A stretch of DNA of 64,000 nucleotides from assembly GCA_029556915.1 (NCBI GenBank), contig JAKQIT010000048.1:166623-230622 (forward strand). The letters run 5' to 3'. This DNA is from Pseudomonadota bacterium. Its GTDB lineage: Bacteria; Pseudomonadota; Gammaproteobacteria; Burkholderiales; Methylophilaceae. Made by a program: the position numbers and the translations under genes. Position 1 is the stretch's first letter, and every line of letters begins with the position of its first letter. The notes below the pieces were generated by a model. It was not told the origin of the DNA and ran no database searches. It saw only the letters and a list, made by a program, of their open reading frames with translations. Shown here in pieces: positions 1 to 64,000 of the stretch.

Positions 1-1
1 C

Positions 2-475
2 CAAAATACCGTATTTGAAGCTGAGCAACTTAAACTATCAGCACAGAAAAGAAAGTTACATGTGGAGTTTTCTCAAGTAAATTTTCAGGCAGATTTAATG
101 AGTAAATTAGAAACAGTTCTTCAAAATACGGATGCATTACTCGCTTATCCAGATGCGGAAATTTTTAACCGAGAAACTGCCCAGCCTATTTTTTTAACCA
201 GTTATCGTAATAAAAAACCTGTGCTTGTTTGCACGCAGTCCATAGTTAAAGCAGGGGCTTTAGCAGCAGTATTTAGTGATAGTAAGCATTTGGCTAAACA
301 AGCCGCAGAAATTGCAATGCATAGCCAAAGCGCTAGTGCTTTATTACCATCGCCCCAAACCCCAAAATATTTTTCGGTATCTGTTAATAAGCAAGTGGCG
401 CGCCTACTCAATATCAAAGTGGTAGATGAGGCTTTGCTTTATAAAATGATACTAGCGGTAGAAACGGCAAGTTAA
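2..475 (+). CDS. C-terminal part of an ABC-type substrate-binding protein (COG2984-like)
   Basis: The reading frame is open from the left edge of the window, so only the C-terminal ~157 residues are seen; the GTG at 62 is internal. The motifs DALLAYPDAEIFN, FLTSYRNKKPV and GALAAVFSD, and the ending PKYFSVSVNKQVARLL, fit the periplasmic ABC substrate-binding family PF04392/COG2984. The stop lies 2 nt before the start of the GGDEF/EAL gene, so the two are almost certainly co-transcribed. Members of this family often sit beside cyclic-di-GMP or sensor genes and may sense rather than transport. The ligand cannot be told from sequence. Confidence 0.75.
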   Translation, partial: QNTVFEAEQLKLSAQKRKLHVEFSQVNFQADLMSKLETVLQNTDALLAYPDAEIFNRETAQPIFLTSYRNKKPVLVCTQSIVKAGALAAVFSDSKHLAKQAAEIAMHSQSASALLPSPQTPKYFSVSVNKQVARLLNIKVVDEALLYKMILAVETAS

Positions 476-477
476 TA

Positions 478-2619
478 ATGAAAAATTTGGGGATTAAATC
501 TAGAGTAATTTTCTTAGCTACCGTACCAGCATTACTTTTTGCGCTTATTTTGGTGGGTTATGCGATTACCAATATATTTGGTTTTTTAAATAAATCATTA
601 CATGATAGAGGGCAGATTATTGCCTCTCAATTAGCCCCTGCGGCTGAGTATGGCGTAATCGCAGGCAATCGACAAATCTTGCAGCAACTGACTGAACAAG
701 CCCTTGCTCGTGAACCAGATTTAAAGTCAGTGTTGATTGTTGATAATGAAGGAGAATTGCTAGCATCAAGCGGTGTGGAACTGGATAAAGAATTTATCCC
801 CAATATTTTGAGTGAAGATATTCACACGCTCAAGCAGAAAAAAGAAGTGGTTTTTACCTCACCTATTTACAGAAACGTGGTAGAAGTAGATGATTTTTCT
901 CAACCAAACATACCCGATGCCCTAAAACAAAAGAAACAAGACTTAGAAAAAATAGGTTTTATTTATGTCGAGTTAAGTTACCAAACACTAAAAAGTATTA
1001 AGTATGATTTTGTAGGTAAAGTATTTGCAATAGGCTTACTTGGGTTGCTATTAAGTATGCTGCTCGCATTGCGAATTGGCCGAAATATTACCCACCCTAT
1101 TCAAGAAATTGCACGTGCTGTCAATAAAGTACGTGAAGGCGAATTAGCGCAGGTGATTAGTGAAGACTCAAGCGGTGAATTAAGAACGCTACAAAAAGGC
1201 TTTAACTCGATGTCCACCAGTTTGCAGCACGCGCATGATTTAATGCAAGATCGTATTAACGATGCAACAGCTTTACTGCGCTATCAAGCGCAGCATGATG
1301 ATTTAACTGGGCTAATAAACCGTCGAGAGTTTGAAATTAGGCTTGAACGCTGTCTTAAAAATGCACATGAGCAAAAAACACAGCATGTGTTTTGCTATAT
1401 GGATTTAGACCAATTTAAGTTAGTCAATGATACTTGTGGTCACGTGGCGGGGGATGGCTTACTTAAGCAAGTGAGCACACTATTAGCAATCAGGATGCGT
1501 GAAAAAGATACCTTGGCGCGCTTAGGCGGTGATGAGTTTGGTTTGCTATTAGAAAATTGCACCTTGACTGAGGCAAACCATATTTGCAATATTATTCTTC
1601 GTATTGTGCGAGATTTTCGATTTATTCATGATGAAAAAATCTTTAATGTAGGGGTGAGCATTGGCTTGGTAGTGATTAATGACCAATTCGCAAATGTGAG
1701 CGAGGTGATACACGCAGCTGACTCCGCCTGTTTTAATGCCAAAAAATCCGGTAAAAACCAAAGTGTGCTATATAGCGATGGCGATATTGAAGTGGCGCAG
1801 CACCGCACTGCGGTTGAAGCGATTTCTGATATTACCGATGAAATTGATGATGAGCAGTTTGCACTTTATTGTCAGCCTATTGTGGCGCTTTTGCCTAATT
1901 TACCTGTGTTACCTCACATGCCGCCGGTTCCAAAATTTTACCACTACGAAATTTTGCTCAGGAAGATAGACCTTGATGGCAAAATGATACTACCTACTGC
2001 TTTTATTGCTTCCGCAGAGCGCTATCATCTTATGCCTAATATTGATCGCTGGGTCATTAAAAATGCTTTTATCGCGTATCGAAAACTACTAGATATTAAC
2101 CGTGAGCATTGCCAATTTATATTCTCTGTCAATTTGTCTGGCACCTCATTAAGCGACATTACTTTGCTTGGCTACATTCAAGAACAGTTTGTTAAATACA
2201 GTGTGCCACCGAGTGCAGTTTGTTTTGAGATTACAGAAACTGCAGCGATTGTAAATCTGAAAAACACGATTTTGCTTTTTAGTGCCTTACAAAAAATGGG
2301 CTGCACCTTTGCTTTAGATGATTTTGGTAGCGGCATGTCATCGTTTATGTATCTCAAAAATTTTGATGTAAATTATTTAAAAATCGATGGTTCCTTTGTG
2401 AAGGAAATGCATATCAATCGCACAGACCACGCTATGGTGCGCTCTATCCACAATGTAGCGGAGTCGATGAATATTAAAACGGTGGCAGAGTTTGTTGAAA
2501 ACGAGGCAATATTAAAGCAACTTGAAATCATCGGCGTGCATTATGGACAGGGCTTGCACTTAGGAGCGCCGATGAAAGTGAAAGATTTAATCGAAGAATA
2601 TGCTAAATTACACGCTTAA
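478..2619 (+). CDS. Membrane-bound GGDEF/EAL cyclic-di-GMP protein with HAMP domain
   Basis: Predicted bifunctional cyclic-di-GMP enzyme of 713 residues. A first membrane segment lies near residues 10-32, followed by a periplasmic sensor region to ~175, a second membrane segment at ~180-200 and a HAMP linker at ~200-250. The diguanylate cyclase domain has an intact GGDEF motif at about 351. In the phosphodiesterase domain the EAL signature reads EIL at about 490, a conservative change, and the DDFGSG loop is present near 613, so activity is plausible in both domains. It follows the substrate-binding protein gene by 2 nt, which suggests that the periplasmic protein feeds a signal to this sensor. 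Whether synthesis or hydrolysis dominates is not visible. Confidence 0.9.
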
Positions 2620-2642
2620 GCACATTAAGCAAAAATACGCCA

Positions 2643-3686
2643 ATGATAGAAACTGATCGCCTTATCGCCCCAGAACCAGAAAGCCCGCGTGAAGAGGCGC
2701 TAGAACGCGCTTTGCGCCCTAAATTGCTGGATGAATACGTTGGGCAAGAAAAAGCGCGTGGGCAGTTAGAGATTTTTATTAACGCCGCCCGTGGACGTAG
2801 CGAGCCATTGGATCATGTTTTATTATTTGGCCCACCAGGGCTTGGTAAAACCACGCTTGCCCATATTATTGCCAAAGAAATGGGCGTGAATATGCGCCAA
2901 ACCTCCGGCCCAGTGTTAGAGCGAGCGGGGGATTTAGCTGCTCTTCTTACCAATTTAGAGCCTCACGATGTGTTGTTCATAGACGAAATCCATCGCCTGT
3001 CCCCTGTTGTTGAAGAGATTTTATATCCCGCGATGGAAGATTATCGACTAGATATTATGATTGGCGAAGGCCCAGCCGCGCGCAGTGTACGTTTAGATTT
3101 GCCGCCTTTCACATTGGTGGGCGCAACCACGCGGGCAGGCATGCTCACCAACCCATTGCGTGACCGCTTTGGCATCGTATCGCGGCTAGAGTTTTACACT
3201 TCTGAAGAACTCAGCCGCATTGTGCAACGTTCAGCAGGTTTGCTAGAAGTGGAATTGGTAGATACTGGCGCACTAGAAATCGCTAAGCGCTCACGCGGCA
3301 CACCCCGAATTGCTAATCGCTTGCTACGACGGGTCCGGGATTATGCACAAGTAAAAGCTAATGGAAAAGTGAGTGCTAACATCGCCGATGCTGCCCTTAA
3401 AATGCTCGATGTCGATCAATTAGGCTTTGATGTGATGGATAGGAAGTTGCTACTTGCAGTGCTTGAAAAATTTGGTGGTGGCCCTGTGGGGCTAGATAAT
3501 TTAGCAGCCGCCATAGGTGAAGAGCGCGACACTATAGAAGATGTGCTTGAGCCATATTTAATTCAACAAGGCTATTTAATGCGCACTCCACGCGGGCGCG
3601 TTGCAACCAATTTAGCCTACCAGCATTTTGGCTTGGCGGTGCCTCAACACTTGGCCGTAGCTGGCGAATTATTTGGCGAAAACTAA
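2643..3686 (+). CDS. ruvB: Holliday junction branch migration helicase RuvB
   Basis: AAA+ motor of the RuvABC system that drives branch migration of Holliday junctions in recombinational repair. The Walker A motif GPPGLGKTT lies at about residues 63-71, Walker B with FIDEIHR near 112, and the C-terminal winged helix contains the typical GGGPVGL and TPRGR motifs. At 347 residues it is full length. ruvA and ruvC are not adjacent: the gene lies 23 bp after the GGDEF/EAL gene and ends before a palindromic repeat that probably terminates transcription from both sides. No strong ribosome binding site is visible before the ATG. Confidence 0.98.
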
Positions 3687-3728
3687 CGCTAAAAATTAGC
3701 TTTAAATTACACAACTTCATTATCGATG

Positions 3729-3761
3729 CTCTGTAAGCCAGTATTCATGAGGCTTCCAGAG
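3729..3761. repeat. Dispersed hairpin repeat, copy 1
   Basis: First of 12 copies of a 33-bp imperfect palindrome, consensus CTCTGNAAGCC, 11-nt loop, GGCTTNCAGAG. Arms here pair at 10 of 11 positions and the complementarity extends outwards to ATGC/GCAT (3726-3764). The loop is agtattcatga. A CTCGGG tail follows at 3774-3779. It lies between the convergent ends of ruvB and the DUF748 gene and could act as a two-way terminator. Confidence 0.9.
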
Positions 3762-3794
3762 CATTGTTTTTCTCTCGGGCGATTATTAGCCGTT

Positions 3795-6700
3795 TTATGG
3801 CGTTTTTTCTGGTGCGTTTTTAGCGTCGTTTTTTTGACTGTTTTGTGTTGCTTCAACAGTTTTATTAGAGGCATTTTTTACGTCTAAAGTCAGCCGCGTA
3901 TTCACAGTTTTAGCTTTGCTATCCGCTTTGCCCACTTCAACTTTATCAATTTTCACACGCTCAATCGCAATGCCAGCATCCACCAACTGTTTTTGAATAG
4001 TCTCAGCACGGGCCTTAGCAAGTGCTTGCAAGTCAGCTTCTTTTACTTCAATACTTGCCGTGAGTTTTTCTTGCGCTTCTTCAAAATGACCCGCTTTGGT
4101 TTTTTCTAGCTTAGAGGCGAGCCGTTTGAGTAAGCCTTTTTTGGTTAAATCATCATGCAATGCATCAATGGCTTTTTGCACGTTTGGGTTGCTTAAATCA
4201 ATCGGGCCAGCTTGTTGGCCGGCTTCAAATTTAATATCCATTTCTTCGGCAACTTGGCGGCGAATGGTACTTTCTTGAATTGCACGTGTGTCGACCGCCT
4301 TGTCAAAACCAGGCACAATACCTAAAGCCAAGCCTTGGCGTTTAGTTAAGGCTGTGCTGACTGCCTTGAGTTTTTCTAATTCCGGAGGTGTTAAGCTTGC
4401 TTTGCCTGCCTCAAAAGTAATGGCTTCAAGCTTATCGCCACTGCCGCCAAACAGCTTGCCAAGAGCACGAAATGGCGCGGTGACAATTTTACCTAGCACA
4501 TTGCGAATGGCTTTCCAGACGATGCTGCCGTAACTAAATTTGGGGTCATCTAAACTGCCAGTAATCGGCAAATCTAGGTCTATCACGCCGTCACTATCTT
4601 CTAAAATGGCAATCGCTAAATCCAGCGGCAAGTTCGCGGCTTCTTTGCTATCTACTTTTTCGCCCAATTTGAGCTTATTAATCACAAATTTGTTTTCTCC
4701 CGCTAATTGGCGCTGCTTGATTTTATATTCTAAATCTACCGATAATTTGCCTGATTCAATTTTACGCCCAGCAAATTTACCAGAATAAGGCGTGAGGCGA
4801 TTCATCTCTAAATTAGTGAAGCTAAGTTTGATGTCGGTAAAATTAGTTGCCTTAAAAGGCTGCAATGCGCCACGCACGCGCGCCGCACCATAGTCATCCA
4901 CCTTGCCATCAAGTTCTACTTGGGCAGTTGTATTGGGGTTAGTAGAAACGCTATTTATTACGCCAGTGAGCGAATGGATTTGGGTACCAAATTGCGGAGT
5001 GAGCGAAAGATCAGCAAATTCTAGGCCCGCGTTTTCAATACGCACGGTTTCAATAGTGACAGGAAAAGCTTCTGGTGAAGAGTCGGCAACGGGAGCTGTT
5101 TCAACAGTCTTTGTAGTAGTGCCTGTTGCCGCGCCAGTCAGTACGGCTTGTGCCATTTCAGTGTTAGTGACTGTTTTTTCTACTTGTGAATCTATAGTCA
5201 CAACTTCCGGTTTTGTTGGTTGAGCGGCATTAGTTGCGGGTTCTACGGCTTCAGAAGAGTTGTTTGTTGTGGCTTCAGTAGCGTTAGTGTTTCGTAATAT
5301 TTTGGCAATATTAGTAGTTTTATCTGCGTTGATAATAAACTTCCCAGAGGGCTTGCTAATATTGAGTGTCGCCATATGCAAGCGATTGGGTGCTAGTGAC
5401 AATTCGAGGTTATTACTGTCCAGTTTTTCCCATGCCAAAAATGACGCATCGGTAGCTTCTTCTACAAGAGAAAGATTATCTACGCTAAAGCCCCCGTTGA
5501 AAGTGAGTGCTAACGTTTTATCGTTGATAACATGCAATTTTCCATTAATGTTACTTGCACCATCGTTAAGTTTAAGCAAAGCAAATTTGTTTAAATATGG
5601 CGCAAATGGCTTAAAGGAAAAGGCAGAAAGTTTTAAATCAACATCGGCTTTGAAAGGCATAGGCGTGAGCTTGCCTTGCGTGTTAAATTGCCCACCTTGC
5701 TTCACAGAAAAACTTGCTTTAACTGGCAAGGCACGCGCCAAATCAAGCGAGGCGTTATTAACTTCCATGTTAAGCTTTTCAACATCAAGTGCTACAGGCT
5801 GAGCCAAGCTACGGTCTTCAATATGTAGTTGGGTATTATCTAACGCTATTTTTTTCAGGTTGACTGCCCAATTTGGCTTGCTAGATTTTGAGGTGAGTTG
5901 CGCGGTTTTTTGGCTGGCTACGGAATGCGTTTCTAATACTTGCAGCCAATTGAGCGGCGCATTAGCGGCTTGTACTACCTCTGTTTTAAGACCAGAAAGC
6001 AAAATGGCCTGCACTTCTACTTTTTGTTTATCTAATGCGATTTCCCCTTGGTTGAGTTGTAGCTTGGCTAAAGTTGCCACAGGTTTTGGTTGTAGGTTAG
6101 ATTTTAGGGTGATGGTGTTCAACTGACTTTGTAGTTTGCTTATCGTCCAAGCATCTTGCGAATTACTGATAGCAAAATTCACATTCGCATCTGTAATATT
6201 GGCCTGCAAAGGATGCACAAAACTTTGATCATCCAAAGTGACTTGCCAATTTTTAAGGGCAATGTCATCTATGGTGATGCTCATAGGCGTATTTTTCGAA
6301 TCTGCTTTTTGCACTTCTGGTGTTGGGCTGGCAGATTTAGCTTCGTTTGAAGCAATAGCAGCTTGCCAATCTAGCATACCCGCTTTGTCGCGCTGAGCAT
6401 TCAAATTGCCCTTTGCTAGCAATACTTGTGCAATGCTGACTTGGTTTTTAGCTAAATCTAATGCGATGTTGTTCACCGCTAATTGCGGTAAATTGAGCAA
6501 CTTATTTTTGCCTTTTGTTACGCCAATTTCATTAAGTTGCACGTTTAATTGCTCGAACTGCACTTGCGCTGGTTGGTTAAATGCGAATTTAGGCAAGGTT
6601 GCATGCATGCTTTTAAGTGCTAAATTTGTGCCGTTGGCTTTGCTCGCATTGAGTGTATCAAGATCAACATCAATGTCTTCAATATCAAGTGATAGCTCAT

Positions 6701-7820
6701 TATTGCTAATAAAATCTAAGCGCGGAAAGTGAGCATCTACTTGCTTTAATGTGAGATTATCCGTGCCACTGGCTGCTGCCACTTCATTTAACTCTAAATG
6801 AACATTTTGCACATGCAATTCTGGTTGATTTTGCATGGAAAAATCTAAACGCGGCGTGGTCAGCTTGGCGTGAGCAAGTTGCAGCTCTGTCGCGCTTTGC
6901 AAAGCACCTTTTATATTGTCAGCAATAAAAGAAATTTGACTGAGTGCAATCTTAGGCTGGTCTTTTACCAGTGAAAAATCGTAAGAAAAACTCGCGCCAA
7001 TATCACCGCTATTGGCTGTAAATGGCAACTCAAGTCCCTTAATAATTTGCAACATTTTAACTAATTTGATGTTTTCTAACGCTACCGCGCCTTTTGAGGC
7101 AACAGGGTTAACACCCATATCGCCTTTCCATTTAAATGCCCCACCATGCTCAGCAAATTTTGCGGCAAATAAATAATTACCTCGATCTTTAGGGAGGGTA
7201 GAAAAACCTTCAAGTTCAAAATCAAGCGGGCTGAGTTCAGCTTTTAACGGTGTAGGGCGGTTGCTGTCACTATATTGCACATTACCTCTTTTAATAGCAA
7301 AGTGCTCAATAACAACCCGAGGCAACGTATTGCTTGGGGCTGGTTTTTCACCTTCATTTAATTTTGCAACTAAGTCAGCCCAGTTGAGTTTGCCTTGAGG
7401 TGAAATGGCAATCAGCCCTTTAGGGGCGGTCAACTCGACTTCTTTGAGTTTCCAAGCCCAGTCAAACAAACCACTGGCTTCTAAATCAACCACTAGTTTT
7501 TCAAAACTTGCGAGCGGCGTACCATTTTTGTCAGTTAAGTTAAAATTTTCTATTGTAGTTTTTAAGCGGAAAGGATCAAACGCAGCACGCCCAACACTGG
7601 CTTTGCTGGCAAGCTGTTTTTCTGCAAACCACGGCACTAGTTTTTTTGCGAGAGGGTTGATGCCAAAATAGCTAAAAAGCAAGTAAAACAAACAGAGGCC
7701 GATGACAATTTTAGCGGGTAAGCTAACTAAGAGCGGTTTAAGTTTTTTAAGCATGGAATTGATGAGTGGCTTTTGCATTAGCGTAAGCTTAACAAAATTA
7801 ATTAGCTTGGTGTAACTCAT
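3795..7820 (-). CDS. Large AsmA-like DUF748 envelope protein
   Basis: Protein of about 1341 residues with one N-terminal membrane anchor (about residues 33-53 from this start) and a very long periplasmic part rich in short beta repeats. The pattern, with segments such as GKLNWADL and LEYKIKQRQLAGENKF and a charged helical C-terminus, matches DUF748 proteins, relatives of the AsmA/TamB/YhdP lipid-bridge group. By family analogy it may help maintain or transport envelope lipids; this is inference. The first in-frame ATG (7820) was chosen because the longer frame starts with TTG; ATGs at 7778 and 7754 are also possible. A threonine/alanine-rich linker lies near the middle. It faces ybgC divergently. 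Confidence 0.8.
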   Translation of the reverse strand: MSYTKLINFVKLTLMQKPLINSMLKKLKPLLVSLPAKIVIGLCLFYLLFSYFGINPLAKKLVPWFAEKQLASKASVGRAAFDPFRLKTTIENFNLTDKNGTPLASFEKLVVDLEASGLFDWAWKLKEVELTAPKGLIAISPQGKLNWADLVAKLNEGEKPAPSNTLPRVVIEHFAIKRGNVQYSDSNRPTPLKAELSPLDFELEGFSTLPKDRGNYLFAAKFAEHGGAFKWKGDMGVNPVASKGAVALENIKLVKMLQIIKGLELPFTANSGDIGASFSYDFSLVKDQPKIALSQISFIADNIKGALQSATELQLAHAKLTTPRLDFSMQNQPELHVQNVHLELNEVAAASGTDNLTLKQVDAHFPRLDFISNNELSLDIEDIDVDLDTLNASKANGTNLALKSMHATLPKFAFNQPAQVQFEQLNVQLNEIGVTKGKNKLLNLPQLAVNNIALDLAKNQVSIAQVLLAKGNLNAQRDKAGMLDWQAAIASNEAKSASPTPEVQKADSKNTPMSITIDDIALKNWQVTLDDQSFVHPLQANITDANVNFAISNSQDAWTISKLQSQLNTITLKSNLQPKPVATLAKLQLNQGEIALDKQKVEVQAILLSGLKTEVVQAANAPLNWLQVLETHSVASQKTAQLTSKSSKPNWAVNLKKIALDNTQLHIEDRSLAQPVALDVEKLNMEVNNASLDLARALPVKASFSVKQGGQFNTQGKLTPMPFKADVDLKLSAFSFKPFAPYLNKFALLKLNDGASNINGKLHVINDKTLALTFNGGFSVDNLSLVEEATDASFLAWEKLDSNNLELSLAPNRLHMATLNISKPSGKFIINADKTTNIAKILRNTNATEATTNNSSEAVEPATNAAQPTKPEVVTIDSQVEKTVTNTEMAQAVLTGAATGTTTKTVETAPVADSSPEAFPVTIETVRIENAGLEFADLSLTPQFGTQIHSLTGVINSVSTNPNTTAQVELDGKVDDYGAARVRGALQPFKATNFTDIKLSFTNLEMNRLTPYSGKFAGRKIESGKLSVDLEYKIKQRQLAGENKFVINKLKLGEKVDSKEAANLPLDLAIAILEDSDGVIDLDLPITGSLDDPKFSYGSIVWKAIRNVLGKIVTAPFRALGKLFGGSGDKLEAITFEAGKASLTPPELEKLKAVSTALTKRQGLALGIVPGFDKAVDTRAIQESTIRRQVAEEMDIKFEAGQQAGPIDLSNPNVQKAIDALHDDLTKKGLLKRLASKLEKTKAGHFEEAQEKLTASIEVKEADLQALAKARAETIQKQLVDAGIAIERVKIDKVEVGKADSKAKTVNTRLTLDVKNASNKTVEATQNSQKNDAKNAPEKTP

Positions 7821-7899
7821 TGTTTTAAGCGTTGCAAACAAAATGGTTGCAAATTTGTAACGTTAAACCACAGTAAATTTTGCTGTGTTAAAATTTGGC

Positions 7900-8310
7900 A
7901 TGACTAATATTCAACAATTTAGCTGGCCGATACGCGTTTATTACGAAGATACGGATGCAGGTGGTGTGGTTTATCACTCTAATTACCTAAACTTTATGGA
8001 GCGTGCGCGAACAGAATGGCTGCGAGCCCTAGGGTTTGAACAAACCACTTTGTTAAATGAATTAGGTGTGATGATTGTGATTCATAGTCTTAGCATCGCT
8101 TTTAAAAGCCCAGCAAGATTTAATGATGCGCTACAAGTGCATTGTACGCTCGCTAACGCGGGGCGCACTAGCATGGATGTTACACAAGCAATTTACCGAG
8201 ATGGCGTTCAACTGATTGAAGCGCAAGTGAAGGCTGTGTTTGTAGATGCGCAAAGTTTTAGGCCAGTGCCGATTCCGCCAGCGATTAAGCAAGCGATGTT
8301 AACCCTATAA
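7900..8310 (+). CDS. ybgC: Tol-Pal system acyl-CoA thioesterase YbgC
   Basis: Hotdog-fold thioesterase that hydrolyses acyl-CoA and is encoded at the head of tol-pal operons. The motif YEDTDAGGVVYHSNYLNFMERAR near residues 15-37 includes the catalytic aspartate in DTDAGG. It is about 136 residues long from the ATG at 7900; an in-frame GTG lies 15 nt upstream and neither start has a clear Shine-Dalgarno sequence. It starts 79 bp from the divergent DUF748 gene and precedes tolQ by 31 bp, so it is probably the first gene of the tol-pal operon. Confidence 0.93.
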   Translation: MTNIQQFSWPIRVYYEDTDAGGVVYHSNYLNFMERARTEWLRALGFEQTTLLNELGVMIVIHSLSIAFKSPARFNDALQVHCTLANAGRTSMDVTQAIYRDGVQLIEAQVKAVFVDAQSFRPVPIPPAIKQAMLTL

Positions 8311-8341
8311 AAATATCTAACATTTTGAAAGTGGAGCGAAT

Positions 8342-9022
8342 ATGCAAGAAACTGTAGCAACTGATATGTCTATATTCTCGCTAGTCATGGGTGCGAGTCT
8401 GCCTGTGCAGTTAGTGATGCTCATCTTGCTCATAACCTCTGTATTTTCTTGGTGGTATATTTTCATTAAAGTGGCGACGGTAAAACGCGCTGAGACCAAT
8501 GCTGAAGAGTTTGAAAAAGCTTTTTGGTCTGGTGGCGATTTAAATAAACTCTATGAAGGTGTTGGCATGGGGCGCCGCAAACCGCAAGGCATGGCGAGTA
8601 TTTTTGAAGCAGGTTTTAAAGAGTATGCTAGAAACAGGCAACAAGGACGAACAGATGTTTCAGAAATTATGGAAGGTACAAGACGCGCGATGCGTGCAAC
8701 CTATAACCGTGAAATGGATGATTTGGACGCGCATTTGCCATTTTTAGCTTCAGTTGGTTCTGTAAGCCCGTATATTGGGTTGTTTGGCACGGTATGGGGC
8801 ATCATGAACTCGTTTCGTGGCCTGTCTAATGTGGCGCAAGCTACGCTGAGCCAAGTGGCACCAGGTATTGCCGAAGCGCTTGTAGCAACGGCGATAGGTC
8901 TGTTTGCGGCGATTCCTGCGGTGATTGCTTATAACCGTTTTGCGAGTTCTGTGGATAGACTTTCAGTGCGTTATGAAAGTTTTATGGAAGAGTTTACTAA
9001 TATTCTGCAAAGAAAGAGCTAA
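8342..9022 (+). CDS. tolQ: Tol-Pal proton channel subunit TolQ
   Basis: Inner-membrane protein that with TolR forms the proton-driven motor energising TolA during outer-membrane invagination. Its 226 residues carry three membrane segments, near 16-38, 135-160 and 170-192, and the conserved stretch FLASVGSVSPYIGLFGTVWGIM typical of the MotA/TolQ/ExbB family. GTGGAG lies 5-10 nt before the ATG. tolR follows after 3 nt. Confidence 0.98.
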   Translation: MQETVATDMSIFSLVMGASLPVQLVMLILLITSVFSWWYIFIKVATVKRAETNAEEFEKAFWSGGDLNKLYEGVGMGRRKPQGMASIFEAGFKEYARNRQQGRTDVSEIMEGTRRAMRATYNREMDDLDAHLPFLASVGSVSPYIGLFGTVWGIMNSFRGLSNVAQATLSQVAPGIAEALVATAIGLFAAIPAVIAYNRFASSVDRLSVRYESFMEEFTNILQRKS

Positions 9023-9025
9023 ATC

Positions 9026-9424
9026 ATGGCGCGTACTCGTAAACGTCGCGTAATGAACCAAATCAATGTTGTTCCCTACATTGATGTAACGCTCGTATTG
9101 CTGGTGATTTTTATGGTGACAGCTCCTATGACTAACCCTGGGGTAGTGGATTTGCCAAAAGTAGGACAGGATTTAAACCAAAATGTCACTGAAGTCCCCA
9201 TTGTTATTACAGTAAAAAAAGACGGTAGTACCGAGTTGAATGGTAAAACCTTTAGTCGCGATAAGTTACTGTTGGAAATTAAAAAAATACAAAGCAAAAC
9301 TCCAAAAAAAGTGGTTGTTGCAGCAGATGAAAAAACCGAGTTTGGGCAAGTGGCGCAAATATTTGATATGCTAAAAGTGTCCAAAGTAGAAAAAGTTGGG
9401 CTTTATTTTAAGCCTGCAAAATAA
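9026..9424 (+). CDS. tolR: Tol-Pal motor subunit TolR
   Basis: ExbD/TolR family protein of 132 residues with a single membrane helix near 18-38. The segment NVVPYIDVTLVLLVIFMVT contains the conserved aspartate that carries protons through the TolQR channel. The rest is a periplasmic domain that contacts the cell wall and TolA. Its stop codon is followed directly by the tolA ATG, which indicates translational coupling. Confidence 0.97.
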   Translation: MARTRKRRVMNQINVVPYIDVTLVLLVIFMVTAPMTNPGVVDLPKVGQDLNQNVTEVPIVITVKKDGSTELNGKTFSRDKLLLEIKKIQSKTPKKVVVAADEKTEFGQVAQIFDMLKVSKVEKVGLYFKPAK

Positions 9425-10249
9425 ATGCTACGTAAGACTGAAAAAGAAACGAATTGGAAAGCGGGAGTCTATGCCATTTTGGTACATGTGGTCTTGCTCG
9501 GCGCATTGCTGATTTCATTTAATTGGAAATCAGCCCACCCTGTATTAAATGTGGCAGAAGTTGAGCTTTGGGATAGCCTGCCTAGCAGTGAGATACCGCC
9601 CCCACCTTTGCAAGAACCTAAATCAGAACCGAAGCCTGAACCTAAAGTTGAGCCGCCACCTATCATTAAGGAAGAGCCTAAACCTGAGTCAAAAGTTGAT
9701 GAGCCCAAGGTGGATATTGCGCTAGAAAAGAAAAAGGAAGAAGAAAAGCTTAAAAAGTTAGAAGAGGATAAATTAAAAAAAGAAAACGCTGACAAACTTA
9801 AAAGATTACAAGCGGCATTGAACGAATCTGCCCCTGACAACACTAAAAATGAGAAAAAAGCCAAAGATGATGCTTTGAAAAAACTTCAGCAAGATACGTT
9901 AGCGGAAGAAAATGCAGCTGGCGAACAGCAGGCAAAAGCCGCTAAAGCCGCAGCTAGTAAAGGTGTAATAAATGAATATAGAAGAAAAATTCAAGATAAA
10001 ATTAAAGGAAATGTGAATAATAGTTTATGTGGCGATGGCGACCCATTGCTAAAGTTTCAAATCAGCTTAATGCCTACGGGTGAGTTGGTTGGAAACCCAA
10101 AACTGACTAAATCTAGTGATATAGAAGCTTGTGACGAGGCTGTTGAGCGCGCCATTATCGCCTCTCAGCCTTTGCCGATGCCAGAAGATGTAGAATTAAA
10201 ATCAGAATTTAAAAACCTTAATTTAACATTTACGCCCAACAAAGAGTGA
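9425..10249 (+). CDS. tolA: Tol-Pal energy-transducing protein TolA
   Basis: Protein of 274 residues linking the inner-membrane TolQR motor to TolB/Pal. A membrane helix at about 14-34 is followed by a proline/glutamate/lysine-rich stretch (about 55-100, with PKPEP-like repeats), a lysine/glutamate/alanine-rich helical region to about 180, and a compact C-terminal domain with IKGNVNNSLCGDGDPLLKF. Order and domains match TolA; the TonB-like proline-rich section and the C-terminal domain are conserved in style rather than sequence, as is normal here. Confidence 0.95.
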   Translation: MLRKTEKETNWKAGVYAILVHVVLLGALLISFNWKSAHPVLNVAEVELWDSLPSSEIPPPPLQEPKSEPKPEPKVEPPPIIKEEPKPESKVDEPKVDIALEKKKEEEKLKKLEEDKLKKENADKLKRLQAALNESAPDNTKNEKKAKDDALKKLQQDTLAEENAAGEQQAKAAKAAASKGVINEYRRKIQDKIKGNVNNSLCGDGDPLLKFQISLMPTGELVGNPKLTKSSDIEACDEAVERAIIASQPLPMPEDVELKSEFKNLNLTFTPNKE

Positions 10250-10387
10250 TAATTTGCTTTCACTTTTGAGCGTAACTCTTTGTAACAAAGTGTAAATCGT
10301 GTAGCATGTAATTCAAAATACGGTTAAATTAAGCGAAAAATAATAATCAGGGGCTTTTAAAGTTTGAGATTGAGTGAATATAAAGCG

Positions 10388-11671
10388 ATGAAATTACCCG
10401 TAAGCACATTTTTAGGCGCGTTGAAGCTAGCCTTATCTTTAGTCACATTTTTTACCTTGTCTTTAGCACATGCCGCGCTTGAAATTGAAATTAGCGGCGG
10501 TAGTGCGCAGCAAGTGCCAATTGCTATTGTACCTTTTGCACAAAATGACACGATAAGCAAAATTATTGAAGCAGATTTAAAGCGTAGCGGTATGTTTAGG
10601 GTGCTAGAAACGGGCGGAGTGGCAAGTCGCCCCAACGAGATTGCCCAAATTAAATTTGCTGAGTGGACAGCTTTACAAGCACAAGCGATGGCGGTGGGTT
10701 CGGTTGAGCCAATTGCAGGTGGCAAGCTTAAAGTCACTTACCAACTGGCTGATGTGCTGAAACAATCACAGCTAACGGGCGGGCAATATACGATTGCGCC
10801 AAGCCAGTTAAGAATTACCGCGCATAAAATTGCCGATGCAATTTACCAAAAACTGACTGGAGAGTCAGGTATTTATGCCAGCCGAATTGCCTACATTAAT
10901 AAATCTGCTGGGCGATATACCTTGCAAGTGGCAGATGCAGATGGTGAAAATGCACGCACGATGGTGTCATCTAAAGAGCCGATAATTTCACCTGCTTGGT
11001 CGCCAGAAGGTAATCGCATTGCCTATGTGTCGTTTGAAAAGAAAAAACCGATTGTTTACGTGCAATCATTAAGTGGTCAGCGTAATGTGGTCGCTAGTTT
11101 TAAGGGTAATAATAGTGCGCCAGCTTGGTCGCCTGATGGGAATCAATTGGCTATTGTGTTGACGCACGCTGCCAACTCGCAGATATACACAATCAATGCC
11201 GATGGCTCTGGGTTGAAACAAGTGACTAAAAGTAGCGCGATTGACACTGAACCCACTTGGTCAAATGATGGTCAATGGATTTACTTTAGCTCGGATCGTG
11301 GCGGCAGACCGCAAATATATAAAGTGTCATCAAGCGGTGGAAGTCCGCAGCGTGTTTCGTTTGAAGGTGCTTATAATGTAAGCCCACGCTTTTCACCTGA
11401 TGGAAAAAGTTTGGCAATGATACGCAACGATGGTGGCCGATTCCGTGTGGCCTTGCAAGACTTAGCCACGGGTCAAGTGCAGCTATTGAGTGAGGGTAAT
11501 CAGGATGAATCACCCAGCTTTGCCCCCAATGGCCGTGTGATACTATATGCTACACGCTCAGGCAATAGAGGCGCATTAGCAGCAGTCTCTGCCGATGGTC
11601 GCGTTAAGCAGCGCTTAAAAGATTCTGGTGGCGATATTCGTGAACCAGCTTGGGGTCCTCTTATCAAGTAA
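10388..11671 (+). CDS. tolB: Periplasmic beta-propeller TolB
   Basis: Periplasmic partner of Pal and TolA. From the ATG at 10388 the product is 427 residues and begins with a typical signal peptide ending in SLAHA near residue 29; an in-frame TTG at 10364 would put eight extra residues before it and is less likely. The N-terminal domain is followed by repeated propeller signatures such as PAWSPDGNQLA, EPTWSNDGQWIYFSSDRGG and SPRFSPDGKSLA. A 138-bp gap separates it from tolA, so it may have its own promoter. Confidence 0.97.
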   Translation: MKLPVSTFLGALKLALSLVTFFTLSLAHAALEIEISGGSAQQVPIAIVPFAQNDTISKIIEADLKRSGMFRVLETGGVASRPNEIAQIKFAEWTALQAQAMAVGSVEPIAGGKLKVTYQLADVLKQSQLTGGQYTIAPSQLRITAHKIADAIYQKLTGESGIYASRIAYINKSAGRYTLQVADADGENARTMVSSKEPIISPAWSPEGNRIAYVSFEKKKPIVYVQSLSGQRNVVASFKGNNSAPAWSPDGNQLAIVLTHAANSQIYTINADGSGLKQVTKSSAIDTEPTWSNDGQWIYFSSDRGGRPQIYKVSSSGGSPQRVSFEGAYNVSPRFSPDGKSLAMIRNDGGRFRVALQDLATGQVQLLSEGNQDESPSFAPNGRVILYATRSGNRGALAAVSADGRVKQRLKDSGGDIREPAWGPLIK

Positions 11672-11739
11672 CCCACTCATAATGTAATAGCAATTTTTTT
11701 AGAGATTATTTTTAGCATTCAAATTTTATGGAGAACAAA

Positions 11740-12318
11740 ATGAAGACATTTAATGTGAAGTTAGTTAGTGCATTGGCGATGGCGTTATTACTAGCGGCTT
11801 GTAAAAGCACACCGATGACAAAACCGACTGTAGAAGATAAAAGCGTAGGTAAAGATAGCTCATCTACAACAACTGGCGCAACAACAGGTAGCGCAGACGA
11901 CGGTTCTGGCGTAAAAGAGGTGAATTTAGACAATGGTGCAAACGCTGACGATGCTGGCAACCCACTCAAAGACCCAAACAATATTTTGTCAAAACGTCAT
12001 GTGTATTTTGCCTTTGATAGCGATGCAGTTAATGCTGAATTTCGCCCATTGATTGAAGCGCACGCTAAATATTTACTTGCAAATAAAGGCGCAAAAGTGA
12101 TTTTACAAGGCAACACCGATGAGCGCGGTACACGCGAGTACAACTTGGCCTTAGGTCAACGTCGTTCAGTAGCTGTTAAAAAATCATTGAATGCACTTGG
12201 TGTGCAAGATGGCCAAATTGAAACAGTCAGCTACGGTGAAGAAAAAACCCAAGGCTGTGCAGATGAAACTTGCTTTGCAAAAGATCGCCGTACTGACATT
12301 GTTTACGAAGGCGAATAA
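11740..12318 (+). CDS. pal: Peptidoglycan-associated lipoprotein Pal
   Basis: Outer-membrane lipoprotein that anchors the Tol system to peptidoglycan. The start at 11740 follows GGAG at the right spacing and gives a signal peptide with lipobox LAAC, lipidated cysteine at residue 21. A flexible serine/threonine linker leads to the OmpA-like domain with HVYFAFDSD and QGNTDERGTREYNLALGQRRS, the peptidoglycan-binding signature. A strong hairpin follows the stop codon. Confidence 0.97.
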   Translation: MKTFNVKLVSALAMALLLAACKSTPMTKPTVEDKSVGKDSSSTTTGATTGSADDGSGVKEVNLDNGANADDAGNPLKDPNNILSKRHVYFAFDSDAVNAEFRPLIEAHAKYLLANKGAKVILQGNTDERGTREYNLALGQRRSVAVKKSLNALGVQDGQIETVSYGEEKTQGCADETCFAKDRRTDIVYEGE

Positions 12319-12339
12319 ACGATAAAGCACGGTTAAACG

Positions 12340-12369
12340 AGGCTTCTATCAGTCAAATGATAGAAGCCT
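12340..12369 (+). terminator. Hairpin between pal and cpoB
   Basis: Perfect 12-bp inverted repeat with a 6-nt loop (arms 12340-12351 and 12358-12369), followed by tcatgctttttac. It probably ends or attenuates transcription after pal, lowering cpoB expression relative to pal. The following T-run is imperfect, so read-through is likely. Confidence 0.75.
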
Positions 12370-12416
12370 TCATGCTTTTTACCTTCAAGCTTTTTATATT
12401 GATTAGAGTTGAAATT

Positions 12417-13268
12417 ATGATGAAAAAACGCAATCTTGTTAGCTTGTTTTTGCTATTGCAATTATTGGCTTTTAACAGTCACGCAGCTTTGTTTGACGAT
12501 AAAGAAGCGCGCAAAAAAATTATTGAAGTGGAAGCAAGTACGCAGGCAGATTTAGCCAGCATTAAAAAAAGTATCCAAGCGTTAGAGCAACGAGTGAACG
12601 CCATCGAGGCGATTACCAAGGGCCAAGTGCTGCATGATATGCAAAATCAGATTGAAACTTTAAACCAAGAGGTGGCAAGGCTGAAAGGCGATTTAGAAGT
12701 GGCAAACCATGCCGTTGAGATGACGCAACAGCGCCAAAAAGATTTATATGGTGACACAGACACTCGCTTGCGTAAGCTAGAAACAGCAGCAACGCCTGTT
12801 GTTGCCGCAACTGCCCCAACAGATACCGCTAGCGTTTCAGGCACAGCCGTAGCAGCAACGCCAGTTGCACAGCCAAACAAAAGTACCCAAGAGTTTCAGA
12901 CACTTGAGTTAGCGGATGGATTATCAAGAGAAGCTAAGCACAAAGAAGCTTTTGCTGCCTATGAAAAATTTTTAAAAGACTACCCTAGCAGCCCGCTAGT
13001 GCCAGAGGCGCAATACGGCCTAGGCTACTCTCAATATGCACTTAAAAGCTACAAATCCGCTATTACAACGCAACAGAAATTGATTGCGCAATATCCTGAA
13101 AGCCTGAAAGTACCTTTGGCGATGATGAATATCGCTAATAGCCAAATTCAGCTTGGGCAAGTGACCAGTGCTAAAAAAAGCTTGCGTGATTTAATTGCAA
13201 AATTCCCCAATAGCGAAGTCACGCCCACTGCCCAAAAACGTCTAAAAGCCTTAGAAGCGATTAAATAA
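12417..13268 (+). CDS. cpoB: Cell division coordinator CpoB (YbgF)
   Basis: Periplasmic protein that in other proteobacteria coordinates peptidoglycan synthesis with outer-membrane constriction. The ATG at 12417 or 12420 gives a signal peptide ending NSHA near residue 23, whereas the longer frame would begin inside the pal terminator. A coiled-coil region (~30-120) is followed by an alanine/threonine linker and three TPR-like repeats (about 160-283) with motifs such as AQYGLGYSQYALKSY. Position after pal is canonical. Confidence 0.95.
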   Translation: MMKKRNLVSLFLLLQLLAFNSHAALFDDKEARKKIIEVEASTQADLASIKKSIQALEQRVNAIEAITKGQVLHDMQNQIETLNQEVARLKGDLEVANHAVEMTQQRQKDLYGDTDTRLRKLETAATPVVAATAPTDTASVSGTAVAATPVAQPNKSTQEFQTLELADGLSREAKHKEAFAAYEKFLKDYPSSPLVPEAQYGLGYSQYALKSYKSAITTQQKLIAQYPESLKVPLAMMNIANSQIQLGQVTSAKKSLRDLIAKFPNSEVTPTAQKRLKALEAIK

Positions 13269-13298
13269 AGAGGCAATTTTATTCTTTAAAAAGCCATT

Positions 13299-13320
13299 AA
13301 AAATCTCCCGAGAGATTTTT
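13299..13320 (+). terminator. Terminator-like hairpin after cpoB
   Basis: Perfect 9-bp inverted repeat (13299-13307 and 13312-13320) with loop CCGA and a run of five T in the right arm; on the other strand it also ends in T. It directly joins dispersed hairpin copy 2 and seems to be part of the long form of that repeat. Confidence 0.75.
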
Positions 13321-13324
13321 AATG

Positions 13325-13357
13325 CTCTGGAAGCCGCATGGATATTGGCTTCCAGAG
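13325..13357. repeat. Dispersed hairpin repeat, copy 2
   Basis: Perfect 11-bp arms (CTCTGGAAGCC / GGCTTCCAGAG), loop gcatggatatt. This is the best full-length copy: a CCCGAG hairpin lies on the left (13299-13320) and a GAAGATG signature on the right (13368-13374). It sits between cpoB and queE. Confidence 0.92.
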
Positions 13358-13478
13358 GTGCATAAAAGAAGATGTGCAAAATAAGCACATTTTAAAGTGC
13401 TTTTTTGGACATATTTTTCCATTCAGCAAATGCTACAAATCACGGTAAAATAACGTCCAATTAAATTGGGTGTCATGG

Positions 13479-14117
13479 ATGTCGCTTAAAATATTTGAAA
13501 TTTTCTACTCTTTGCAAGGGGAATCTTCACGCGTGGGTTTGCCCACAGTGTTTGTGCGCCTCACAGGTTGCCCCATGCGCTGCGTGTATTGCGACACGGC
13601 CTATGCGTTTAGCGGTGGCAGCAATATGGAAATTGCCGATATTTTGGCAAAAGTGGCCACCTTTAACACCCAATATGTCACCGTTACAGGCGGTGAGCCC
13701 TTAGCGCAAAAAGAATGCCATGTTTTGCTTAAAGCCTTGTGTGATGCGGGGTACAGCGTATCGCTAGAAACGGGCGGGGCGATGGATATTAGCCAAGTGG
13801 ATAGCCGTGTTTCGGTGATATTGGATATTAAAACGCCAGATTCTGGCGAATTGAAAAATTATTTATGGAGCAATTTGACGCACCTAAAAGGCACAGATGA
13901 AGTGAAATTTGTGCTGTGCAGCCGCGCAGATTACGACTGGGCAAAAGAATTGCTTAACACCGAAAAGCTCGCAGAAAAATGCCCAGTATTATTTTCACCC
14001 GTTTACAGCCAGCTTAACCCTACCGACTTAGCGCAGTGGGTGTTAGCTGACCAATTACCGGTGCGCATGCAAGTGCAGTTACATAAGATTTTATGGGGCG
14101 AAAAGCCTGGCGTTTAA
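13479..14117 (+). CDS. queE: 7-carboxy-7-deazaguanine synthase QueE
   Basis: Radical SAM enzyme that converts carboxytetrahydropterin to 7-carboxy-7-deazaguanine in queuosine synthesis. The cluster-binding motif CPMRCVYC gives cysteines 31, 35 and 38, and TVTGGEPL lies further on. The ATG at 13479 matches the usual [16 protein letters not shown] start; a GTG three codons upstream is possible. queC begins 2 nt after its stop. I looked for a preQ1 riboswitch upstream and did not find one. Confidence 0.95.
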
Positions 14118-14119
14118 AT

Positions 14120-14815
14120 ATGAATAAGCAAACAAAAAAAGCGGTTGTGTTGTTATCTGGTGGGCTGGATTCAGCCACCGTGCTGGCGTATGCGCGCCAC
14201 CAAGGCTATGCGTGTTACTGCTTAAGTTTAGATTATCACCAGCGCCATATTGCCGAGCTACAAGCGGCTCAAAATATTGCCAAAGTGATGGACGCAAGTG
14301 CACACAAAACTGCGCAACTTGATTTGTCGCTATTTGGAGGCTCCGCACTTACCGATGATAATATTGCTGTCCCCGAAAGTGCATCAAAGGGGATTCCGGT
14401 GACTTATGTGCCAGCACGCAACACCATTATGTTATCGCTCGCCTTGGCTTGGGCAGAGGTTTTAGAGGCGCAAGATATTTTTATCGGCGTGAATGCGCTC
14501 GATTATTCAGGTTATCCAGATTGTCGTGGTGAGTATGTAAAAGCTTTTCAAAACATGGCTAACTTGGCAACTAAAAGTGCAGTTGAAGGTAAAACGATTA
14601 CTATTCATGCGCCTCTGATTGAAATGACCAAGGCACAAATTGTGCAGTTAGGCACACAATTAGGTGTGGATTACGCCATGACGGTTTCATGCTATCAAGC
14701 CAATCAGCAGGGCGAGGCATGCGGTTTATGTGATTCATGCCGATTGCGTAAAGAAGGCTTTTTAGCCGCAGGTTTGGTTGACCCAACACGTTATATGAGT
14801 AAACAGAGTAAATAG
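14120..14815 (+). CDS. queC: 7-cyano-7-deazaguanine synthase QueC
   Basis: ATP-dependent enzyme that turns 7-carboxy-7-deazaguanine into preQ0, the step after QueE. The PP-loop SGGLDS lies at residues 13-18, and the zinc site is the four-cysteine cluster [17 protein letters not shown] near 190-210. The product is 231 residues, normal for the family. The ATG at 14120 follows the queE stop by 2 nt; the longer frame overlapping queE is unlikely. Confidence 0.96.
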
Positions 14816-14926
14816 TTGGATTTAAATAGATAAAACACTTGCCAAAAACCCTAAAAGTAACGTAAAATCCGCGCCTTTCTGCTTTAAATTATTCTTACAG
14901 CAACTTATCAAAAGAGAACAAAGATT

Positions 14927-15415
14927 ATGGTTATTATTCGTTTAGCTCGTGGTGGCGCGAAAAAAACTCCTTTCTACAACGTGGTTGTAGCCGATTCACG
15001 CAATCGTCGTGATGGTCGCTTTATCGAGCGCGTTGGTTTTTACAACCCATCAGCTAAAGCAAATGCTGAAGCATTGCGCATTGATTTAGCACGTGTAACG
15101 CACTGGCAAAGCAATGGCGCGCAACTGTCTGAAACAGTAGCCCGCTTGGTTAAATTCCACGCTAAAGGCCCTGAGCACGCAATTGCAGCTAAAGCAAAAG
15201 ACGCTGCGAAAGCTGAAGCTGCTAAGGCAAAAGTTGCTGCTGCTGAAGCGGCCAAATTAAAAGCTGCAGCTGATGCAGCTAAAGCTGAAGCCGATGCAAA
15301 AGCAGCTGAAGAAGCTGCCGCTGCTAAAGAAGCCGAGGCTGCTGCTAAAGCCGCTGAAGCAGAAGCTGCCGCTGCTGTTGAAGCACCTGCAGAAACGCCA
15401 GCTGCTGACGCTTAA
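14927..15415 (+). CDS. rpsP: 30S ribosomal protein S16 with long alanine-rich tail
   Basis: The first ~85 residues are a standard S16 ([26 protein letters not shown]). The remaining ~75 residues, from about 84 on, are almost entirely Ala, Lys, Glu and Asp in heptad-like runs, predicted to form a long charged helix. The usual S16 length is 80-90 residues, so the protein is nearly doubled. Tails of this type occur in some betaproteobacteria; the role is unknown. First gene of the rpsP-rimM-trmD-rplS operon. Confidence 0.96.
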
Positions 15416-15421
15416 ATTGAT

Positions 15422-15443
15422 TGCTTAGATGAAAGTCTAAGCA
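15422..15443 (+). promoter_or_regulatory. Hairpin in the rpsP-rimM leader
   Basis: Perfect 8-bp inverted repeat (15422-15429 and 15436-15443) with a 6-nt loop in the 37-nt gap between rpsP and rimM. No T-run follows, so it is not a classical terminator. The sequence attgctt (15420-15426) can also pair with aagcaat (15448-15454), which overlaps the TTG start of rimM. It may set the large drop in expression between S16 and RimM known in this operon elsewhere, or serve as a processing site. Confidence 0.5.
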
Positions 15444-15452
15444 GTAAAGCAA

Positions 15453-15974
15453 TTGGCTAAAAATAATATGGTGGTCATGGGGCGCGTAGTAGCGCCTTAT
15501 GGCGTTTTAGGCTGGTTAAAAGTATTGCCAGATACTGAAACCATCGATGGATTGTTTGATTACGATACTTGGTGGCTAGGAAAAGCCAACGACTGGCGTG
15601 AGCTAGAAGTTGAAGCTGCTAAAGTGCATAACGATGTTCTGGTGGTTAAGCTCAAAGGTATAAACGATAGAGATGCTGCGTTTGCTTGCAAAGGTCAGCA
15701 AATTGCGGTGCCAAGAGATGCGCTGCCAGAGCCAGAACAAAATGCGTATTATTGGTCAGATTTGATAGGTTTGCAGGTAACAAATAAGCAAGATATTGAT
15801 TTTGGTGTTATCACAGAGGTATTTGAAACTGGCGCAAACGATGTGTTTGTAGTGAAGCCGGAGGACGCTAAAGATAAGTCGCAAGAACGATTGTTGCCAT
15901 TTATAGCATCCGTAGTGTTAGAGGTTGATGTAAAAGCAAAAACCATGTTGGTTGATTGGGATGCAGAGTTTTAG
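15453..15974 (+). CDS. rimM: 16S rRNA processing protein RimM
   Basis: Assembly factor for the 30S head, acting near S19. The N-terminal domain has [18 protein letters not shown] and the C-terminal PRC-barrel has [11 protein letters not shown]. The frame can start at TTG 15453 (173 residues) or ATG 15468 (168 residues); neither has a convincing Shine-Dalgarno sequence, so the start is uncertain. trmD follows the stop by 2 nt. Confidence 0.95.
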
Positions 15975-15976
15975 GC

Positions 15977-16738
15977 ATGACTTATAGGTTTGATGTCGTC
16001 ACGCTGTTTCCTGAAATGTTTGATGCCATCACAAAACATGGCATTACCAGCAGGGCGCTACAGCAAAATATTTATGATATGCAATGTTGGAATCCGCGTG
16101 ATTTCACGACAGACAATCATAGAACGGTAGATGATAGACCCTTTGGCGGCGGTCCCGGCATGGTGATGCTGATTGAGCCGTTAGAAAAAGCCATCGATGC
16201 TGCAAAAGCAGCGCAGGCAAAACAGAATATTGAAAGTTGGGTTGTCCATCTTTCCCCAGCGGGTCAACCGCTGACGCATCAAAAAGTAATGCAGCTAAGT
16301 AAAAAACAAGGCTTGGTTTTATTAGCTAGCCGTTATGAAGGTGTTGATCAACGCTTGATTGATGCGCAGGTTGATGAAGAGTTGTCGATAGGCGATTATG
16401 TGTTAAGTGGCGGTGAGTTACCCGCCATGGCGTTGATGGATGCGATTATCCGCCAATTGCCGGGTAGTTTAGGTGATAGCGATTCTGCGATTGAAGATTC
16501 ATTTGTAGATGGGCTGTTAGATTGCCCGCATTACACAAGACCAGAAGAGTATAACGGTGTGAAAGTGCCTGAAGTGTTGCTTTCAGGTAATCATGCAAAG
16601 ATTAAGCAATGGCGTTTAAAAGCGGCATTGCAAAGAACTCGGGATTTACGTCCTGATTTATTGGCCGCAAGGTCGTTGACGAAGGAAGAAGCTCGGCTGC
16701 TACAAGAAATAAATGAGCAGGAACAAGCGTCTTCATAA
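15977..16738 (+). CDS. trmD: tRNA (guanine-37-N1) methyltransferase TrmD
   Basis: Methylates G37 in tRNAs reading CNN codons and prevents +1 frameshifting. The protein of 253 residues starts [18 protein letters not shown] and has the trefoil-knot SAM-binding signatures [23 protein letters not shown] and [14 protein letters not shown]. The ATG at 15977 was chosen over the TTG at 15956, which lies inside rimM. Confidence 0.98.
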
Positions 16739-16768
16739 TTAAAAGGAACCCGCAAGGGATAAGGAAAA

Positions 16769-17164
16769 ATGGCAGATATTATTAAAATGTTAGAGCAAGA
16801 AGAAATTGCTCGTTTAAATAAAACGATTCCTGATTTTGCACCAGGTGACACCGTTGTAGTAGGTGTAAACGTGGTTGAAGGTAACCGTAAACGTGTGCAG
16901 GCATACGAAGGCGTGGTAATCGCTAAGCGTAATAAAGGTTTAAACTCATCTTTCATCGTGCGTAAAATCTCATCTGGCGAAGGTGTTGAGCGTACATTCC
17001 AAACATACTCACCTTTGATTGCTTCAATCGAATTGAAACGTCGTGGTGATGTACGTCGTGCTAAGTTGTACTACTTGCGTGAACGTTCAGGTAAATCTGC
17101 ACGTATTAAAGAAAAATTAGTCGCACGTGATAAAGAAGTGATGGCACCAGTAGATAACGCTTAA
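16769..17164 (+). CDS. rplS: 50S ribosomal protein L19
   Basis: Ribosomal protein at the 30S-50S interface. It is 131 residues long with the typical core [35 protein letters not shown] and a family-typical [16 protein letters not shown] precedes the ATG. It is the last gene of the operon and is followed by a strong terminator. Confidence 0.98.
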
Positions 17165-17186
17165 AAACACTTTTAAGTGAAGCAAT

Positions 17187-17220
17187 AGCCCCAAAGAGCT
17201 AACAGCTTTGGGGCTTTTTT
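17187..17220 (+). terminator. Rho-independent terminator after rplS
   Basis: Ten-base arms AGCCCCAAAG (17187-17196) and CTTTGGGGCT (17206-17215) followed by an uninterrupted T-run. Confidence 0.95.
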
Positions 17221-17257
17221 ATTTGCCTAAAATTAAAAAAAAGCGTTTAATTTAGGC

Positions 17258-17767
17258 ATGAAAAACAAACATCAAATTCCACTTGATTATGAAGTTTTAA
17301 TCCCCGCCCCATTTGGCGCAGTTGGCATCATTGCGCAGGGTCTGCAGGTTACAGTGGAATTGATTCCAGAAGCAAAAACGAGTAAAAAGTCTGCAAACAA
17401 TAAATTGGCTATGCAAGTCGCGTCGCAAATTGAAGCCTATTTGGAAAAAGCAGATGACAGTTTTAATATCCCATTAAAACTCAAAGGCACCCCTTTTCAA
17501 CGCAAAGTATGGCAAGAAATTAGTGCAATACCAAGAGGGCAAGTGCTTACTTATAGCGATATTGCCGCGCACTTGAAATCTAGCCCCCGTGCTGTAGCCA
17601 ATGCCTGTGGTGCTAATCATTTACCGTTGGTGATTCCTTGTCACAGAGTTGTTGCCAAAGATGGCATAGGCGGGTTTATGAAGGGTGCAGAAAATGGACT
17701 CAATATCAAAAAGTGGCTGCTTCACCATGAGGGGGCAAGTTATCAAAATGGGCAGCCCGTTGCATAA
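17258..17767 (+). CDS. ogt: Methylated-DNA--protein-cysteine methyltransferase
   Basis: Suicide repair enzyme that removes alkyl groups from O6-alkylguanine. The acceptor cysteine is in VIPCHRVV near residue 127, preceded by the helix-turn-helix SSPRAVANACGANHLP and GQVLTYSDIA. With 169 residues it is an Ogt/AGT-type enzyme without an Ada regulatory domain. The xerD ATG begins directly after its stop, so the two are coupled. Confidence 0.95.
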   Translation: MKNKHQIPLDYEVLIPAPFGAVGIIAQGLQVTVELIPEAKTSKKSANNKLAMQVASQIEAYLEKADDSFNIPLKLKGTPFQRKVWQEISAIPRGQVLTYSDIAAHLKSSPRAVANACGANHLPLVIPCHRVVAKDGIGGFMKGAENGLNIKKWLLHHEGASYQNGQPVA

Positions 17768-18667
17768 ATGGAATTGCTAGAGGCTGATGCCGCCCAGCTC
17801 GAAGCTTTTCTTGACCACATCTGGCTCGAAGACGGATTATCTAAAAACACGCTTGAAAGTTACCGGCTGGATTTAACCAGCTTTGCACTATGGCTGCCCA
17901 CGCAAAATAAGCAATTACTCACGGTTGATTTAGCGGATATTCAGCAATACCTTGCTGTTAAGTTTCCACAAAGCAAGCCGCGCAGCATCAGCAGGTTAAT
18001 CGCCAGTTTACGCCGCTTTTATCGCTACGCCCTGCGTGAAAACCTCATAAAAATCGACCCCACCATTCAAATTCAATCGCCTAAGCTGCCGCGCAGTTTG
18101 CCCAAAAGCCTGAATGAAGATGAAGTAGTCGCATTGCTTAATGCGCCTAATTTTAATGAGCCAGCAGGCATTCGCGATAAAGCGATGCTCGAGCTTTTGT
18201 ATGCTTGTGGTCTGCGTGTTTCTGAGCTGGTAAATATCAAGGTGACCGAAGTCAGTATTAGCGATGGCGTAGTGCGCGTGACGGGTAAAGGCAGCAAAAC
18301 CCGCCTAGTGCCAATGGGTGAAGAAGCGGCTGATTGGCTTTCACGTTATATCAAAAATGCGAGAGTCGAGATTTTGCAAAAGCGTCTTTGCGATGCGCTA
18401 TTTGTCACCAACCGGGGCGAGGCGATGACCCGCCAAGCATTTTGGTATCTTATCAAACGCTATGCCTTGCTGGCAGGCATTAACAAGCCTATTTCACCGC
18501 ACGTATTAAGGCATGCTTTTGCCACGCATTTGCTTAATCACGGGGCAGATTTGCGCGTGGTGCAAATGTTGCTGGGGCATTCAGATATTTCTACCACGCA
18601 GATTTACACGCATGTAGCGCGGGAAAGATTGAAGCAGTTGCATAGTGTGCATCACCCCCGAGGATAA
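17768..18667 (+). CDS. xerD: Tyrosine recombinase XerD
   Basis: Site-specific recombinase that with XerC resolves chromosome dimers at dif. The N-terminal core-binding domain covers about 1-105. The catalytic set is visible: Arg in CGLRVSEL (~148), the HxxR motif HVLRHAFATHLL (~244-247), the histidine in LGHSDISTTQ and the nucleophile in IYTHV (~280). The family end is normally near GRLKQLHxxHHPR; here the last codons (HHPRG, stop) coincide with a CCCCGAG signature that belongs to the flank of dispersed hairpin copy 3. Confidence 0.95.
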   Translation: MELLEADAAQLEAFLDHIWLEDGLSKNTLESYRLDLTSFALWLPTQNKQLLTVDLADIQQYLAVKFPQSKPRSISRLIASLRRFYRYALRENLIKIDPTIQIQSPKLPRSLPKSLNEDEVVALLNAPNFNEPAGIRDKAMLELLYACGLRVSELVNIKVTEVSISDGVVRVTGKGSKTRLVPMGEEAADWLSRYIKNARVEILQKRLCDALFVTNRGEAMTRQAFWYLIKRYALLAGINKPISPHVLRHAFATHLLNHGADLRVVQMLLGHSDISTTQIYTHVARERLKQLHSVHHPRG

Positions 18668-18674
18668 TTAGATG

Positions 18675-18707
18675 CTCTGGAAGCCGCATGGTTATTGGCT
18701 TGCAGAG
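18675..18707. repeat. Dispersed hairpin repeat, copy 3
   Basis: Arms CTCTGGAAGCC / GGCTTGCAGAG (10 of 11 pairs), loop gcatggttatt. GAAGATG follows at 18718-18724 and CCCGAG lies in the last codons of xerD (about 18657-18662), so the repeat flank reaches into the coding sequence. Confidence 0.9.
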
Positions 18708-18744
18708 GGGGTGTTGGGAAGATGGTGCATTTAGAGGTGTGATT

Positions 18745-18985
18745 GGCTAATTTTGGAAGCTGTTTTTCGCCTGTAGGCGACCCTATTTCTTTTGCTTGTC
18801 CAAAAGAAATAGGGGAAAGAAAATGACACCCCGCCACCACGGCCTGACGGCTGTCCTGCGCTACTCAGCACAAAGGGCAGCAATCGGAAACTCGCTTCGC
18901 TCAAACAACCGCTTGCTGAAAGCTCCCTTTAAGCTTGCGTTGCTCGGCTTGGTGGAAGGGGTACGAATGTGGTAGCTTCGGTAAA
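18745..18985. repeat. Non-coding palindromic element (GAAATAGGG type)
   Basis: Part of the 323-bp gap between xerD and the minus-strand gene at 18991. It contains a perfect 14-bp inverted repeat (18781-18794 and 18801-18814, loop cttgtc), followed by a GC-richer, low-coding stretch with gacaccccgcc and ctcgcttcgctc. From memory this resembles an intergenic element common in many proteobacteria (an inverted repeat of TTTCTTTTG/CAAAAGAAA followed by a GC-rich tail); I could not align it. Small open frames here look like chance. Confidence 0.6.
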
Positions 18986-18990
18986 TCAAA

Positions 18991-19278
18991 CTACTGGAAT
19001 TTAGCAGGTTTGCATTTAGAGCAAAGCAAGGTAGATTTACGCATATTTCCAATTTTATAAATCAATGTAAAAATCCCGACAACCCCAAATACGAGCAATT
19101 TGCCGTAATTGCCACCATTTGAAGTGCTGATTACAATATAGGTGAATGCAACAGAAGCCACCCCACCAAAAACTGCAAGGAAGATAATGCCGGCCTTGCC
19201 AAAGTAGTCAGCATCTTCATCGTTGAGTTTACATCCACATTTAGAACAACAGTTTTTTTGGTTTACGTCATCGGTCAT
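18991..19278 (-). CDS. Small membrane protein with cysteine pairs
   Basis: Hypothetical protein of 95 residues. An N-terminal zinc-ribbon-like CCSKCGC segment (residues 10-16) and a C-terminal CSKC pair (86-89) flank two hydrophobic segments at about 30-52 and 60-80. The two cysteine clusters could form one metal site on the same side of the membrane. Its ATG overlaps the folB stop by 4 nt (ATGA), which indicates coupled translation and supports a real gene. I do not recognise a named family and infer no function. Confidence 0.65.
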   Translation of the reverse strand: MTDDVNQKNCCSKCGCKLNDEDADYFGKAGIIFLAVFGGVASVAFTYIVISTSNGGNYGKLLVFGVVGIFTLIYKIGNMRKSTLLCSKCKPAKFQ

Positions 19279-19628
19279 GATTTAATTCTTTCAACCACTA
19301 CCCCCAACGCTTTCAGCCCCGCTAAAATTCCGGGTTTTGCTACTTTCACCTTCACACTTTGCGCGTTAAATTCTTTTAAAATCAGTTGGCAAATATGCTC
19401 AGCTAAAGCTTCTACCAGTTTAAAGCTGTTTTCAGACAAGGTTTCGCGGATTCGGCCAACCACCGCGCCGTAGTCTATGGTGTCGGCAATCGCATCGCTT
19501 TTGCAGGCTTTAGATAAATCGTAGCCAATTTCGATGTCTAAAATAATGGTTTGCGGGGTCATGCGTTCCCACTCTGGCACGCCGAGTTTCGTCTGTAATT
19601 TGAGTTCGCTAATGAAAATAGTGTCCAT
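19275..19628 (-). CDS. folB: Dihydroneopterin aldolase FolB
   Basis: Enzyme of tetrahydrofolate synthesis that cleaves dihydroneopterin to hydroxymethyldihydropterin and glycolaldehyde. The 117-residue protein has the family signatures LQTKLGVPEWER, DTIDYGAVVGRIRE, FKLVEALAEHICQLIL and KPGILAG. It is divergent from plsY with a 52-bp gap, a common arrangement in proteobacteria. Confidence 0.95.
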   Translation of the reverse strand: MDTIFISELKLQTKLGVPEWERMTPQTIILDIEIGYDLSKACKSDAIADTIDYGAVVGRIRETLSENSFKLVEALAEHICQLILKEFNAQSVKVKVAKPGILAGLKALGVVVERIKS

Positions 19629-19680
19629 GATTTGGGTGATGGTTTAGAATGTAAGTAACTAGATTTTAGAGCAAAACAAT

Positions 19681-20304
19681 ATGAATGAGTTAGGTTTTAT
19701 TCCCGTCACTTTAATCCCCACCGTTTGGATTATTGGTGCGTATTTGCTAGGCTCCATCGCGTTTGGTATTTTGGTGAGCAAAGCGTTTGGCCTGCCAGAC
19801 CCGCGCACGGTGGGCAGTGGCAATATTGGTGCAACCAATGTGGCGCGCAGCGGTAAAAAGTCGGCGGCTATTTTAACCTTGCTGGGCGATGTGCTAAAAG
19901 GTTGGTTACCTGTATATTTGGCATTGCGCTACGACATGCTGATGTGGGTGGTGGCTTATGTTGGGTTGGCGGTGTTTTTTGGGCACCTGTACCCCATTTA
20001 TTACAAATTTAAAGGTGGCAAAGGCGTAGCGACAGCCTTGGGCGTGATGTTAGCGCTTTCAACTTGGTTGGCTTTGGCGGCGGTGGCAACATGGCTGGTG
20101 GTGTTTGCAATCTCGCGTTACTCATCTCTGGCCGCTATTGCCGCCGCCGCATTAACGCCTGTATATGCTTGGTTTTTACTCTCGGCCGCGTATAAAGATT
20201 ATTTTATTGCGGTGCTGGTGATGGCGATATTTTTAATTTGGCGCCACAGAAGTAATATTCAAAAATTACTCAATGGCACTGAGGCGGGTTTTGGTAAAAA
20301 ATAA
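19681..20304 (+). CDS. plsY: Acyl-phosphate--glycerol-3-phosphate acyltransferase PlsY
   Basis: Membrane enzyme that acylates glycerol-3-phosphate from acyl-phosphate, the first step of phospholipid synthesis. The family motifs GSIAFG, GSGNIGATNVARSGKK and YKFKGGKGVATALGV are present. The length of 207 residues and about five membrane segments are normal. Confidence 0.96.
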   Translation: MNELGFIPVTLIPTVWIIGAYLLGSIAFGILVSKAFGLPDPRTVGSGNIGATNVARSGKKSAAILTLLGDVLKGWLPVYLALRYDMLMWVVAYVGLAVFFGHLYPIYYKFKGGKGVATALGVMLALSTWLALAAVATWLVVFAISRYSSLAAIAAAALTPVYAWFLLSAAYKDYFIAVLVMAIFLIWRHRSNIQKLLNGTEAGFGKK

Positions 20305-20357
20305 GCCAAAATTCAAGCTATTTTAGACGCTTTTTTAACACATCTTCCTTTTGACAC

Positions 20358-20390
20358 CTCTGCAAGCCAGTATCTATGCGGCTTACAGAG
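20358..20390. repeat. Dispersed hairpin repeat, copy 4
   Basis: Arms CTCTGCAAGCC / GGCTTACAGAG (10 of 11 pairs), loop agtatctatgc. A long copy: CATCTTC on the left (20341-20347) and AAAAATTTCTCGGGTGATTTTTAG on the right (20395-20418). The right flank overlaps the TAA of tsaD (20415-20417), so this element forms the end of both convergent genes. Confidence 0.92.
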
Positions 20391-20414
20391 GCATAAAAAT
20401 TTCTCGGGTGATTT

Positions 20415-21572
20415 TTAGCTGATTTCAGGCGCTTTTAATTCGCTTAAATCCCAGCGCGGTTTTACGCTAAAACTATGGGTACTTTCAGCTAAGTTTTGCA
20501 TAGCTTTTAAGCGCATTGCCTCTAATCGTAAAGCCCCGGCAAAAGCAATCATCGCACCGTTATCTGTGCAAAATTCTAAGCGTGGATAGCTGACTTTGCA
20601 TAATTTGCGCTTGGTGGCGGCATTCAGCTTTTCGCGCAATTTGGCATTTGCGCCAACACCGCCAGAAACAATTAAATTATCCAAGCCCGTTTCACGTAAA
20701 GCAGACATGCATTTGGTGGTGAGTAGTTCAGTGACAGCTTCTTGAAACTCCCAAGCGATGTCAGCCTTAGTCGCCAAATCCAACACATCAGCCATACTGT
20801 GTTGGCCTCCGCGCTCAAGGCTTGCTGTACTCGGTGTACTATCTTCGCCATTCGCTTGTTGCCGCCTTGTCTGGCTTTCCCGTTGAGTTTGGCTTTCCGC
20901 CATTTGGTTGACGAGCGTTAAAACGGCCGTTTTTAAACCGCTAAAACTAAAATTTAGATCACCATTATTTAATAATGGGCGCGGTAATTTAAAGCGTGGT
21001 TTGCCAGACAGAGCAAGCTTTGCTAGCGCAGGTCCGCCGGGGTAGCCCAAACCGAGCAACTTGGCAGTTTTGTCAAAAGCTTCACCAGCGGCATCATCTA
21101 ATGTATCGCCCAATAATTCATATTGCCCAATACCGTCCACACGCATGAGTTGCGAATGTCCACCAGAAACCAATAAAGCCACAAATGGGAAAGCGGGCGG
21201 GTTGTCTTCTAGCAGAGGCGCAAGCAAATGCCCTTCTAAGTGGTGTACACCAATCGTGGGGATATTCAAGGAAAAAGCCAGTGATTCAGCAAAGCTAGTG
21301 CCCACTAACAGTGCGCCAGATAAGCCCGGACCTTGCGTGTATGCAATGGCATCAATCTCTTTTAGCGTTTTTTTTGCGGTATTGAGCACAAGCTCGGTAA
21401 GTGGTAAAACACGACGAATATGATCGCGCGAGGCGAGCTCCGGCACCACGCCGCCGTATTCAGCGTGCATTTCTACTTGTGAATGTAGCGCGTGTGAAAG
21501 TAGTCCAAGCTCGGTATCGTACAAAGCTAAACCGGTTTCATCGCACGAGGACTCAACACCTAACACTAACAT
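20415..21572 (-). CDS. tsaD: tRNA threonylcarbamoyladenosine transferase TsaD, with internal insertion
   Basis: Essential enzyme that transfers the threonylcarbamoyl group to A37 of ANN-decoding tRNAs. The metal-binding HLEGH motif and the ASKA nucleotide-binding signatures ([43 protein letters not shown]) are intact. At 385 residues it is about 40 longer than usual. The excess lies at about residues 223-257, a hydrophilic stretch rich in Gln, Arg, Ser and Thr ([20 protein letters not shown]...) without a counterpart in E. coli TsaD as I remember it. The insertion keeps the frame. Confidence 0.96.
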
Positions 21573-21599
21573 ATGGACATCTTTATAAATACAATTTTC

Positions 21600-21690
21600 G
21601 TCATTATACGGCGTTGCTCATAAAAAATAACTCCTTATATATCAGACATATACTGCGTCGTTATTTTTTGCTCGCGCCTTGTCTAATTTA
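21600..21690. repeat. AT-rich palindromic stretch upstream of rpsU
   Basis: Within the 309-bp gap between tsaD and rpsU. Arms aaaaaataac (21622-21631) and gttatttttt (21660-21669) form a perfect 10-bp inverted repeat around a 28-nt spacer, followed by gctcgcgccttgtct. The CGCCTTGTCT ending also occurs in the tsaD insertion (near 20865). This may be a degenerate dispersed repeat. The rest of the gap is AT-rich and holds the rpsU promoter. Confidence 0.5.
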
Positions 21691-21783
21691 GAAACTTATA
21701 TTTAAAAAAATGCCCATTGATGCAATTTGATAAATATATATGCATAATTATTGCGCATTTGGCTGATAAATGCACAAAAGTAA

Positions 21784-21812
21784 TTGAATTAAAATAATTA
21801 TACGATTAAAAT
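21784..21812 (+). promoter_or_regulatory. Candidate sigma-70 promoter of the rpsU operon
   Basis: TTGAAT (21784-21789), 17-bp spacer, TAAAAT (21807-21812), about 70 bp before the rpsU ATG. Match judged by eye. Confidence 0.6.
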
Positions 21813-21881
21813 AGTCGGCTTTTCTCAGCTTTGAATTAAGCTTGAGTATGAATTCACCCAATTTTATTGAAAAGAGATTGA

Positions 21882-22094
21882 ATGTCTAGTGTACGTGTAA
21901 AAGAAAATGAGCCGTTTGACGTTGCCCTTCGCCGTTTTAAACGCTTAATTGAAAAAACGGGTTTGTTAAACGATCTTCGCGCGCGCGAATTTTATGAAAA
22001 ACCAACTTGGGAACGTAAACGTAAAGCGGCGGCGGCAGTTAAACGTCAATACCGTCGTTTGATGAAACAAACATTGCCAGCAAAACTTTACTAA
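21882..22094 (+). CDS. rpsU: 30S ribosomal protein S21
   Basis: Small basic protein of the 30S subunit involved in initiation. It is 70 residues long with the typical [21 protein letters not shown] and a very basic C-terminus. It heads the macromolecular synthesis operon (rpsU, DUF3144 gene, yqeY, dnaG, rpoD). Confidence 0.97.
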
Positions 22095-22104
22095 GTTAGT
22101 CGTA

Positions 22105-22413
22105 ATGGCTGATTCTAAACCAGTTGAAGCACAGCCGGAAGATGCTTTCTGGCGGTTGGCAGACAATTTTATTAACCATGCTAATAGCCTAGCGGCAAAC
22201 AATGACTTGGGCGTGGTGAATGCGAGCTTTATATTTGCATCAGCACGCTTTAACACTTTTGTCATTGCCTCTCAGTGCGGTACAAAAGAAGCGTTTGAGA
22301 CTGAAAAAGCCGCTGCTTTAGATTATTTTGTCAATCAATACAAAATTGCCCTAAACGAGCACATGACAGAAGTGCAAAAGAATTTTGATAAATACATCAC
22401 ACCAAAAGCATAA
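22105..22413 (+). CDS. DUF3144 family protein
   Basis: Protein of 102 residues matching DUF3144: FWRLADNFINHAN, SFIFASARFNTFVIASQ and YFVNQYKIALNEHM. No signal peptide or membrane segment is visible. Its function is not known. It is inserted between rpsU and yqeY in the operon, 10 bp after rpsU, so it may be tied to translation or to growth control, but nothing in the sequence proves this. Confidence 0.85.
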   Translation: MADSKPVEAQPEDAFWRLADNFINHANSLAANNDLGVVNASFIFASARFNTFVIASQCGTKEAFETEKAAALDYFVNQYKIALNEHMTEVQKNFDKYITPKA

Positions 22414-22433
22414 TCAATATAAGTTTAATTGAA

Positions 22434-22877
22434 GTGACGCTTAAACAAAAAATTTCAGAAGATATGAAAGATGCAATGCGCGCAAAAGATAGCGCGCGTT
22501 TGGGCGCTATTCGCCTATTGCAGGCCGCGATTAAGCAGCGCGAGGTTGATGAACGTATTGAAATGACTGATGCGGACGTGATTTCAGCCATTGAGAAGAT
22601 GCTCAAACAACGCCGCGATTCAATTACTGCGTTTGAGTCCGCTGGTCGTACAGACTTGGCCGATGTAGAAAAATTTGAAGTAAGCGTGTTGCAAGGTTAT
22701 ATGCCACAACAGCTGAGTGAAGAAGCGATTAACCAAATTATCACACAAGTGATTGCAGATACTGGCGCACAAGGTGCAAAAGATATGGGCAAAGTGGTGG
22801 GTTTGGTGCGACCTTTGGTTGCCGGTGTGGCTGATATGGGTAAAGTATCGGGCATGATTAAAGCGCGCCTCGGTTAA
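22434..22877 (+). CDS. yqeY: GatB/YqeY domain protein
   Basis: Homologue of the C-terminal tail domain of the GatB amidotransferase subunit, 147 residues. Motifs: MKDAMRAKDSARLGAIRLLQAAIKQREVDER, MLKQRRDSI and MGKVVGLVRP. The start is GTG at 22434. Its role as a free protein is unclear; tRNA binding is assumed from GatB. It lies between rpsU and dnaG as in many proteobacteria and is followed by a terminator. Confidence 0.93.
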   Translation: MTLKQKISEDMKDAMRAKDSARLGAIRLLQAAIKQREVDERIEMTDADVISAIEKMLKQRRDSITAFESAGRTDLADVEKFEVSVLQGYMPQQLSEEAINQIITQVIADTGAQGAKDMGKVVGLVRPLVAGVADMGKVSGMIKARLG

Positions 22878-22902
22878 ACTGCAAGTGATAATTAAAAACA
22901 AA

Positions 22903-22927
22903 AGGAGCGAAATCGCTCCTTTTTTTA
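22903..22927 (+). terminator. Terminator between yqeY and dnaG
   Basis: AGGAGCG (22903-22909) and CGCTCCT (22914-22920) with a 4-nt loop and seven T. It should lower dnaG transcription relative to rpsU, in line with the low primase level needed. Confidence 0.92.
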
Positions 22928-22949
22928 TTGATGCTTTATACTCACGGTT

Positions 22950-24710
22950 ATGATTCCAGAAAGCTTTATTCAAGAGTTACTCAACCGCATTGATATTGTG
23001 GATGTGGTGGATAAAAGTGTGCCGCTTAAAAAAGCAGGCGCTAACTACTCTGCCTGTTGTCCCTTTCATAATGAAAAATCCCCTAGTTTTACTGTGAGCC
23101 CCACCAAGCAGTTTTATCATTGTTTTGGTTGTGGCGCGCATGGCACGGCGTTAGGTTTTTTAATGGAATATCAGGGGCTTAGCTTTGTAGAAGCAATCCA
23201 TGAGCTTGCTAAAATGGTAGGTTTGCAAGTGCCACAAGTGCAATCTACACCTGAAGCGCGTCAGCAGGCGCAAGCTAATCAAAAAGTGGCGGAAAGTTTG
23301 CAAGAGGTGTTGCAGCAAGCTGCTAATTATTACAAAGCAGAACTCAAAAAATCACCCCGTGCCATTGAGTATTTAAAAGCGCGCGGCTTAAGCGGCCAAG
23401 TGGCGGCCAAGTTTCAAATCGGCTATGCCCCCGCAGGTTGGCAAAATCTGCAAAGTGTTTTTTCACATTACGAAAACGAAGCGCTGAATGTGGCGGGTTT
23501 GGTGGTCGAAAATGAGCAGGGTAAGCGTTATGACCGTTTTCGTGATCGCATTATGTTTCCCATTCACGACCAAAAAGGTCAAGTGATTGGTTTTGGGGGG
23601 CGCGTGATTAACCCGGAAGATACGCCTAAATATTACAACTCCCCCGAAACGCCGCTTTTTCAAAAAGGACATGAGCTTTATGGTTTATTTATGGCACGAC
23701 GCGCCATCCGTGATGCGGGTCGCGCGCTGGTGGTAGAAGGCTATATGGATGTGGTTGCGCTAGCGCAATATGGCATTGAATATGCAGTAGCCGCGCTAGG
23801 CACTGCCACGACGCCATTTCATATTACCAAATTGATGCGCCAAGCTGATGAAATTGTTTTTTGTTTTGATGGGGATAATGCTGGACGCACCGCCGCATGG
23901 CGGGCGGCTATGAATGCGCTACCTGCACTCACTGATGGTTTAAAGTTGAGTTTTTTATTTTTACCCAAAGAGCATGACCCAGATTCTTACGTGCGTGAGT
24001 TTGGAAAAGAAAAGTTTGAAGCAGAAATGAAAGTGGCAATGCCGCTTTCGCAATATATTCTCAAGCATTTGAGTGAAAATAATGCCATGCAAAGCCAAGA
24101 AGATCGTATACGCTTTTTAAATGAAGCAGAGCCGATTATGCAGCAAATAAAAGCGCCGCGTAGTGCGATGTTTTTGCGTAAAAAAGTGGCAGAACTGGCG
24201 CAGTTATCTATCGATGAAATGCATGCCTTGCTGAAGTTGCCTAGCTTAAACAGCGCGCCAGAAAAAGCCAAACCAAAGCTTACCCGCACGCCAACTTCCC
24301 TACAAAAACGTTTTTGTCTCATGTTGCTTATGCAGCCACAGTTGGCGCTGCAAGAAGACTTGCAGTGGGCGGTTGGTGGTGATGGCGAAGATATTTTATT
24401 GCGTGCGACTATTGAAACTTGCCTGCATTACCCTCATGCTAAAACCGTTGTGTTAATGCGCGTGCTAGAAAATCAAGTGGATGCAAGCATAATTCGGGCG
24501 CTTGAGCGTGATTTGCATTTGTTGGATGAAACGCTAGATTTAGCTTCAGAGCTAGTAGGCGCAAGGCTGCAGCTGCAACAGCACTATACGCAACATCACG
24601 AACGCACATGGCTTGCACAATTAAGTGAAAGGCCACTCAACACGCTTACCGAGCAGGAAAAAGATGTGCTAAAAACTTTAGGTGGCAAATTTAGGTCAAA
24701 AAAGCCTTAA
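22950..24710 (+). CDS. dnaG: DNA primase DnaG
   Basis: Makes RNA primers at the replication fork. The N-terminal zinc ribbon is CCPFHNEKSPSFTVSPTKQFYHCFGCG (residues about 36-62). The RNA polymerase core has ALGTATT and the TOPRIM EGYMDV and CFDGDNAGRTAAWRA motifs near 265-320. The C-terminal ~140 residues form the helicase-binding domain. The 586-residue length is normal. Confidence 0.97.
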   Translation: MIPESFIQELLNRIDIVDVVDKSVPLKKAGANYSACCPFHNEKSPSFTVSPTKQFYHCFGCGAHGTALGFLMEYQGLSFVEAIHELAKMVGLQVPQVQSTPEARQQAQANQKVAESLQEVLQQAANYYKAELKKSPRAIEYLKARGLSGQVAAKFQIGYAPAGWQNLQSVFSHYENEALNVAGLVVENEQGKRYDRFRDRIMFPIHDQKGQVIGFGGRVINPEDTPKYYNSPETPLFQKGHELYGLFMARRAIRDAGRALVVEGYMDVVALAQYGIEYAVAALGTATTPFHITKLMRQADEIVFCFDGDNAGRTAAWRAAMNALPALTDGLKLSFLFLPKEHDPDSYVREFGKEKFEAEMKVAMPLSQYILKHLSENNAMQSQEDRIRFLNEAEPIMQQIKAPRSAMFLRKKVAELAQLSIDEMHALLKLPSLNSAPEKAKPKLTRTPTSLQKRFCLMLLMQPQLALQEDLQWAVGGDGEDILLRATIETCLHYPHAKTVVLMRVLENQVDASIIRALERDLHLLDETLDLASELVGARLQLQQHYTQHHERTWLAQLSERPLNTLTEQEKDVLKTLGGKFRSKKP

Positions 24711-24713
24711 ATC

Positions 24714-24722
24714 TGCTATAAT
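24714..24722 (+). promoter_or_regulatory. Extended -10 promoter before rpoD
   Basis: TGCTATAAT overlaps the end of dnaG and fits an extended -10 element (TGnTATAAT), about 86 bp before the rpoD ATG. A clear -35 box is not visible, which is tolerable for extended -10 promoters. It would give rpoD its own transcription start after the yqeY terminator. Confidence 0.6.
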
Positions 24723-24807
24723 TTAAGGTTACAGAAAATATATTGCAATACGTTAGTTTTGATTGCGTGAAAGCGCGTATGGCGAGCATAAAATAAGAGG
24801 TTAAGTC

Positions 24808-26745
24808 ATGGCAAGACCAAAAAAGAGCGAACAAGAAGCAGAATCTAAAAAAGTAGAAATTTTAAGTCCAGAACTGCAAGAAGCAAACGCGACTGAAAGC
24901 CGTATGCGCTTAAAATCGCTCATCGTTCTCGGTAAAGAGCGCGGCTATGTGACTTATGCTGAAATTAATGACCATGTGCCTGATGACGTACAAGGTTCCG
25001 AACAGATTGATGTCATTATTGGCATGATAAACGACATGGGTATTCAAGTGTACGAAGATACACCAGATGCCGAAGTGTTATTGATGTCCGATGCGCCACC
25101 GGCAGTGGCTGATGAAGATGCCGTAGAGGAAGCCGAACAAGCGCTTGCAACAGTTGATTCAGAGTTTGGCCGCACCACAGACCCAGTGCGTATGTATATG
25201 CGCGAAATGGGAACAGTTGATTTGCTCACACGCGAAAGCGAAATTGAAATCGCTCGCCGTATTGAAGATGGTTTAAAACACATGGTACAGGCGATTGCCG
25301 CCTGCCCTACCACCATTGCGGCTTTGTTGGCAATTGTCGATAAAGTTGAAAAAGATGAAGTTAGTGTGGACGATTTAATTGATGGTTTGATTGACTCCGA
25401 TGTAGGCGAAGTGGATGCCGCAGCCATTGAAAATGCTGATGATGAAGTAGTAGAAGAAGTTGACGAAGATGAAGAAGGGGATGAAGACGGTGCAAAAGCG
25501 GCCGCTATATCTGCCGAAGCGTTAGCTAAATTAAAAGAAGAAATGGTGGCACGGTTCACAGTCGTTCGTGCTGCAAATAAAAAAATGATGGAGATTTTGC
25601 CACTTAGAGGCTCTTCAGATCCTGAATATCAAACGCTATTATCAGAAATTTTGGTTGAATTAACAGCCTTTAGATTTTCACCTAAACAAGTTGAAGGTTT
25701 ATGTGACCAAGTGCGTGATTTGGTTGAAACGGTACGTGGACATGAACGCAAAATACTTGATTTCTGTGTAGAAAAATCAGGCATGCCACGTCCTTATTTT
25801 ATTAAGTCATTCCCTGGCAATGAAACAAACTTAGCATGGTTAAATGAGCAACTAAAAGCTAACGAGTCTTATACTGAAAAATTAGCACGCTTTAATCATG
25901 CCATTTTAGATCAGCAGCAACGTTTGATTGATTTGGAGAAAAATGTTGGCATTCCTATTAAAGAAATGCGTGAAATCAACAAACAAATGACCACAGGTGA
26001 AGCGCGTGCACGTCGCGCCAAACGAGAGATGATTGAAGCAAACTTACGTTTGGTGATTTCGATTGCGAAAAAATACACTAACCGTGGCTTACAATTCTTA
26101 GATTTAATTCAAGAAGGCAACATTGGCTTGATGAAGGCGGTAGATAAGTTTGAATACCGCCGTGGCTTTAAGTTTTCAACATACGCCACATGGTGGATTC
26201 GCCAAGCGATTACCCGCTCGATTGCTGACCAAGCACGCACCATTCGTATCCCAGTGCACATGATAGAAACGATTAACAAAATGAATCGTATCAGTCGTCA
26301 AATTTTGCAAGAAACAGGTATAGAACCAGATCCAGCATTATTAGCAGAAAAAATGGATATGCCGGAAGACAAGATTCGCAAGATTTTGAAAATTAGCAAA
26401 GAGCCTATTTCAATGGAAACCCCCATTGGCGATGATGAAGACTCGCATTTAGGTGACTTTATTGAAGATAGTGCAACACTAGCACCAGTCGATGCAGCCG
26501 TTTATGCGAGCTTGCGCGATGCGACCAGTGAAGTGTTAGAGTCACTCACACCGCGCGAAGCAAAAGTATTACGCATGCGCTTTGGTATTGAAATGAATAC
26601 CGACCACACGCTAGAAGAAGTGGGTAAACAATTTGATGTCACGCGTGAGCGTATCCGTCAAATAGAAGCAAAAGCTTTGCGTAAGTTGCGTCATCCAACG
26701 CGCTCAGAGCGCTTGCGCAGTTTTTTAGAAACTGGACAAGATTAA
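24808..26745 (+). CDS. rpoD: RNA polymerase primary sigma factor RpoD
   Basis: Housekeeping sigma-70 of 645 residues. Region 1.1 is at the N-terminus, region 1.2 has [11 protein letters not shown], an acidic non-conserved segment (about 200-235) follows, and regions 2-4 are intact: [54 protein letters not shown] and the region 4.2 helix-turn-helix [30 protein letters not shown]. It lacks nothing expected. Confidence 0.98.
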
Positions 26746-26770
26746 GTTAAAATAGCGACTAGAAAGTTAC

Positions 26771-26849
<79 letters not shown>

Positions 26850-26854
26850 AATTG

Positions 26855-26886
26855 AACGGCTTGCAGTTATGCAAGCCGTTTTTTAT
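26855..26886 (+). terminator. Terminator after the tRNA gene
   Basis: Perfect 11-bp arms AACGGCTTGCA (26855-26865) and TGCAAGCCGTT (26870-26880) with a 4-nt loop and a T-run. It ends the rpoD-tRNA transcript. Confidence 0.94.
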
Positions 26887-26962
26887 TTAACTTTGCTTGC
26901 CATCACTTAAAAAATATACCAGTTTCTATATTTTTAAAACTTGCTGACGTACAATCTTTGGC

Positions 26963-27820
26963 ATGAACTCTATTAAAACACATGTTGTTAGCAAGGCAGA
27001 CGTACAGACGCTGATTCCAACGCGCAATAAGGATGCGCATAAAGGCACTTTTGGCAGCGTAGCCATCATAGGTGGAGATGCTGGCATGGTGGGCGCCGTA
27101 TTGTTAGCAGCGCGGACGGCTTTGCATAGTGGCGCGGGGCGCGTTTATGCGGCGATGCTCTGTAAAAATGCGCCTGTCGTTGATTTGTTTCAGCCAGAAA
27201 TCATGCTACGTTCAACGGATGCAATTTCAACATTGGCTCAGCTAGATGCTATAGTGATTGGTACAGGCTTAGGTCAGTCGGATGAAGCAAAGGTGCTGCT
27301 TGAAGTTTGGTTGGCAAAAGATGTGCCTTTGTTACTAGACGCAGATGCCTTGAATTTAATTGCTAATTACCCACACTTGGCAATTTTGGTGGCAAAAAGA
27401 CAAGCAACTACGGTGATGACGCCGCATGCGGGTGAGGCAGGGCGTTTGTTAGCCAAAACAGGCGCTGAGATTCAATGCGCGCGCGTGGATAATGCGCTTA
27501 AAATCGCCACTTCATTGCATGTAACGTGCGTATTAAAAGGTGAAAATACAGTGATTGCGCATGATGATGGCACGTATTTTATTAACGAAACAGGTAATGT
27601 CGGGCTGGCAAGCGGCGGAACCGGTGATGTGCTGAGTGGCGTTATTGGCAGCTTAATGGCACAAGGTTTGAGTGGACTTGAAGCAGCAACATTGGGAGTT
27701 TATGTGCATGGCGCTGCCGCAGATGCGTTAGTCAAAAATGGCATTGGGCCAATCGGTTTAACGGCTTCAGAAGTGATTTTAGAGGCGCGCAATGTGCTTA
27801 ATAAATTAAGTAAAAATTGA
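26963..27820 (+). CDS. nnrD: ADP-dependent NAD(P)H-hydrate dehydratase
   Basis: Repairs hydrated NADH and NADPH with ADP as cofactor. The 285-residue protein is the ribokinase-like YjeF C-terminal domain alone: GSVAIIGGDAGMVGAVLLAARTAL, LLLDADALNL, VMTPHAGEAGRLL and the catalytic GGTGDVLSGVIGSLMAQG. The epimerase domain (NnrE), often fused in front, is absent and must be encoded elsewhere. Confidence 0.94.
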   Translation: MNSIKTHVVSKADVQTLIPTRNKDAHKGTFGSVAIIGGDAGMVGAVLLAARTALHSGAGRVYAAMLCKNAPVVDLFQPEIMLRSTDAISTLAQLDAIVIGTGLGQSDEAKVLLEVWLAKDVPLLLDADALNLIANYPHLAILVAKRQATTVMTPHAGEAGRLLAKTGAEIQCARVDNALKIATSLHVTCVLKGENTVIAHDDGTYFINETGNVGLASGGTGDVLSGVIGSLMAQGLSGLEAATLGVYVHGAAADALVKNGIGPIGLTASEVILEARNVLNKLSKN

Positions 27821-27849
27821 TGTAAAAAAAGAGAGTAATCTTTTCGATG

Positions 27850-27882
27850 CTCTGTTAGCCAGTATCTATGCGGCTTCCAGAG
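27850..27882. repeat. Dispersed hairpin repeat, copy 5
   Basis: Arms CTCTGTTAGCC / GGCTTCCAGAG (9 of 11 pairs), loop agtatctatgc. The right flank (ctattttttcacgcagtattttc) is a diverged form of the CTCGGG hairpin. It lies between the convergent nnrD and beta-CASP genes. Confidence 0.85.
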
Positions 27883-27930
27883 CAACTATTTTTTCACGCA
27901 GTATTTTCAGTGCAATTTTAATAAAAAAAG

Positions 27931-29292
27931 TTAGCCTAATTCTACGGTTTCAAGATACTCCGCCACTTGCACATTCCAGCGTAATTGTTCTTCAATATGC
28001 AGGCGCATCGCATCGGCCGCAACGGGTTCACCATGCACTAAATACGTTTTTTTCGGTGGTTTTTCAAAGCCGCGCAGCCAGTCGATAATTTCCATATAAT
28101 CTGCATGCGCTGATAAATTAGAAACGTATTCTACCTGCGCACGCACTGGCACATATTCACCATGAATTTTAATACTTTCAACGCCATCTAGCATGGCCGC
28201 GCCGCGCGTGCCCGCCGCTTGAAAGCCGACAAATAAAATGGTGTTTTTTGCGTTAGGCGCAAACGCTTTAAGATGATGCACCACGCGCCCCCCTGTGGCC
28301 ATGCCACTGGCAGAGAGAATAATCATCGGGCCTTTAGTTTCATTGAGGCGTTTAGATTCTTCAATGCTATTCACGATATGTGCGGTGTGACAAAGTGCGT
28401 GACTTTGCTCTGGGGTGAGTCGATGCTCTTCTTTAAAATGGTTAAATATCGCGGTGGCATCGACAGCCATGGGGCTGTTTAAAAAAACAGGGATGTTGCT
28501 TTCAATAGCGCCAGAGGCTTTGAGCAGATGAATGTAATACAGCAGTTCTTGCGCGCGCCCCACAGCAAACACGGGAATCACCACCACACCTTTGCGTTTA
28601 ACGGTTTGGTTGATGATTTTTGCCAGTTTGATTTTTGGATCAGATTTTTCGTGCAGGCGATTGCCGTAAGTGGACTCTAGCACCAAATAATCAGCTTGCT
28701 TGATGCGTGTGGGCGGCTTCATCAAAATATCATGTGGGCGTCCAATATCGCCCGAAAATAAAACAGACGTTTTGCTATTGTGAATGCGCACAAACGCCGA
28801 GCCTAAAATATGCCCATTGGCTGAAAGGCGCATGCTTAAACCACCACCTAAGTCTGTCTCTTGTTCGTAATCAACAATCGTTAGTAATTCAATCGCATTT
28901 TGTGCATCTTCTTGTGTATAAAGTGGCAACGCGGGGCTGTGTTTTGAAAAGCCGCTCTTATTAGCGTAGCGCGCTTCTTCTTCTTGCAGATGAGCAGCAT
29001 CTAGCAATAAAACTTCACATAAATCGCGCGTGGCTGCACTGCAATATACCTTGCCAGAAAAGCCATTTTTAACAAACAACGGCAAGTAGCCGCTGTGGTC
29101 TATATGTGCGTGCGTGAGCACCACTGCATGCACATCTTTGGAGTTAATCGGCAAGGCCGCCCAATTGCGCAAGCGTAACTGTTTTAGCCCTTGAAATAAG
29201 CCACAATCAATTAAAATCCGTCTCTCGCCGCTAGTAAGTAAATACTTAGAGCCAGTTACAGTACCTGTTGCGCCTAAAAAAGTGAGTTGCAT
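27931..29292 (-). CDS. MBL-fold beta-CASP RNA nuclease
   Basis: Metallo-beta-lactamase fold protein of 453 residues with a beta-CASP insert and the RNA-specificity domain typical of CPSF/Ysh1-like bacterial nucleases. The metal motif THAHIDHSG gives H61, H63, D65, H66; further sites are HILGSAF, FSGDIGR and, near the end, LSAHADYMEIIDWL. The start was set at 29292 (MQLTFLGATGTVTG); the longer frame would be read from inside the MITE just upstream. The MITE end supplies AAAGG 9 nt before this ATG. Confidence 0.9.
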   Translation of the reverse strand: MQLTFLGATGTVTGSKYLLTSGERRILIDCGLFQGLKQLRLRNWAALPINSKDVHAVVLTHAHIDHSGYLPLFVKNGFSGKVYCSAATRDLCEVLLLDAAHLQEEEARYANKSGFSKHSPALPLYTQEDAQNAIELLTIVDYEQETDLGGGLSMRLSANGHILGSAFVRIHNSKTSVLFSGDIGRPHDILMKPPTRIKQADYLVLESTYGNRLHEKSDPKIKLAKIINQTVKRKGVVVIPVFAVGRAQELLYYIHLLKASGAIESNIPVFLNSPMAVDATAIFNHFKEEHRLTPEQSHALCHTAHIVNSIEESKRLNETKGPMIILSASGMATGGRVVHHLKAFAPNAKNTILFVGFQAAGTRGAAMLDGVESIKIHGEYVPVRAQVEYVSNLSAHADYMEIIDWLRGFEKPPKKTYLVHGEPVAADAMRLHIEEQLRWNVQVAEYLETVELG

Positions 29293-29297
29293 TTTAT

Positions 29298-29440
29298 GAG
29301 ACCTTTGCAAAAGTATTTCTATCGGCACATTTCGGCGTTGCGCGGTACTCGCAACATCGCTGTATAACGCATACTATCTCAGTTTCTGTGTTCCGTGCGC
29401 CTTGAACTGCACTCAATATAAACACTTTTGCAAAAGTCTC
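29298..29440. mobile_element. 143-bp MITE with IS5-like terminal inverted repeats
   Basis: Terminal inverted repeats of 21 bp (29298-29318 and 29420-29440) match at 19 positions and begin GAGACYTTTGCAAAAG. These ends match, from memory, the IS5-group (IS1106-like) elements of betaproteobacteria. The inside has no open frame for a transposase, so it is non-autonomous. The element fills nearly the whole gap between two minus-strand genes: 5 bp from the start codon of one and 1 bp from the stop codon of the other. I cannot identify a clean target duplication. Confidence 0.85.
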
Positions 29441-29441
29441 G

Positions 29442-30041
29442 TTATTGTTCATTTGTGGCTTCCTTATTCATGGCTTGGCGTATGGTCTCTAATTTTTTTT
29501 CATAACTTTGGGCATCGCCAAACGCTAAAAATTGCGCATAACGGCTATGCGTTCCCAATATTTTACGGGCATGTTTAATGGGGCAAAAATATTGCTCGGT
29601 CCGCGCGATAATCTCGCTCACATAAGCAATCATGCCGTTACCGTAGGCGCAATAGGTACAATGAAATATTTCAATAAAATTAAGATAGCTGAGTTGATGG
29701 CGGTCAAAAATAATGTAATCACCGCGTTTGACTTTTTTTATGCCATAAATGGGAAAACAGGTGAGTTGGTAAAAAGTGACAAATAAATCGGTAATAACCA
29801 GCGGAATAATCATGCTATAAATAATCGGCCCTGTGATGAGATTTTGTGGGCGATTGGTGACCAGCCAACTAAAAAAATTCTTTTTTAATTTTCGGTGCGC
29901 TTGTTTGACAGATTTTTCAAATTCAACGCGTTTGCCTTTAATTTGAAAATAAATGCTCGACTGTTGCTCGCTTAAGGCAGTGCGTAACTCATCTTCAAGG
30001 TGGTTGATTTGGCTAAGAAGTGCTTCAATGCGTTCGTTCAT
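29442..30041 (-). CDS. Conserved hypothetical membrane-associated protein with cysteine motif
   Basis: Protein of 199 residues without a function I can name. A coiled coil near 1-60 (LLSQINHLEDELRTALSEQQ) is followed by a basic stretch, a hydrophobic region (about 70-110, with SMIIPLVITDLFVTFYQLTCFPIYG) and a conserved-looking cysteine section FHCTYCAYGNGM and FCPIKHARK (about 125-165) that could bind metal. The stop codon lies 1 bp from the end of the MITE, so the C-terminus may be original. It probably once formed an operon with the beta-CASP gene downstream. Confidence 0.7.
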   Translation of the reverse strand: MNERIEALLSQINHLEDELRTALSEQQSSIYFQIKGKRVEFEKSVKQAHRKLKKNFFSWLVTNRPQNLITGPIIYSMIIPLVITDLFVTFYQLTCFPIYGIKKVKRGDYIIFDRHQLSYLNFIEIFHCTYCAYGNGMIAYVSEIIARTEQYFCPIKHARKILGTHSRYAQFLAFGDAQSYEKKLETIRQAMNKEATNEQ

Positions 30042-30099
30042 ATAAGCTCCATTTTTATTTTAATAAACGAGTGCAAAATGCCCCGAGCGATTTTAATGC

Positions 30100-30132
30100 C
30101 TCTGCGAGCCGCATAGAATAAGGCTTGCAGAC
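30100..30132. repeat. Dispersed hairpin repeat, copy 6
   Basis: Diverged arms CTCTGCGAGCC / GGCTTGCAGAC, loop gcatagaataa. CCCCGAG lies on the left (30081-30087) and GAAGATG on the right (30143-30149). It sits between the universal stress protein gene and the hypothetical gene upstream of it on the map. Confidence 0.85.
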
Positions 30133-30156
30133 CGATGCAAAAGAAGATGTTTAATT

Positions 30157-30612
30157 TTAGCGCATGTTAGCGATATTTTTAGCTAGTAAAACAGGCACGG
30201 TGCTTTTGCGTAAAATGGTTTCTGCATCACTGCCCATTAATATGCGCCCAACCCCGCGCAGGCCGTGTGTGCCCATCACAATCAAGTCGGCTGACCAGTC
30301 TTTTGCTTCTTCTAACACGAGTTTTGAAACACGATGAGCAACGGTTTCAAGTAACTTTATATCCGCTTGTACGCCTGCATTATTAGCTACTTGTTGCGCA
30401 TGATTTAATACTTTATTGCCGTGTTTGCGCAAAATTTCATCAATAAACACGGTGTTAATTCCTCCGTCAACATCCATCAGAGGATAATATAAATCAATAA
30501 CATGCAAAAAGCGTAACTGCGCATTAAGCGCTTTTGCAAGGTTAATCGCTTCAGTCATGCCGCAGTTTGAAGTTTCACTACCATCTATAGGGCATAGAAT
30601 ACGTTGATACAT
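30157..30612 (-). CDS. Universal stress protein (UspA family)
   Basis: Cytoplasmic stress protein of 151 residues. Start MYQRILCPIDGSETS and the nucleotide-binding signature VMGTHGLRGVGRILMGSDAETILRKSTVPVLL (G-2x-G-9x-G-S/T) indicate an ATP-binding UspA type. It follows the nitroreductase gene on the same strand with a 62-bp gap. In other bacteria such genes respond to low oxygen or redox stress through FixJ- or Anr-type regulators; a link to the nearby FixJ-like pair is possible. Confidence 0.92.
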   Translation of the reverse strand: MYQRILCPIDGSETSNCGMTEAINLAKALNAQLRFLHVIDLYYPLMDVDGGINTVFIDEILRKHGNKVLNHAQQVANNAGVQADIKLLETVAHRVSKLVLEEAKDWSADLIVMGTHGLRGVGRILMGSDAETILRKSTVPVLLAKNIANMR

Positions 30613-30674
30613 GGTTTACGCTCCCCAGTTTGTGTACGATTTTATCAACTCTTTATTGAAATATCTTGTTGTGC

Positions 30675-31277
30675 TCACACGTTGGCTGCCGCAGAAATAT
30701 TTGCCAAAATATATGGTTTTTTGCGTAGCACAGGCGCAATTGCATCATCAGGATAACCTAAAATAATCGGCGCGACTACGGTAAAGTCATCTGGCACGCC
30801 TAGTTGGTGTTTGACGCTGGTTAAGTTGAGCGCAGGTAAGGCGCTACCTATCACGCAGGTGCCTAAACCCAAGGCGCAGGCGGATAGCATAAAATTTTCT
30901 GCCGCCAGCCAGCAGTCTGCCTCTACGAATGGTGCAGCACTAGCACCGCAAATGAGTATTAACGTACCGGAGTTATAGAAAATATTGAAATCTGGCTGGC
31001 TAAAAAATTCCATTTTGTGCCCTGCATGAGGCGCACGTTGTTGAATGTCATCCAAAAACAAGGGTTTTGCAAGGTCGGATAGCTGGCGCAACAGATTTTT
31101 ATCTTGTATCACCACAAAGCCCCACGGCTCTTGATGAATGGCTGACGGCGCGCAAACTGCGGCTTCAAGCAAGGTACGCACAGTATCGCTCGTGACTTCT
31201 CGTGCTTTAAACTTGCGCACAGAGCGCCGAGCTAAAATGGTTTGAAAAATCGACATTTCAACTTTAGGTTTAAGCAT
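30675..31277 (-). CDS. Nitroreductase family protein
   Basis: FMN-dependent oxidoreductase of about 200 residues. ARRSVRKFKAREV at the N-terminus, PSAIHQEPWGFVVIQD and the C-terminal GLGTCVIGSALP / PIILGYPDD fit the nitroreductase family (PF00881). The physiological substrate is unknown. Start 31277 is used; an internal ATG at 31256 would remove seven residues and is equally plausible. It lies 89 bp after the FixJ-like gene on the same strand. Confidence 0.88.
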   Translation of the reverse strand: MLKPKVEMSIFQTILARRSVRKFKAREVTSDTVRTLLEAAVCAPSAIHQEPWGFVVIQDKNLLRQLSDLAKPLFLDDIQQRAPHAGHKMEFFSQPDFNIFYNSGTLILICGASAAPFVEADCWLAAENFMLSACALGLGTCVIGSALPALNLTSVKHQLGVPDDFTVVAPIILGYPDDAIAPVLRKKPYILANISAAANV

Positions 31278-31366
31278 AGCCAGCTTTCAAGTTTGGTTCG
31301 GTACGTGCAGTACACCATAGCAACATTTCTAGCGGGCGGTAATCCGCGTAAACACGTATATATTGT

Positions 31367-31975
31367 TCATTCGCTTTCATGCGCAATGCGCACTAAATCG
31401 AGTAGGTTTTGCGCCCCAGTTTTATGCATAATTTTAGATTTATGAATTTCAACAGTGCGATGACTAATACCAAGCTCACGTGCAATGTGCTTATTAGTGT
31501 GACCCAGCACGGCGAGTTGCATAACATCGCGCTCACGTTCAGTGAGTGTGGAAAGTTTTGAAACAGCATTTTGGTGACTGGTGTGGTGCGAAAGCATGGT
31601 TTCTGATAGCTCGATAGCGGCTTTCACCGAGGCGAGCAGTTTTTCACGTGTGACAGGCTTGGTTAAAAAATCCACCGCCCCAGCTTTCATGGCTTGCACG
31701 CTCATTGGAATATCACCATGACCAGTAAGAAAAATGACGGGTAATGCAATATTTCGTGTCAATAACACTTGATGTAGTGCCATGCCGTCCATACCTGGCA
31801 TGCGAATATCAATAATTGCACATCCCTTGCAATCGGGTTGGTAGCTATTTAAAAACGCTTCCGCACTCTCAAAGGCCTTGACCACCATATTTTCTTGTTC
31901 CAACATCAAGGTTAATGCGTCTCGAATAGCGGGGTCATCGTCAACAATAAAAGCAGTCGTGTGTGATGTGCTCAT
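31367..31975 (-). CDS. FixJ-type LuxR response regulator
   Basis: Protein of 202 residues: receiver domain (phosphoacceptor D56 in AIIDIRMPGMDG, conserved Thr and Lys in FLTGHGD and FLTKPV) followed by a LuxR/FixJ helix-turn-helix (LTERERDVMQLAVLGHTNKHIARELGISHRTVEIHKSKIMHKTGA). It is the partner of the histidine kinase encoded 21 bp upstream. The likely targets are the divergent DUF2934-PAS operon and the nitroreductase and Usp genes; this is inference from position. Confidence 0.93.
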   Translation of the reverse strand: MSTSHTTAFIVDDDPAIRDALTLMLEQENMVVKAFESAEAFLNSYQPDCKGCAIIDIRMPGMDGMALHQVLLTRNIALPVIFLTGHGDIPMSVQAMKAGAVDFLTKPVTREKLLASVKAAIELSETMLSHHTSHQNAVSKLSTLTERERDVMQLAVLGHTNKHIARELGISHRTVEIHKSKIMHKTGAQNLLDLVRIAHESE

Positions 31976-31996
31976 TGGCTGGCCTTAAGTATTGTG

Positions 31997-33166
31997 TTAA
32001 GTTGCAAAAGGTAAAGTAAAATGAAAGGCTGCACCTGAACTGCTCAGTGTATTAGGTTCAAACCATAATTGACCACCATTTGATTCAATTAAGGCGCGGC
32101 TAATGGCCAGCCCCATGCCAATGCCCGTGGGCTTGGTGGTAAAAAACGGCTCAAAAATACGTTTTACTGTATCAGGGCTTATACCAGGACCGCTATCTTG
32201 CACGCAAACATGCGCCATATTTAACTGTTGGTTAGTTTGCACAGTAACGGCAATTTCAGTGGCAGGCATTCCAGCACTGCGCATGGCTTCAACCGCATTT
32301 CTGAGTAAGTTTACCAAAACTTTTTGTACTTGAGTCCGGTTTGCCAGCACCGCTGGCATGTTTTTCTCTAGCTGCAGTTTGGGGAAAAACTCTTTATAGC
32401 CATCGGTTTTTGCGATATTGAGTGCATCTGTAACTAAGGTATTTAGTTCAAATGGAGCAACGGCTAATTTACCTTCATGCAAAAAAGCCAGCAGCTCATG
32501 TAGGCTTGAGCCAGCGCGCTGTGCTTGTGTTACGCAGCCTTCAAGTGCTCGCCTAAGCTTTTCGTGTTGCATATTAGTGTCTTTGAGCGCGTGCAAAGCT
32601 ACTTCGCTGTAAGCTGAAATGGCCGCAAGCGGCTGGTTTAACTCATGCGCAATCGCCGAAGCGGTGCGTGCCGCCACTTGCTGTTTGAAAATGGCTTCAG
32701 ATTCTGCACGTTGCTCTTGTAACGTTTTTTCTAGGTTTTTATGTTCGGTAATCTCTTGGGCAATGCCAATCAAGCGCGTTGCGTGGCCATCTTCAAAATG
32801 CATTTTACCCGCGGTGGCAATCCAGCGCTCGGTGCTATCTTTTGCATTAATAATACGAAATTCAGCTTTAAACTCGCCATTGCCAGCAGGGTCACTTGCT
32901 TGCACAATGGCGGCCTGTCGTGCAGCGCGGTCATCAGGGTGAATCGCAGCTAAAAACGCTTCATACGAAACGGTTTGTGTTGTGCCGCCGCCCCAAAGCT
33001 CGCACATTCGCTCATCCCAATACACGAGCTCATGGCGTGCATCAAAATCAAACACGCCTAAGCCGGCTGATTGCTTGGCTAGGCGCAATCGTTCCTCACT
33101 TTTTTGTAAGGCTTCAAAAAGTGCTTGCGCATTAAATTGTTGTTGGGCGGGTTTAGTCACAATCAA
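31997..33166 (-). CDS. PAS-domain sensor histidine kinase (FixL/TodS-like)
   Basis: Soluble kinase of 389 residues with no membrane segment. An N-terminal PAS domain (about 25-140) precedes a short coiled coil, the H box IAHELNQPLAAISAYSEVAL (His near 174) and the catalytic domain with LVNLLRNAVEAM, DSGPGI and TTKPTGIGMGLAI. The HELNQPL form is typical of FixL/TodS kinases. I see no FixL haem-binding signature in the PAS domain. The frame begins with TTG at 33166 without a clear ribosome binding site, so the exact start is uncertain. Confidence 0.9.
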   Translation of the reverse strand: MIVTKPAQQQFNAQALFEALQKSEERLRLAKQSAGLGVFDFDARHELVYWDERMCELWGGGTTQTVSYEAFLAAIHPDDRAARQAAIVQASDPAGNGEFKAEFRIINAKDSTERWIATAGKMHFEDGHATRLIGIAQEITEHKNLEKTLQEQRAESEAIFKQQVAARTASAIAHELNQPLAAISAYSEVALHALKDTNMQHEKLRRALEGCVTQAQRAGSSLHELLAFLHEGKLAVAPFELNTLVTDALNIAKTDGYKEFFPKLQLEKNMPAVLANRTQVQKVLVNLLRNAVEAMRSAGMPATEIAVTVQTNQQLNMAHVCVQDSGPGISPDTVKRIFEPFFTTKPTGIGMGLAISRALIESNGGQLWFEPNTLSSSGAAFHFTLPFAT

Positions 33167-33275
33167 TAATGGGGTAAAAGTAAGTGGTCACTTTAAAGGG
33201 TTTGGTGGGTGACTACTACGAATAAGTCTAGTTAAAAAGCATCACTCTGTCCATTTCAATAAGAAGGATTTTATA

Positions 33276-33291
33276 TAAGGGCAGACCCTTA
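33276..33291. promoter_or_regulatory. Palindrome in the divergent promoter region
   Basis: TAAGGG-caga-CCCTTA, a perfect 6-bp inverted repeat with a 4-bp spacer, in the 264-bp gap between the FixL-like kinase and the DUF2934 gene. It is a candidate operator for the FixJ-like regulator. The rest of this gap shows no gene. Confidence 0.45.
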
Positions 33292-33430
33292 CGTGTTTAC
33301 ACTAATTTACGAGTGGACGTGATTTAAGTACATTACATTAGTCGGCGGAACTTAACCAGCAACGGCTAGTTGCGAATATCCCCCTAGATAGGTTTCGTCG
33401 GCCTTTCTCAATATTGGAAGGAGTAAGGAT

Positions 33431-33706
33431 ATGGAACTTGCTAAAGTCACCCCACTTAATCCAATTCCAGTGTATGGCGTGGAAAAAAAGGAAAAGAAGC
33501 AGACTGTAGCCAAACTTAAACCTGAGAAAAAAGCCAAACCTAAAACCAAAACAACAAAAGCAAGCAAGACTGCAGACGATACAGATTTGAATTTTAGAGT
33601 TGCAATGTGTGCTTATTACAAGGCAGAAGCGCGTGGATTTGCGCCAGGTTTTGAAATGCAAGATTGGCTGGCTGCAGAAGCGGAGATGAAAAATGAAGGC
33701 CGCTAA
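33431..33706 (+). CDS. DUF2934 family protein
   Basis: Protein of 91 residues. The first ~50 are Lys/Thr/Ala-rich and disordered, the last ~40 (LNFRVAMCAYYKAEARGFAPGFEMQDWLAAEAEM) match the DUF2934 domain. Function unknown; such proteins are often encoded by stress-response clusters. AAGGAG precedes the ATG at good spacing. It overlaps the next gene by 14 nt, so the two are translationally coupled. It faces the FixLJ-like pair. Confidence 0.85.
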   Translation: MELAKVTPLNPIPVYGVEKKEKKQTVAKLKPEKKAKPKTKTTKASKTADDTDLNFRVAMCAYYKAEARGFAPGFEMQDWLAAEAEMKNEGR

Positions 33707-34100
33707 TGTTGTACCCATCAGACCGACGCTTGAGGCAAAGCGCCATGCTTGTATGTGTCATAGCGAGGAAGTTACTGCAGTACTGACACTGGACGACAAC
33801 GGTAGAATTTGCGACTGTAATCCAGCCGCTGCTCAGTTACTAGATTGCGCCCCAGCCAAAGTGGCGTGGAAACATATCTCAACCATTGTGCCGCAATTTG
33901 CCGAAACCGCTTTGGTACAAGGTGGAATTATCAACCCCAATTTGCGATTTTTATCGCATATAGGCTATCAGTTTGACTTAGTCGGGCTGAGTGGTGTACA
34001 CATCGCCTGTGCTCTATTTTTTAATGAGGTGGAAGATTTCGGCAGACATTGTTTGCGCATGATTATTAGGCCAATAAAGCAAGAGTATGTGCACATTTGA
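33693..34100 (+). CDS. Small stand-alone PAS-domain protein
   Basis: Protein of 135 residues with a PAS fold in the middle (AVLTLDDNGRICDCNPAAAQLLDCAPAKVAWKHISTIVP, about 30-70) and a cysteine cluster ACMCH (19-23) before it. There is no output domain. It could be a sensory partner for the kinase encoded divergently, or a redox sensor through its cysteines. GGAG precedes the ATG; it overlaps the DUF2934 gene by 14 nt. Confidence 0.75.
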   Translation: MKAANVVPIRPTLEAKRHACMCHSEEVTAVLTLDDNGRICDCNPAAAQLLDCAPAKVAWKHISTIVPQFAETALVQGGIINPNLRFLSHIGYQFDLVGLSGVHIACALFFNEVEDFGRHCLRMIIRPIKQEYVHI

Positions 34101-34112
34101 TATAGATTTGGA

Positions 34113-34559
34113 ATGAAAACTTTATTTCGACGGTTGCTTGTACTATTTGCTGTTTTAGCTAGTAATGCGTTTGCAGAAATCGCTATGCCTGCATTGCAAC
34201 AGTCTGGTGAAATAACTTTTGTCACAGGGGGCATTGCTGAAGAAGCGGAGTTGATGCGCAATGTTGCCAAAGATTACACGCTAGAAATTGTATTAGTACA
34301 AAGATTAGATAACCGAGAATACTTCTTAGCCGATGTAAATATTCAGATTTTTGATGCTACGCAGCAGCTTGTGTTAGAAACAAATACAGAAGGCCCATAT
34401 CTATACGCAAATTTACCCGCAGGCCGATACGTTATCGTGGCTACATTTAATGGCGAAACTAAGCAACAAAAAATGCAAGTAACGACAAAAAAACATCAAA
34501 AAGTGGTATTTTGGTGGCTAAGCAATGAGCCACTGCAACTAGAAGAAACTCTTGAATAA
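34113..34559 (+). CDS. Secreted carboxypeptidase-regulatory-like protein
   Basis: Exported protein of 148 residues with a signal peptide ending SNAFA near residue 21. The rest resembles a carboxypeptidase regulatory-like beta sandwich: ADVNIQIFDATQQLVLETNTEGPYLYANLPAGRYVIVATFNGE. Function unknown. It lies 12 bp after the PAS gene in the same direction and completes a three-gene unit. Confidence 0.72.
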   Translation: MKTLFRRLLVLFAVLASNAFAEIAMPALQQSGEITFVTGGIAEEAELMRNVAKDYTLEIVLVQRLDNREYFLADVNIQIFDATQQLVLETNTEGPYLYANLPAGRYVIVATFNGETKQQKMQVTTKKHQKVVFWWLSNEPLQLEETLE

Positions 34560-34592
34560 ATACAAGATTTACACATAACATCATTTACATCG

Positions 34593-34625
34593 GGCTGGAA
34601 GCCGCATGGATACTGGCTTGCAGAG
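34593..34625. repeat. Dispersed hairpin repeat, copy 7 (loop inverted)
   Basis: Diverged left arm GGCTGGAAGCC, right arm GGCTTGCAGAG, loop gcatggatact. The CTCGGGCG tail lies on the right (34639-34646), on the opposite side from that expected for this loop orientation. It sits between convergent genes. Confidence 0.85.
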
Positions 34626-34646
34626 CGTTGCATTTGCCCTCGGGCG

Positions 34647-35498
34647 TTATGGGCTGACAAAAACCGTTAAACCGCGTGCGCGTATTTGTTGCGCTACACC
34701 TTCAAGAAAATCAGATGATAATTGACTTAAGCGGTTAGCCTCAGCTTGATAAGATGGACGTGCCAAGCCATATAAATGCACGCCTTGCACGTAAGGTTTC
34801 ACCTCATAAATTAACGCTAGATAATCTGCAATGTCAGTTGCATTTGGCTGCTCTCCATCTAAGCCAAACATACAAGTTTGAATAAAAGTAGGGCAAAGTT
34901 CTGCACATTTCTTTAATCGTTCAATATGGCTTTGTGGGTTCAGATTCACGTCATTTATGCGTGCAATCGCTGCTTTTGAGCCCGCATCGACCTTAAACCA
35001 AACTTCACCATTACAACGCGCCAAGTCTTTCATACTTTCTAAAACGGTTGGCTTGTCCATCAAACTGCCATTGGTAATCAGCCTAACTTTTATGCCGCCT
35101 AAAAGATTAAATTCGCGCAATATTTTTTCGACTAATAAAACCACCTGTGGAAATTCTTTTGCGCTGGTGGGTTCGCCATTGCCAGAAAATGCAATGTCTT
35201 TTAAATGCCTATCGCCTTCTGCGACGTGCTGCTGCATAAAGTCACCATTGACCACATCGTTTAAGAGTGTGCGTAACTCGTGCGCAAGTAAATCCATTTC
35301 GATAGGGGGCGGCGTGCCGCGTCTGAGATTGGGCACACTGCAATAAATACAGCGCCAGTTACATGCGTTATTGGTGTTTAAGTTAACCCCGATTGAAACC
35401 CCACCTGCACGGCGAGAAACCACGGGGTACACATATTTCATACCGCTCACATCACGGTTATGGTCAGTGATGGTAAGAAATTTATTTTGAGTAGTCAT
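34647..35498 (-). CDS. Radical SAM protein of unknown function
   Basis: Radical SAM enzyme of 283 residues. The cluster motif CNWRCIYC lies near residues 46-53, preceded by SIGVNLNTNNACNWRC; FSGNGEPTSAKEFP and KVRLITNGSLM are the SAM-binding signatures. It resembles the COG0731-like group of stand-alone radical SAM proteins; the substrate is unknown. It is monocistronic and convergent to the secreted protein gene. Confidence 0.85.
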   Translation of the reverse strand: MTTQNKFLTITDHNRDVSGMKYVYPVVSRRAGGVSIGVNLNTNNACNWRCIYCSVPNLRRGTPPPIEMDLLAHELRTLLNDVVNGDFMQQHVAEGDRHLKDIAFSGNGEPTSAKEFPQVVLLVEKILREFNLLGGIKVRLITNGSLMDKPTVLESMKDLARCNGEVWFKVDAGSKAAIARINDVNLNPQSHIERLKKCAELCPTFIQTCMFGLDGEQPNATDIADYLALIYEVKPYVQGVHLYGLARPSYQAEANRLSQLSSDFLEGVAQQIRARGLTVFVSP

Positions 35499-35558
35499 CT
35501 TGCATATACTTTAGCTAATTTTGCTTATTAAGTCACGGTTTTATCAAACTTATGCGGT

Positions 35559-35575
35559 CTTAAGGTTTCGTTAAG
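35559..35575 (+). promoter_or_regulatory. PmrA/QseB-like direct repeat before the cytochrome operon
   Basis: CTTAAG-gtttc-GTTAAG, two hexamers 5 bp apart, as in the PmrA/QseB consensus (YTTAAK-N5-YTTAAK). A -10-like TATGAT lies at 35586-35591. The response regulator encoded in the same operon is of that family, so autoregulation is likely. Confidence 0.65.
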
Positions 35576-35625
35576 AAAACCTCACTATGATGCATTTCAA
35601 ATTATCATTAATAAAGGAGCGCAAT

Positions 35626-36279
35626 ATGCAAACCGTTACCTACCATAGACAAAAAGTGTATGACCCCGTTCTTCGTGTTATCCACCTTTGGAATGGCTTA
35701 GCAATTGTATTTCTTATGGTCACAATCTGGCTTTCCGAGTTGTTCGAAAAAGGTGTGGGTGAAGAAACATTATGGCATGTGCATATTTACGTTGGTTATG
35801 CACTGGTTGTTGGAATAGTTTCGCGATTGGTGTGGGGCGTGGTCGGACCAAAACATGCGCGGTTATCTGATATGTGGCACCCCGCTGTTTGGTGGAATGC
35901 AGTCCGCCATTTCAATCTACAAGCCAAGCCGCGTTTTGGGCATAACACGCTAGCAAGTGGGGCATATATCGCAGTTTATTTAATGCTCGTAGTGATGGCA
36001 GTCACAGGGCTGGGGTTAGCTGCAGTAGAGCATGGTATGGGGCCATTCAATACGTGGTTCGGCGATGCTCCTTGGCTGAAAGACTTGTTTGAGGAACCGC
36101 ATGAGCTGATTTATTACGCGCTGATGGGCTTTGTGCTGGTGCATATCGCCGCGCTCATTTGGCATGAAAACAAAGATAAAACGCCGCTCGCACAATCGAT
36201 GGTCACGGGCTATCAATATGAAGTAGAAGAAAATCATTCAACATCTATTTACACACCAGAAGGAGAAAGTAATGCGTAA
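35626..36279 (+). CDS. Cytochrome b561-type membrane protein
   Basis: Di-haem cytochrome b of the PF01292 family (Ni/Fe-hydrogenase cytochrome b subunit-like), about 217 residues with four membrane segments and histidines at RVIHLWNG, HVHIYVGYALVVG and LVHIAALIWHE. AGGAG precedes the ATG at 35626. No hydrogenase gene is near, so it likely passes quinol electrons to the two c-type cytochromes encoded downstream. It overlaps the next gene by 8 nt. Confidence 0.88.
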   Translation: MQTVTYHRQKVYDPVLRVIHLWNGLAIVFLMVTIWLSELFEKGVGEETLWHVHIYVGYALVVGIVSRLVWGVVGPKHARLSDMWHPAVWWNAVRHFNLQAKPRFGHNTLASGAYIAVYLMLVVMAVTGLGLAAVEHGMGPFNTWFGDAPWLKDLFEEPHELIYYALMGFVLVHIAALIWHENKDKTPLAQSMVTGYQYEVEENHSTSIYTPEGESNA

Positions 36280-36679
36280 CTATTTAATTTTATTCGGTTT
36301 TGTTGTTAGCTTGAATGCTTTTGCAGCAACTCCACAAGAACTGATAAAGCAATATGAGTCGCAAGCCAAGCAAGAAAACACTACTTTTACTAGCTTTTCA
36401 GCAGAACGCGGTGCAGCATTTTTTAAAACAGAACGCGTCCATAGCGATGGCAAAAAAGTGAGTTGCGCGACTTGCCATACGGCTGACCCGCGTAACCAAG
36501 GCAAAACAAGAGCCAATAAAGTAATTGAGCCAATGGCTGTGGTAGCTAATCCTAAGCGCTTCACCGATGCGGCCAAAGTGGAAAAATGGTTTGGGCGTAA
36601 TTGTAAAGATGTACTTGAACGGGCATGTAGCGCGCAGGAAAAAGGCGATTACATACAATATCTTTTAAGTGTTAAATAA
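36272..36679 (+). CDS. DUF1924 monohaem cytochrome c (SHP-like)
   Basis: Periplasmic protein of 135 residues: signal peptide ending NAFA near 18, haem motif CATCH near 67-71, and the DUF1924 pattern TFTSFSAERGAAFF and RFTDAAKVEKWFGRNCKDVL. The family includes the sphaeroides haem protein (SHP), an oxygen-binding cytochrome encoded with a cytochrome b and a diheme cytochrome c in Rhodobacter. The same set is seen here. Confidence 0.88.
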   Translation: MRNYLILFGFVVSLNAFAATPQELIKQYESQAKQENTTFTSFSAERGAAFFKTERVHSDGKKVSCATCHTADPRNQGKTRANKVIEPMAVVANPKRFTDAAKVEKWFGRNCKDVLERACSAQEKGDYIQYLLSVK

Positions 36680-36690
36680 GGAGCAAACAC

Positions 36691-37206
36691 ATGAAAAATT
36701 GGATGCAATATTTAATATTAGTTGCGGGCATGACATCGGCAGCCACACTGCTGGCAAGTGGTGGATTAGAAGAGGAAGGTGGTCGCCAAATGCCAGTTGT
36801 CAATAACAGCAAGTGGCAAGCCGAATGTAGCGGCTGTCATATGCTTTATCACCCAGGCTTATTACCAGAGAAATCATGGAGCAAGATGATGAATGGGCTG
36901 GATAAACACTTTGGCGAAAATGCAAGTTTGGATGCCGCAACCCGAGATGAAGTTACCAAGTTTTTGGCTGCCAATAGTGCCGATAAACAGGATAATCGTC
37001 GCTCAAAACGCATCAATCAGTCGATACCCGCAGATGCGACACCTTTGCGGATTACAGAAACGCGCTATTTTACCGCCAAGCATGATGAAGTTTCTGCCAA
37101 AACTTTTAAACGTAAAAGCATAGGCAGCCCATCAAACTGCGTGGCGTGCCATAAAAACGCAGAAAAAGGTGATTTTTCCGAGTCGCAAATTAAAATTCCG
37201 CGCTAA
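36691..37206 (+). CDS. Diheme cytochrome c (DHC)
   Basis: Periplasmic cytochrome of 171 residues with a signal peptide and two haem sites, CSGCH (about 47-51) and CVACH (about 150-154). The stretch NNSKWQAECSGCHMLYHPGLLPEKSW is typical of the DHC family, the redox partner of SHP. It ends 8 bp before the response regulator. Confidence 0.9.
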   Translation: MKNWMQYLILVAGMTSAATLLASGGLEEEGGRQMPVVNNSKWQAECSGCHMLYHPGLLPEKSWSKMMNGLDKHFGENASLDAATRDEVTKFLAANSADKQDNRRSKRINQSIPADATPLRITETRYFTAKHDEVSAKTFKRKSIGSPSNCVACHKNAEKGDFSESQIKIPR

Positions 37207-37214
37207 TATGCATT

Positions 37215-37877
37215 ATGCGAGTTTTATTAGTTGAAGATGATGCGCTGTTGGGCGATGGGGTCAAAGTGGGCTTAAAGCTGGCAGGTTTCGCTGTGGATTG
37301 GGTGCGAGATGGACAAGCTGCCAAGCTTGCGCTTGAAACCGAAGAGTATGCGCTATTGGTGCTAGATTTGGGGTTGCCTAAAGTAAGCGGCTTAGACTTA
37401 CTTAAATGGTTGCGTAACCGCGCAATCAGCTTGCCTGTGCTCATCCTCACCGCCCGTGACACCGTGACTGATCGTGTGACTGGCTTAAACGCAGGCGCAG
37501 ATGATTATTTGATTAAACCTTTTGATTTAGATGAGTTGGTTGCCCGTCTCAACGCACTTTTACGTCGCAGTGCCGGGCAGGTTACACAAACCATACAGCA
37601 TGGCGAAATTATGCTCACGCCATCGACGCATGAGGTGTATAAGAATGGCATAAAAGTGGTGTTGTCGGCGCGTGAGTTTGCCCTATTACATGCTCTTCTT
37701 CTTCATATTGGACATGTGCAATCACGTGAGCAGCTCGAGCAGTATTTGTATGGTTGGGGAGACGAAGTAGAAAGTAATTCGGTAGAAGTGCATATACATC
37801 ATTTACGCAAAAAGCTTGGGTCGGAACTAATTCGCACCCTGCGTGGCATAGGGTATGTCATAGATAAAACAATATAA
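37215..37877 (+). CDS. OmpR-family response regulator (QseB-like)
   Basis: Regulator of 220 residues: receiver with phosphoacceptor D51 (LLVLDLGLPKVSG) and KP at the switch (YLIKPFDLDEL), then a winged-helix DNA-binding domain with SREQLEQYLYGWGDEVESNSVEVHIHHLRKKL, the QseB/PmrA signature. It probably binds the direct repeat at 35559-35575. The kinase gene begins 2 nt after the stop. Confidence 0.93.
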   Translation: MRVLLVEDDALLGDGVKVGLKLAGFAVDWVRDGQAAKLALETEEYALLVLDLGLPKVSGLDLLKWLRNRAISLPVLILTARDTVTDRVTGLNAGADDYLIKPFDLDELVARLNALLRRSAGQVTQTIQHGEIMLTPSTHEVYKNGIKVVLSAREFALLHALLLHIGHVQSREQLEQYLYGWGDEVESNSVEVHIHHLRKKLGSELIRTLRGIGYVIDKTI

Positions 37878-37879
37878 AT

Positions 37880-39223
37880 ATGAAGTCATTACGTTTACGA
37901 CTCGTGCTGCTCCTGTTTGTCGGCCTAGGTGTTGCTTGGCTGGTAGCCGCTTGGTTTACACACTTGGAATCACGCGAGGAAATTAACAGTTTATTTGATG
38001 CACAAATTGCGCAGTCTGCACAAGTATTGCTGGAGACAACGCGTCACGAATTGCATGAACGCATTGAGCATGATGATGACGAAATTACCGTCACGCACGA
38101 GTATGAACAAAAGCTGATTTTTCAAATTTGGGACGAACACGACCTATTGTTACGCTCAACCACAGCGCCCAATACTGCAATGGCAAATAGTGAAGAAGGC
38201 TACAGTGAGGCAATCATCAATGGCCAACCATCACGTGTTTTAACCCGTTGGGATGCACGTCATGAATTTATGATTCAAGTGGCTGAGCCGCTTGCAGGGC
38301 GAGAAGTTTTAGCGCGGCACATTACATTAAAAATGCTTACGCCCATGTTTATAGTTTTGCCAGTTTTAGGAATATTACTTTGGTTGGGGATTGGCGCAGG
38401 TTTGCGGCCATTACAACAAATTAAGCAGGAAGTTAAACAGCGCGCTGCCCATCAATTACAGCCCCTTGCAATGAATAATGTGCCTGATGAAGTAGCGCCG
38501 CTAATAAGTGCACTTAACGATTTATTTGCTCGTTTAGCACACGCCTTTGAAAGTGAGCGGCGCTTTACCGCCGACGCAGCACATGAACTACGCACCCCAT
38601 TGACCGCGCTCAAGATTCAAGCCCAAGTGGCAGCACGGACACAAGACGATACTGAGCGCAACTTGGCATTAGCCCAAGTGCTGCGTGGTGTTGATAGGGC
38701 AACGCACTTGATTGAACAACTCCTCGCTTTGACCAGAGTTGACCCAGAAAATACCACTCTCACTTTTGAGCAAGTTAATTTGCGCCACATTGCCGTTAGC
38801 GTGCTGGCAGATTTAGCGCCATTGGCACAGGCAAAAAAACTAGCATTGGTGCTAGAAGATGGCGCAGATTGCTATGTACAAGGCAACCAAACACAACTTA
38901 GCTTAATGCTGCGCAATTTGGTCGATAACGCTATCCGTTACACTACGGAAGGTAGTGTAACTGTGGCACTCAGTAATGCTGGGGGTGTTACGCTGACAGT
39001 TAGCGACACTGGGCCAGGCATTGCCGAAAGCGAACGCGAGCAAGTGCAAAAACGTTTCTACCGTATTACAGGAAGCGGTGAAGAAGGTAGCGGATTGGGA
39101 CTTTCTATTGTTAAGCGTATTGCTGAGTTGCATGGGGCAAAATTGAGTTTAAGTTACGCAAACGCTGGCTATGGATTAAAGGCAACGGTAGCTTGGGGCA
39201 ATGATTGCCAGCAAAAAAACTAA
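37880..39223 (+). CDS. Sensor histidine kinase (QseC-like)
   Basis: Membrane kinase of 447 residues. Membrane segments at about 8-28 and 152-176 enclose a periplasmic sensor domain of ~120 residues; then HAMP, the H box AHELRTPLTALKIQAQV (His near 236) and a catalytic domain with NLVDNAIRYT, DTGPGI and GSGLGLSIV. Its signal is unknown; the operon suggests the redox or ligand state of the periplasmic cytochromes. Confidence 0.93.
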   Translation: MKSLRLRLVLLLFVGLGVAWLVAAWFTHLESREEINSLFDAQIAQSAQVLLETTRHELHERIEHDDDEITVTHEYEQKLIFQIWDEHDLLLRSTTAPNTAMANSEEGYSEAIINGQPSRVLTRWDARHEFMIQVAEPLAGREVLARHITLKMLTPMFIVLPVLGILLWLGIGAGLRPLQQIKQEVKQRAAHQLQPLAMNNVPDEVAPLISALNDLFARLAHAFESERRFTADAAHELRTPLTALKIQAQVAARTQDDTERNLALAQVLRGVDRATHLIEQLLALTRVDPENTTLTFEQVNLRHIAVSVLADLAPLAQAKKLALVLEDGADCYVQGNQTQLSLMLRNLVDNAIRYTTEGSVTVALSNAGGVTLTVSDTGPGIAESEREQVQKRFYRITGSGEEGSGLGLSIVKRIAELHGAKLSLSYANAGYGLKATVAWGNDCQQKN

Positions 39224-39320
39224 GGTCTTCACTCAAATCTAAAGCAAATATATTGCTAGCAAAATTGAGTATTTCAAAACACAAAAAAATCTCTATCTTA
39301 ATCAAACATCTTTTTGCCAC

Positions 39321-39353
39321 CTCTGCAAGCCAGTATCCATGAGGCTTCCAGAG
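39321..39353. repeat. Dispersed hairpin repeat, copy 8
   Basis: Arms CTCTGCAAGCC / GGCTTCCAGAG (10 of 11 pairs), loop agtatccatga. Long copy with CATCTTTT on the left (39307-39314) and AAAAATTTCTCGGG on the right (39358-39371). It lies in the 273-bp gap between the kinase gene and ccoI; I see no gene in this gap. Confidence 0.92.
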
Positions 39354-39496
39354 GCATAAAAATTTCTCGGGTTGGATTAGCCGTTTTTTTAGAGAAAGAA
39401 CGATTCAATTTTAGGGTGGTCTGACTGAACAATAGGCACACACTTGCTCAGTATTAAAGCGATATAATGCAATATTGATTGGCCATACTTTAATTT

Positions 39497-41815
39497 ATGC
39501 AACAACCTAATTTACTTCAAACGCAAATCCTTGTTGAGCCGACTGCACAGCAAGATGCGCACGCTTGGGTTGCATTAGATGACGTAGCAGAGTGGTCTAG
39601 CTTTAGCCAAGTTAATCAAAATCAGCAAGATGAGTGGGAGTCGCGTCTGGCGATTGAGGGGATGCATTGCGCGGCTTGTGCATTTAAAGTTGAAAAAGCG
39701 CTCAAAGCCATACCGGGGGTGGCAAGTGCAGAAGTGAATGCAACCAGTGGTAGAGCACGTGTGGTTTGGTCGGCTGCTATCACCAAGCCTTCTGAGTGGC
39801 TCTCAGCCGTGCAGTTGGCAGGTTATCGCGCTTTGCCAGCAGCTGACGCTTTTGCACAGGATGCTCGCCGTAAAAATCAACGGTTAATGTTGTGGCGCTG
39901 GCTAGTGGCAGGCTTTTGTATGATGCAGGTCATGATGTATGCCTACCCAAGCTATGTGGCTAATACAGGCGAAATGACGCCTGATATGCTCAATTTACTG
40001 CGCTGGGCATCTTGGCTGCTAACTTTGCCCGTACTGATTTTTTCTTCTGGGCCATTTTTTAGCAATGCACTCAATGATATCAAGCAGCGCCAAATTAGTA
40101 TGGAGCTGCCTGTAGCTATCGGCATTTTAATCACCTTTTTAGTTAGTACGGCTGCTACTTTTGACCCCAAAGGCTGGTGGGGTAGTGAGGTTTATTTTGA
40201 CTCAATGACCATGTTTGTGTTTTTTCTACTCACAGGTCGCTGGTTAGAGTTGCGCATGCGTGATCGCACAGCTGGTGCGCTTGATGCCTTAATGCACCGA
40301 TTGCCAGCCAGCGTAGAGCTACTAAAAAAAGATGGCAGTTTTGAGCGTGTGGGTGTGCGCCGTTTGCAGATAGGAGATGTCGTGCGCGTGCTTCCAGGCG
40401 AATCATTTCCTGCAGATGGTGAAATCATATTAGGCGAGACCAGTGTGGATGAAGCTTTGCTCACAGGTGAGTCACACGCGGTTTCAAAAAAAACTGGTGC
40501 AATGGTAATAGCGGGAAGCCACAATTTAACTTCTGCAGTGCAAATGCGTATCAATAAACTAGGTCAGGACACGCGGTATGCGCAAATTGTGGCGCTAATG
40601 GAGCGCGTTTCAGTAGAGAAACCACGTTTGGCTCTGCTGGCAGATAGGATTGCGCGCCCATTTTTAATCGCGGTACTGTTCGCAGCGGCAGCTTCAGCGG
40701 CTTTTTGGTGGCAGGCTGATCATAGCCGCGCACTGATGTCAGCTGTAGCTGTGCTCATTGTTACTTGTCCATGCGCACTTTCGTTGGCTACACCTGCAGC
40801 AATGCTTACCGCTTCTGGTGCATTGGCACGTAGTGGTGTATTAGTGCGAAAAATGCAAGCATTAGAAGCACTCACCACAATAGACACGGTAGTTTTTGAC
40901 AAAACTGGCACCCTAACGCAGGCCAGCATGGCAGTTGGGAAAATAGAAACAGCATTGGATATGAGCGCACAACGTGCCTTGCAGTTGGCTGGTGCTGTAG
41001 CAAAATACTCCTTGCATCCTGTTTCACGGGCTTTGGTTTTAGCTAATAATCAGGTTGAGACGGATTCTGATGTCCATATCATAAGTGTACAAGAGGTGGC
41101 TGGTGCAGGCTTGATTGCCCAATCAAGTATCGGCGAGCTAAGGTTGGGGTCAGCAAAGTTTTGTGGCTTGGATAACAAACAAGCGCAACATGAAAATAAT
41201 GATGTTTCAAAAGTATTTATGTCCTCTGAAGCAGGCTGGTTAGCTAGTTTTACATTACATGAGGCGATTAAATCCGATGCGGCTACGGCTGTAAGCGCAT
41301 TGAAAAATAGCGGATTACAGGTTGAAGTGTTGTCTGGTGATAAATCCACTTCGGTTGCGAAAATTGCTGCTTTAGTTGGTATAGCAGAGGTAAGAGGTAA
41401 CTGTACCCCGCAAGATAAGCTAAATCATTTAAAATTATTACAGCAGCAAGGTCGTAAAGTGGCCATGATTGGCGATGGTCTTAATGATGGGCCAGTGTTA
41501 GCAAGTGCCTATGTCTCAATAGCAATAGGGCAGGCCGTACCTTTAGCACAAGCGCAATCAGATTTTGTTGTGATGGGAGGGCAATTATTTTTGGTACCCC
41601 AGCTATTATTACAGGCAAAACATACTATGCGCGTTGTGAAGCAAAATTTGTTGTGGGCGGCGATTTATAATGCAGTTTGCGTGCCACTGGCGGTGGCGGG
41701 CATGTTGCCGGCCTGGTTGGCAGGTTTAGGGATGGCGCTAAGTTCGTTATTGGTAATATTAAACGCTGCGCGCTTATCAAAGATGCCTATGCCAACCCTC
41801 AAACAATTTGCTTAA
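39497..41815 (+). CDS. ccoI: Copper-translocating P-type ATPase CcoI (FixI)
   Basis: P1B-type ATPase of 772 residues that exports copper for cbb3 oxidase assembly. One N-terminal metal-binding domain has GMHCAAC (about 55-61), the transport motif is CPC in VTCPCALSLATPAA (about 424-427), and the phosphorylation site is DKTGTLT near 468. Other motifs: TGES, GDGLNDGP. Immediate linkage to ccoS supports CcoI rather than a detoxifying CopA. Confidence 0.94.
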   Translation: MQQPNLLQTQILVEPTAQQDAHAWVALDDVAEWSSFSQVNQNQQDEWESRLAIEGMHCAACAFKVEKALKAIPGVASAEVNATSGRARVVWSAAITKPSEWLSAVQLAGYRALPAADAFAQDARRKNQRLMLWRWLVAGFCMMQVMMYAYPSYVANTGEMTPDMLNLLRWASWLLTLPVLIFSSGPFFSNALNDIKQRQISMELPVAIGILITFLVSTAATFDPKGWWGSEVYFDSMTMFVFFLLTGRWLELRMRDRTAGALDALMHRLPASVELLKKDGSFERVGVRRLQIGDVVRVLPGESFPADGEIILGETSVDEALLTGESHAVSKKTGAMVIAGSHNLTSAVQMRINKLGQDTRYAQIVALMERVSVEKPRLALLADRIARPFLIAVLFAAAASAAFWWQADHSRALMSAVAVLIVTCPCALSLATPAAMLTASGALARSGVLVRKMQALEALTTIDTVVFDKTGTLTQASMAVGKIETALDMSAQRALQLAGAVAKYSLHPVSRALVLANNQVETDSDVHIISVQEVAGAGLIAQSSIGELRLGSAKFCGLDNKQAQHENNDVSKVFMSSEAGWLASFTLHEAIKSDAATAVSALKNSGLQVEVLSGDKSTSVAKIAALVGIAEVRGNCTPQDKLNHLKLLQQQGRKVAMIGDGLNDGPVLASAYVSIAIGQAVPLAQAQSDFVVMGGQLFLVPQLLLQAKHTMRVVKQNLLWAAIYNAVCVPLAVAGMLPAWLAGLGMALSSLLVILNAARLSKMPMPTLKQFA

Positions 41816-41831
41816 ATTTTCTGGATGTAAT

Positions 41832-41969
41832 ATGGATATTCTTTACTTAATTATTCCTCTTTCAGTCATACTTGTGCTGGCCATTTTGGGCGGTCTTTGG
41901 TGGGCGATATATACAGGCCAATTTGAAGATGTGAAAGATGAAGGTGAACGTATATTGCAAGATGATTAA
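41832..41969 (+). CDS. ccoS: cbb3 oxidase maturation protein CcoS
   Basis: Short membrane protein of 45 residues, translated by hand from the ATG 16 bp after ccoI. A single hydrophobic helix (LYLIIPLSVILVLAILGGLWW) is followed by an acidic tail (QFEDVKDEGERIL), which is the CcoS (FixS) pattern. It is needed for cofactor insertion into cbb3 oxidase in other bacteria. Confidence 0.92.
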   Translation: MDILYLIIPLSVILVLAILGGLWWAIYTGQFEDVKDEGERILQDD

Positions 41970-42141
41970 TTAGCTAGCAGGTTGATTCTTCAAGAAATTT
42001 GGTTGATGCCAAAATTTTCTTAGTAACTATTGATGGTTTGGTAGTTCAGTTTTACTCCCTTATAAAATGTAACTTAATTTAGCAAAATGTTACTTAAATG
42101 TAATTTTTTGCTTGAGCGCCATGCGTTTATGTGATATTTTT

Positions 42142-42155
42142 TTGATGTGCGTCAA
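42142..42155 (+). promoter_or_regulatory. Weak FNR-like box before the aa3 oxidase cluster
   Basis: TTGAT-gtgc-GTCAA, one mismatch to TTGATnnnnATCAA. It lies about 84 bp before the DUF2244 start; no good -10 follows at the class II distance, so it could serve in repression or be chance. Confidence 0.45.
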
Positions 42156-42238
42156 AATGTCGCATATTAAAATATCGTAAAGCAATACATTTTTGATATA
42201 TCCATGCTTTGATAAAAGATTTTTTGCTTGGGGTATGT

Positions 42239-42718
42239 ATGGCGGTGTTGGATTTGGGGTGCAGTATTGTAGCTAGGCCAAATAATTCATTATCTGCAAA
42301 AGATAATGTTTTTTTGTTGCTGGCTATTGCTATAGTTTCGCTAATGATAGCACTGAGTTTTGCACTAATTGGCGCATGGCTGGTGCTACCGTTCGCTGGT
42401 TTGGAAATTTTGGCGTTTGCTTATGCGTTTAATTATATATATGTGCACTCAAATGATTTTGAAAGCATTACGATTCAAAATGACAGTGTTGTTGTAGAAA
42501 AGCGTAGTGATAAAAAAGTTACTAAAACAGTTTTTCAGCGCTACTGGGCACAAGTAAGCGTGCGAAATGTTGATGGTAACGGGGGGCTTGCTGGTAAAAC
42601 AAGTTTGTATATCAGTTCTCATGGTAAAGAAGTAGAGTTTGGTGGAAATTTGATCAATGATGAGCAGCGCATTGAGTTGGCGCTGGCAATCAAGCAAAAA
42701 ATTAAAAATATAGATTAA
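42239..42718 (+). CDS. DUF2244 membrane protein
   Basis: Protein of 159 residues: N-terminal VARPNNSLSAKDN, two hydrophobic segments (about 22-70) and a C-terminal beta-rich domain, matching DUF2244. These proteins are commonly encoded just before cytochrome oxidase genes; their role is unknown, perhaps in oxidase assembly. The ATG at 42239 has GGGGT shortly upstream; a TTG at 42209 would add 10 residues. Confidence 0.82.
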   Translation: MAVLDLGCSIVARPNNSLSAKDNVFLLLAIAIVSLMIALSFALIGAWLVLPFAGLEILAFAYAFNYIYVHSNDFESITIQNDSVVVEKRSDKKVTKTVFQRYWAQVSVRNVDGNGGLAGKTSLYISSHGKEVEFGGNLINDEQRIELALAIKQKIKNID

Positions 42719-42739
42719 CTTAAGTTTGGAGCTGGTTTT

Positions 42740-43912
42740 ATGTCGTTGTTTAAAAAAGTTGGTTTGGGACTTGCGGCAATCATGGCCTCTTTTATGGCAA
42801 AGGCTGATTATTCATGGAATTTCCCCGAGCCCGTAACGCCGATGGCGCTTGATACCCTGCATGTGCACAACAAGTTTATGATTATCACTATGGTGATATT
42901 TGTAGTGGTGTTGGCAATTATGATTTATTCAATATTTGCACACCGCAAAAGCAAAAATTTCAAACCAGTCGAAGATAAGGCTCCATCAACGACAATCGAA
43001 ATATTTTGGACGCTTATACCTTTTGCAATATTGTTATTGATTGACTTTGTTATTATGGGCATTCCAGCCTACCACAGTGTGGTAATGATGGAAGACACGC
43101 GTAACGAGGCAAAAATGGTGGTTAAAATCACTGGATCACAATGGCGTTGGCAATATGAATACTTAGATGGAGATGCGCAAGGAATTAAGCTTGTGAGCAA
43201 TTTAAGTACACCGAAAGAGCAAATGGATAAAGGTTTTGAGGGTAAAAAGGATGAGCAATATCTATTGGAGGTAGATAACCGTTTGGTATTGCCTGTTGGC
43301 GAAAAAGTACGAATTTTAATGACGGCGACAGATGTGTTGCATAATTGGTGGGTGCCTCAGTTTGGGTCTTCACGTGTGGCGGTACCAGGGTTTATTCGCG
43401 AAACTTGGGTGCAAGTAGATAAGCCTGGTACATATCGAGGGCAGTGTAAGGAACTGTGTGGCAAGGGGCATGGTTATATGCCCGTAGTGGTCGATGCTTT
43501 ACCTATGGAAGAGTACAAAGCTTGGGTTGTGGCAAAAAAAGAAGAAATGGCTAAAGCTTCAGCAGGAGCAGACAAAGAGTGGACAAAAGAAGAATTGATT
43601 GCAGAGGGTAAATCAGTCTATGAGAAAAACTGTGCAGTATGTCACCAAGTGTCTGGTGCTGGCCTGCCTCCGGCTTTCCCCGCATTAACAGGAAGCAAAA
43701 TAACAACTTCACCAATATTTGGCGCAGATGGGAAATACTTACCAGACAGTCATTTGGATCGTGTACTCAATGGTAAGGGTGTGATGCCAGCATGGAAATC
43801 AACTTTAAATGATTCAGAGATTGCCGCAGTAATAACTTATGAGCGTAATGCGTTAGGTAATAGTGTTGGCGATTTAATTCAGCCATCACAGGTAAAGTCT
43901 GCTAGACAATAA
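42740..43912 (+). CDS. coxB: Cytochrome c oxidase subunit II with fused cytochrome c domain
   Basis: CuA-bearing subunit of 390 residues. A signal sequence and two membrane segments (about 45-68 and 88-110) precede the cupredoxin domain with the CuA ligands in GQCKELCGKGHGYM (about 233-246). A C-terminal cytochrome c domain with CAVCH (about 299-303) is fused, as in caa3-like oxidases. This lets the enzyme accept electrons through its own haem c. Confidence 0.95.
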   Translation: MSLFKKVGLGLAAIMASFMAKADYSWNFPEPVTPMALDTLHVHNKFMIITMVIFVVVLAIMIYSIFAHRKSKNFKPVEDKAPSTTIEIFWTLIPFAILLLIDFVIMGIPAYHSVVMMEDTRNEAKMVVKITGSQWRWQYEYLDGDAQGIKLVSNLSTPKEQMDKGFEGKKDEQYLLEVDNRLVLPVGEKVRILMTATDVLHNWWVPQFGSSRVAVPGFIRETWVQVDKPGTYRGQCKELCGKGHGYMPVVVDALPMEEYKAWVVAKKEEMAKASAGADKEWTKEELIAEGKSVYEKNCAVCHQVSGAGLPPAFPALTGSKITTSPIFGADGKYLPDSHLDRVLNGKGVMPAWKSTLNDSEIAAVITYERNALGNSVGDLIQPSQVKSARQ

Positions 43913-43961
43913 GTTGAAGTAATTAAGTGTTTTATTTTATAAGGTAGCATAGGAGAGTACT

Positions 43962-45554
43962 ATGAGTACAAGCACGGTAGCACATCATGATGAACATGCC
44001 GATCATCCGTCTGGCATTATGCGTTGGTTGACCACAACCAATCATAAAGACATTGGTACGATGTATCTAACATTTTCGCTGATCATGTTTTTTGTTGGTG
44101 GATGCATGATTTTGGGCATAAGGGCAGAGCTGTTTAAGCCTGGTTTGCAGTTAATGAACCCTGATTTCTTTAACCAACTAATTGGTGTGCACGCACTGAT
44201 TATGATATTTGCAGCCTTAATGCCTGCAGCTACTGGTTTTGCTAACTGGATGATCCCGCTACAAATTGGCGCGCCAGATATGGCTTTACCCCGTTTAAAT
44301 AACTGGGGGTTTTGGTTGTTACCGCCTTCAGCAATTCTTTTAACTTTACCATTTACTTTGGCTCTGTTTGGAATTGGTGATGGGGCGTTAGCTACTGGCT
44401 GGACATTTTATCCGCCGCTTTCTGTGCAAGGTGGCATCGGCGTGGATTTCGCCATTTTTGCCGTACACTTGTTAGGCATTTCTTCTGTGCTAGGCTCTAT
44501 TAACATTATAGTAACTTTGTTTAATATGCGCGCTCCAGGCATGACGCTAATGAAGATGCCGATGTTTTGCTGGGGCTGGTTAATAACTGCATTTTTGTTG
44601 ATAGCCACAATTCCAGTATTAGCAGGTGCGGTGACAATGTTGCTGACAGATCGCCATTTTGGTACGCATTTTTTTGATGCGGCAGGCGGTGGTGACCCAA
44701 TTATGTTCCAACATTTATTTTGGTTCTTTGGTCACCCTGAAGTGTATATTTTGTTGTTGCCAGTTTGGGGTTTTATTCCACAAATCTTAGAAACGTTCTC
44801 ACGTAAAAAAATGTACGGTTATAAAGCGCAAGTGTACTCGTTATGGGCGATTGGTGCATTAGCGGTGGTTGTGTGGGCACATCACTTCTTTACCGCAGGT
44901 ATGCCTGTGCCAGCATTGTTATATTTCATGTACAGCACCATGGCTATTTCATTGCCATTAGCAGTTTTATTTTTCTGCTGGATTAAGACAATGTGGAAAG
45001 GCTCAATGAGCTTTGAAACGCCGATGTTGTTTACAGTTGGTTGGATTATTTTGTTTGGTATTGGAGGCCTAACAGGCCTTGTGCTGGCAGACGTTGCAGC
45101 TGATGCTCAGTACCATAACAGCTACTTCGTTGTTGCCCATTTCCATTACACCTTATTTGCGGGCGGCATTATGGGTATTATGGCGGGTACCTATTACTGG
45201 CTACCAAAAATGACAGGACACATGTATAGTGAAAAATTAGGTAAGTTGCATTTTTGGCTAACCGCTATTTCATTCAACCTGACCTTTATTCCCCAGTTCT
45301 TCCTTGGTCTGGCTGGTATGCCACGTCGTATTCCAGATTACGCATTGCAATTTGCTGAATTCAACATGATTTCATCTATAGCAGCATTTGTGCTTGGCCT
45401 GTCACAATTGATTTTTGTTTACAATATTGTCACTTGTGCAAGAGGTGGAAAAAAAGCGACTGATCAAGTTTGGGAGGGTGCAAATGGTTTAGAGTGGACA
45501 TTGCCATCACCACCACCATACCATAGCTTTACTGAGCAACCTGTCATTAAATAA
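43962..45554 (+). CDS. coxA: Cytochrome c oxidase subunit I
   Basis: Catalytic subunit with haem a and the haem a3-CuB centre, 530 residues and twelve membrane segments. HPEVYILLLPVWGFIPQ includes the Tyr-His-CuB site of the D/K-channel oxidases, WAHHFFTAG the other CuB histidines and HFHYTLFAGG the haem ligands. It follows coxB by 49 bp. Confidence 0.97.
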   Translation: MSTSTVAHHDEHADHPSGIMRWLTTTNHKDIGTMYLTFSLIMFFVGGCMILGIRAELFKPGLQLMNPDFFNQLIGVHALIMIFAALMPAATGFANWMIPLQIGAPDMALPRLNNWGFWLLPPSAILLTLPFTLALFGIGDGALATGWTFYPPLSVQGGIGVDFAIFAVHLLGISSVLGSINIIVTLFNMRAPGMTLMKMPMFCWGWLITAFLLIATIPVLAGAVTMLLTDRHFGTHFFDAAGGGDPIMFQHLFWFFGHPEVYILLLPVWGFIPQILETFSRKKMYGYKAQVYSLWAIGALAVVVWAHHFFTAGMPVPALLYFMYSTMAISLPLAVLFFCWIKTMWKGSMSFETPMLFTVGWIILFGIGGLTGLVLADVAADAQYHNSYFVVAHFHYTLFAGGIMGIMAGTYYWLPKMTGHMYSEKLGKLHFWLTAISFNLTFIPQFFLGLAGMPRRIPDYALQFAEFNMISSIAAFVLGLSQLIFVYNIVTCARGGKKATDQVWEGANGLEWTLPSPPPYHSFTEQPVIK

Positions 45555-45561
45555 AGGGTAA

Positions 45562-45586
45562 TTGCTCACACTTTATGTGTGAGCAA
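45562..45586 (+). terminator. Hairpin after coxA
   Basis: Perfect 10-bp inverted repeat TTGCTCACAC / GTGTGAGCAA with a 5-nt loop, 7 bp after the coxA stop and without a T-run. It more likely protects the coxBA mRNA end or marks a processing site than terminates fully. Confidence 0.6.
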
Positions 45587-45595
45587 ACAGTCAGC

Positions 45596-45700
45596 ATGAA
45601 AAATAAAGAAGCAATTAAAAGTAACAAAAAAGTTGCGCTAATTTTAGGATTAGTTGCACTTGCGTGGTACGTAATTTCTATATTTACAATATGGAAGTAA
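45596..45700 (+). CDS. Cytochrome oxidase small assembly protein
   Basis: Tiny protein of 34 residues, translated by hand: a basic N-terminus (MKNKEAIKSNKK) and one membrane helix (VALILGLVALAWYVISIFTIW). Proteins of this size and shape are encoded directly before ctaG in many betaproteobacteria and are annotated as small assembly proteins. Its end overlaps the ctaG ATG by 10 nt, which supports a real, coupled gene. Confidence 0.8.
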   Translation: MKNKEAIKSNKKVALILGLVALAWYVISIFTIWK

Positions 45701-46269
45701 GACCGAACGAAAGTGTTGTTGTAGCAACTGCAGAAAACGAAACTGAACTTAGAAAACAAGCTAACAAGAAGCTAGGTTTAAAAATGCTTTGGCTAGTTTT
45801 AGGCTCTCTCTTTTTTGCATTTGCATTAGTACCTATCTACGATGTACTTTGCACTATGACTGGCCTAAATGGCAAAACAAAAAGTACGGCGACAGAGCTT
45901 GCAAATACTAAAGTAGATAATACGAGATGGGTTACTGTGCAGTTTACATCGAGTGTTATGCCAGGGTTAGGTTGGAATTTTTACCCAAAGCAGCCGAGTA
46001 TTACGCTGCGACCTGGACAAGTTGAGACTGTTTTGTTTGAGGCTAAAAATATTACCAGCCAAGAGGTGGCCGGGCAGGCAATACCAAGTGTTACTCCAGG
46101 ATTGGCGGCAGCACATTTAAAAAAAATAGAATGCTTTTGTTTTCAAAGACAGGCATTGAAAGCTGGTGAATCGAAGCTCATGCCTTTGAGATTTTTCGTG
46201 AGCCCAGAATTGCCCAGTGACGTGAGAGAACTGACTTTGTCTTACGCGTTTTTTAAATCAAAAGAGTAG
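45691..46269 (+). CDS. ctaG: Cytochrome c oxidase assembly protein CtaG (Cox11)
   Basis: Periplasm-facing copper chaperone that delivers CuB to subunit I. About 192 residues with one membrane helix (about 33-55) and the copper-binding motif ECFCFQRQ near 148-155. The ATG at 45691 overlaps the end of the small assembly gene; the longer GTG frame would overlap it fully. Confidence 0.95.
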   Translation: MEVRPNESVVVATAENETELRKQANKKLGLKMLWLVLGSLFFAFALVPIYDVLCTMTGLNGKTKSTATELANTKVDNTRWVTVQFTSSVMPGLGWNFYPKQPSITLRPGQVETVLFEAKNITSQEVAGQAIPSVTPGLAAAHLKKIECFCFQRQALKAGESKLMPLRFFVSPELPSDVRELTLSYAFFKSKE

Positions 46270-46324
46270 TTGTTAGTAGGTCAGTTTAATTAAAGTTTTA
46301 AAACTTGTAATTTAGGAGTTATAA

Positions 46325-47233
46325 ATGGCAACACATTCAAACCACCATTATTTTGTGCCACATGGTGCTATTTACCCATCCATCATATCGGCAGGCATTC
46401 TAAGTTTGGCAACTGGTTTTGTTTTTAGTGTGGCAACAGATAAAAACAAAGATTTGGCCTATTTAACAGCCCCCGGCAAGTGGATGATGATAATTGGGCT
46501 GTTAATTATCGTGGCGATGACTTTCAAATGGATGGGATCGGTAATTACTGAAAGTGTCACTGGTAAATTTCAAAAATGGGAAGACAAATCATTCCGTATT
46601 GGCATGATAGTTTTTATTTGCTCAGAAGTGGCTTTCTTTGCGGCATTTTTTGGCGCATTATTTTATATGCGCGTTTTATCAGTGCCCGAGCTTGCGAGTT
46701 ACTTGCCAGATATTACGCCTTATAAGGATTTTATTGGGACATGGCCATCTATTGGACCTGGGGGTAATGTGTTAGGCACAGAATATGTTCCGCCAGCGAA
46801 CTTTAAACCGATGCACTGGTCAGGCTTACCATTAATCAACACGGTCTTGCTACTTACATCAGGTGCAACTATTACGTGGGCACATTGGGGGTTAATTAAA
46901 AAGAATCGCAAACAACTCATTATTGGCATGGCCTTAACAGTTGCGCTAGGTGTTGCGTTCTTGCTTTGCCAAGCAGCTGAGTATAAAGAGGCATATCATG
47001 AAATGGGTCTAACACTAGGTTCAGGTGCTTATGGAGCAACTTTTTTTATGCTCACGGGTTTTCATGGCTTTCACGTGTTGCTTGGTACAACAATGCTGAT
47101 TGTGATTTTATTGCGCTGTATGAAAGGTCACTTTACACCAGAGAATCACTTTGGCTTCGAAGGCGTGGCTTGGTATTGGCACTTTGTGGATGTGGTGTGG
47201 TTAGGCCTGTTTATATTCGTTTATATGCTATAG
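46325..47233 (+). CDS. coxC: Cytochrome c oxidase subunit III
   Basis: Membrane subunit of 302 residues with seven membrane segments. Typical features are HHYFVPHGAIYPSI, EVAFFAAFFGALFY, TSGATITWAHWGL, FHGFHVLLGT and the ending GFEGVAWYWHFVDVVWLGLFIFVYM. It ends the first half of the oxidase cluster, and a terminator follows. Confidence 0.96.
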   Translation: MATHSNHHYFVPHGAIYPSIISAGILSLATGFVFSVATDKNKDLAYLTAPGKWMMIIGLLIIVAMTFKWMGSVITESVTGKFQKWEDKSFRIGMIVFICSEVAFFAAFFGALFYMRVLSVPELASYLPDITPYKDFIGTWPSIGPGGNVLGTEYVPPANFKPMHWSGLPLINTVLLLTSGATITWAHWGLIKKNRKQLIIGMALTVALGVAFLLCQAAEYKEAYHEMGLTLGSGAYGATFFMLTGFHGFHVLLGTTMLIVILLRCMKGHFTPENHFGFEGVAWYWHFVDVVWLGLFIFVYML

Positions 47234-47265
47234 AAAAGAATTTTATATAAATCCGCAACAGTAAA

Positions 47266-47300
47266 AATAAAGGGCGGTGCATTTGGCATCGCCCTTTTTA
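47266..47300. terminator. Two-way terminator between coxC and the DUF2909 gene
   Basis: AGGGCGGTGC (47271-47280) and GCATCGCCCT (47286-47295), one G-U pair, flanked by A-run on the left and T-run on the right, so it can serve both convergent genes. Confidence 0.9.
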
Positions 47301-47315
47301 TTTGGATTTCATTTT

Positions 47316-47519
47316 TTAGAGCGAATGGCCTATTAAACCAAAGTAACCAGCAATGATTAAAGCCAAAAACAGGGTGATAGAAAGTCCTATGCGCAGCGTT
47401 AAAGCTTTCACTGTGCGGTCATCGTCAACGCCCTTGTTTTTCATCAAGAAGAATAGTGCAGAGAATAAGCTGCCAATGATGATGAATAAAACCAATACAA
47501 TGATAAATTTGATTAACAT
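47316..47519 (-). CDS. Twin transmembrane protein (DUF2909)
   Basis: Protein of 67 residues with two membrane helices (about 3-24 and 43-64) joined by a charged loop NKGVDDDRTVKALTLRIG, the DUF2909 pattern. Such genes are found within oxidase clusters between coxC and surf1 in betaproteobacteria and may assist assembly. The ATG at 47519 was chosen since the longer frame adds a charged extension overlapping surf1. Confidence 0.82.
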   Translation of the reverse strand: MLIKFIIVLVLFIIIGSLFSALFFLMKNKGVDDDRTVKALTLRIGLSITLFLALIIAGYFGLIGHSL

Positions 47520-47561
47520 AATCGTATCCAACTTAAATCGAAATGGCATTATGCGGTGCTT

Positions 47562-48296
47562 ATGATACAAAAGCAATTTGGATTAGCAAGATATACGTTT
47601 AAACCAGGATGGCTAGGTACGCTGATATTGCTGTTATGCGTGCCAATATTTATCAAACTTGGACTCTGGCAATATCATAAAGCAGTATTAAAGCAACAAA
47701 TACAGATGCAACAGCAGTCCACTAAAGAGGTGCTAACAAGTCTGCCCAGCATGTCTGCAGATTTTAGTGCATTGCAATATAAAAATGTGCGCATTAAGGG
47801 TAAATACATCACAGAAAAGCAGATTTTGCTAGATAATCAGGTAGAAGCTAGCCAAGCAGGCTTTCATGTGGTTACGCCATTAAAAATTGATGGAACGAAT
47901 AATTTGGTATTGGTAAACCGAGGATGGATAGCGGGTAGTAAAAATAGGAACGATATTCCCACATTTGAAACACCTTCTAATAATGTTGAAGTTGTAGGCC
48001 AGTTATGGATACCAAGTAAAAAAATTTTCACCCTAGAAAGTGGTGATCAAAAAAATGCAAGCAGTAAAATTTGGCAACACTTGGACATGGCGCGCTACCA
48101 AAAGTCATTACCTAATTTATTACCAGTAATTATTAAATTAGATGAAAAAAGTACGGCGGGTGGATTTGTGCGACATTGGCAGATGCCAGAGAGCAAAATA
48201 GCCAGCCATTTTGGCTATGCCTATCAATGGTTTGGTTTTGCCGTGGCCAGTATATTTATTTATATGTTTGTTAGCTTTAAAAAACGTAACTATTAG
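47562..48296 (+). CDS. SURF1 family oxidase assembly protein
   Basis: Protein of 244 residues with two membrane helices at the ends (about 18-36 and 222-240) and a periplasmic domain with GKYITEKQILLDNQ, GFHVVTPL and VNRGWI, typical of SURF1, a haem a insertion factor. Start ATG 47562; a GTG two codons upstream is possible. Confidence 0.93.
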   Translation: MIQKQFGLARYTFKPGWLGTLILLLCVPIFIKLGLWQYHKAVLKQQIQMQQQSTKEVLTSLPSMSADFSALQYKNVRIKGKYITEKQILLDNQVEASQAGFHVVTPLKIDGTNNLVLVNRGWIAGSKNRNDIPTFETPSNNVEVVGQLWIPSKKIFTLESGDQKNASSKIWQHLDMARYQKSLPNLLPVIIKLDEKSTAGGFVRHWQMPESKIASHFGYAYQWFGFAVASIFIYMFVSFKKRNY

Positions 48297-48313
48297 TCTA
48301 GGCAGAGTTAAGT

Positions 48314-48928
48314 ATGCAAAATGAAGTCGAAAATACTCAGTACTTGGAGCGTCAGCGTAAAGGACGATGGGTGCTTTTAAGTATGCTCATATTTTTTGTA
48401 GCGCCAATTGTCGCAGTGATTGCCATGTATAAATTTGATTGGCGCCCTCAAGGCAGAAGTGTTGGTGAGTTGATTACACCAGCGTATTTGCTACAAATGC
48501 CAAATTTAGTAAAGCGCAGTGACGGTAAGCAGATAGGCGCAGAGCTATGGAAAGATAAGTGGAGTATGGTCTATGTGGCTGAGCAATGTGAGGAAAAATG
48601 CTTAGAAAAACTGCGTAACATGCGCCAAATTCATGTGAGTTTGTATAAAGAAATTCCACGAATGCAAAGAGTGCTGATTACATCACAAACTGATGTGGCT
48701 GAGTTAAAACAAATGCACCCAGAGTTAATTGTGCTTAACCAACCTGTTGAAGTAGTAGAACAATTAAATGCGCAATTTGATGAGACTGGCGTACAAGCCA
48801 GCCATGCAGATAAGCTTTATTTGGTTGATCCGCGTGGCTTTTTAATGATGCGTTATGCTTCAGACACAGATCCTGCGTTGATTCGCAAAGATATCGTGCG
48901 TTTAATGAAGTACTCTTGGGCGGGCTAG
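48314..48928 (+). CDS. SCO-like thioredoxin-fold membrane protein
   Basis: Protein of 204 residues with one N-terminal membrane helix (about 19-41) and a periplasmic thioredoxin-like domain. CEEKC (about 94-98) occupies the position of the CxxxC copper motif of SCO1/SenC, and the C-terminal DKLYLVDPRGFLMMRY resembles the SCO fold end. The usual histidine of SCO proteins is not obvious. Encoded between surf1 and ctaA as in many betaproteobacteria; a role in CuA assembly is inferred. Confidence 0.75.
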   Translation: MQNEVENTQYLERQRKGRWVLLSMLIFFVAPIVAVIAMYKFDWRPQGRSVGELITPAYLLQMPNLVKRSDGKQIGAELWKDKWSMVYVAEQCEEKCLEKLRNMRQIHVSLYKEIPRMQRVLITSQTDVAELKQMHPELIVLNQPVEVVEQLNAQFDETGVQASHADKLYLVDPRGFLMMRYASDTDPALIRKDIVRLMKYSWAG

Positions 48929-48929
48929 A

Positions 48930-49931
48930 ATGGCATATCAATTATTAAAGCGCTTGAGTTTAATAGGCGCAGTGCTTGCCTTATGCGTAGTGGTATTAGG
49001 TGCATATGTGCGCTTATCTGACGCAGGCTTAGGTTGCCCTGATTGGCCTGGCTGCTTTGGCACGCTAACGGTGCCTGAGAGCGAAAGTGCCATTCAGCAA
49101 GCGCAAATTGCATTTCCCGATAAACCTGTTGAAACAGGTAAGGCGTGGAAGGAAATGGCGCATCGCTATTTAGCTGGTGCGTTAGGTTTTGTTGTGCTTG
49201 CAATATTTGTCTTTACTTGGAAAGAAAGAAGAATAGTGAAGATGTCCCCCCACCTGACCACAGGTTTGTTGGGCTTAATCATATTTCAAGCCTTGCTGGG
49301 CATGTGGACCGTAACACTGCTACTGAAACCAGTTATAGTCAGCGCGCATTTGATTGGCGGAATGACGACGTTAGGGATTTTAACTTGGATAGCGCATCGG
49401 TGTTATGGGCAGTTCAACGTCATCTCAATTTCGCCCAGTCTTAAGTTGGCAATTAGGTTGGCTGTGCTTGTTCTGCTCGGCCAAATATTTTTAGGGGGAT
49501 GGACGAGTACAAATTATGCTGCCCTTGCTTGTACGGATTTTCCTACTTGTCATGGCGTTTGGATGCCGGACATGAATTTTAAGGATGCATTTCATTTGGT
49601 GCGAGAGTTAGGACAAAGTGCGGATGGCGGTCAGCTAACGTTAGCATCTTTAACCGCTATTCAATGGACGCATCGTATTGGCGCGCTGATTGTATTTTTA
49701 TATGTTGGCGCTTTAGGGTTAAAGCTGATTAAAATTCCTGAGATGAAAATCTTAAGCATCTTGTTAGTCACCGTCATGTTGACACAAATTGTGGTTGGCA
49801 TAGGTAATTTAGTGATGCATCTACCTTTGTTATTGGCGGTTGCGCACAACCTAGGTGCGGCGCTACTAGTAGTCATCATAGTGGTAATCAATAGTAAAAT
49901 TACACCAAAAACTTATCGTCAATCAAAATGA
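48930..49931 (+). CDS. ctaA: Haem A synthase CtaA (COX15)
   Basis: Oxidises haem O to haem A for the aa3 oxidase. The 333-residue protein has eight membrane segments, the N-terminal motif GAYVRLSDAGLGCPDWPGCFG with two cysteines, and histidine-containing helices (MAHRYLAG, IVSAHLIGG, WTHRIGAL, VAHNLGAA). It starts 1 bp after the SCO-like gene and precedes ctaB. Confidence 0.95.
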   Translation: MAYQLLKRLSLIGAVLALCVVVLGAYVRLSDAGLGCPDWPGCFGTLTVPESESAIQQAQIAFPDKPVETGKAWKEMAHRYLAGALGFVVLAIFVFTWKERRIVKMSPHLTTGLLGLIIFQALLGMWTVTLLLKPVIVSAHLIGGMTTLGILTWIAHRCYGQFNVISISPSLKLAIRLAVLVLLGQIFLGGWTSTNYAALACTDFPTCHGVWMPDMNFKDAFHLVRELGQSADGGQLTLASLTAIQWTHRIGALIVFLYVGALGLKLIKIPEMKILSILLVTVMLTQIVVGIGNLVMHLPLLLAVAHNLGAALLVVIIVVINSKITPKTYRQSK

Positions 49932-49937
49932 GAGTAC

Positions 49938-50840
49938 ATGATGAGCGCTACAACCATGCAGGCAGCTAAGAAGTTACCTATAAGTATGAAGAACTTTTTT
50001 TCACTCTGTAAGCCACGCGTCACATCGCTGATTGTGTTTACTGCTGTGATAGGCATGTTTTTGGCGACACCCGGCATGGTGCCTTGGTCGCTTTTAATTG
50101 CTACGACGATAGGTATTGCTTTCACTTCAGGAGCAGCGGCCGCATTTAATTGCTTGATTGAGCATAAAATTGATGCCGTGATGGCGCGTACCCGCGCGCG
50201 CGCATTGCCAACAGGGCAAGTTTCATCAAGTGAAACCTCCATATTTGCAACTTTACTTGGTAGCGCAGGGCTGGCAATTTTGTATTTCTTTGTGAATCCG
50301 CTCACGATGTGGCTCACGCTCGCCACTTTTGTGGGATATGCAGTGATTTATACGATTTTTCTAAAGCCTGCAACGCCAATGAATATTGTGATTGGCGGTG
50401 CATCGGGGGCTATGCCACCCATTTTAGGTTGGGCTGCGGTAACAAATACCATTTCTCCGGAATCACTGATTATGTTCTTAATCATCTTCACTTGGACGCC
50501 ACCGCATTTTTGGGCGCTCGCTTTATATAGACGTGAAGAGTATGCAAAAGTAGGCATGCCAATGTTGCCAGTAACGCACGGCGAAGCGTTTACCCTACTA
50601 CATATTTTGCTGTACACCATTATTTTGGTGGCGGTTTCACTCATGCCATATGGATTAGGCATGAGCGGGTTAATTTATTTAGGTGCAGTCGTGGTTCTAG
50701 ATGCCATATTTATGGCTTATGTAATCGGGCTATATAAACAGTATTCTGATGCGCTAGCCAAACGTACTTTTAGATATTCAATTATCTACTTAACCTTGCT
50801 TTTTGCTGCGCTGTTGATAGACCATTATTGGAAAATATAA
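49938..50840 (+). CDS. ctaB: Haem O synthase CtaB (CyoE)
   Basis: UbiA-type prenyltransferase that adds a farnesyl group to haem B. Nine membrane segments in 300 residues; the aspartate-rich signature [21 protein letters not shown] lies near 70-90 and the family motif [13 protein letters not shown] near 190. It starts 6 bp after ctaA and closes the assembly block. Confidence 0.96.
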
Positions 50841-50917
50841 ATGGCGCAATGTGGCTTACTTTTGCTGTAATAAAACACCAAAAACACACACAATCTAGCC
50901 CCGAGCAAAAACTAATG

Positions 50918-50950
50918 CCCTGCAAGCCAGTATCTATGCGGCTTCCAGAG
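50918..50950. repeat. Dispersed hairpin repeat, copy 9 (loop inverted)
   Basis: Arms CCCTGCAAGCC / GGCTTCCAGAG, loop agtatctatgc. CCCCGAG is on the left (50899-50905) and GAAGATG on the right (50961-50967), as in copy 2, but the loop reads the other way. It lies in the 458-bp gap between ctaB and ccoN, which otherwise holds the FNR-controlled ccoN promoter and AT-rich sequence without a gene. Confidence 0.9.
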
Positions 50951-51198
50951 GTGTGCCGTTGAAGATGCTTAATAATTTGCTAATTTTTAGCATCTAATTT
51001 TCTTTCAAAAAATCTACTTTTTTATAATATAATCGCGAGCTTTTCTGATGTGAACATTATATAATTACGTATAGTGTTTTAGTCAAAGTTGGCTGCTGGT
51101 CATTTTGTAAAGTTTAATCGCCAGCATGCAAAATATCGTAGTTAAAGTTAGTTCGTATTGGGATATATTTTTCACAGCGTCATTCTATTGCTTGAACC

Positions 51199-51240
51199 TT
51201 GACATAAATCAAGATGGCGTAAAGCCGCATGCGACAGAAT
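51199..51240 (+). promoter_or_regulatory. FNR-dependent promoter of ccoN
   Basis: FNR box TTGAC-ataa-ATCAA (51199-51212, one mismatch), with a -10-like CAGAAT at 51235-51240. The spacing puts the box about 41.5 bp before the start of transcription (near 51247), the class II arrangement for oxygen-limited activation. Confidence 0.8.
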
Positions 51241-51298
51241 GTCACATGGTAACATCAGCTTGGGTTGGATAAAATTTAGTAAGTTTAAGGGGAGTAAA

Positions 51299-52735
51299 AT
51301 GCAGGTAGCTCATTCGCAATCAAACACCTACCACGATGGCGTGGTTAGGCAATTTTCAATCATGGCCGTAGTTTGGGGTGTGGTCGGCATGTTGGTAGGC
51401 GTGATTATCGCCTCACAACTTGTTTGGCCAGAGCTCAATTTTGGCCTGCCGTGGACAAGTTTTGGTCGCTTACGTCCATTGCATACCAATGCAGTGATTT
51501 TCGCTTTTGGGGGCTGTGCTTTATTTGCAACCTCATATTTTGTTGTACAACGTACCAGTCAAACCAGCTTGTTTATGCCTAAACTTGCCTCGTTTACCTT
51601 TTGGGGTTGGCAATTAGTCATTGTGGCTGCGGCGGTTTCTTTACCTTTGGGTTTTACGCAAGGTAAAGAGTATGCTGAGTTAGAATGGCCGATTGACTTG
51701 CTGATTGCAGTGGTTTGGGTGTCTTATGCAATCGTGTTTTTTGGCACAATCGCAAAACGTAAAGTGAAGCATATTTACGTGGCCAACTGGTTCTTTGGGG
51801 CATTTATCTTAACGGTGGCTTTGTTGCACATCGTTAACAGTGCGGCAATGCCAGCTAGCTTCTGGAAATCATACTCAGCTTATGCTGGTGTGCAAGATGC
51901 GATGGTGCAATGGTGGTATGGTCACAATGCGGTGGGTTTCTTCTTAACAGCTGGTTTCTTGGGCATGATGTATTACTTCGTTCCTAAACAAGCCGAGCGC
52001 CCAGTGTATTCTTACAGCTTGTCTATCGTGCACTTCTGGGCATTGATTTTTACTTATATGTGGGCGGGTCCTCACCACTTGCATTACACCGCTTTGCCAG
52101 ATTGGACGCAATCTTTAGGTATGGTGTTCTCATTGGTTTTATTAGCACCAAGCTGGGGCGGCATGATTAACGGTATGATGACCATGTCTGGTGCTTGGCA
52201 TAAATTACGCACTGACCCAGTGTTGCGTTTCTTAATCGTTTCACTGTCATTCTACGGCATGAGTACGTTCGAAGGCCCAATGATGGCGATTAAAACAGTT
52301 AACTCACTTTCACACTATACCGATTGGACTGTTGGTCACGTGCACTCAGGTGCGTTGGGCTGGGTTGGTTTAGTTTCAATGGGTGCGTTGTACTACATGA
52401 TTCCACGTTTATTCGGTCAAAAACAAATGTACAGCGTGAAAGCGATTGAGTGGCATTTCTGGTTGGCGACAGTAGGTATTGTGTTGTATATCGCCGCTTT
52501 GTGGATTTCTGGTGTGATGGAAGGGCTAATGTGGCGTGCAATTAGTGATGATGGCACATTAACATTTACCTTTATTCAATCCGTTGAGGCCAAAACACCT
52601 TACTATATGATTCGTGTATTGGGTGGCTTGCTGTACTTAAGTGGCATGGTCATTATGCTATGGAATACCCTTAAAACAGCAAGTAACGGTAAAGCTGCTG
52701 TAGCAGTGATTCCAGCAGTTCATGCACATGCATAA
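51299..52735 (+). CDS. ccoN: cbb3-type cytochrome oxidase subunit I
   Basis: Catalytic subunit of the high-affinity cbb3 oxidase, 478 residues and twelve membrane segments. It has the haem/CuB ligands in [38 protein letters not shown] and [11 protein letters not shown]. The ATG at 51299 follows AAGGGGAG, an excellent ribosome binding site, so the upstream in-frame ATG is rejected. Confidence 0.97.
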
Positions 52736-52740
52736 GGATA

Positions 52741-53379
52741 ATGAAAATGTCTAATTCAAATAACAGTAAAAACAGCGGGTTCAGTCACGAAAAAGTTGAA
52801 ACAAATAGCTTTTTGATGATTGTGCTTATTCTAATTACCGTGGCATTTGGTGGTTTGGTAGAAATAGTGCCACTTTTCTTCCAAAAAACAACTACCGAGC
52901 CGATTAAAGGGTTAATGCCATACACTGCATTGCAGTTGGCTGGTCGAGATGTTTACACACGTGAGGGATGCTATAACTGTCACTCACAAATGATACGTCC
53001 ATTCCGTGCTGAAACGCTACGCTATGGTCATTACTCTGTGGCGGGTGAGTCTGTATATGATCACCCATTCCAATGGGGTAGTAAACGTACGGGCCCAGAT
53101 TTGGCACGTGTAGGCGGTCGTTACAATGATGATTGGCATCGTACGCACTTAATCAATCCACGTGACTTGGTGCCCGCTTCAATTATGCCAGCTTATCCTT
53201 GGCTAGAAACCGCAGAAGTTGATGGGGCATCTTTACCATCACATATGAAAGCTTTGCGGACAGTTGGCGTTCCATATACAGATGAAGATATTGCTGGGGC
53301 TACCGAAGCGGTTAAAGGTAAAACCGAAATGGACGCAATAATTGCATACTTGCAAGTGTTGGGTATACATCTCAAATAA
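52741..53379 (+). CDS. ccoO: cbb3-type cytochrome oxidase subunit II
   Basis: Membrane-anchored monohaem cytochrome c, 212 residues. One N-terminal helix (about 25-47) and the haem site [23 protein letters not shown] near 78-100. Motifs [12 protein letters not shown] and SIMPAYPWL are canonical. An ATG at 52747 is an alternative start two codons in. Confidence 0.97.
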
Positions 53380-53392
53380 CGGGAGATTAGTC

Positions 53393-53530
53393 ATGGATAT
53401 CAATACACTTCGTACTATCGTTACTATCACAGGCCTAGTTATGTTCGTGGCACTGATGATTTGGGCGTGGCGCAATCGGAAATCTAAAGACTTTAATGAG
53501 GCAGCTGAACTGCCCTTTAAAGAAGATTAA
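53393..53530 (+). CDS. ccoQ: cbb3-type oxidase subunit CcoQ
   Basis: Small membrane subunit of 45 residues: one helix (RTIVTITGLVMFVALMIWAW) and a polar tail RNRKSKDFNEAAELPF. It stabilises the oxidase in other bacteria. GGGAG lies before the ATG at 53393; the longer frame runs into ccoO and is not used. Confidence 0.92.
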   Translation: MDINTLRTIVTITGLVMFVALMIWAWRNRKSKDFNEAAELPFKED

Positions 53531-53625
53531 GCTGGATGCATTTGATGTAATGGTAAGTTGATACGTAATTCTAATGCAATGAATATCGTGTCAATTTACC
53601 TTACAAAAAACTAAAGGAAAATAAA

Positions 53626-54528
53626 ATGAGTGACTTTACAAGTAGTTTTTGGCCGATGTTTATTACTGTCATAGCGGTAGGTGGCATTTTAGGTTGTGGC
53701 TTGTTACTATGGCTCACGAGTACAATCAAAGTTGAGAGCTCAGATGGTGACAACACAAGCGGACACGTCTGGGATGAGAATATACGGGAAATGAATAATC
53801 CACTGCCGCGTTGGTGGGTGGGTATGTTTATTATTACAATCGTTTTTGCTCTTGCATATTTGTTTTTATATCCTGGTGCAGGCAGTTTTGCAGGCAAGTT
53901 TGGGTGGACTTCTGCGAATCAGTACGATGATGAGGTTGCGACAGCGAATAAAGCATTAGAACCACTCTATGCAAAATATGCTGCCATGACAACTGAAGAG
54001 TTGGCCAAAAATGCGGATGCCAAAATTATTGGTGAGCGCCTATTTTTGAATAACTGTGCGCAATGCCATGGTTCAGATGCAAAAGGCAACCTAGGTTTTC
54101 CAAATTTAACTGACAGCGACTGGTTACACGGTGGCAGCCCAGAAAAAATCCAAGAAACGATTGTGAATGGACGCGTGGGCATGATGCCGCCAATCGCAGC
54201 TGCGGTGGGTACAGCGGATGATGTTAAAAATGTAGCAAATTATGTGTTGAGTTTATCTGGAAGCATGCATGATGCTGGCAGAGTTGCCGCAGGAAAAGAG
54301 AAGTTTGCAGTTTGTGCTGCATGTCATGGCGCTGAAGGTAAAGGTAACCCAGATGTAGGCGCGCCAAATTTAACCGACAATATTTGGTTACATGGTGCAG
54401 GCGAAGCGGCCATTATCAAACGTGTTAATGAAGGTAAGGTTAACCAAATGCCTGCTTGGGGTAGCAAATTTACTCCAGAGCAAATCAAAGTGTTAACAGC
54501 ATACGTTTGGGGTTTCTCTAATAAGTAA
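53626..54528 (+). CDS. ccoP: cbb3-type oxidase diheme subunit CcoP
   Basis: Membrane-anchored diheme cytochrome c of 300 residues. Two N-terminal membrane helices (about 8-28 and 62-84), with HVWDENIREMNNPLPRWWVGMF between them, are followed by two cytochrome c domains with haem sites CAQCHG (about 144) and CAACHG (about 227). It passes electrons from soluble cytochromes to CcoO. Confidence 0.97.
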   Translation: MSDFTSSFWPMFITVIAVGGILGCGLLLWLTSTIKVESSDGDNTSGHVWDENIREMNNPLPRWWVGMFIITIVFALAYLFLYPGAGSFAGKFGWTSANQYDDEVATANKALEPLYAKYAAMTTEELAKNADAKIIGERLFLNNCAQCHGSDAKGNLGFPNLTDSDWLHGGSPEKIQETIVNGRVGMMPPIAAAVGTADDVKNVANYVLSLSGSMHDAGRVAAGKEKFAVCAACHGAEGKGNPDVGAPNLTDNIWLHGAGEAAIIKRVNEGKVNQMPAWGSKFTPEQIKVLTAYVWGFSNK

Positions 54529-54567
54529 GTTATTTTTAGTGGTTTATTTGGTTGGCTAAGGTAAAAA

Positions 54568-56043
54568 ATGAGTGAAAAACCCGTTGATAAAACGGCAGTA
54601 AAAGTATCAGAAAAAGCGATACCTTTAGAAGATGTAAAGGTATCGCTCTATAAGGCGCAAGCCAAGATATATCCAAAAAACGTTACAGGGATTTTCACAA
54701 GTTGGCGTTGGGTAATGGTGTGGGTTACCCAAATATTTTTTTATGGCGTCCCGTGGTTAGATTGGGGTGGGCGTCAAGCATTACTGTTTGATTTAGAAGG
54801 CAAACGATTCTATATATTTAATCTTGTTTTCTATCCACAAGATCTTATATACCTCACTTTAATACTTATTATCTCAGCTTTAGCGCTGTTTCTGTTTACA
54901 GCCGTAGCAGGACGTTTGTGGTGCGGGTTTACTTGTCCTCAAACTGTTTATACAGAGATTTTTCTTTGGATAGAGGCCAAAATTGAAGGTGACCGTCCAG
55001 CGCGCATGAAGCTAGATGCGTCGCCAATGTCTGCCAAAAAGCTTTTTATTAAATTTAAAAAACATTTAATTTGGATAATATTTTCTTTATTCACTGGGTT
55101 TACATTTGTTGGGTATTTCTCTCCAATACGTGAATTAGCAGGGAGTTACTTAAGCTTTAATCTAGGTCCTTGGGAAACCTTTTGGGTGTTTTTTTATGGC
55201 TTTGCTACTTATGGCAATGCTGGTTTTATGCGTGAACAAGTATGCAAATACATGTGTCCCTATGCGCGTTTTCAAAGTGCCATGTTTGATGATGATACGC
55301 TCATTGTCACTTATGATACGTTACGTGGCGAACCACGTGGTGGACGTTCACGCAAGGCGACGCAAGAAGAACATAAATTAGGAGCATGCGTAGAATGTAG
55401 TCTTTGCGTTCAGGTCTGTCCAACAGGTATAGACATACGTAATGGTTTGCAATATGAGTGTATCCAGTGCGGCGCATGTGCGGATGTTTGTGATACCGTA
55501 ATGGATAAAATGGGTTATGAAAAAGGATTGATTAAATTTTCTACCCAAAATGCGCTCGCCAATCGTTGGACGCAAAGTCAAGTAATGCAACATATTAAGC
55601 GTCCTCGTGTACTGATATACACGGCGATTCTTGGTGCTTTGGTCATAGGGTTACTCGCAAGCTTGTGGATACGAACACCATTTAGGGTAAACGTGGTACG
55701 CGATGGTGTGATGGGACGTATGACCAATGATGGTAAGATAGAAAACGTGTATCGCTTACAAATCATGAACGGTACTGAATTGACGCAGCACTATCAGCTT
55801 AAAGTCAATGGCCTAAAAGATGTGGAGATTGAGGCAGAAGCTGCTGAAGAGCAATCAGGTAGTGATACACACATGAAGTCTATTGAAGTAAAACCAACAG
55901 AATCACGTTGGGTAATTGTTGATTTAAAAGTCCCAGATGGGTCATTAAAATCGGGCTCGCATAAAATTGAGTTTGAAGTGTTTTCACAAGAAGACAAAGA
56001 TACCGTACAAGAAAAATCAGTATTTTTGGTGCCAAGGAACTAG
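54568..56043 (+). CDS. ccoG: cbb3 oxidase accessory protein CcoG
   Basis: Polytopic ferredoxin-like protein (FixG/RdxA) of 491 residues that acts as a copper reductase for oxidase assembly. Five membrane segments are expected; the cysteine pair WCGFTCPQT and MREQVCKYMCPYARFQ lie in the first half and two 4Fe-4S motifs, CVECSLCVQVCP and CIQCGACADVC, near 275-315. A C-terminal immunoglobulin-like domain follows. Confidence 0.96.
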   Translation: MSEKPVDKTAVKVSEKAIPLEDVKVSLYKAQAKIYPKNVTGIFTSWRWVMVWVTQIFFYGVPWLDWGGRQALLFDLEGKRFYIFNLVFYPQDLIYLTLILIISALALFLFTAVAGRLWCGFTCPQTVYTEIFLWIEAKIEGDRPARMKLDASPMSAKKLFIKFKKHLIWIIFSLFTGFTFVGYFSPIRELAGSYLSFNLGPWETFWVFFYGFATYGNAGFMREQVCKYMCPYARFQSAMFDDDTLIVTYDTLRGEPRGGRSRKATQEEHKLGACVECSLCVQVCPTGIDIRNGLQYECIQCGACADVCDTVMDKMGYEKGLIKFSTQNALANRWTQSQVMQHIKRPRVLIYTAILGALVIGLLASLWIRTPFRVNVVRDGVMGRMTNDGKIENVYRLQIMNGTELTQHYQLKVNGLKDVEIEAEAAEEQSGSDTHMKSIEVKPTESRWVIVDLKVPDGSLKSGSHKIEFEVFSQEDKDTVQEKSVFLVPRN

Positions 56044-56083
56044 TTAATGCAGTTTGGCTAAACAGCCTTTATTAGGACAGAAT

Positions 56084-56362
56084 ATGAGCTCAACAGAATT
56101 AAAAGCAAAGGTAACTGACACCAAGCCATGGTGGAAATACGGTTATGTATGGTTTTTAATTTCTGGACCATTGTTAGTAATTATTGCTGGCGTTATTACG
56201 ATTTATCTAGCCGTTAGCCGACCAGACCCAGTAGTGGATGAAAATTACTACCAGCACGGCATTGAAATTAATAAAACGTTAGATGCTGAAAGAGATTCAA
56301 TGGCACCTGCAGGCCAAGCGCGTAATCACGCTGCAACTGGCATTAAGCCGCAGCAAAAATAA
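56084..56362 (+). CDS. ccoH: cbb3 oxidase assembly protein CcoH
   Basis: FixH-family membrane protein of 92 residues with one helix (YGYVWFLISGPLLVIIAGVITIYLAV) and the hallmark DPVVDENYYQHGIEINKTLD. AGGAC lies before the ATG at 56084, so the TTG-led longer frame is not used. It is convergent to fnr with a 26-bp gap. Confidence 0.9.
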   Translation: MSSTELKAKVTDTKPWWKYGYVWFLISGPLLVIIAGVITIYLAVSRPDPVVDENYYQHGIEINKTLDAERDSMAPAGQARNHAATGIKPQQK

Positions 56363-56388
56363 TGCTGCTGTGGCGCAAGCCGCAAAGT

Positions 56389-57153
56389 TTATGCGCAAGT
56401 CTGAGGGTTGAATATTTTTTTAAGCGCTTCTGAATCTAGGATTTTCACGTAGCGTTGTTTTACTTCAATAATACCTTCATCGCTAAATTTTGAAAATGTG
56501 CGGCTAACAGTTTCTAACTTCATCCCCAAATAACTGCCAATTTCTTCGCGTGTCATTCTGAGCATGAGTTCAGATTGAGAGAAGCCACGGGCATGCAAGC
56601 GTTGCACTAAGTTAAGTAAAAACGCGGCCAAGCGTTCTTCTGCACGCATATTTCCAAGCAACATCATCACGCTATTTTCACGTACGATTTCTCGGCTCAT
56701 AATTTTATGGATGTGACGCTGCAATACAGGGAACTCACGCGATAACTCTTCAACGTCAGCAAATGGCATAACGCAGACTTCCGCGTCTTCTAAAGCAATA
56801 GCGCTACAATTGTGCTGATCCGTCACAATGCCATCCAAGCCCATGATTTCACCCGCCATTTGAAAGCCGGTGACTTGTTCACGTCCATCGGCGGCTGATA
56901 CGCAGGTTTTAAAAAAACCAGTACGAATCGCATAAAGTGATTTAAAACTATCACCAGCGCTATATAACTGCTCACCTTGTTTAATTTTACGACGTTTTTC
57001 TACCACTTCATCGAGACGATGCATATCTTCAGATTTAAAACCGATTGGCATGCAAAGTTCACGCAAATTGCAATTCGAACATGCCACTTTAAAAGTGCCG
57101 AGCATATTCTCTGGTGTGATTTCAATCGGTTTTTGTGTTGTATCTAGCGTCAT
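56389..57153 (-). CDS. fnr: Oxygen-sensing transcription regulator Fnr
   Basis: Crp/Fnr-family regulator of 254 residues. The 4Fe-4S ligands are visible: C25, C28 and C34 in ACSNCNLRELC and C127 in EDAEVCVMPF, which aligns with Cys122 of E. coli Fnr. The helix-turn-helix EEIGSYLGMKLETVSRTFSKF carries the E--SR contact residues that read TTGAT. It is expected to activate ccoNOQP, hemN and ompW, each of which has a matching box in this window. Confidence 0.96.
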   Translation of the reverse strand: MTLDTTQKPIEITPENMLGTFKVACSNCNLRELCMPIGFKSEDMHRLDEVVEKRRKIKQGEQLYSAGDSFKSLYAIRTGFFKTCVSAADGREQVTGFQMAGEIMGLDGIVTDQHNCSAIALEDAEVCVMPFADVEELSREFPVLQRHIHKIMSREIVRENSVMMLLGNMRAEERLAAFLLNLVQRLHARGFSQSELMLRMTREEIGSYLGMKLETVSRTFSKFSDEGIIEVKQRYVKILDSEALKKIFNPQTCA

Positions 57154-57327
57154 AATTCAATCTTAACTTTGAATGCATAAGCATACTCTTTTAGTTATTT
57201 TGTTGCCAGTTGAATATGCGTATAAAAATTGGATGATATTGGCAGAATAATAGACAAAAAAGTGCCAAAAACTAGGTATTAAAATGGCAAAAAATGGTGC
57301 GCAATTTCCCCCGTGAAAAAATCATCG

Positions 57328-57360
57328 CCTTGAGAGCCGCATAGAATATGGCTTGCAGAG
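57328..57360. repeat. Dispersed hairpin repeat, copy 10
   Basis: Diverged arms CCTTGAGAGCC / GGCTTGCAGAG, loop gcatagaatat, in the 303-bp divergent gap between fnr and hemN. CCCCCGTG lies on the left (57308-57315) and GAAGATA on the right (57371-57377). The remaining gap holds the hemN promoter. Confidence 0.85.
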
Positions 57361-57386
57361 GAGGTGCAAGGAAGATATTGAAATAT

Positions 57387-57428
57387 TTGATGTGCATCAA
57401 AGAGTTTTAGCCGACTATCGCGCATAGT
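57387..57428 (+). promoter_or_regulatory. FNR-dependent promoter of hemN
   Basis: Perfect FNR box TTGAT-gtgc-ATCAA (57387-57400) with a -10-like CATAGT at 57423-57428, the class II spacing. The predicted start near 57435 gives a leader of about 22 nt. Confidence 0.85.
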
Positions 57429-57456
57429 GACACGCTAGATTAGGAGCAATCTCAAC

Positions 57457-58893
57457 ATGAATAAAACAGCGATGCAAACAAATGTGATTCAAGCCAATGA
57501 TGCGCCCGCCATCACACCAGATATGCTGCAAAAATATGATGTGGCAGGCCCACGTTATACTTCATATCCTACGGCTGACCGATTTGTAGAGGCATTTACA
57601 GAAAATGCCTACCTGCAAGCGCTAGAACAAAGACGCATGACGGGTGCAAATCTTCCATTGTCCATTTATGTACACATTCCGTTTTGCGAGTCATTGTGCT
57701 TTTTTTGTGCGTGCAACAAAATTGTGACTAAACATCATGAGCGAAGTGCGGAATATTTAACTTATTTGCGCCACGAAATTGCCTTGCACCTTGAACATTT
57801 AGCACCAAAAGATATTTACAAAGCGCCAACCATTTCACAATTGCATCTAGGTGGTGGATCGCCAACATTTTTTTCTGATAGTGAACTATCAGAACTCATG
57901 GCAATGCTAAAAGAAAACTTCATTTTTGCTGAGGGTGGTGAATACTCTATAGAGGTTGACCCGCGCACGGTAAACGACGCACGTTTAGCACATTTGGCCT
58001 CATTAGGATTTAATCGATTAAGTTTTGGGGTACAAGATTTTGACGAGCAAGTACAAAAAGCGGTGCATCGTATTCAGCCTGAAAGCCAAGTGTTTTCATT
58101 AGTTGAAACAGCGCGGCGCTTGGGTTTTGACTCCGTAAATGTAGATTTGATTTATGGCTTGCCTAAGCAATCACCCGCCTCTTTTACGCGCACATTGGCG
58201 CAAATAGTTTCGCTAAAGCCAGACAGAGTCGCGCTATATGCGTATGCCCATTTGCCAGAGCGCTTTAAGCCGCAACGCCGCATTGATACTTATGCTTTGC
58301 CTGAGGCGGCTGATAAAATTGCCATGTTGTCAAACGCGATTTCTACCTTGATGAGTGCAGGTTATGTGTATGTAGGCATGGATCATTTTGCCCTGCCAGA
58401 AGATGACTTGGCGGTTGCTAAGCGCCAGGGTCGGCTACACCGTAATTTTCAAGGTTATAGCACGCAGCCAGATTGCGACTTAATAAGTTTGGGCGTGTCA
58501 GCTATCGGCCGTGTGGGGAATACCTACAGCCAAAATGCCAAAACCATTGAAGAATATTACGACGCGCTGAAGCAAAATCGCTTGCCAATCGTGCGCGGTC
58601 TGGCGCTATCGCGGGATGATTTAGTGCGCCGCGCGGTGATTATGGCTATTATGTGCCAAGGTGAACTGCAATACGAGGCGATTGAACTAGCTTATATGAT
58701 TGATTTTAAATCTTATTTTGCAAATGAGCTGGTGATGCTAAAAGAGCAGGAAGCCACAGGTATGGTGGAGTTAGATGATGAAGGTTTGCTAGTGACCGAT
58801 ACAGGATGGTTTTTTGTGCGTGCCATTGCCATGGTGTTTGACCGCTACTTGCAAACGGATAGAAATCGGGCGCGTTTTAGCAAAATCATCTAA
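57457..58893 (+). CDS. hemN: Oxygen-independent coproporphyrinogen III oxidase HemN
   Basis: Radical SAM enzyme for haem synthesis without oxygen, 478 residues. Y-T-S-YP substrate motif GPRYTSYPTADRF near 32-44, cluster motif CESLCFFCACNK near 76-87, and the HemN signatures LHLGGGSPTFF, EVDPRTV, RLSFGVQDF and YAHLPERFKPQRRID. FNR control fits its role. Confidence 0.97.
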   Translation: MNKTAMQTNVIQANDAPAITPDMLQKYDVAGPRYTSYPTADRFVEAFTENAYLQALEQRRMTGANLPLSIYVHIPFCESLCFFCACNKIVTKHHERSAEYLTYLRHEIALHLEHLAPKDIYKAPTISQLHLGGGSPTFFSDSELSELMAMLKENFIFAEGGEYSIEVDPRTVNDARLAHLASLGFNRLSFGVQDFDEQVQKAVHRIQPESQVFSLVETARRLGFDSVNVDLIYGLPKQSPASFTRTLAQIVSLKPDRVALYAYAHLPERFKPQRRIDTYALPEAADKIAMLSNAISTLMSAGYVYVGMDHFALPEDDLAVAKRQGRLHRNFQGYSTQPDCDLISLGVSAIGRVGNTYSQNAKTIEEYYDALKQNRLPIVRGLALSRDDLVRRAVIMAIMCQGELQYEAIELAYMIDFKSYFANELVMLKEQEATGMVELDDEGLLVTDTGWFFVRAIAMVFDRYLQTDRNRARFSKII

Positions 58894-58922
58894 AGTCGCC
58901 AAAATGATTTAAAATTGCAGTA

Positions 58923-59618
58923 ATGCAATCACCCTTATTACTCACAGCCTTTTTTATGGGCTTGGCGGGCGGCCCGCACTGCATTGCCATGTGTGGCGCG
59001 GCTTGTGCCAGCTTGCAGCAAGGCCAAATTCAAAATCAGGCACAAGGCTGGCAAATGTGGAAATTTCACGCTGGCAGGTTGTTGGGCTATGCCGCTTTGG
59101 GCGCAATAGCAGCAGCATCAGTCAAAAGTTTAGCGTGGTTTACTGAGCAAACCACCGCATTACATCCGTTGTGGACTTTTTTTCATGTGTTAATCTTTGC
59201 ATGGGGGCTCATACTGCTCATTTATGCGCGTCAGCCAGTTTGGGCTGAGGGCATAGGGCGCAAAATTTGGGCAAAAGTGCGTCAATTATCTAGCTTGCCT
59301 GGCGGCATATTTGTCACTGGGGTGCTATGGGCATTATTGCCTTGCGGGTTATTATATTCTGCATTATTAGTGGCTTCACTCAACGCTAATCCTATCAATG
59401 GTGGGCTTACGATGGCAGCTTTTGCCTTTGGCACCAGCATTTCTTTGATGATAGGTCCTTGGTTGTGGCTAAAACTTAAAAGTGGCAAACTGATAGCGCG
59501 TAGCAAGTGGTTCACCGAAGATGCCAGCATGCGCCTTGCTGGTTTGCTCCTAGCGGGTGCCGCAGGATGGGCAATATGGATGGATTTAATGCACCAAACC
59601 AAAGTTTGGTGCGTTTAG
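58923..59618 (+). CDS. DsbD_2/TauE-like membrane protein linked to cbb3 biogenesis
   Basis: Membrane protein of 231 residues with six predicted helices. GLAGGPHCIAMCGAAC at the start and WALLPCGLLYSALLVASL in the middle carry the paired cysteines typical of the DsbD_2 (PF13386) family. Such genes accompany ccoGHIS in many bacteria and are thought to help copper or redox delivery; this is by analogy. It follows hemN by 29 bp and is probably co-transcribed. Confidence 0.85.
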   Translation: MQSPLLLTAFFMGLAGGPHCIAMCGAACASLQQGQIQNQAQGWQMWKFHAGRLLGYAALGAIAAASVKSLAWFTEQTTALHPLWTFFHVLIFAWGLILLIYARQPVWAEGIGRKIWAKVRQLSSLPGGIFVTGVLWALLPCGLLYSALLVASLNANPINGGLTMAAFAFGTSISLMIGPWLWLKLKSGKLIARSKWFTEDASMRLAGLLLAGAAGWAIWMDLMHQTKVWCV

Positions 59619-59662
59619 CTTGCAATATTAACCTTTGTTTTTACTCCGAGAAAAAATGAATG

Positions 59663-59751
59663 CCCTGTACCAGTGCTTGGCATCACCATTCTCGCTTAGT
59701 GCTAAAGCACTAAGTCGAATGCGAAAGCCGCATGGAATATGGCTTGCAGGG
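59663..59751. repeat. Dispersed hairpin repeat, copy 11, split by an insertion
   Basis: The left arm CCCTG (59663-59667) and its remainder AAGCC (59725-59729) are separated by about 57 bp; the loop gcatggaatat and right arm GGCTTGCAGGG (59741-59751) are normal. The insertion contains a perfect 9-bp inverted repeat CTTAGTGCT / AGCACTAAG (59695-59703, 59706-59714). It resembles a neisserial-type repeat by eye. Confidence 0.75.
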
Positions 59752-59792
59752 TAGGTCAAATAAAGTGTGCTTAAAATCAAGCTAAAAATAGG

Positions 59793-59825
59793 CAAAAAAA
59801 TGCCCCTGTAAAACATCACAGGGGC
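59793..59825 (-). terminator. Terminator of ompW
   Basis: Read on the minus strand: GCCCCTGT / ACAGGGGC arms (59818-59825 and 59802-59809) with an 8-nt loop, followed by a run of T (complement of 59794-59800). Confidence 0.92.
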
Positions 59826-59870
59826 GAGTGTGGAAACCTAAAAGGATTTAACTGAATCTATAGCAATTGC

Positions 59871-60581
59871 TTAGAACTTTTTACCAAAGCCAACGCTGAT
59901 GACCAACGGGTCAATGTCAAGGCTGTCAATACGTTTGTAGCCAGCAGCTAACTCAGGCACATTGATTTTTACGTCGGTATCAAACCAGATTTTTTTCACG
60001 TCAAAGTTAACTAACCAACCATCTTTCAAGTTCACATCGAAACCGGCCTGAATCGCTGGACCCCAGCTATTGCGGTCAATACGGATTGGTTTTTTACCTA
60101 AAGCCGTGTCTGCAGTCAAACCATTGTCCATGGCGCGCACATAAGATACACCAGCACCCAAATATGGGTCAAAAGTTTGATCTGGCATAAAGTGCCATTG
60201 CGCTGTTAGAGTTGGTGGTAGCAAGTTTACTTCACCTAAAGCTCTTTTATTTAAAGCAGCACCCTTGCTAGAAGTTTGAACGTCATGCTTAGTACCTAAC
60301 GCTAAAATCAACTCTAACGCAATGTTTTTGGTGACGTAGTAAGACAAATCTAATTCAGGGATGGTGTTGCTATCTACTTGTAAGTTAGCACTTCCGCTAC
60401 CGTATAACAAATCAGCAGTACCAGCACCGTAAACTTTATCTGTTTGCTCACCCAATTTGCTGCTCTCACTTGGGTTAATGTTTGTAGCACGTAAGCGTAC
60501 AACGATGTCGCCGGCTTCGGCTTGTGCCAAAACAGGTGCAAATACAGCAGCCATTGTTAATGCTAATAACGTTTTTTTCAT
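59871..60581 (-). CDS. ompW: Outer membrane protein OmpW
   Basis: Eight-stranded outer-membrane barrel of 236 residues including a signal peptide ending AQA near 21. Motifs GDIVVRLRATNINP, PELDLSYYVTKNIALELILALGT, PTLTAQWHFMP, YLGAGVSYV and the C-terminal aromatic residue GFGKKF fit OmpW, a channel for small hydrophobic molecules. The FNR box in front suggests induction at low oxygen. Confidence 0.95.
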   Translation of the reverse strand: MKKTLLALTMAAVFAPVLAQAEAGDIVVRLRATNINPSESSKLGEQTDKVYGAGTADLLYGSGSANLQVDSNTIPELDLSYYVTKNIALELILALGTKHDVQTSSKGAALNKRALGEVNLLPPTLTAQWHFMPDQTFDPYLGAGVSYVRAMDNGLTADTALGKKPIRIDRNSWGPAIQAGFDVNLKDGWLVNFDVKKIWFDTDVKINVPELAAGYKRIDSLDIDPLVISVGFGKKF

Positions 60582-60626
60582 TTTAACTTTCCTTTGTTAA
60601 TAAGTTTAATCAAATTCGATGGTTGA

Positions 60627-60668
60627 ATCTTAGAGGAGGCATTGTCTAAAGCATTTGATATGTATCAA
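60627..60668 (-). promoter_or_regulatory. FNR-dependent promoter of ompW
   Basis: Perfect FNR box TTGAT-atgt-ATCAA (60655-60668) and, on the minus strand, a -10-like TAAGAT (60627-60632), again class II spacing with a start near 60620. Confidence 0.82.
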
Positions 60669-60785
60669 ACAAACAATAGCTAAAGACGGTTTGGTTTTAG
60701 CTGTTGTTTTTATGCAAATAATAAAAAAGTGCAATATTAAAAGTGCATTTTTAATGCTGAAAAGTATCCGTCTTCATTTAAGCAC

Positions 60786-60818
60786 CTCTGCGAGCCAGTA
60801 TCCATGCGGCTTGCAGAG
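60786..60818. repeat. Dispersed hairpin repeat, copy 12
   Basis: Arms CTCTGCGAGCC / GGCTTGCAGAG, loop agtatccatgc, between the ompW promoter and the 3' end of the TPR gene. CTTC lies on the left near 60771; the right flank (aagaagaaat) is diverged. Confidence 0.88.
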
Positions 60819-60835
60819 GCATTTAAGAAGAAATT

Positions 60836-62368
60836 TTAATAGCTGGAACGAATGAAAATTTCGCCTTCAGGCTTTAAGTCAAAGGCAATGCAAATGCGTT
60901 CTTCATCGCCCGTAAATGGAATGGTACGGTGAAAAAGTGAAGAGGGGAAAAGCACGATGTCGCCCACTTTTGGTCTGGCAATACCGGTGGGAAAGTTTTC
61001 ATGTTGCAGCGGATAATTGTCACCATGCAAACCGTATTCAAAACAGCCTTCATCGGGGTGTTTTTTATCTTTGGGCAACACTAAATATACCGCGCCGCTA
61101 ATCCAACCTACTTCATGGATGTGCCTATCCACAAAGCCACCACGGCGCAAGCGCACGTACCACGAGCTAGTAAACTCTAACTCGTTAGGGAAAGATTTAA
61201 TCAATTCGCAGTCAGCACCAGCAAACTTCTCTTTATATTTTAAAAACTCCTGCCGAACGAGCTCACCCAGTTTTCTAAACGAGGCTTCGGGCCGTTTAAA
61301 CAAATTGCCCGCAGACTGTTTACCGTTGATTATCATGGCTTGCGCGCGCACTTCAATGGCGGTGTTGTCTATATCGCGCAATAAATCGCTTAAAAATTGG
61401 CTGTTGGGCTCAGCAAGTTCGGTAATGCTATTTTGATAAACAAAATCAAAGCCGTTTTTGCAGAAGTTGTACTGGTCTTCTACGCCAAAATTGGTGGCGT
61501 AATGCGTGGAGAGTGTTTGCAAAAATGGCGCGGTGTGCTTTGCGCCAGAGTGCACAATATTTTCCAGCTTTGTTTTAAACGCATCAAAATGCGCTGCTTT
61601 ATACGTGCAATATAGTGCGCGCTCTTGCCAATCATCCAATTTTGAACGTTCTAAATAGTCCACTGCTTCATCAAAGCGCCCCGCTAGATACAAAAACTCG
61701 CCCATATTGTAATTAGCACCCGCGTGATTAGGGTTGAGCTTTAGTGTTTGGAGGTATTTCTTTACTGCGTCATCCATATTGCCTTGATCGCGATAACATT
61801 CACCTAAATAATTATGTGCGTCTGCATAATTGGGGAACATCTCGATGGCGCGTTTAAAATGAGAGATTGCATCGTCCAACTTGCCTTCATCGCGCAATGC
61901 CGTGCCTAAGTTAAAGTGTCCACGCGCATCCTCTTGAATGCTTAAAGCGGTGCGATAGCTGGCAATGGCTTGATCTAATCGCCCTTGCTTTTGCAGTACG
62001 GTGCCAAGGTTGCCATGTGCTTCAAAAAAGCGCGGCTGTAGTTTAATGGCTTGCAAATAACTTTTTTCGGCAGCTTCATACTGGCCAATATTGGTTAGCG
62101 CAATGCCCAAGTTAAAGTGCAAGTCGGGTGTGTTAGGTTGAATGGCGAGGGCTTTGGCATAGTTTTCGACTGCCTGCGCGTATCTGCCTAAGCCGTCTTG
62201 CGCTAAGCCTAATACCTGATAAAGAATAAATGTGTGCGGATAGCGCGCGACCAATTTATTTGCAGCGGCTTCTGCTTCTGCTAATTTGCCAGCATTAAAA
62301 AATTGCAACACAGGCTGCATTTCAGCTTGGCTTGGTTGCGCAGTGAATTGTGAGGATAATTTAGCCAT
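60836..62368 (-). CDS. TPR protein with C-terminal 2OG-Fe(II) oxygenase domain
   Basis: Protein of 510 residues. About seven TPR repeats cover residues 15-235 (for example DLHFNLGIALTNIGQYEAAEKSYLQAI, AHNYLGECYRDQGNMDDAVKKYLQTL). The C-terminal part (about 390-505) fits the putative 2-oxoglutarate/iron oxygenase family PF13759: RHIHEVGWISGAVYLVLP with likely iron ligands His and Glu, LFHRTIPF with the distal His, and the Arg of ERICIAFD for 2-oxoglutarate. The substrate is unknown. Confidence 0.85.
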   Translation of the reverse strand: MAKLSSQFTAQPSQAEMQPVLQFFNAGKLAEAEAAANKLVARYPHTFILYQVLGLAQDGLGRYAQAVENYAKALAIQPNTPDLHFNLGIALTNIGQYEAAEKSYLQAIKLQPRFFEAHGNLGTVLQKQGRLDQAIASYRTALSIQEDARGHFNLGTALRDEGKLDDAISHFKRAIEMFPNYADAHNYLGECYRDQGNMDDAVKKYLQTLKLNPNHAGANYNMGEFLYLAGRFDEAVDYLERSKLDDWQERALYCTYKAAHFDAFKTKLENIVHSGAKHTAPFLQTLSTHYATNFGVEDQYNFCKNGFDFVYQNSITELAEPNSQFLSDLLRDIDNTAIEVRAQAMIINGKQSAGNLFKRPEASFRKLGELVRQEFLKYKEKFAGADCELIKSFPNELEFTSSWYVRLRRGGFVDRHIHEVGWISGAVYLVLPKDKKHPDEGCFEYGLHGDNYPLQHENFPTGIARPKVGDIVLFPSSLFHRTIPFTGDEERICIAFDLKPEGEIFIRSSY

Positions 62369-62431
62369 AAACCTTATATACTAACTAATTTTAAGCGCTT
62401 AATTTTGCGCAAAATCAATTTATTTTCAAAA

Positions 62432-63391
62432 TTAAGTTAGATTTTTAAATTGCTCAGTCGCAGCTACCAGCGCAGAAGTCAAGCTCGCATCCATTGCAGA
62501 GTGTCCAGCGTCCGCTACCATGTTTAATGAAGCATGCGGCATGGCTTGTGCCAGCTCCCAAGCGGTAATGGGAGGGCAAACCATATCGTATCGACCTTGA
62601 ATGATTTGCGTAGGTATATGACCAAGTGCTGCTTTGGCTTCGGCTAACAAATCACGTTCGCCAACAAAGCAATGGTGCTGTATATAATGTATTTGCACGC
62701 GTGCTCGGGCTAACTCAATTTCACTATTGATTTGTGCCTCTGTGTTTTGAGCTCTTGGTAGTAAACTCATAATGCTACTTTCAAAAGCGTTCCATTGAAT
62801 TGCAGCGGGAATGCTTACGCTTAAATCTTCTGAAAAAATCAATTTTTCGTAAGCTTCAATCGGGTTGCACCTTTGGTCTGCGGGTAAGTAATGACATAAC
62901 ATTTGCCATTGCTCAGGATAGAATAACGCAACCTCACCCAAAAACCAATGCAACTCTGTTGGACGGCTTAAAAATATGCCGCGTAAAATGAGCCCCGTGA
63001 CATGTTGCGGATACGCCAGCGCATAACAAAGCGCTAATGTGCTACCCCAAGAGCCACCGAACACCAACCACCTATCAATATTTAAAGTTTGTCTAATCGC
63101 ATCAATATCACTCACCAATGCTTCAGTAGTATTGTGTTGTGTTTCACCTAGCGGCAAGCTGCGGCCACAACCACGTTGATCAATTAAAATAATAAGATAA
63201 TGTGCTGGGTCAAAAAATCTGCGTTGCGTCGGGTTGCAGCCACTGCCAGGTCCGCCATGCAAAAAAACGACAGGTTTGCCGCTTGGGTTGCCACAAAGTT
63301 CATAGTATATTTCGTGAGAATTTCCTACACTAATTAGTGATGACCCAAAAGGGTCAATGTTTGGATACAATGAAAACAAACTTGTTTGCAT
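62432..63391 (-). CDS. pip: Proline iminopeptidase
   Basis: Alpha/beta-hydrolase of 319 residues that removes N-terminal proline. Motifs VFLHGGPGSGCNP (oxyanion hole), FDPAHYLIILIDQRGCGRS, the nucleophile elbow GGSWGSTLAL, IIQGRYDMVCP with the catalytic Asp, and the final GHSAMD with the catalytic His. It is divergent to xoxF. Confidence 0.93.
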   Translation of the reverse strand: MQTSLFSLYPNIDPFGSSLISVGNSHEIYYELCGNPSGKPVVFLHGGPGSGCNPTQRRFFDPAHYLIILIDQRGCGRSLPLGETQHNTTEALVSDIDAIRQTLNIDRWLVFGGSWGSTLALCYALAYPQHVTGLILRGIFLSRPTELHWFLGEVALFYPEQWQMLCHYLPADQRCNPIEAYEKLIFSEDLSVSIPAAIQWNAFESSIMSLLPRAQNTEAQINSEIELARARVQIHYIQHHCFVGERDLLAEAKAALGHIPTQIIQGRYDMVCPPITAWELAQAMPHASLNMVADAGHSAMDASLTSALVAATEQFKNLT

Positions 63392-63493
63392 ATTAAAGAG
63401 GATATACCTTTCCGACTATAGCTTGTTGTTTAATGAGTCAAAAAATATTTAAAAATATTTTGAACTAAATGTAAGTAAATTGTAACAAATGTA

Positions 63494-63532
63494 TTGCAAT
63501 TCGTTTGCGTGTGGAATATAGTACTACACGCA
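63494..63532 (+). promoter_or_regulatory. Candidate xoxF promoter with inverted repeat
   Basis: TTGCAA (63494-63499), 17-bp spacer, TATAGT (63517-63522), start expected near 63529, giving a leader of about 124 nt. An inverted repeat TGCGTGT / ACACGCA (63506-63512, 63526-63532) brackets the -10 box and may be an operator. Confidence 0.6.
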
Positions 63533-63652
63533 CATGAAAATGTGAGTAAAAACAGTTTCAGCTATTTGTGGCTAATTTGAGATTACATCAAAAGTAAACA
63601 AATATATGAAGTTGTTTTTTAAACCCTTAGATTTTCAACTTTGGAGATTAAT

Positions 63653-64000
63653 ATGCAAATCAACAAGATTAAATTAGCATTAGGTCTAGTAGCTGGTTTA
63701 TCAGTGGCAATGCCAATGGTAGCTTCAGCAGCAGCAGACCAAGAAGCAGCAATGGCTAACTCAAATAACTGGGCACATCCACGTGGCCAACACAACAACC
63801 AAGGCTACAGCGCTTTGGCACAAATCAACAAAGGTAACGTTAAAAACCTTAAAGCAGCTTGGACATTCGCTACTGGTGTAAACCGTGGTCACGAAGGTTC
63901 TCCAGTGGTTGTTGGTAACATGATGTATGTACATACAGCATTCCCAAACAACGTATATGCACTTGACTTAAACGACAATCAAAAAATCGTATGGTCATAT
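63653..64000 (+). CDS. xoxF: PQQ-dependent methanol dehydrogenase, XoxF type (5' part)
   Basis: Open to the right edge; 116 residues are seen. A signal peptide ending ASA near 26 is followed by [69 protein letters not shown], the N-terminal propeller region of periplasmic PQQ alcohol dehydrogenases. RGHEGSP and the overall wording favour the lanthanide-dependent XoxF over MxaF, perhaps the XoxF4 group of Methylophilaceae; the diagnostic extra aspartate of XoxF lies beyond the window. TTGGAG precedes the ATG. Confidence 0.85.

Follow-up and report, generated by a model that had tools for sequence, protein, structure and literature searches.

What is a short hairpin doing at the ends of so many bacterial genes? 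The question is raised by the window, a stretch of 64,000 nucleotides from a Methylophilaceae genome (assembly GCA_029556915.1, contig JAKQIT010000048.1; hereafter the genome is called G000), in which an earlier note listed 12 dispersed 33-bp hairpins. We found all 12 in the sequence (Table 1), five of them as exact matches to a strict pattern with 11-bp arms that occurred 0 times in 100 shuffles, and an alignment of the 12 copies had 15 invariant columns out of 37. The suggestion that they belong to a dispersed, genome-wide family was borne out by a count over the whole genome, where 288 places lie within 1 mismatch of the strict pattern compared with 0 in a reversed control. The total is estimated at ~330 copies, a figure scaled from a 464-kb sample in which a weight-matrix scan found 75 copies, the strict pattern found 65, and a Markov control of the sample gave 0 matches in the copy scan. 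The G000 assembly comprises 3.28 Mb in 165 contigs (completeness 99.99, contamination 5.65), and several of the genomes compared with it are metagenome assemblies. A search of the whole window with Rfam at gathering score returned no family except one tRNA, and in the open-access literature searched we found no description of such a repeat family.

Anatomy and placement of the repeat

The repeat unit consists, in order, of an A box (CCCGAG), a core made up of CTCTGNAAGCC, an 11-nt loop and GGCTTNCAGAG, and a B box. The arms are mostly CNCTGNNAGCC and GGCTNNCAGNG, and the loop varies between species. The A box has the consensus YCGAG; in the 81 copies with a recognised box, among 86 oriented copies, CCGAG or a close variant begins 5' of the core at a distance of 17 bp (79 copies) or 18 bp (2 copies). 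The B box begins at about +11 with GATG, GAAG and similar motifs and is less conserved than the A box, both boxes lying ~30 bp from the palindrome centre. The earlier note had correctly placed CCCGAG on one side of the hairpin and GAAGATG on the other, but CCCGAG, which it describes as a hairpin, does not by eye generally belong to a hairpin of its own. Its estimate of ~75-85 bp describes the boxed unit, which is indeed present, but not the whole site, which reaches ~300 bp when its phased flanks are counted. Those flanks, the main result of the present analysis, had gone unreported in it.

The loop is asymmetric, and in G000 it points one way in 71 of 92 copies and the other way in 19, with 2 unclear (69, 17 and 7 of 93 copies by a looser rule). 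By eye the whole core, and not the loop alone, appears to be inverted, since the loop carries the mismatched arm bases along with it. The copy starting at 59663 was correctly placed at the start of its left arm; it is split by a 56-nt insert and its remaining core runs from 59724 to 59751. A near-identical insert (3 differences by eye) lies in a second copy at L050:10501-10556 with different outer flanks, and because two copies at unrelated loci share it in this way, the repeat unit spreads to new places by some mechanism.

The claim of compensating changes in the arms held on some measures and not on others. Among 21 units drawn from two species, both sides had changed in 16 cells, compared with 8.8±2.2 in shuffles (reached in 2 of 500), and the covariation score was 0.166 compared with 0.101 (1 of 500), whereas pairs with a compensating change (4 vs 3.7) and pair types (8 vs 7.8) were not above shuffles. 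Arm position 6 was unpaired in 13 of the 21 units. The predicted hairpin pairing is moderately backed by covariation.

With junction classes taken from our own simple gene caller, 31 elements of the 464-kb sample lay at the 53 convergent junctions, 35 at the 300 tandem and 2 at the 54 divergent ones, an enrichment of convergent junctions over the rest (Fisher P-value 4e-14). These 68 of the 75 copies agree with the statement that all are at gene ends or between genes; five others were inside predicted genes, and two were at stretch edges. Stretch-edge cases were left out of the comparison of orthologous sites with G160, of the comparison of arm periodicity, of the split of the G160 copies by the A box and of the counts of element-free junctions. 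On the 240-kb stretch C12 the elements were more evenly spaced than in a junction-weighted random choice (CV 0.57 vs 0.90, P-value 0.002), and two shorter stretches ran in the same direction without significance (P-value 0.104 and 0.174).

Table 1. Copies of the repeat in the window and one example of a full phased site
Feature	Position	Strand	Remarks
33-bp palindromic core	3729..3761	-	unit (A box CCCGAG to B box) ~3709-3781; convergent junction; R2 79.8 bits
33-bp core	13325..13357	+	unit ~13305-13377; R2 70.7 bits
33-bp core	18675..18707	+	convergent junction; R2 47.9 bits
33-bp core	20358..20390	-	unit ~20338-20410; convergent junction; R2 70.2 bits
33-bp core	27850..27882	-	A box degenerate; convergent junction; R2 51.8 bits
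33-bp core	30100..30132	+	loop subtype GCATAGAATAA; unit ~30080-30152; R2 54.5 bits
33-bp core	34593..34625	+	inverted relative to its own A and B boxes; convergent junction; R2 39.6 bits
33-bp core	39321..39353	-	unit ~39301-39373; R2 62.0 bits
33-bp core	50918..50950	-	inverted relative to its own A and B boxes; R2 57.1 bits
33-bp core	57328..57360	+	predicted divergent junction (1 of 2 such in the 464-kb sample); R2 47.0 bits
Core split by 56-nt insert (59668-59723)	59663..59751	+	CCGAG at 59646-59650; no R2 match at E<=1e-4
33-bp core	60786..60818	-	B box present, A box unrecognisable; R2 39.3 bits
Full ~300-bp phased site (example), centre 3745	3595..3895	.	phased-template score 8.68, top of the 464-kb sample

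Helically phased flanks

Around the palindrome centre of the G000 copies, A/T content rises and falls once every 11.43 bp (a bootstrap 95% interval of 11.40-11.50), in the same way on both sides and as far out as ~150 bp. Near the core the A/T fraction swings from ~0.97 to 0.4 on both sides, and the phasing power was 1.60 compared with a null maximum of 0.17; copies <200 bp from stretch ends and the 2 of 92 of unclear orientation were left out of this analysis. In the outer zone (96-160 bp) the power was 0.258 vs 0.061, and 0 of 1000 random shifts of ±20 bp reached the observed value. Furthermore, the phases of the single arms were coherent (R 0.87 for 184 arms of 92 copies, 95% of them within 60 degrees). 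The A/T maxima on the left and right agree within 0.2 bp (~39.5, 51, 62.4, 73.8, 85.3 and 96.7 bp), and extrapolated inward they fall at ~±5, 17, 28 and 39.5 bp, that is, at half-integer turns from the dyad, as is likewise the case in the geometry of the nucleosome. At the A/T phase the enrichment is 3.4-fold for AA/TT and 1.3-fold for TA, and the phasing signal is carried chiefly by AA/TT; the flank sequence is not common to the copies, and the tracts use both A and T. Convergent and tandem copies had amplitudes of 0.186 and 0.179 at equal phase, and phasing strength did not drop as the core diverged (rho 0.12 and 0.01, n 75).

When we scanned with a phased template, 33 of the 38 top peaks coincided with an element centre to within 1 bp, a result that is partly circular because the template was built from G000 copies; the peaks in the related genome G160 are free of this circularity. 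Peaks above score 5 that lie off any element (43 of 91 in G000) numbered 9.3 per 100 kb in G000 and 11.8 in G160; the corresponding figures for Markov sequence were 2.4 and 3.0. Away from the elements, phased patches in themselves are not rare, a point against the reading that we prefer below, and since real DNA yields more of them than Markov sequence, the argument rests on the gene ends. There, 1 of 278 element-free 3'-end junctions reached score 5, compared with 48 of 75 elements, and the element-free gene-end arms had a median power of 0.044 vs 0.043 in random DNA, the element arms one of 0.214.

The phasing continues through the coding sequence of the flanking genes. Coding sequence around 66 elements, sampled at 7971 positions lying 45-150 bp away, had an amplitude of 0.102 and a phase of 178 degrees, nearly that of 5889 intergenic positions (amplitude 0.178, phase 168 degrees). 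We compared these codons with those of G117, in which no element was found in the 200 kb examined and whose proteins differ by ~25% in sequence, so that third positions are near saturation. Relative to G117, the G000 codons follow the phase, being shifted towards A/T at the A/T phase (+76/-38) and towards G/C at the G/C phase (+61/-95). Permutations, which treat positions as independent and thereby flatter the P-values, reached the result in 0 of 2000 cases overall, in 2 for third, 5 for first and 417 for second positions. At 23 gene ends with G117 orthologues the third-position amplitude was 0.112 in G000 and 0.014 in G117. The codon differences at 29 gene ends compared with G160 ran the same way as those with G117, and the orthologous G160 codons were themselves weakly periodic, in another phase. 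For 20 elements of G000 a flank could be tested; in 6 of these cases a G160 element of either kind, boxed or un-boxed, lies no more than 300 bp from the end of the orthologous gene, compared with a background of 36 of 352 G160 gene 3' ends near an element; the other 14 have no counterpart in the examined part of G160. Taken together, the phase in coding DNA, the codon differences, the unphased empty ends and the lack of fading lead us to prefer a reading in which the flanks would be kept by selection, or would be imprinted by mutation around a structure that holds its position stably, to one in which they would be a gradually decaying relic of target choice.

To what extent is this arrangement conserved? 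A search named R2, which covers the core and boxes and reaches 36 bp from the centre, was derived from 13 units of G000 and 8 of G160. At E<=1e-6 it detected the boxed unit in 12 of the 52 genomes of the genus. Genome counts by R2 and by a second search, R1, are lower bounds, and R2 copies number at least 94 each in G000, G167 and G168, at least 81 in G155, at least 59 in G160 and at least 1-3 in seven others; G155, G167 and G168 contributed no sequence to R2. The phasing was repeated in G155, G160, G167 and G168 (R 0.80, 0.93, 0.85 and 0.94), with maxima near 39, 50.5, 62 and 73 bp and fits on single-side average profiles with an R-squared of 0.26-0.66. These 69 sites were the best listed and not a random choice (19 of 81 in G155, with 2 of 38 arms left out, 14 of 59 in G160, and 16 and 20 of at least 94 each in G167 and G168). 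Their coding flanks were phased too (5583 positions, amplitude 0.109), and the site with its phased arms is thus conserved in five species. The loops of the four added species differ, with TTTATTTATAA, GCCTACAGAGC and TTTATCTACAA among them. A CsrA-type RNA site, considered because some loops carry GGA, was rejected since the loops vary freely.

Readings of the site

One may ask whether the repeat is a REP or REPIN family mobilised by a RAYT. The earlier note was accurate in stating that the window has no RAYT-type transposase: the single Y1 transposase match of the genome, a RAYT, sits outside it. The 3' end of this gene runs into an element, so that the last residues of the RAYT are element sequence, and 20 other places in G000 match them; another element adjoins a broken RAYT in G167 (L361). 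To this extent the idea of a RAYT flanked by the same unit found support. Against it, R2 matched only 3 of 26 RAYT loci, including those of G155 and G167, namely L031, L361 and, weakly, L093 (E 0.0044), with no match at the three G155 loci examined, and R1, run on 21 RAYT loci of other members of the family, gave a single match, a weak one at L093. A canonical GTAG hairpin stood beside the RAYT gene in 4 of 6 loci inspected (L031, L093, L360 and L361; none by the RAYT in L363 and L365 when scanned), and the one upstream of the G000 RAYT is single-copy in the genome at <=3 mismatches. NF047646 matched in 9 of 18 core-bearing genomes, 8 of them over the cut-off, and in neither G038 nor G068, each of them 99% complete. 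In the species with the boxed element, G155 and G167 had matches over the cut-off and G160 a 37-position fragment below it, and there was no RAYT match in G168 with its many elements. By eye, the aligned units carry no GTAG/GGAG-type or CGTC tag at the hairpin foot, their flanks being YCGAG and a variable B box. The repeat is a high-copy dispersed intergenic palindrome as REPs and REPINs are, and it lacks their foot tag and a cognate RAYT flanked by the repeat. We regard a RAYT-mobilised family as extremely improbable, and a RAYT/REPtron origin was judged unlikely from the RAYT loci with their own GTAG hairpins and from the element-rich G168 without a RAYT.

Among known systems, gyrase sites are the closest analogue of these phased repeat sites. 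The E. coli gyrase motif has a 36-bp centre and symmetric arms with a 10.75-bp periodic GC, and strong gyrase sites (phage Mu SGS and the 130-bp E. coli motif) have helically phased A/T arms around such a centre (PMC6379681); the Methylotenera repeat likewise has symmetric phased A/T arms around a centre of ~36 bp. It differs in its longer arms, in being dispersed with a conserved palindrome, and apparently in being opposite in phase to the Mu right arm. Counted from the annotated cut, the A/T tracts of that arm lie by eye at ~+34, 46, 58 and 68.5, displaced by half a turn from the maxima of the repeat (39.5, 51, 62.4 and 73.8) in a comparison with one sequence and a weak fit (R-squared 0.15). 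The left arm of the Mu site has no such tract pattern. E. coli REP/BIME elements are likewise palindromes present in many copies at the 3' ends of genes, in convergent or unidirectional contexts; they are gyrase targets and have a proposed role in relieving transcription supercoils (PMC3733652), whereas for the Methylotenera repeat no GTAG tag or RAYT dependence was seen and 300-bp phased flanks enter the genes. An E. coli REP phasing control (16 REPs in 7 clusters, 250 kb) was a sample too small to judge by. GTAG/CGTC REPs and RAYT REPtrons are short intergenic hairpins too, and the CGTC class is described as sometimes without a dedicated transposase (PMC3733652); in contrast, tag tetranucleotides were not seen in the Methylotenera repeat, and a RAYT association only in a minority of loci and species. 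It has also been reported that curved DNA of ~75 bp pins plectonemes (PMC6301789) and that the ~11-bp A-tract periodicity of bacterial genomes can be read as supercoil-related (PMC4132750, PMC1242344). These signals share A/T-phased DNA and a supercoil-linked period of ~11 bp with the repeat but are diffuse or at promoters, whereas the repeat family has a fixed dyad and is enriched at gene ends. As to the intrinsic curvature over ~75 bp or more that marks a plectoneme-pinning site, what was seen here is phased AA/TT tracts, which may curve the DNA.

We consider it probable that each copy marks the centre of a DNA-architectural site of ~300 bp. The short palindrome would sit at the dyad, with the A and B boxes beside it and A/T tracts every 11.43 bp outward. 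Because the bend period is above the helical repeat of 10.5 bp, the path would be a right-handed superhelix; this handedness comes from geometry and from a crude bend model, which gave a positive sign at 10.5 bp too. Two structures would share this geometry: the DNA could wind around a protein complex whose handedness is positive, as that of gyrase is, or the site could keep the end loop of a negatively supercoiled plectoneme in place, in which case the palindrome would lie at the tip and might extrude as a hairpin. An RNA hairpin or a single-stranded intermediate of transposition would account for the covariation of the stem just as well as a cruciform. A wrapped or plectonemic structure, any protein involved and a benefit to the host are what we infer from the sequence. 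Because the elements are enriched at convergent ends and, on one stretch, evenly spaced, they may help to manage the supercoils that transcription generates or to fix topological domains.

The sites could instead be strong DNA gyrase sites, in which the enzyme would cut the palindrome as its G segment and the arms would be wrapped by the two C-terminal domains of GyrA. Their layout is that of the E. coli motif (PMC6379681), E. coli REPs are among the targets of the enzyme (PMC3733652), and positive supercoils meet at convergent ends, where the elements are enriched and from which gyrase would relieve them as proposed for the REPs. However, the period is 11.43 and not 10.75 bp, the arms extend to 150 and not 66 bp, and the half-turn offset from the Mu right arm counts, as far as one weakly fitted sequence can, against gyrase cutting at the dyad. 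Both the identity of the sites as gyrase targets and the proposed relief of supercoils there seem rather unlikely to us. The target-choice reading weighed above would make the repeat a selfish, REP-like one whose enzyme inserts into gene-end DNA that is already curved or wrapped, the flanks being a footprint without host function. Elements that integrate into wrapped DNA are known for a symmetric, periodic target preference, and the copies here do move, as seen from the shared insert and from the 14 elements without a G160 counterpart; the phased patches outside elements would offer such targets. Those patches, however, are scarce at element-free gene 3' ends, whose arms are as unperiodic as random DNA, the phasing does not fade in diverged copies, and the codon differences follow the phase, so that we find a purely selfish repeat doubtful.

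Gene-end placement and stem covariation would also suit an RNA element, a 3'-UTR hairpin terminating transcription or protecting mRNA ends, as REPs are often explained (PMC3733652). Such an element would have to accommodate both orientations in tandem contexts (loop sense in 11 and antisense in 23 of 34, P-value 0.06; A box P-value 0.12), loops that differ between species and, by eye, no regular U-run after the hairpin. It leaves the 300-bp symmetric duplex pattern that enters genes unexplained, and we hold it to be very unlikely.

Going beyond the architectural site itself, we put forward tentatively, as a possibility that we rate below an even chance, that these sites are a bacterial counterpart of positioned chromatin. 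They would be two-fold symmetric phased particles of ~300 bp, nucleated by a palindrome, encoded partly in synonymous codons, placed by preference at convergent ends, right-handed wrapped or plectonemic, and fixing supercoil domains in five Methylotenera species with dozens to hundreds of them in each. In the published accounts consulted, bacterial wrapping or supercoil-positioning signals are averages over many degenerate sites, whereas here single sites are phase-locked. With an alignable dyad seen in five species, sequence-fixed topological domains become testable, and so does the codon cost to the flanking genes. Should the sites prove to be wrapped by a protein, this would be an architectural system not described before or else gyrase siting taken to an extreme.

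An un-boxed relative of the core

A second, un-boxed relative of the core has the loop GCATGGATATT and stems that are variable and, by eye, mostly well paired. R1, which finds mostly this relative, matches at E<=1e-6 at least 23 of the 150 family genomes, the un-boxed core being the more widespread of the two. No phased flanks were found around 34 of its copies in g22 genomes or 6 in G137. The un-boxed core may be the ancestor of the boxed unit or a separate element. In G160 the 28 R1 copies are a mixture, and a split by the A box gave 10 of 31 boxed. The copies of this genome, mostly un-boxed, were distributed as 12 at 43 convergent, 14 at 265 tandem and 0 at 43 divergent junctions, with 2 in genes.

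Rearranged and intragenic copies

Among 92 copies of the element from the window's own genome, G000, we found 19, roughly one in five, whose 33-bp core is reversed with respect to the boxes on either side. At two unrelated loci the left arm was broken by a nearly identical 56-nt insert, which has an inverted repeat of its own. Five copies fell within genes predicted by a simple in-house caller in a 464-kb sample of G000, and three of these five had weak core scores (14.3, 22.9 and 20.5).

Positions of rearranged and intragenic element copies in G000
Feature	Position	Remark
Core inverted relative to boxes	window 34593, 50918	17 further G000 copies
56-nt insert in left arm	window 59668-59723; L050:10501-10556	
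Copies within predicted genes	contig C12 about 75411, 111086, 163737; C14 about 103040; C16 about 216010	

Related cores lacking the boxes

In the related family of cores without boxes, found in other Methylophilaceae genomes (loci L158-L177; G038, G137, G068, G101 and G111), the flanks showed no phasing, the loop GCATGGATATT was conserved, and the stems were variable and mostly paired.

RAYT genes and the element

The sole gene for a REP-associated tyrosine transposase (RAYT) in G000 (contig C14, L031:1423-1947) has its 3' end within a copy of the element (about 1873-1945), and its C-terminal residues are therefore repeat-encoded. Upstream of this gene lies a GTAG hairpin, the canonical REP-type hairpin of RAYTs, which is single-copy. 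In a relative, G167, a boxed element (L361:1350-1422) adjoins a RAYT gene carrying an internal stop; a GTAG hairpin pair brackets that gene, and the boxed element sits outside the pair. One genome of the genus, G146, held ten RAYT-family matches, several with internal stops.
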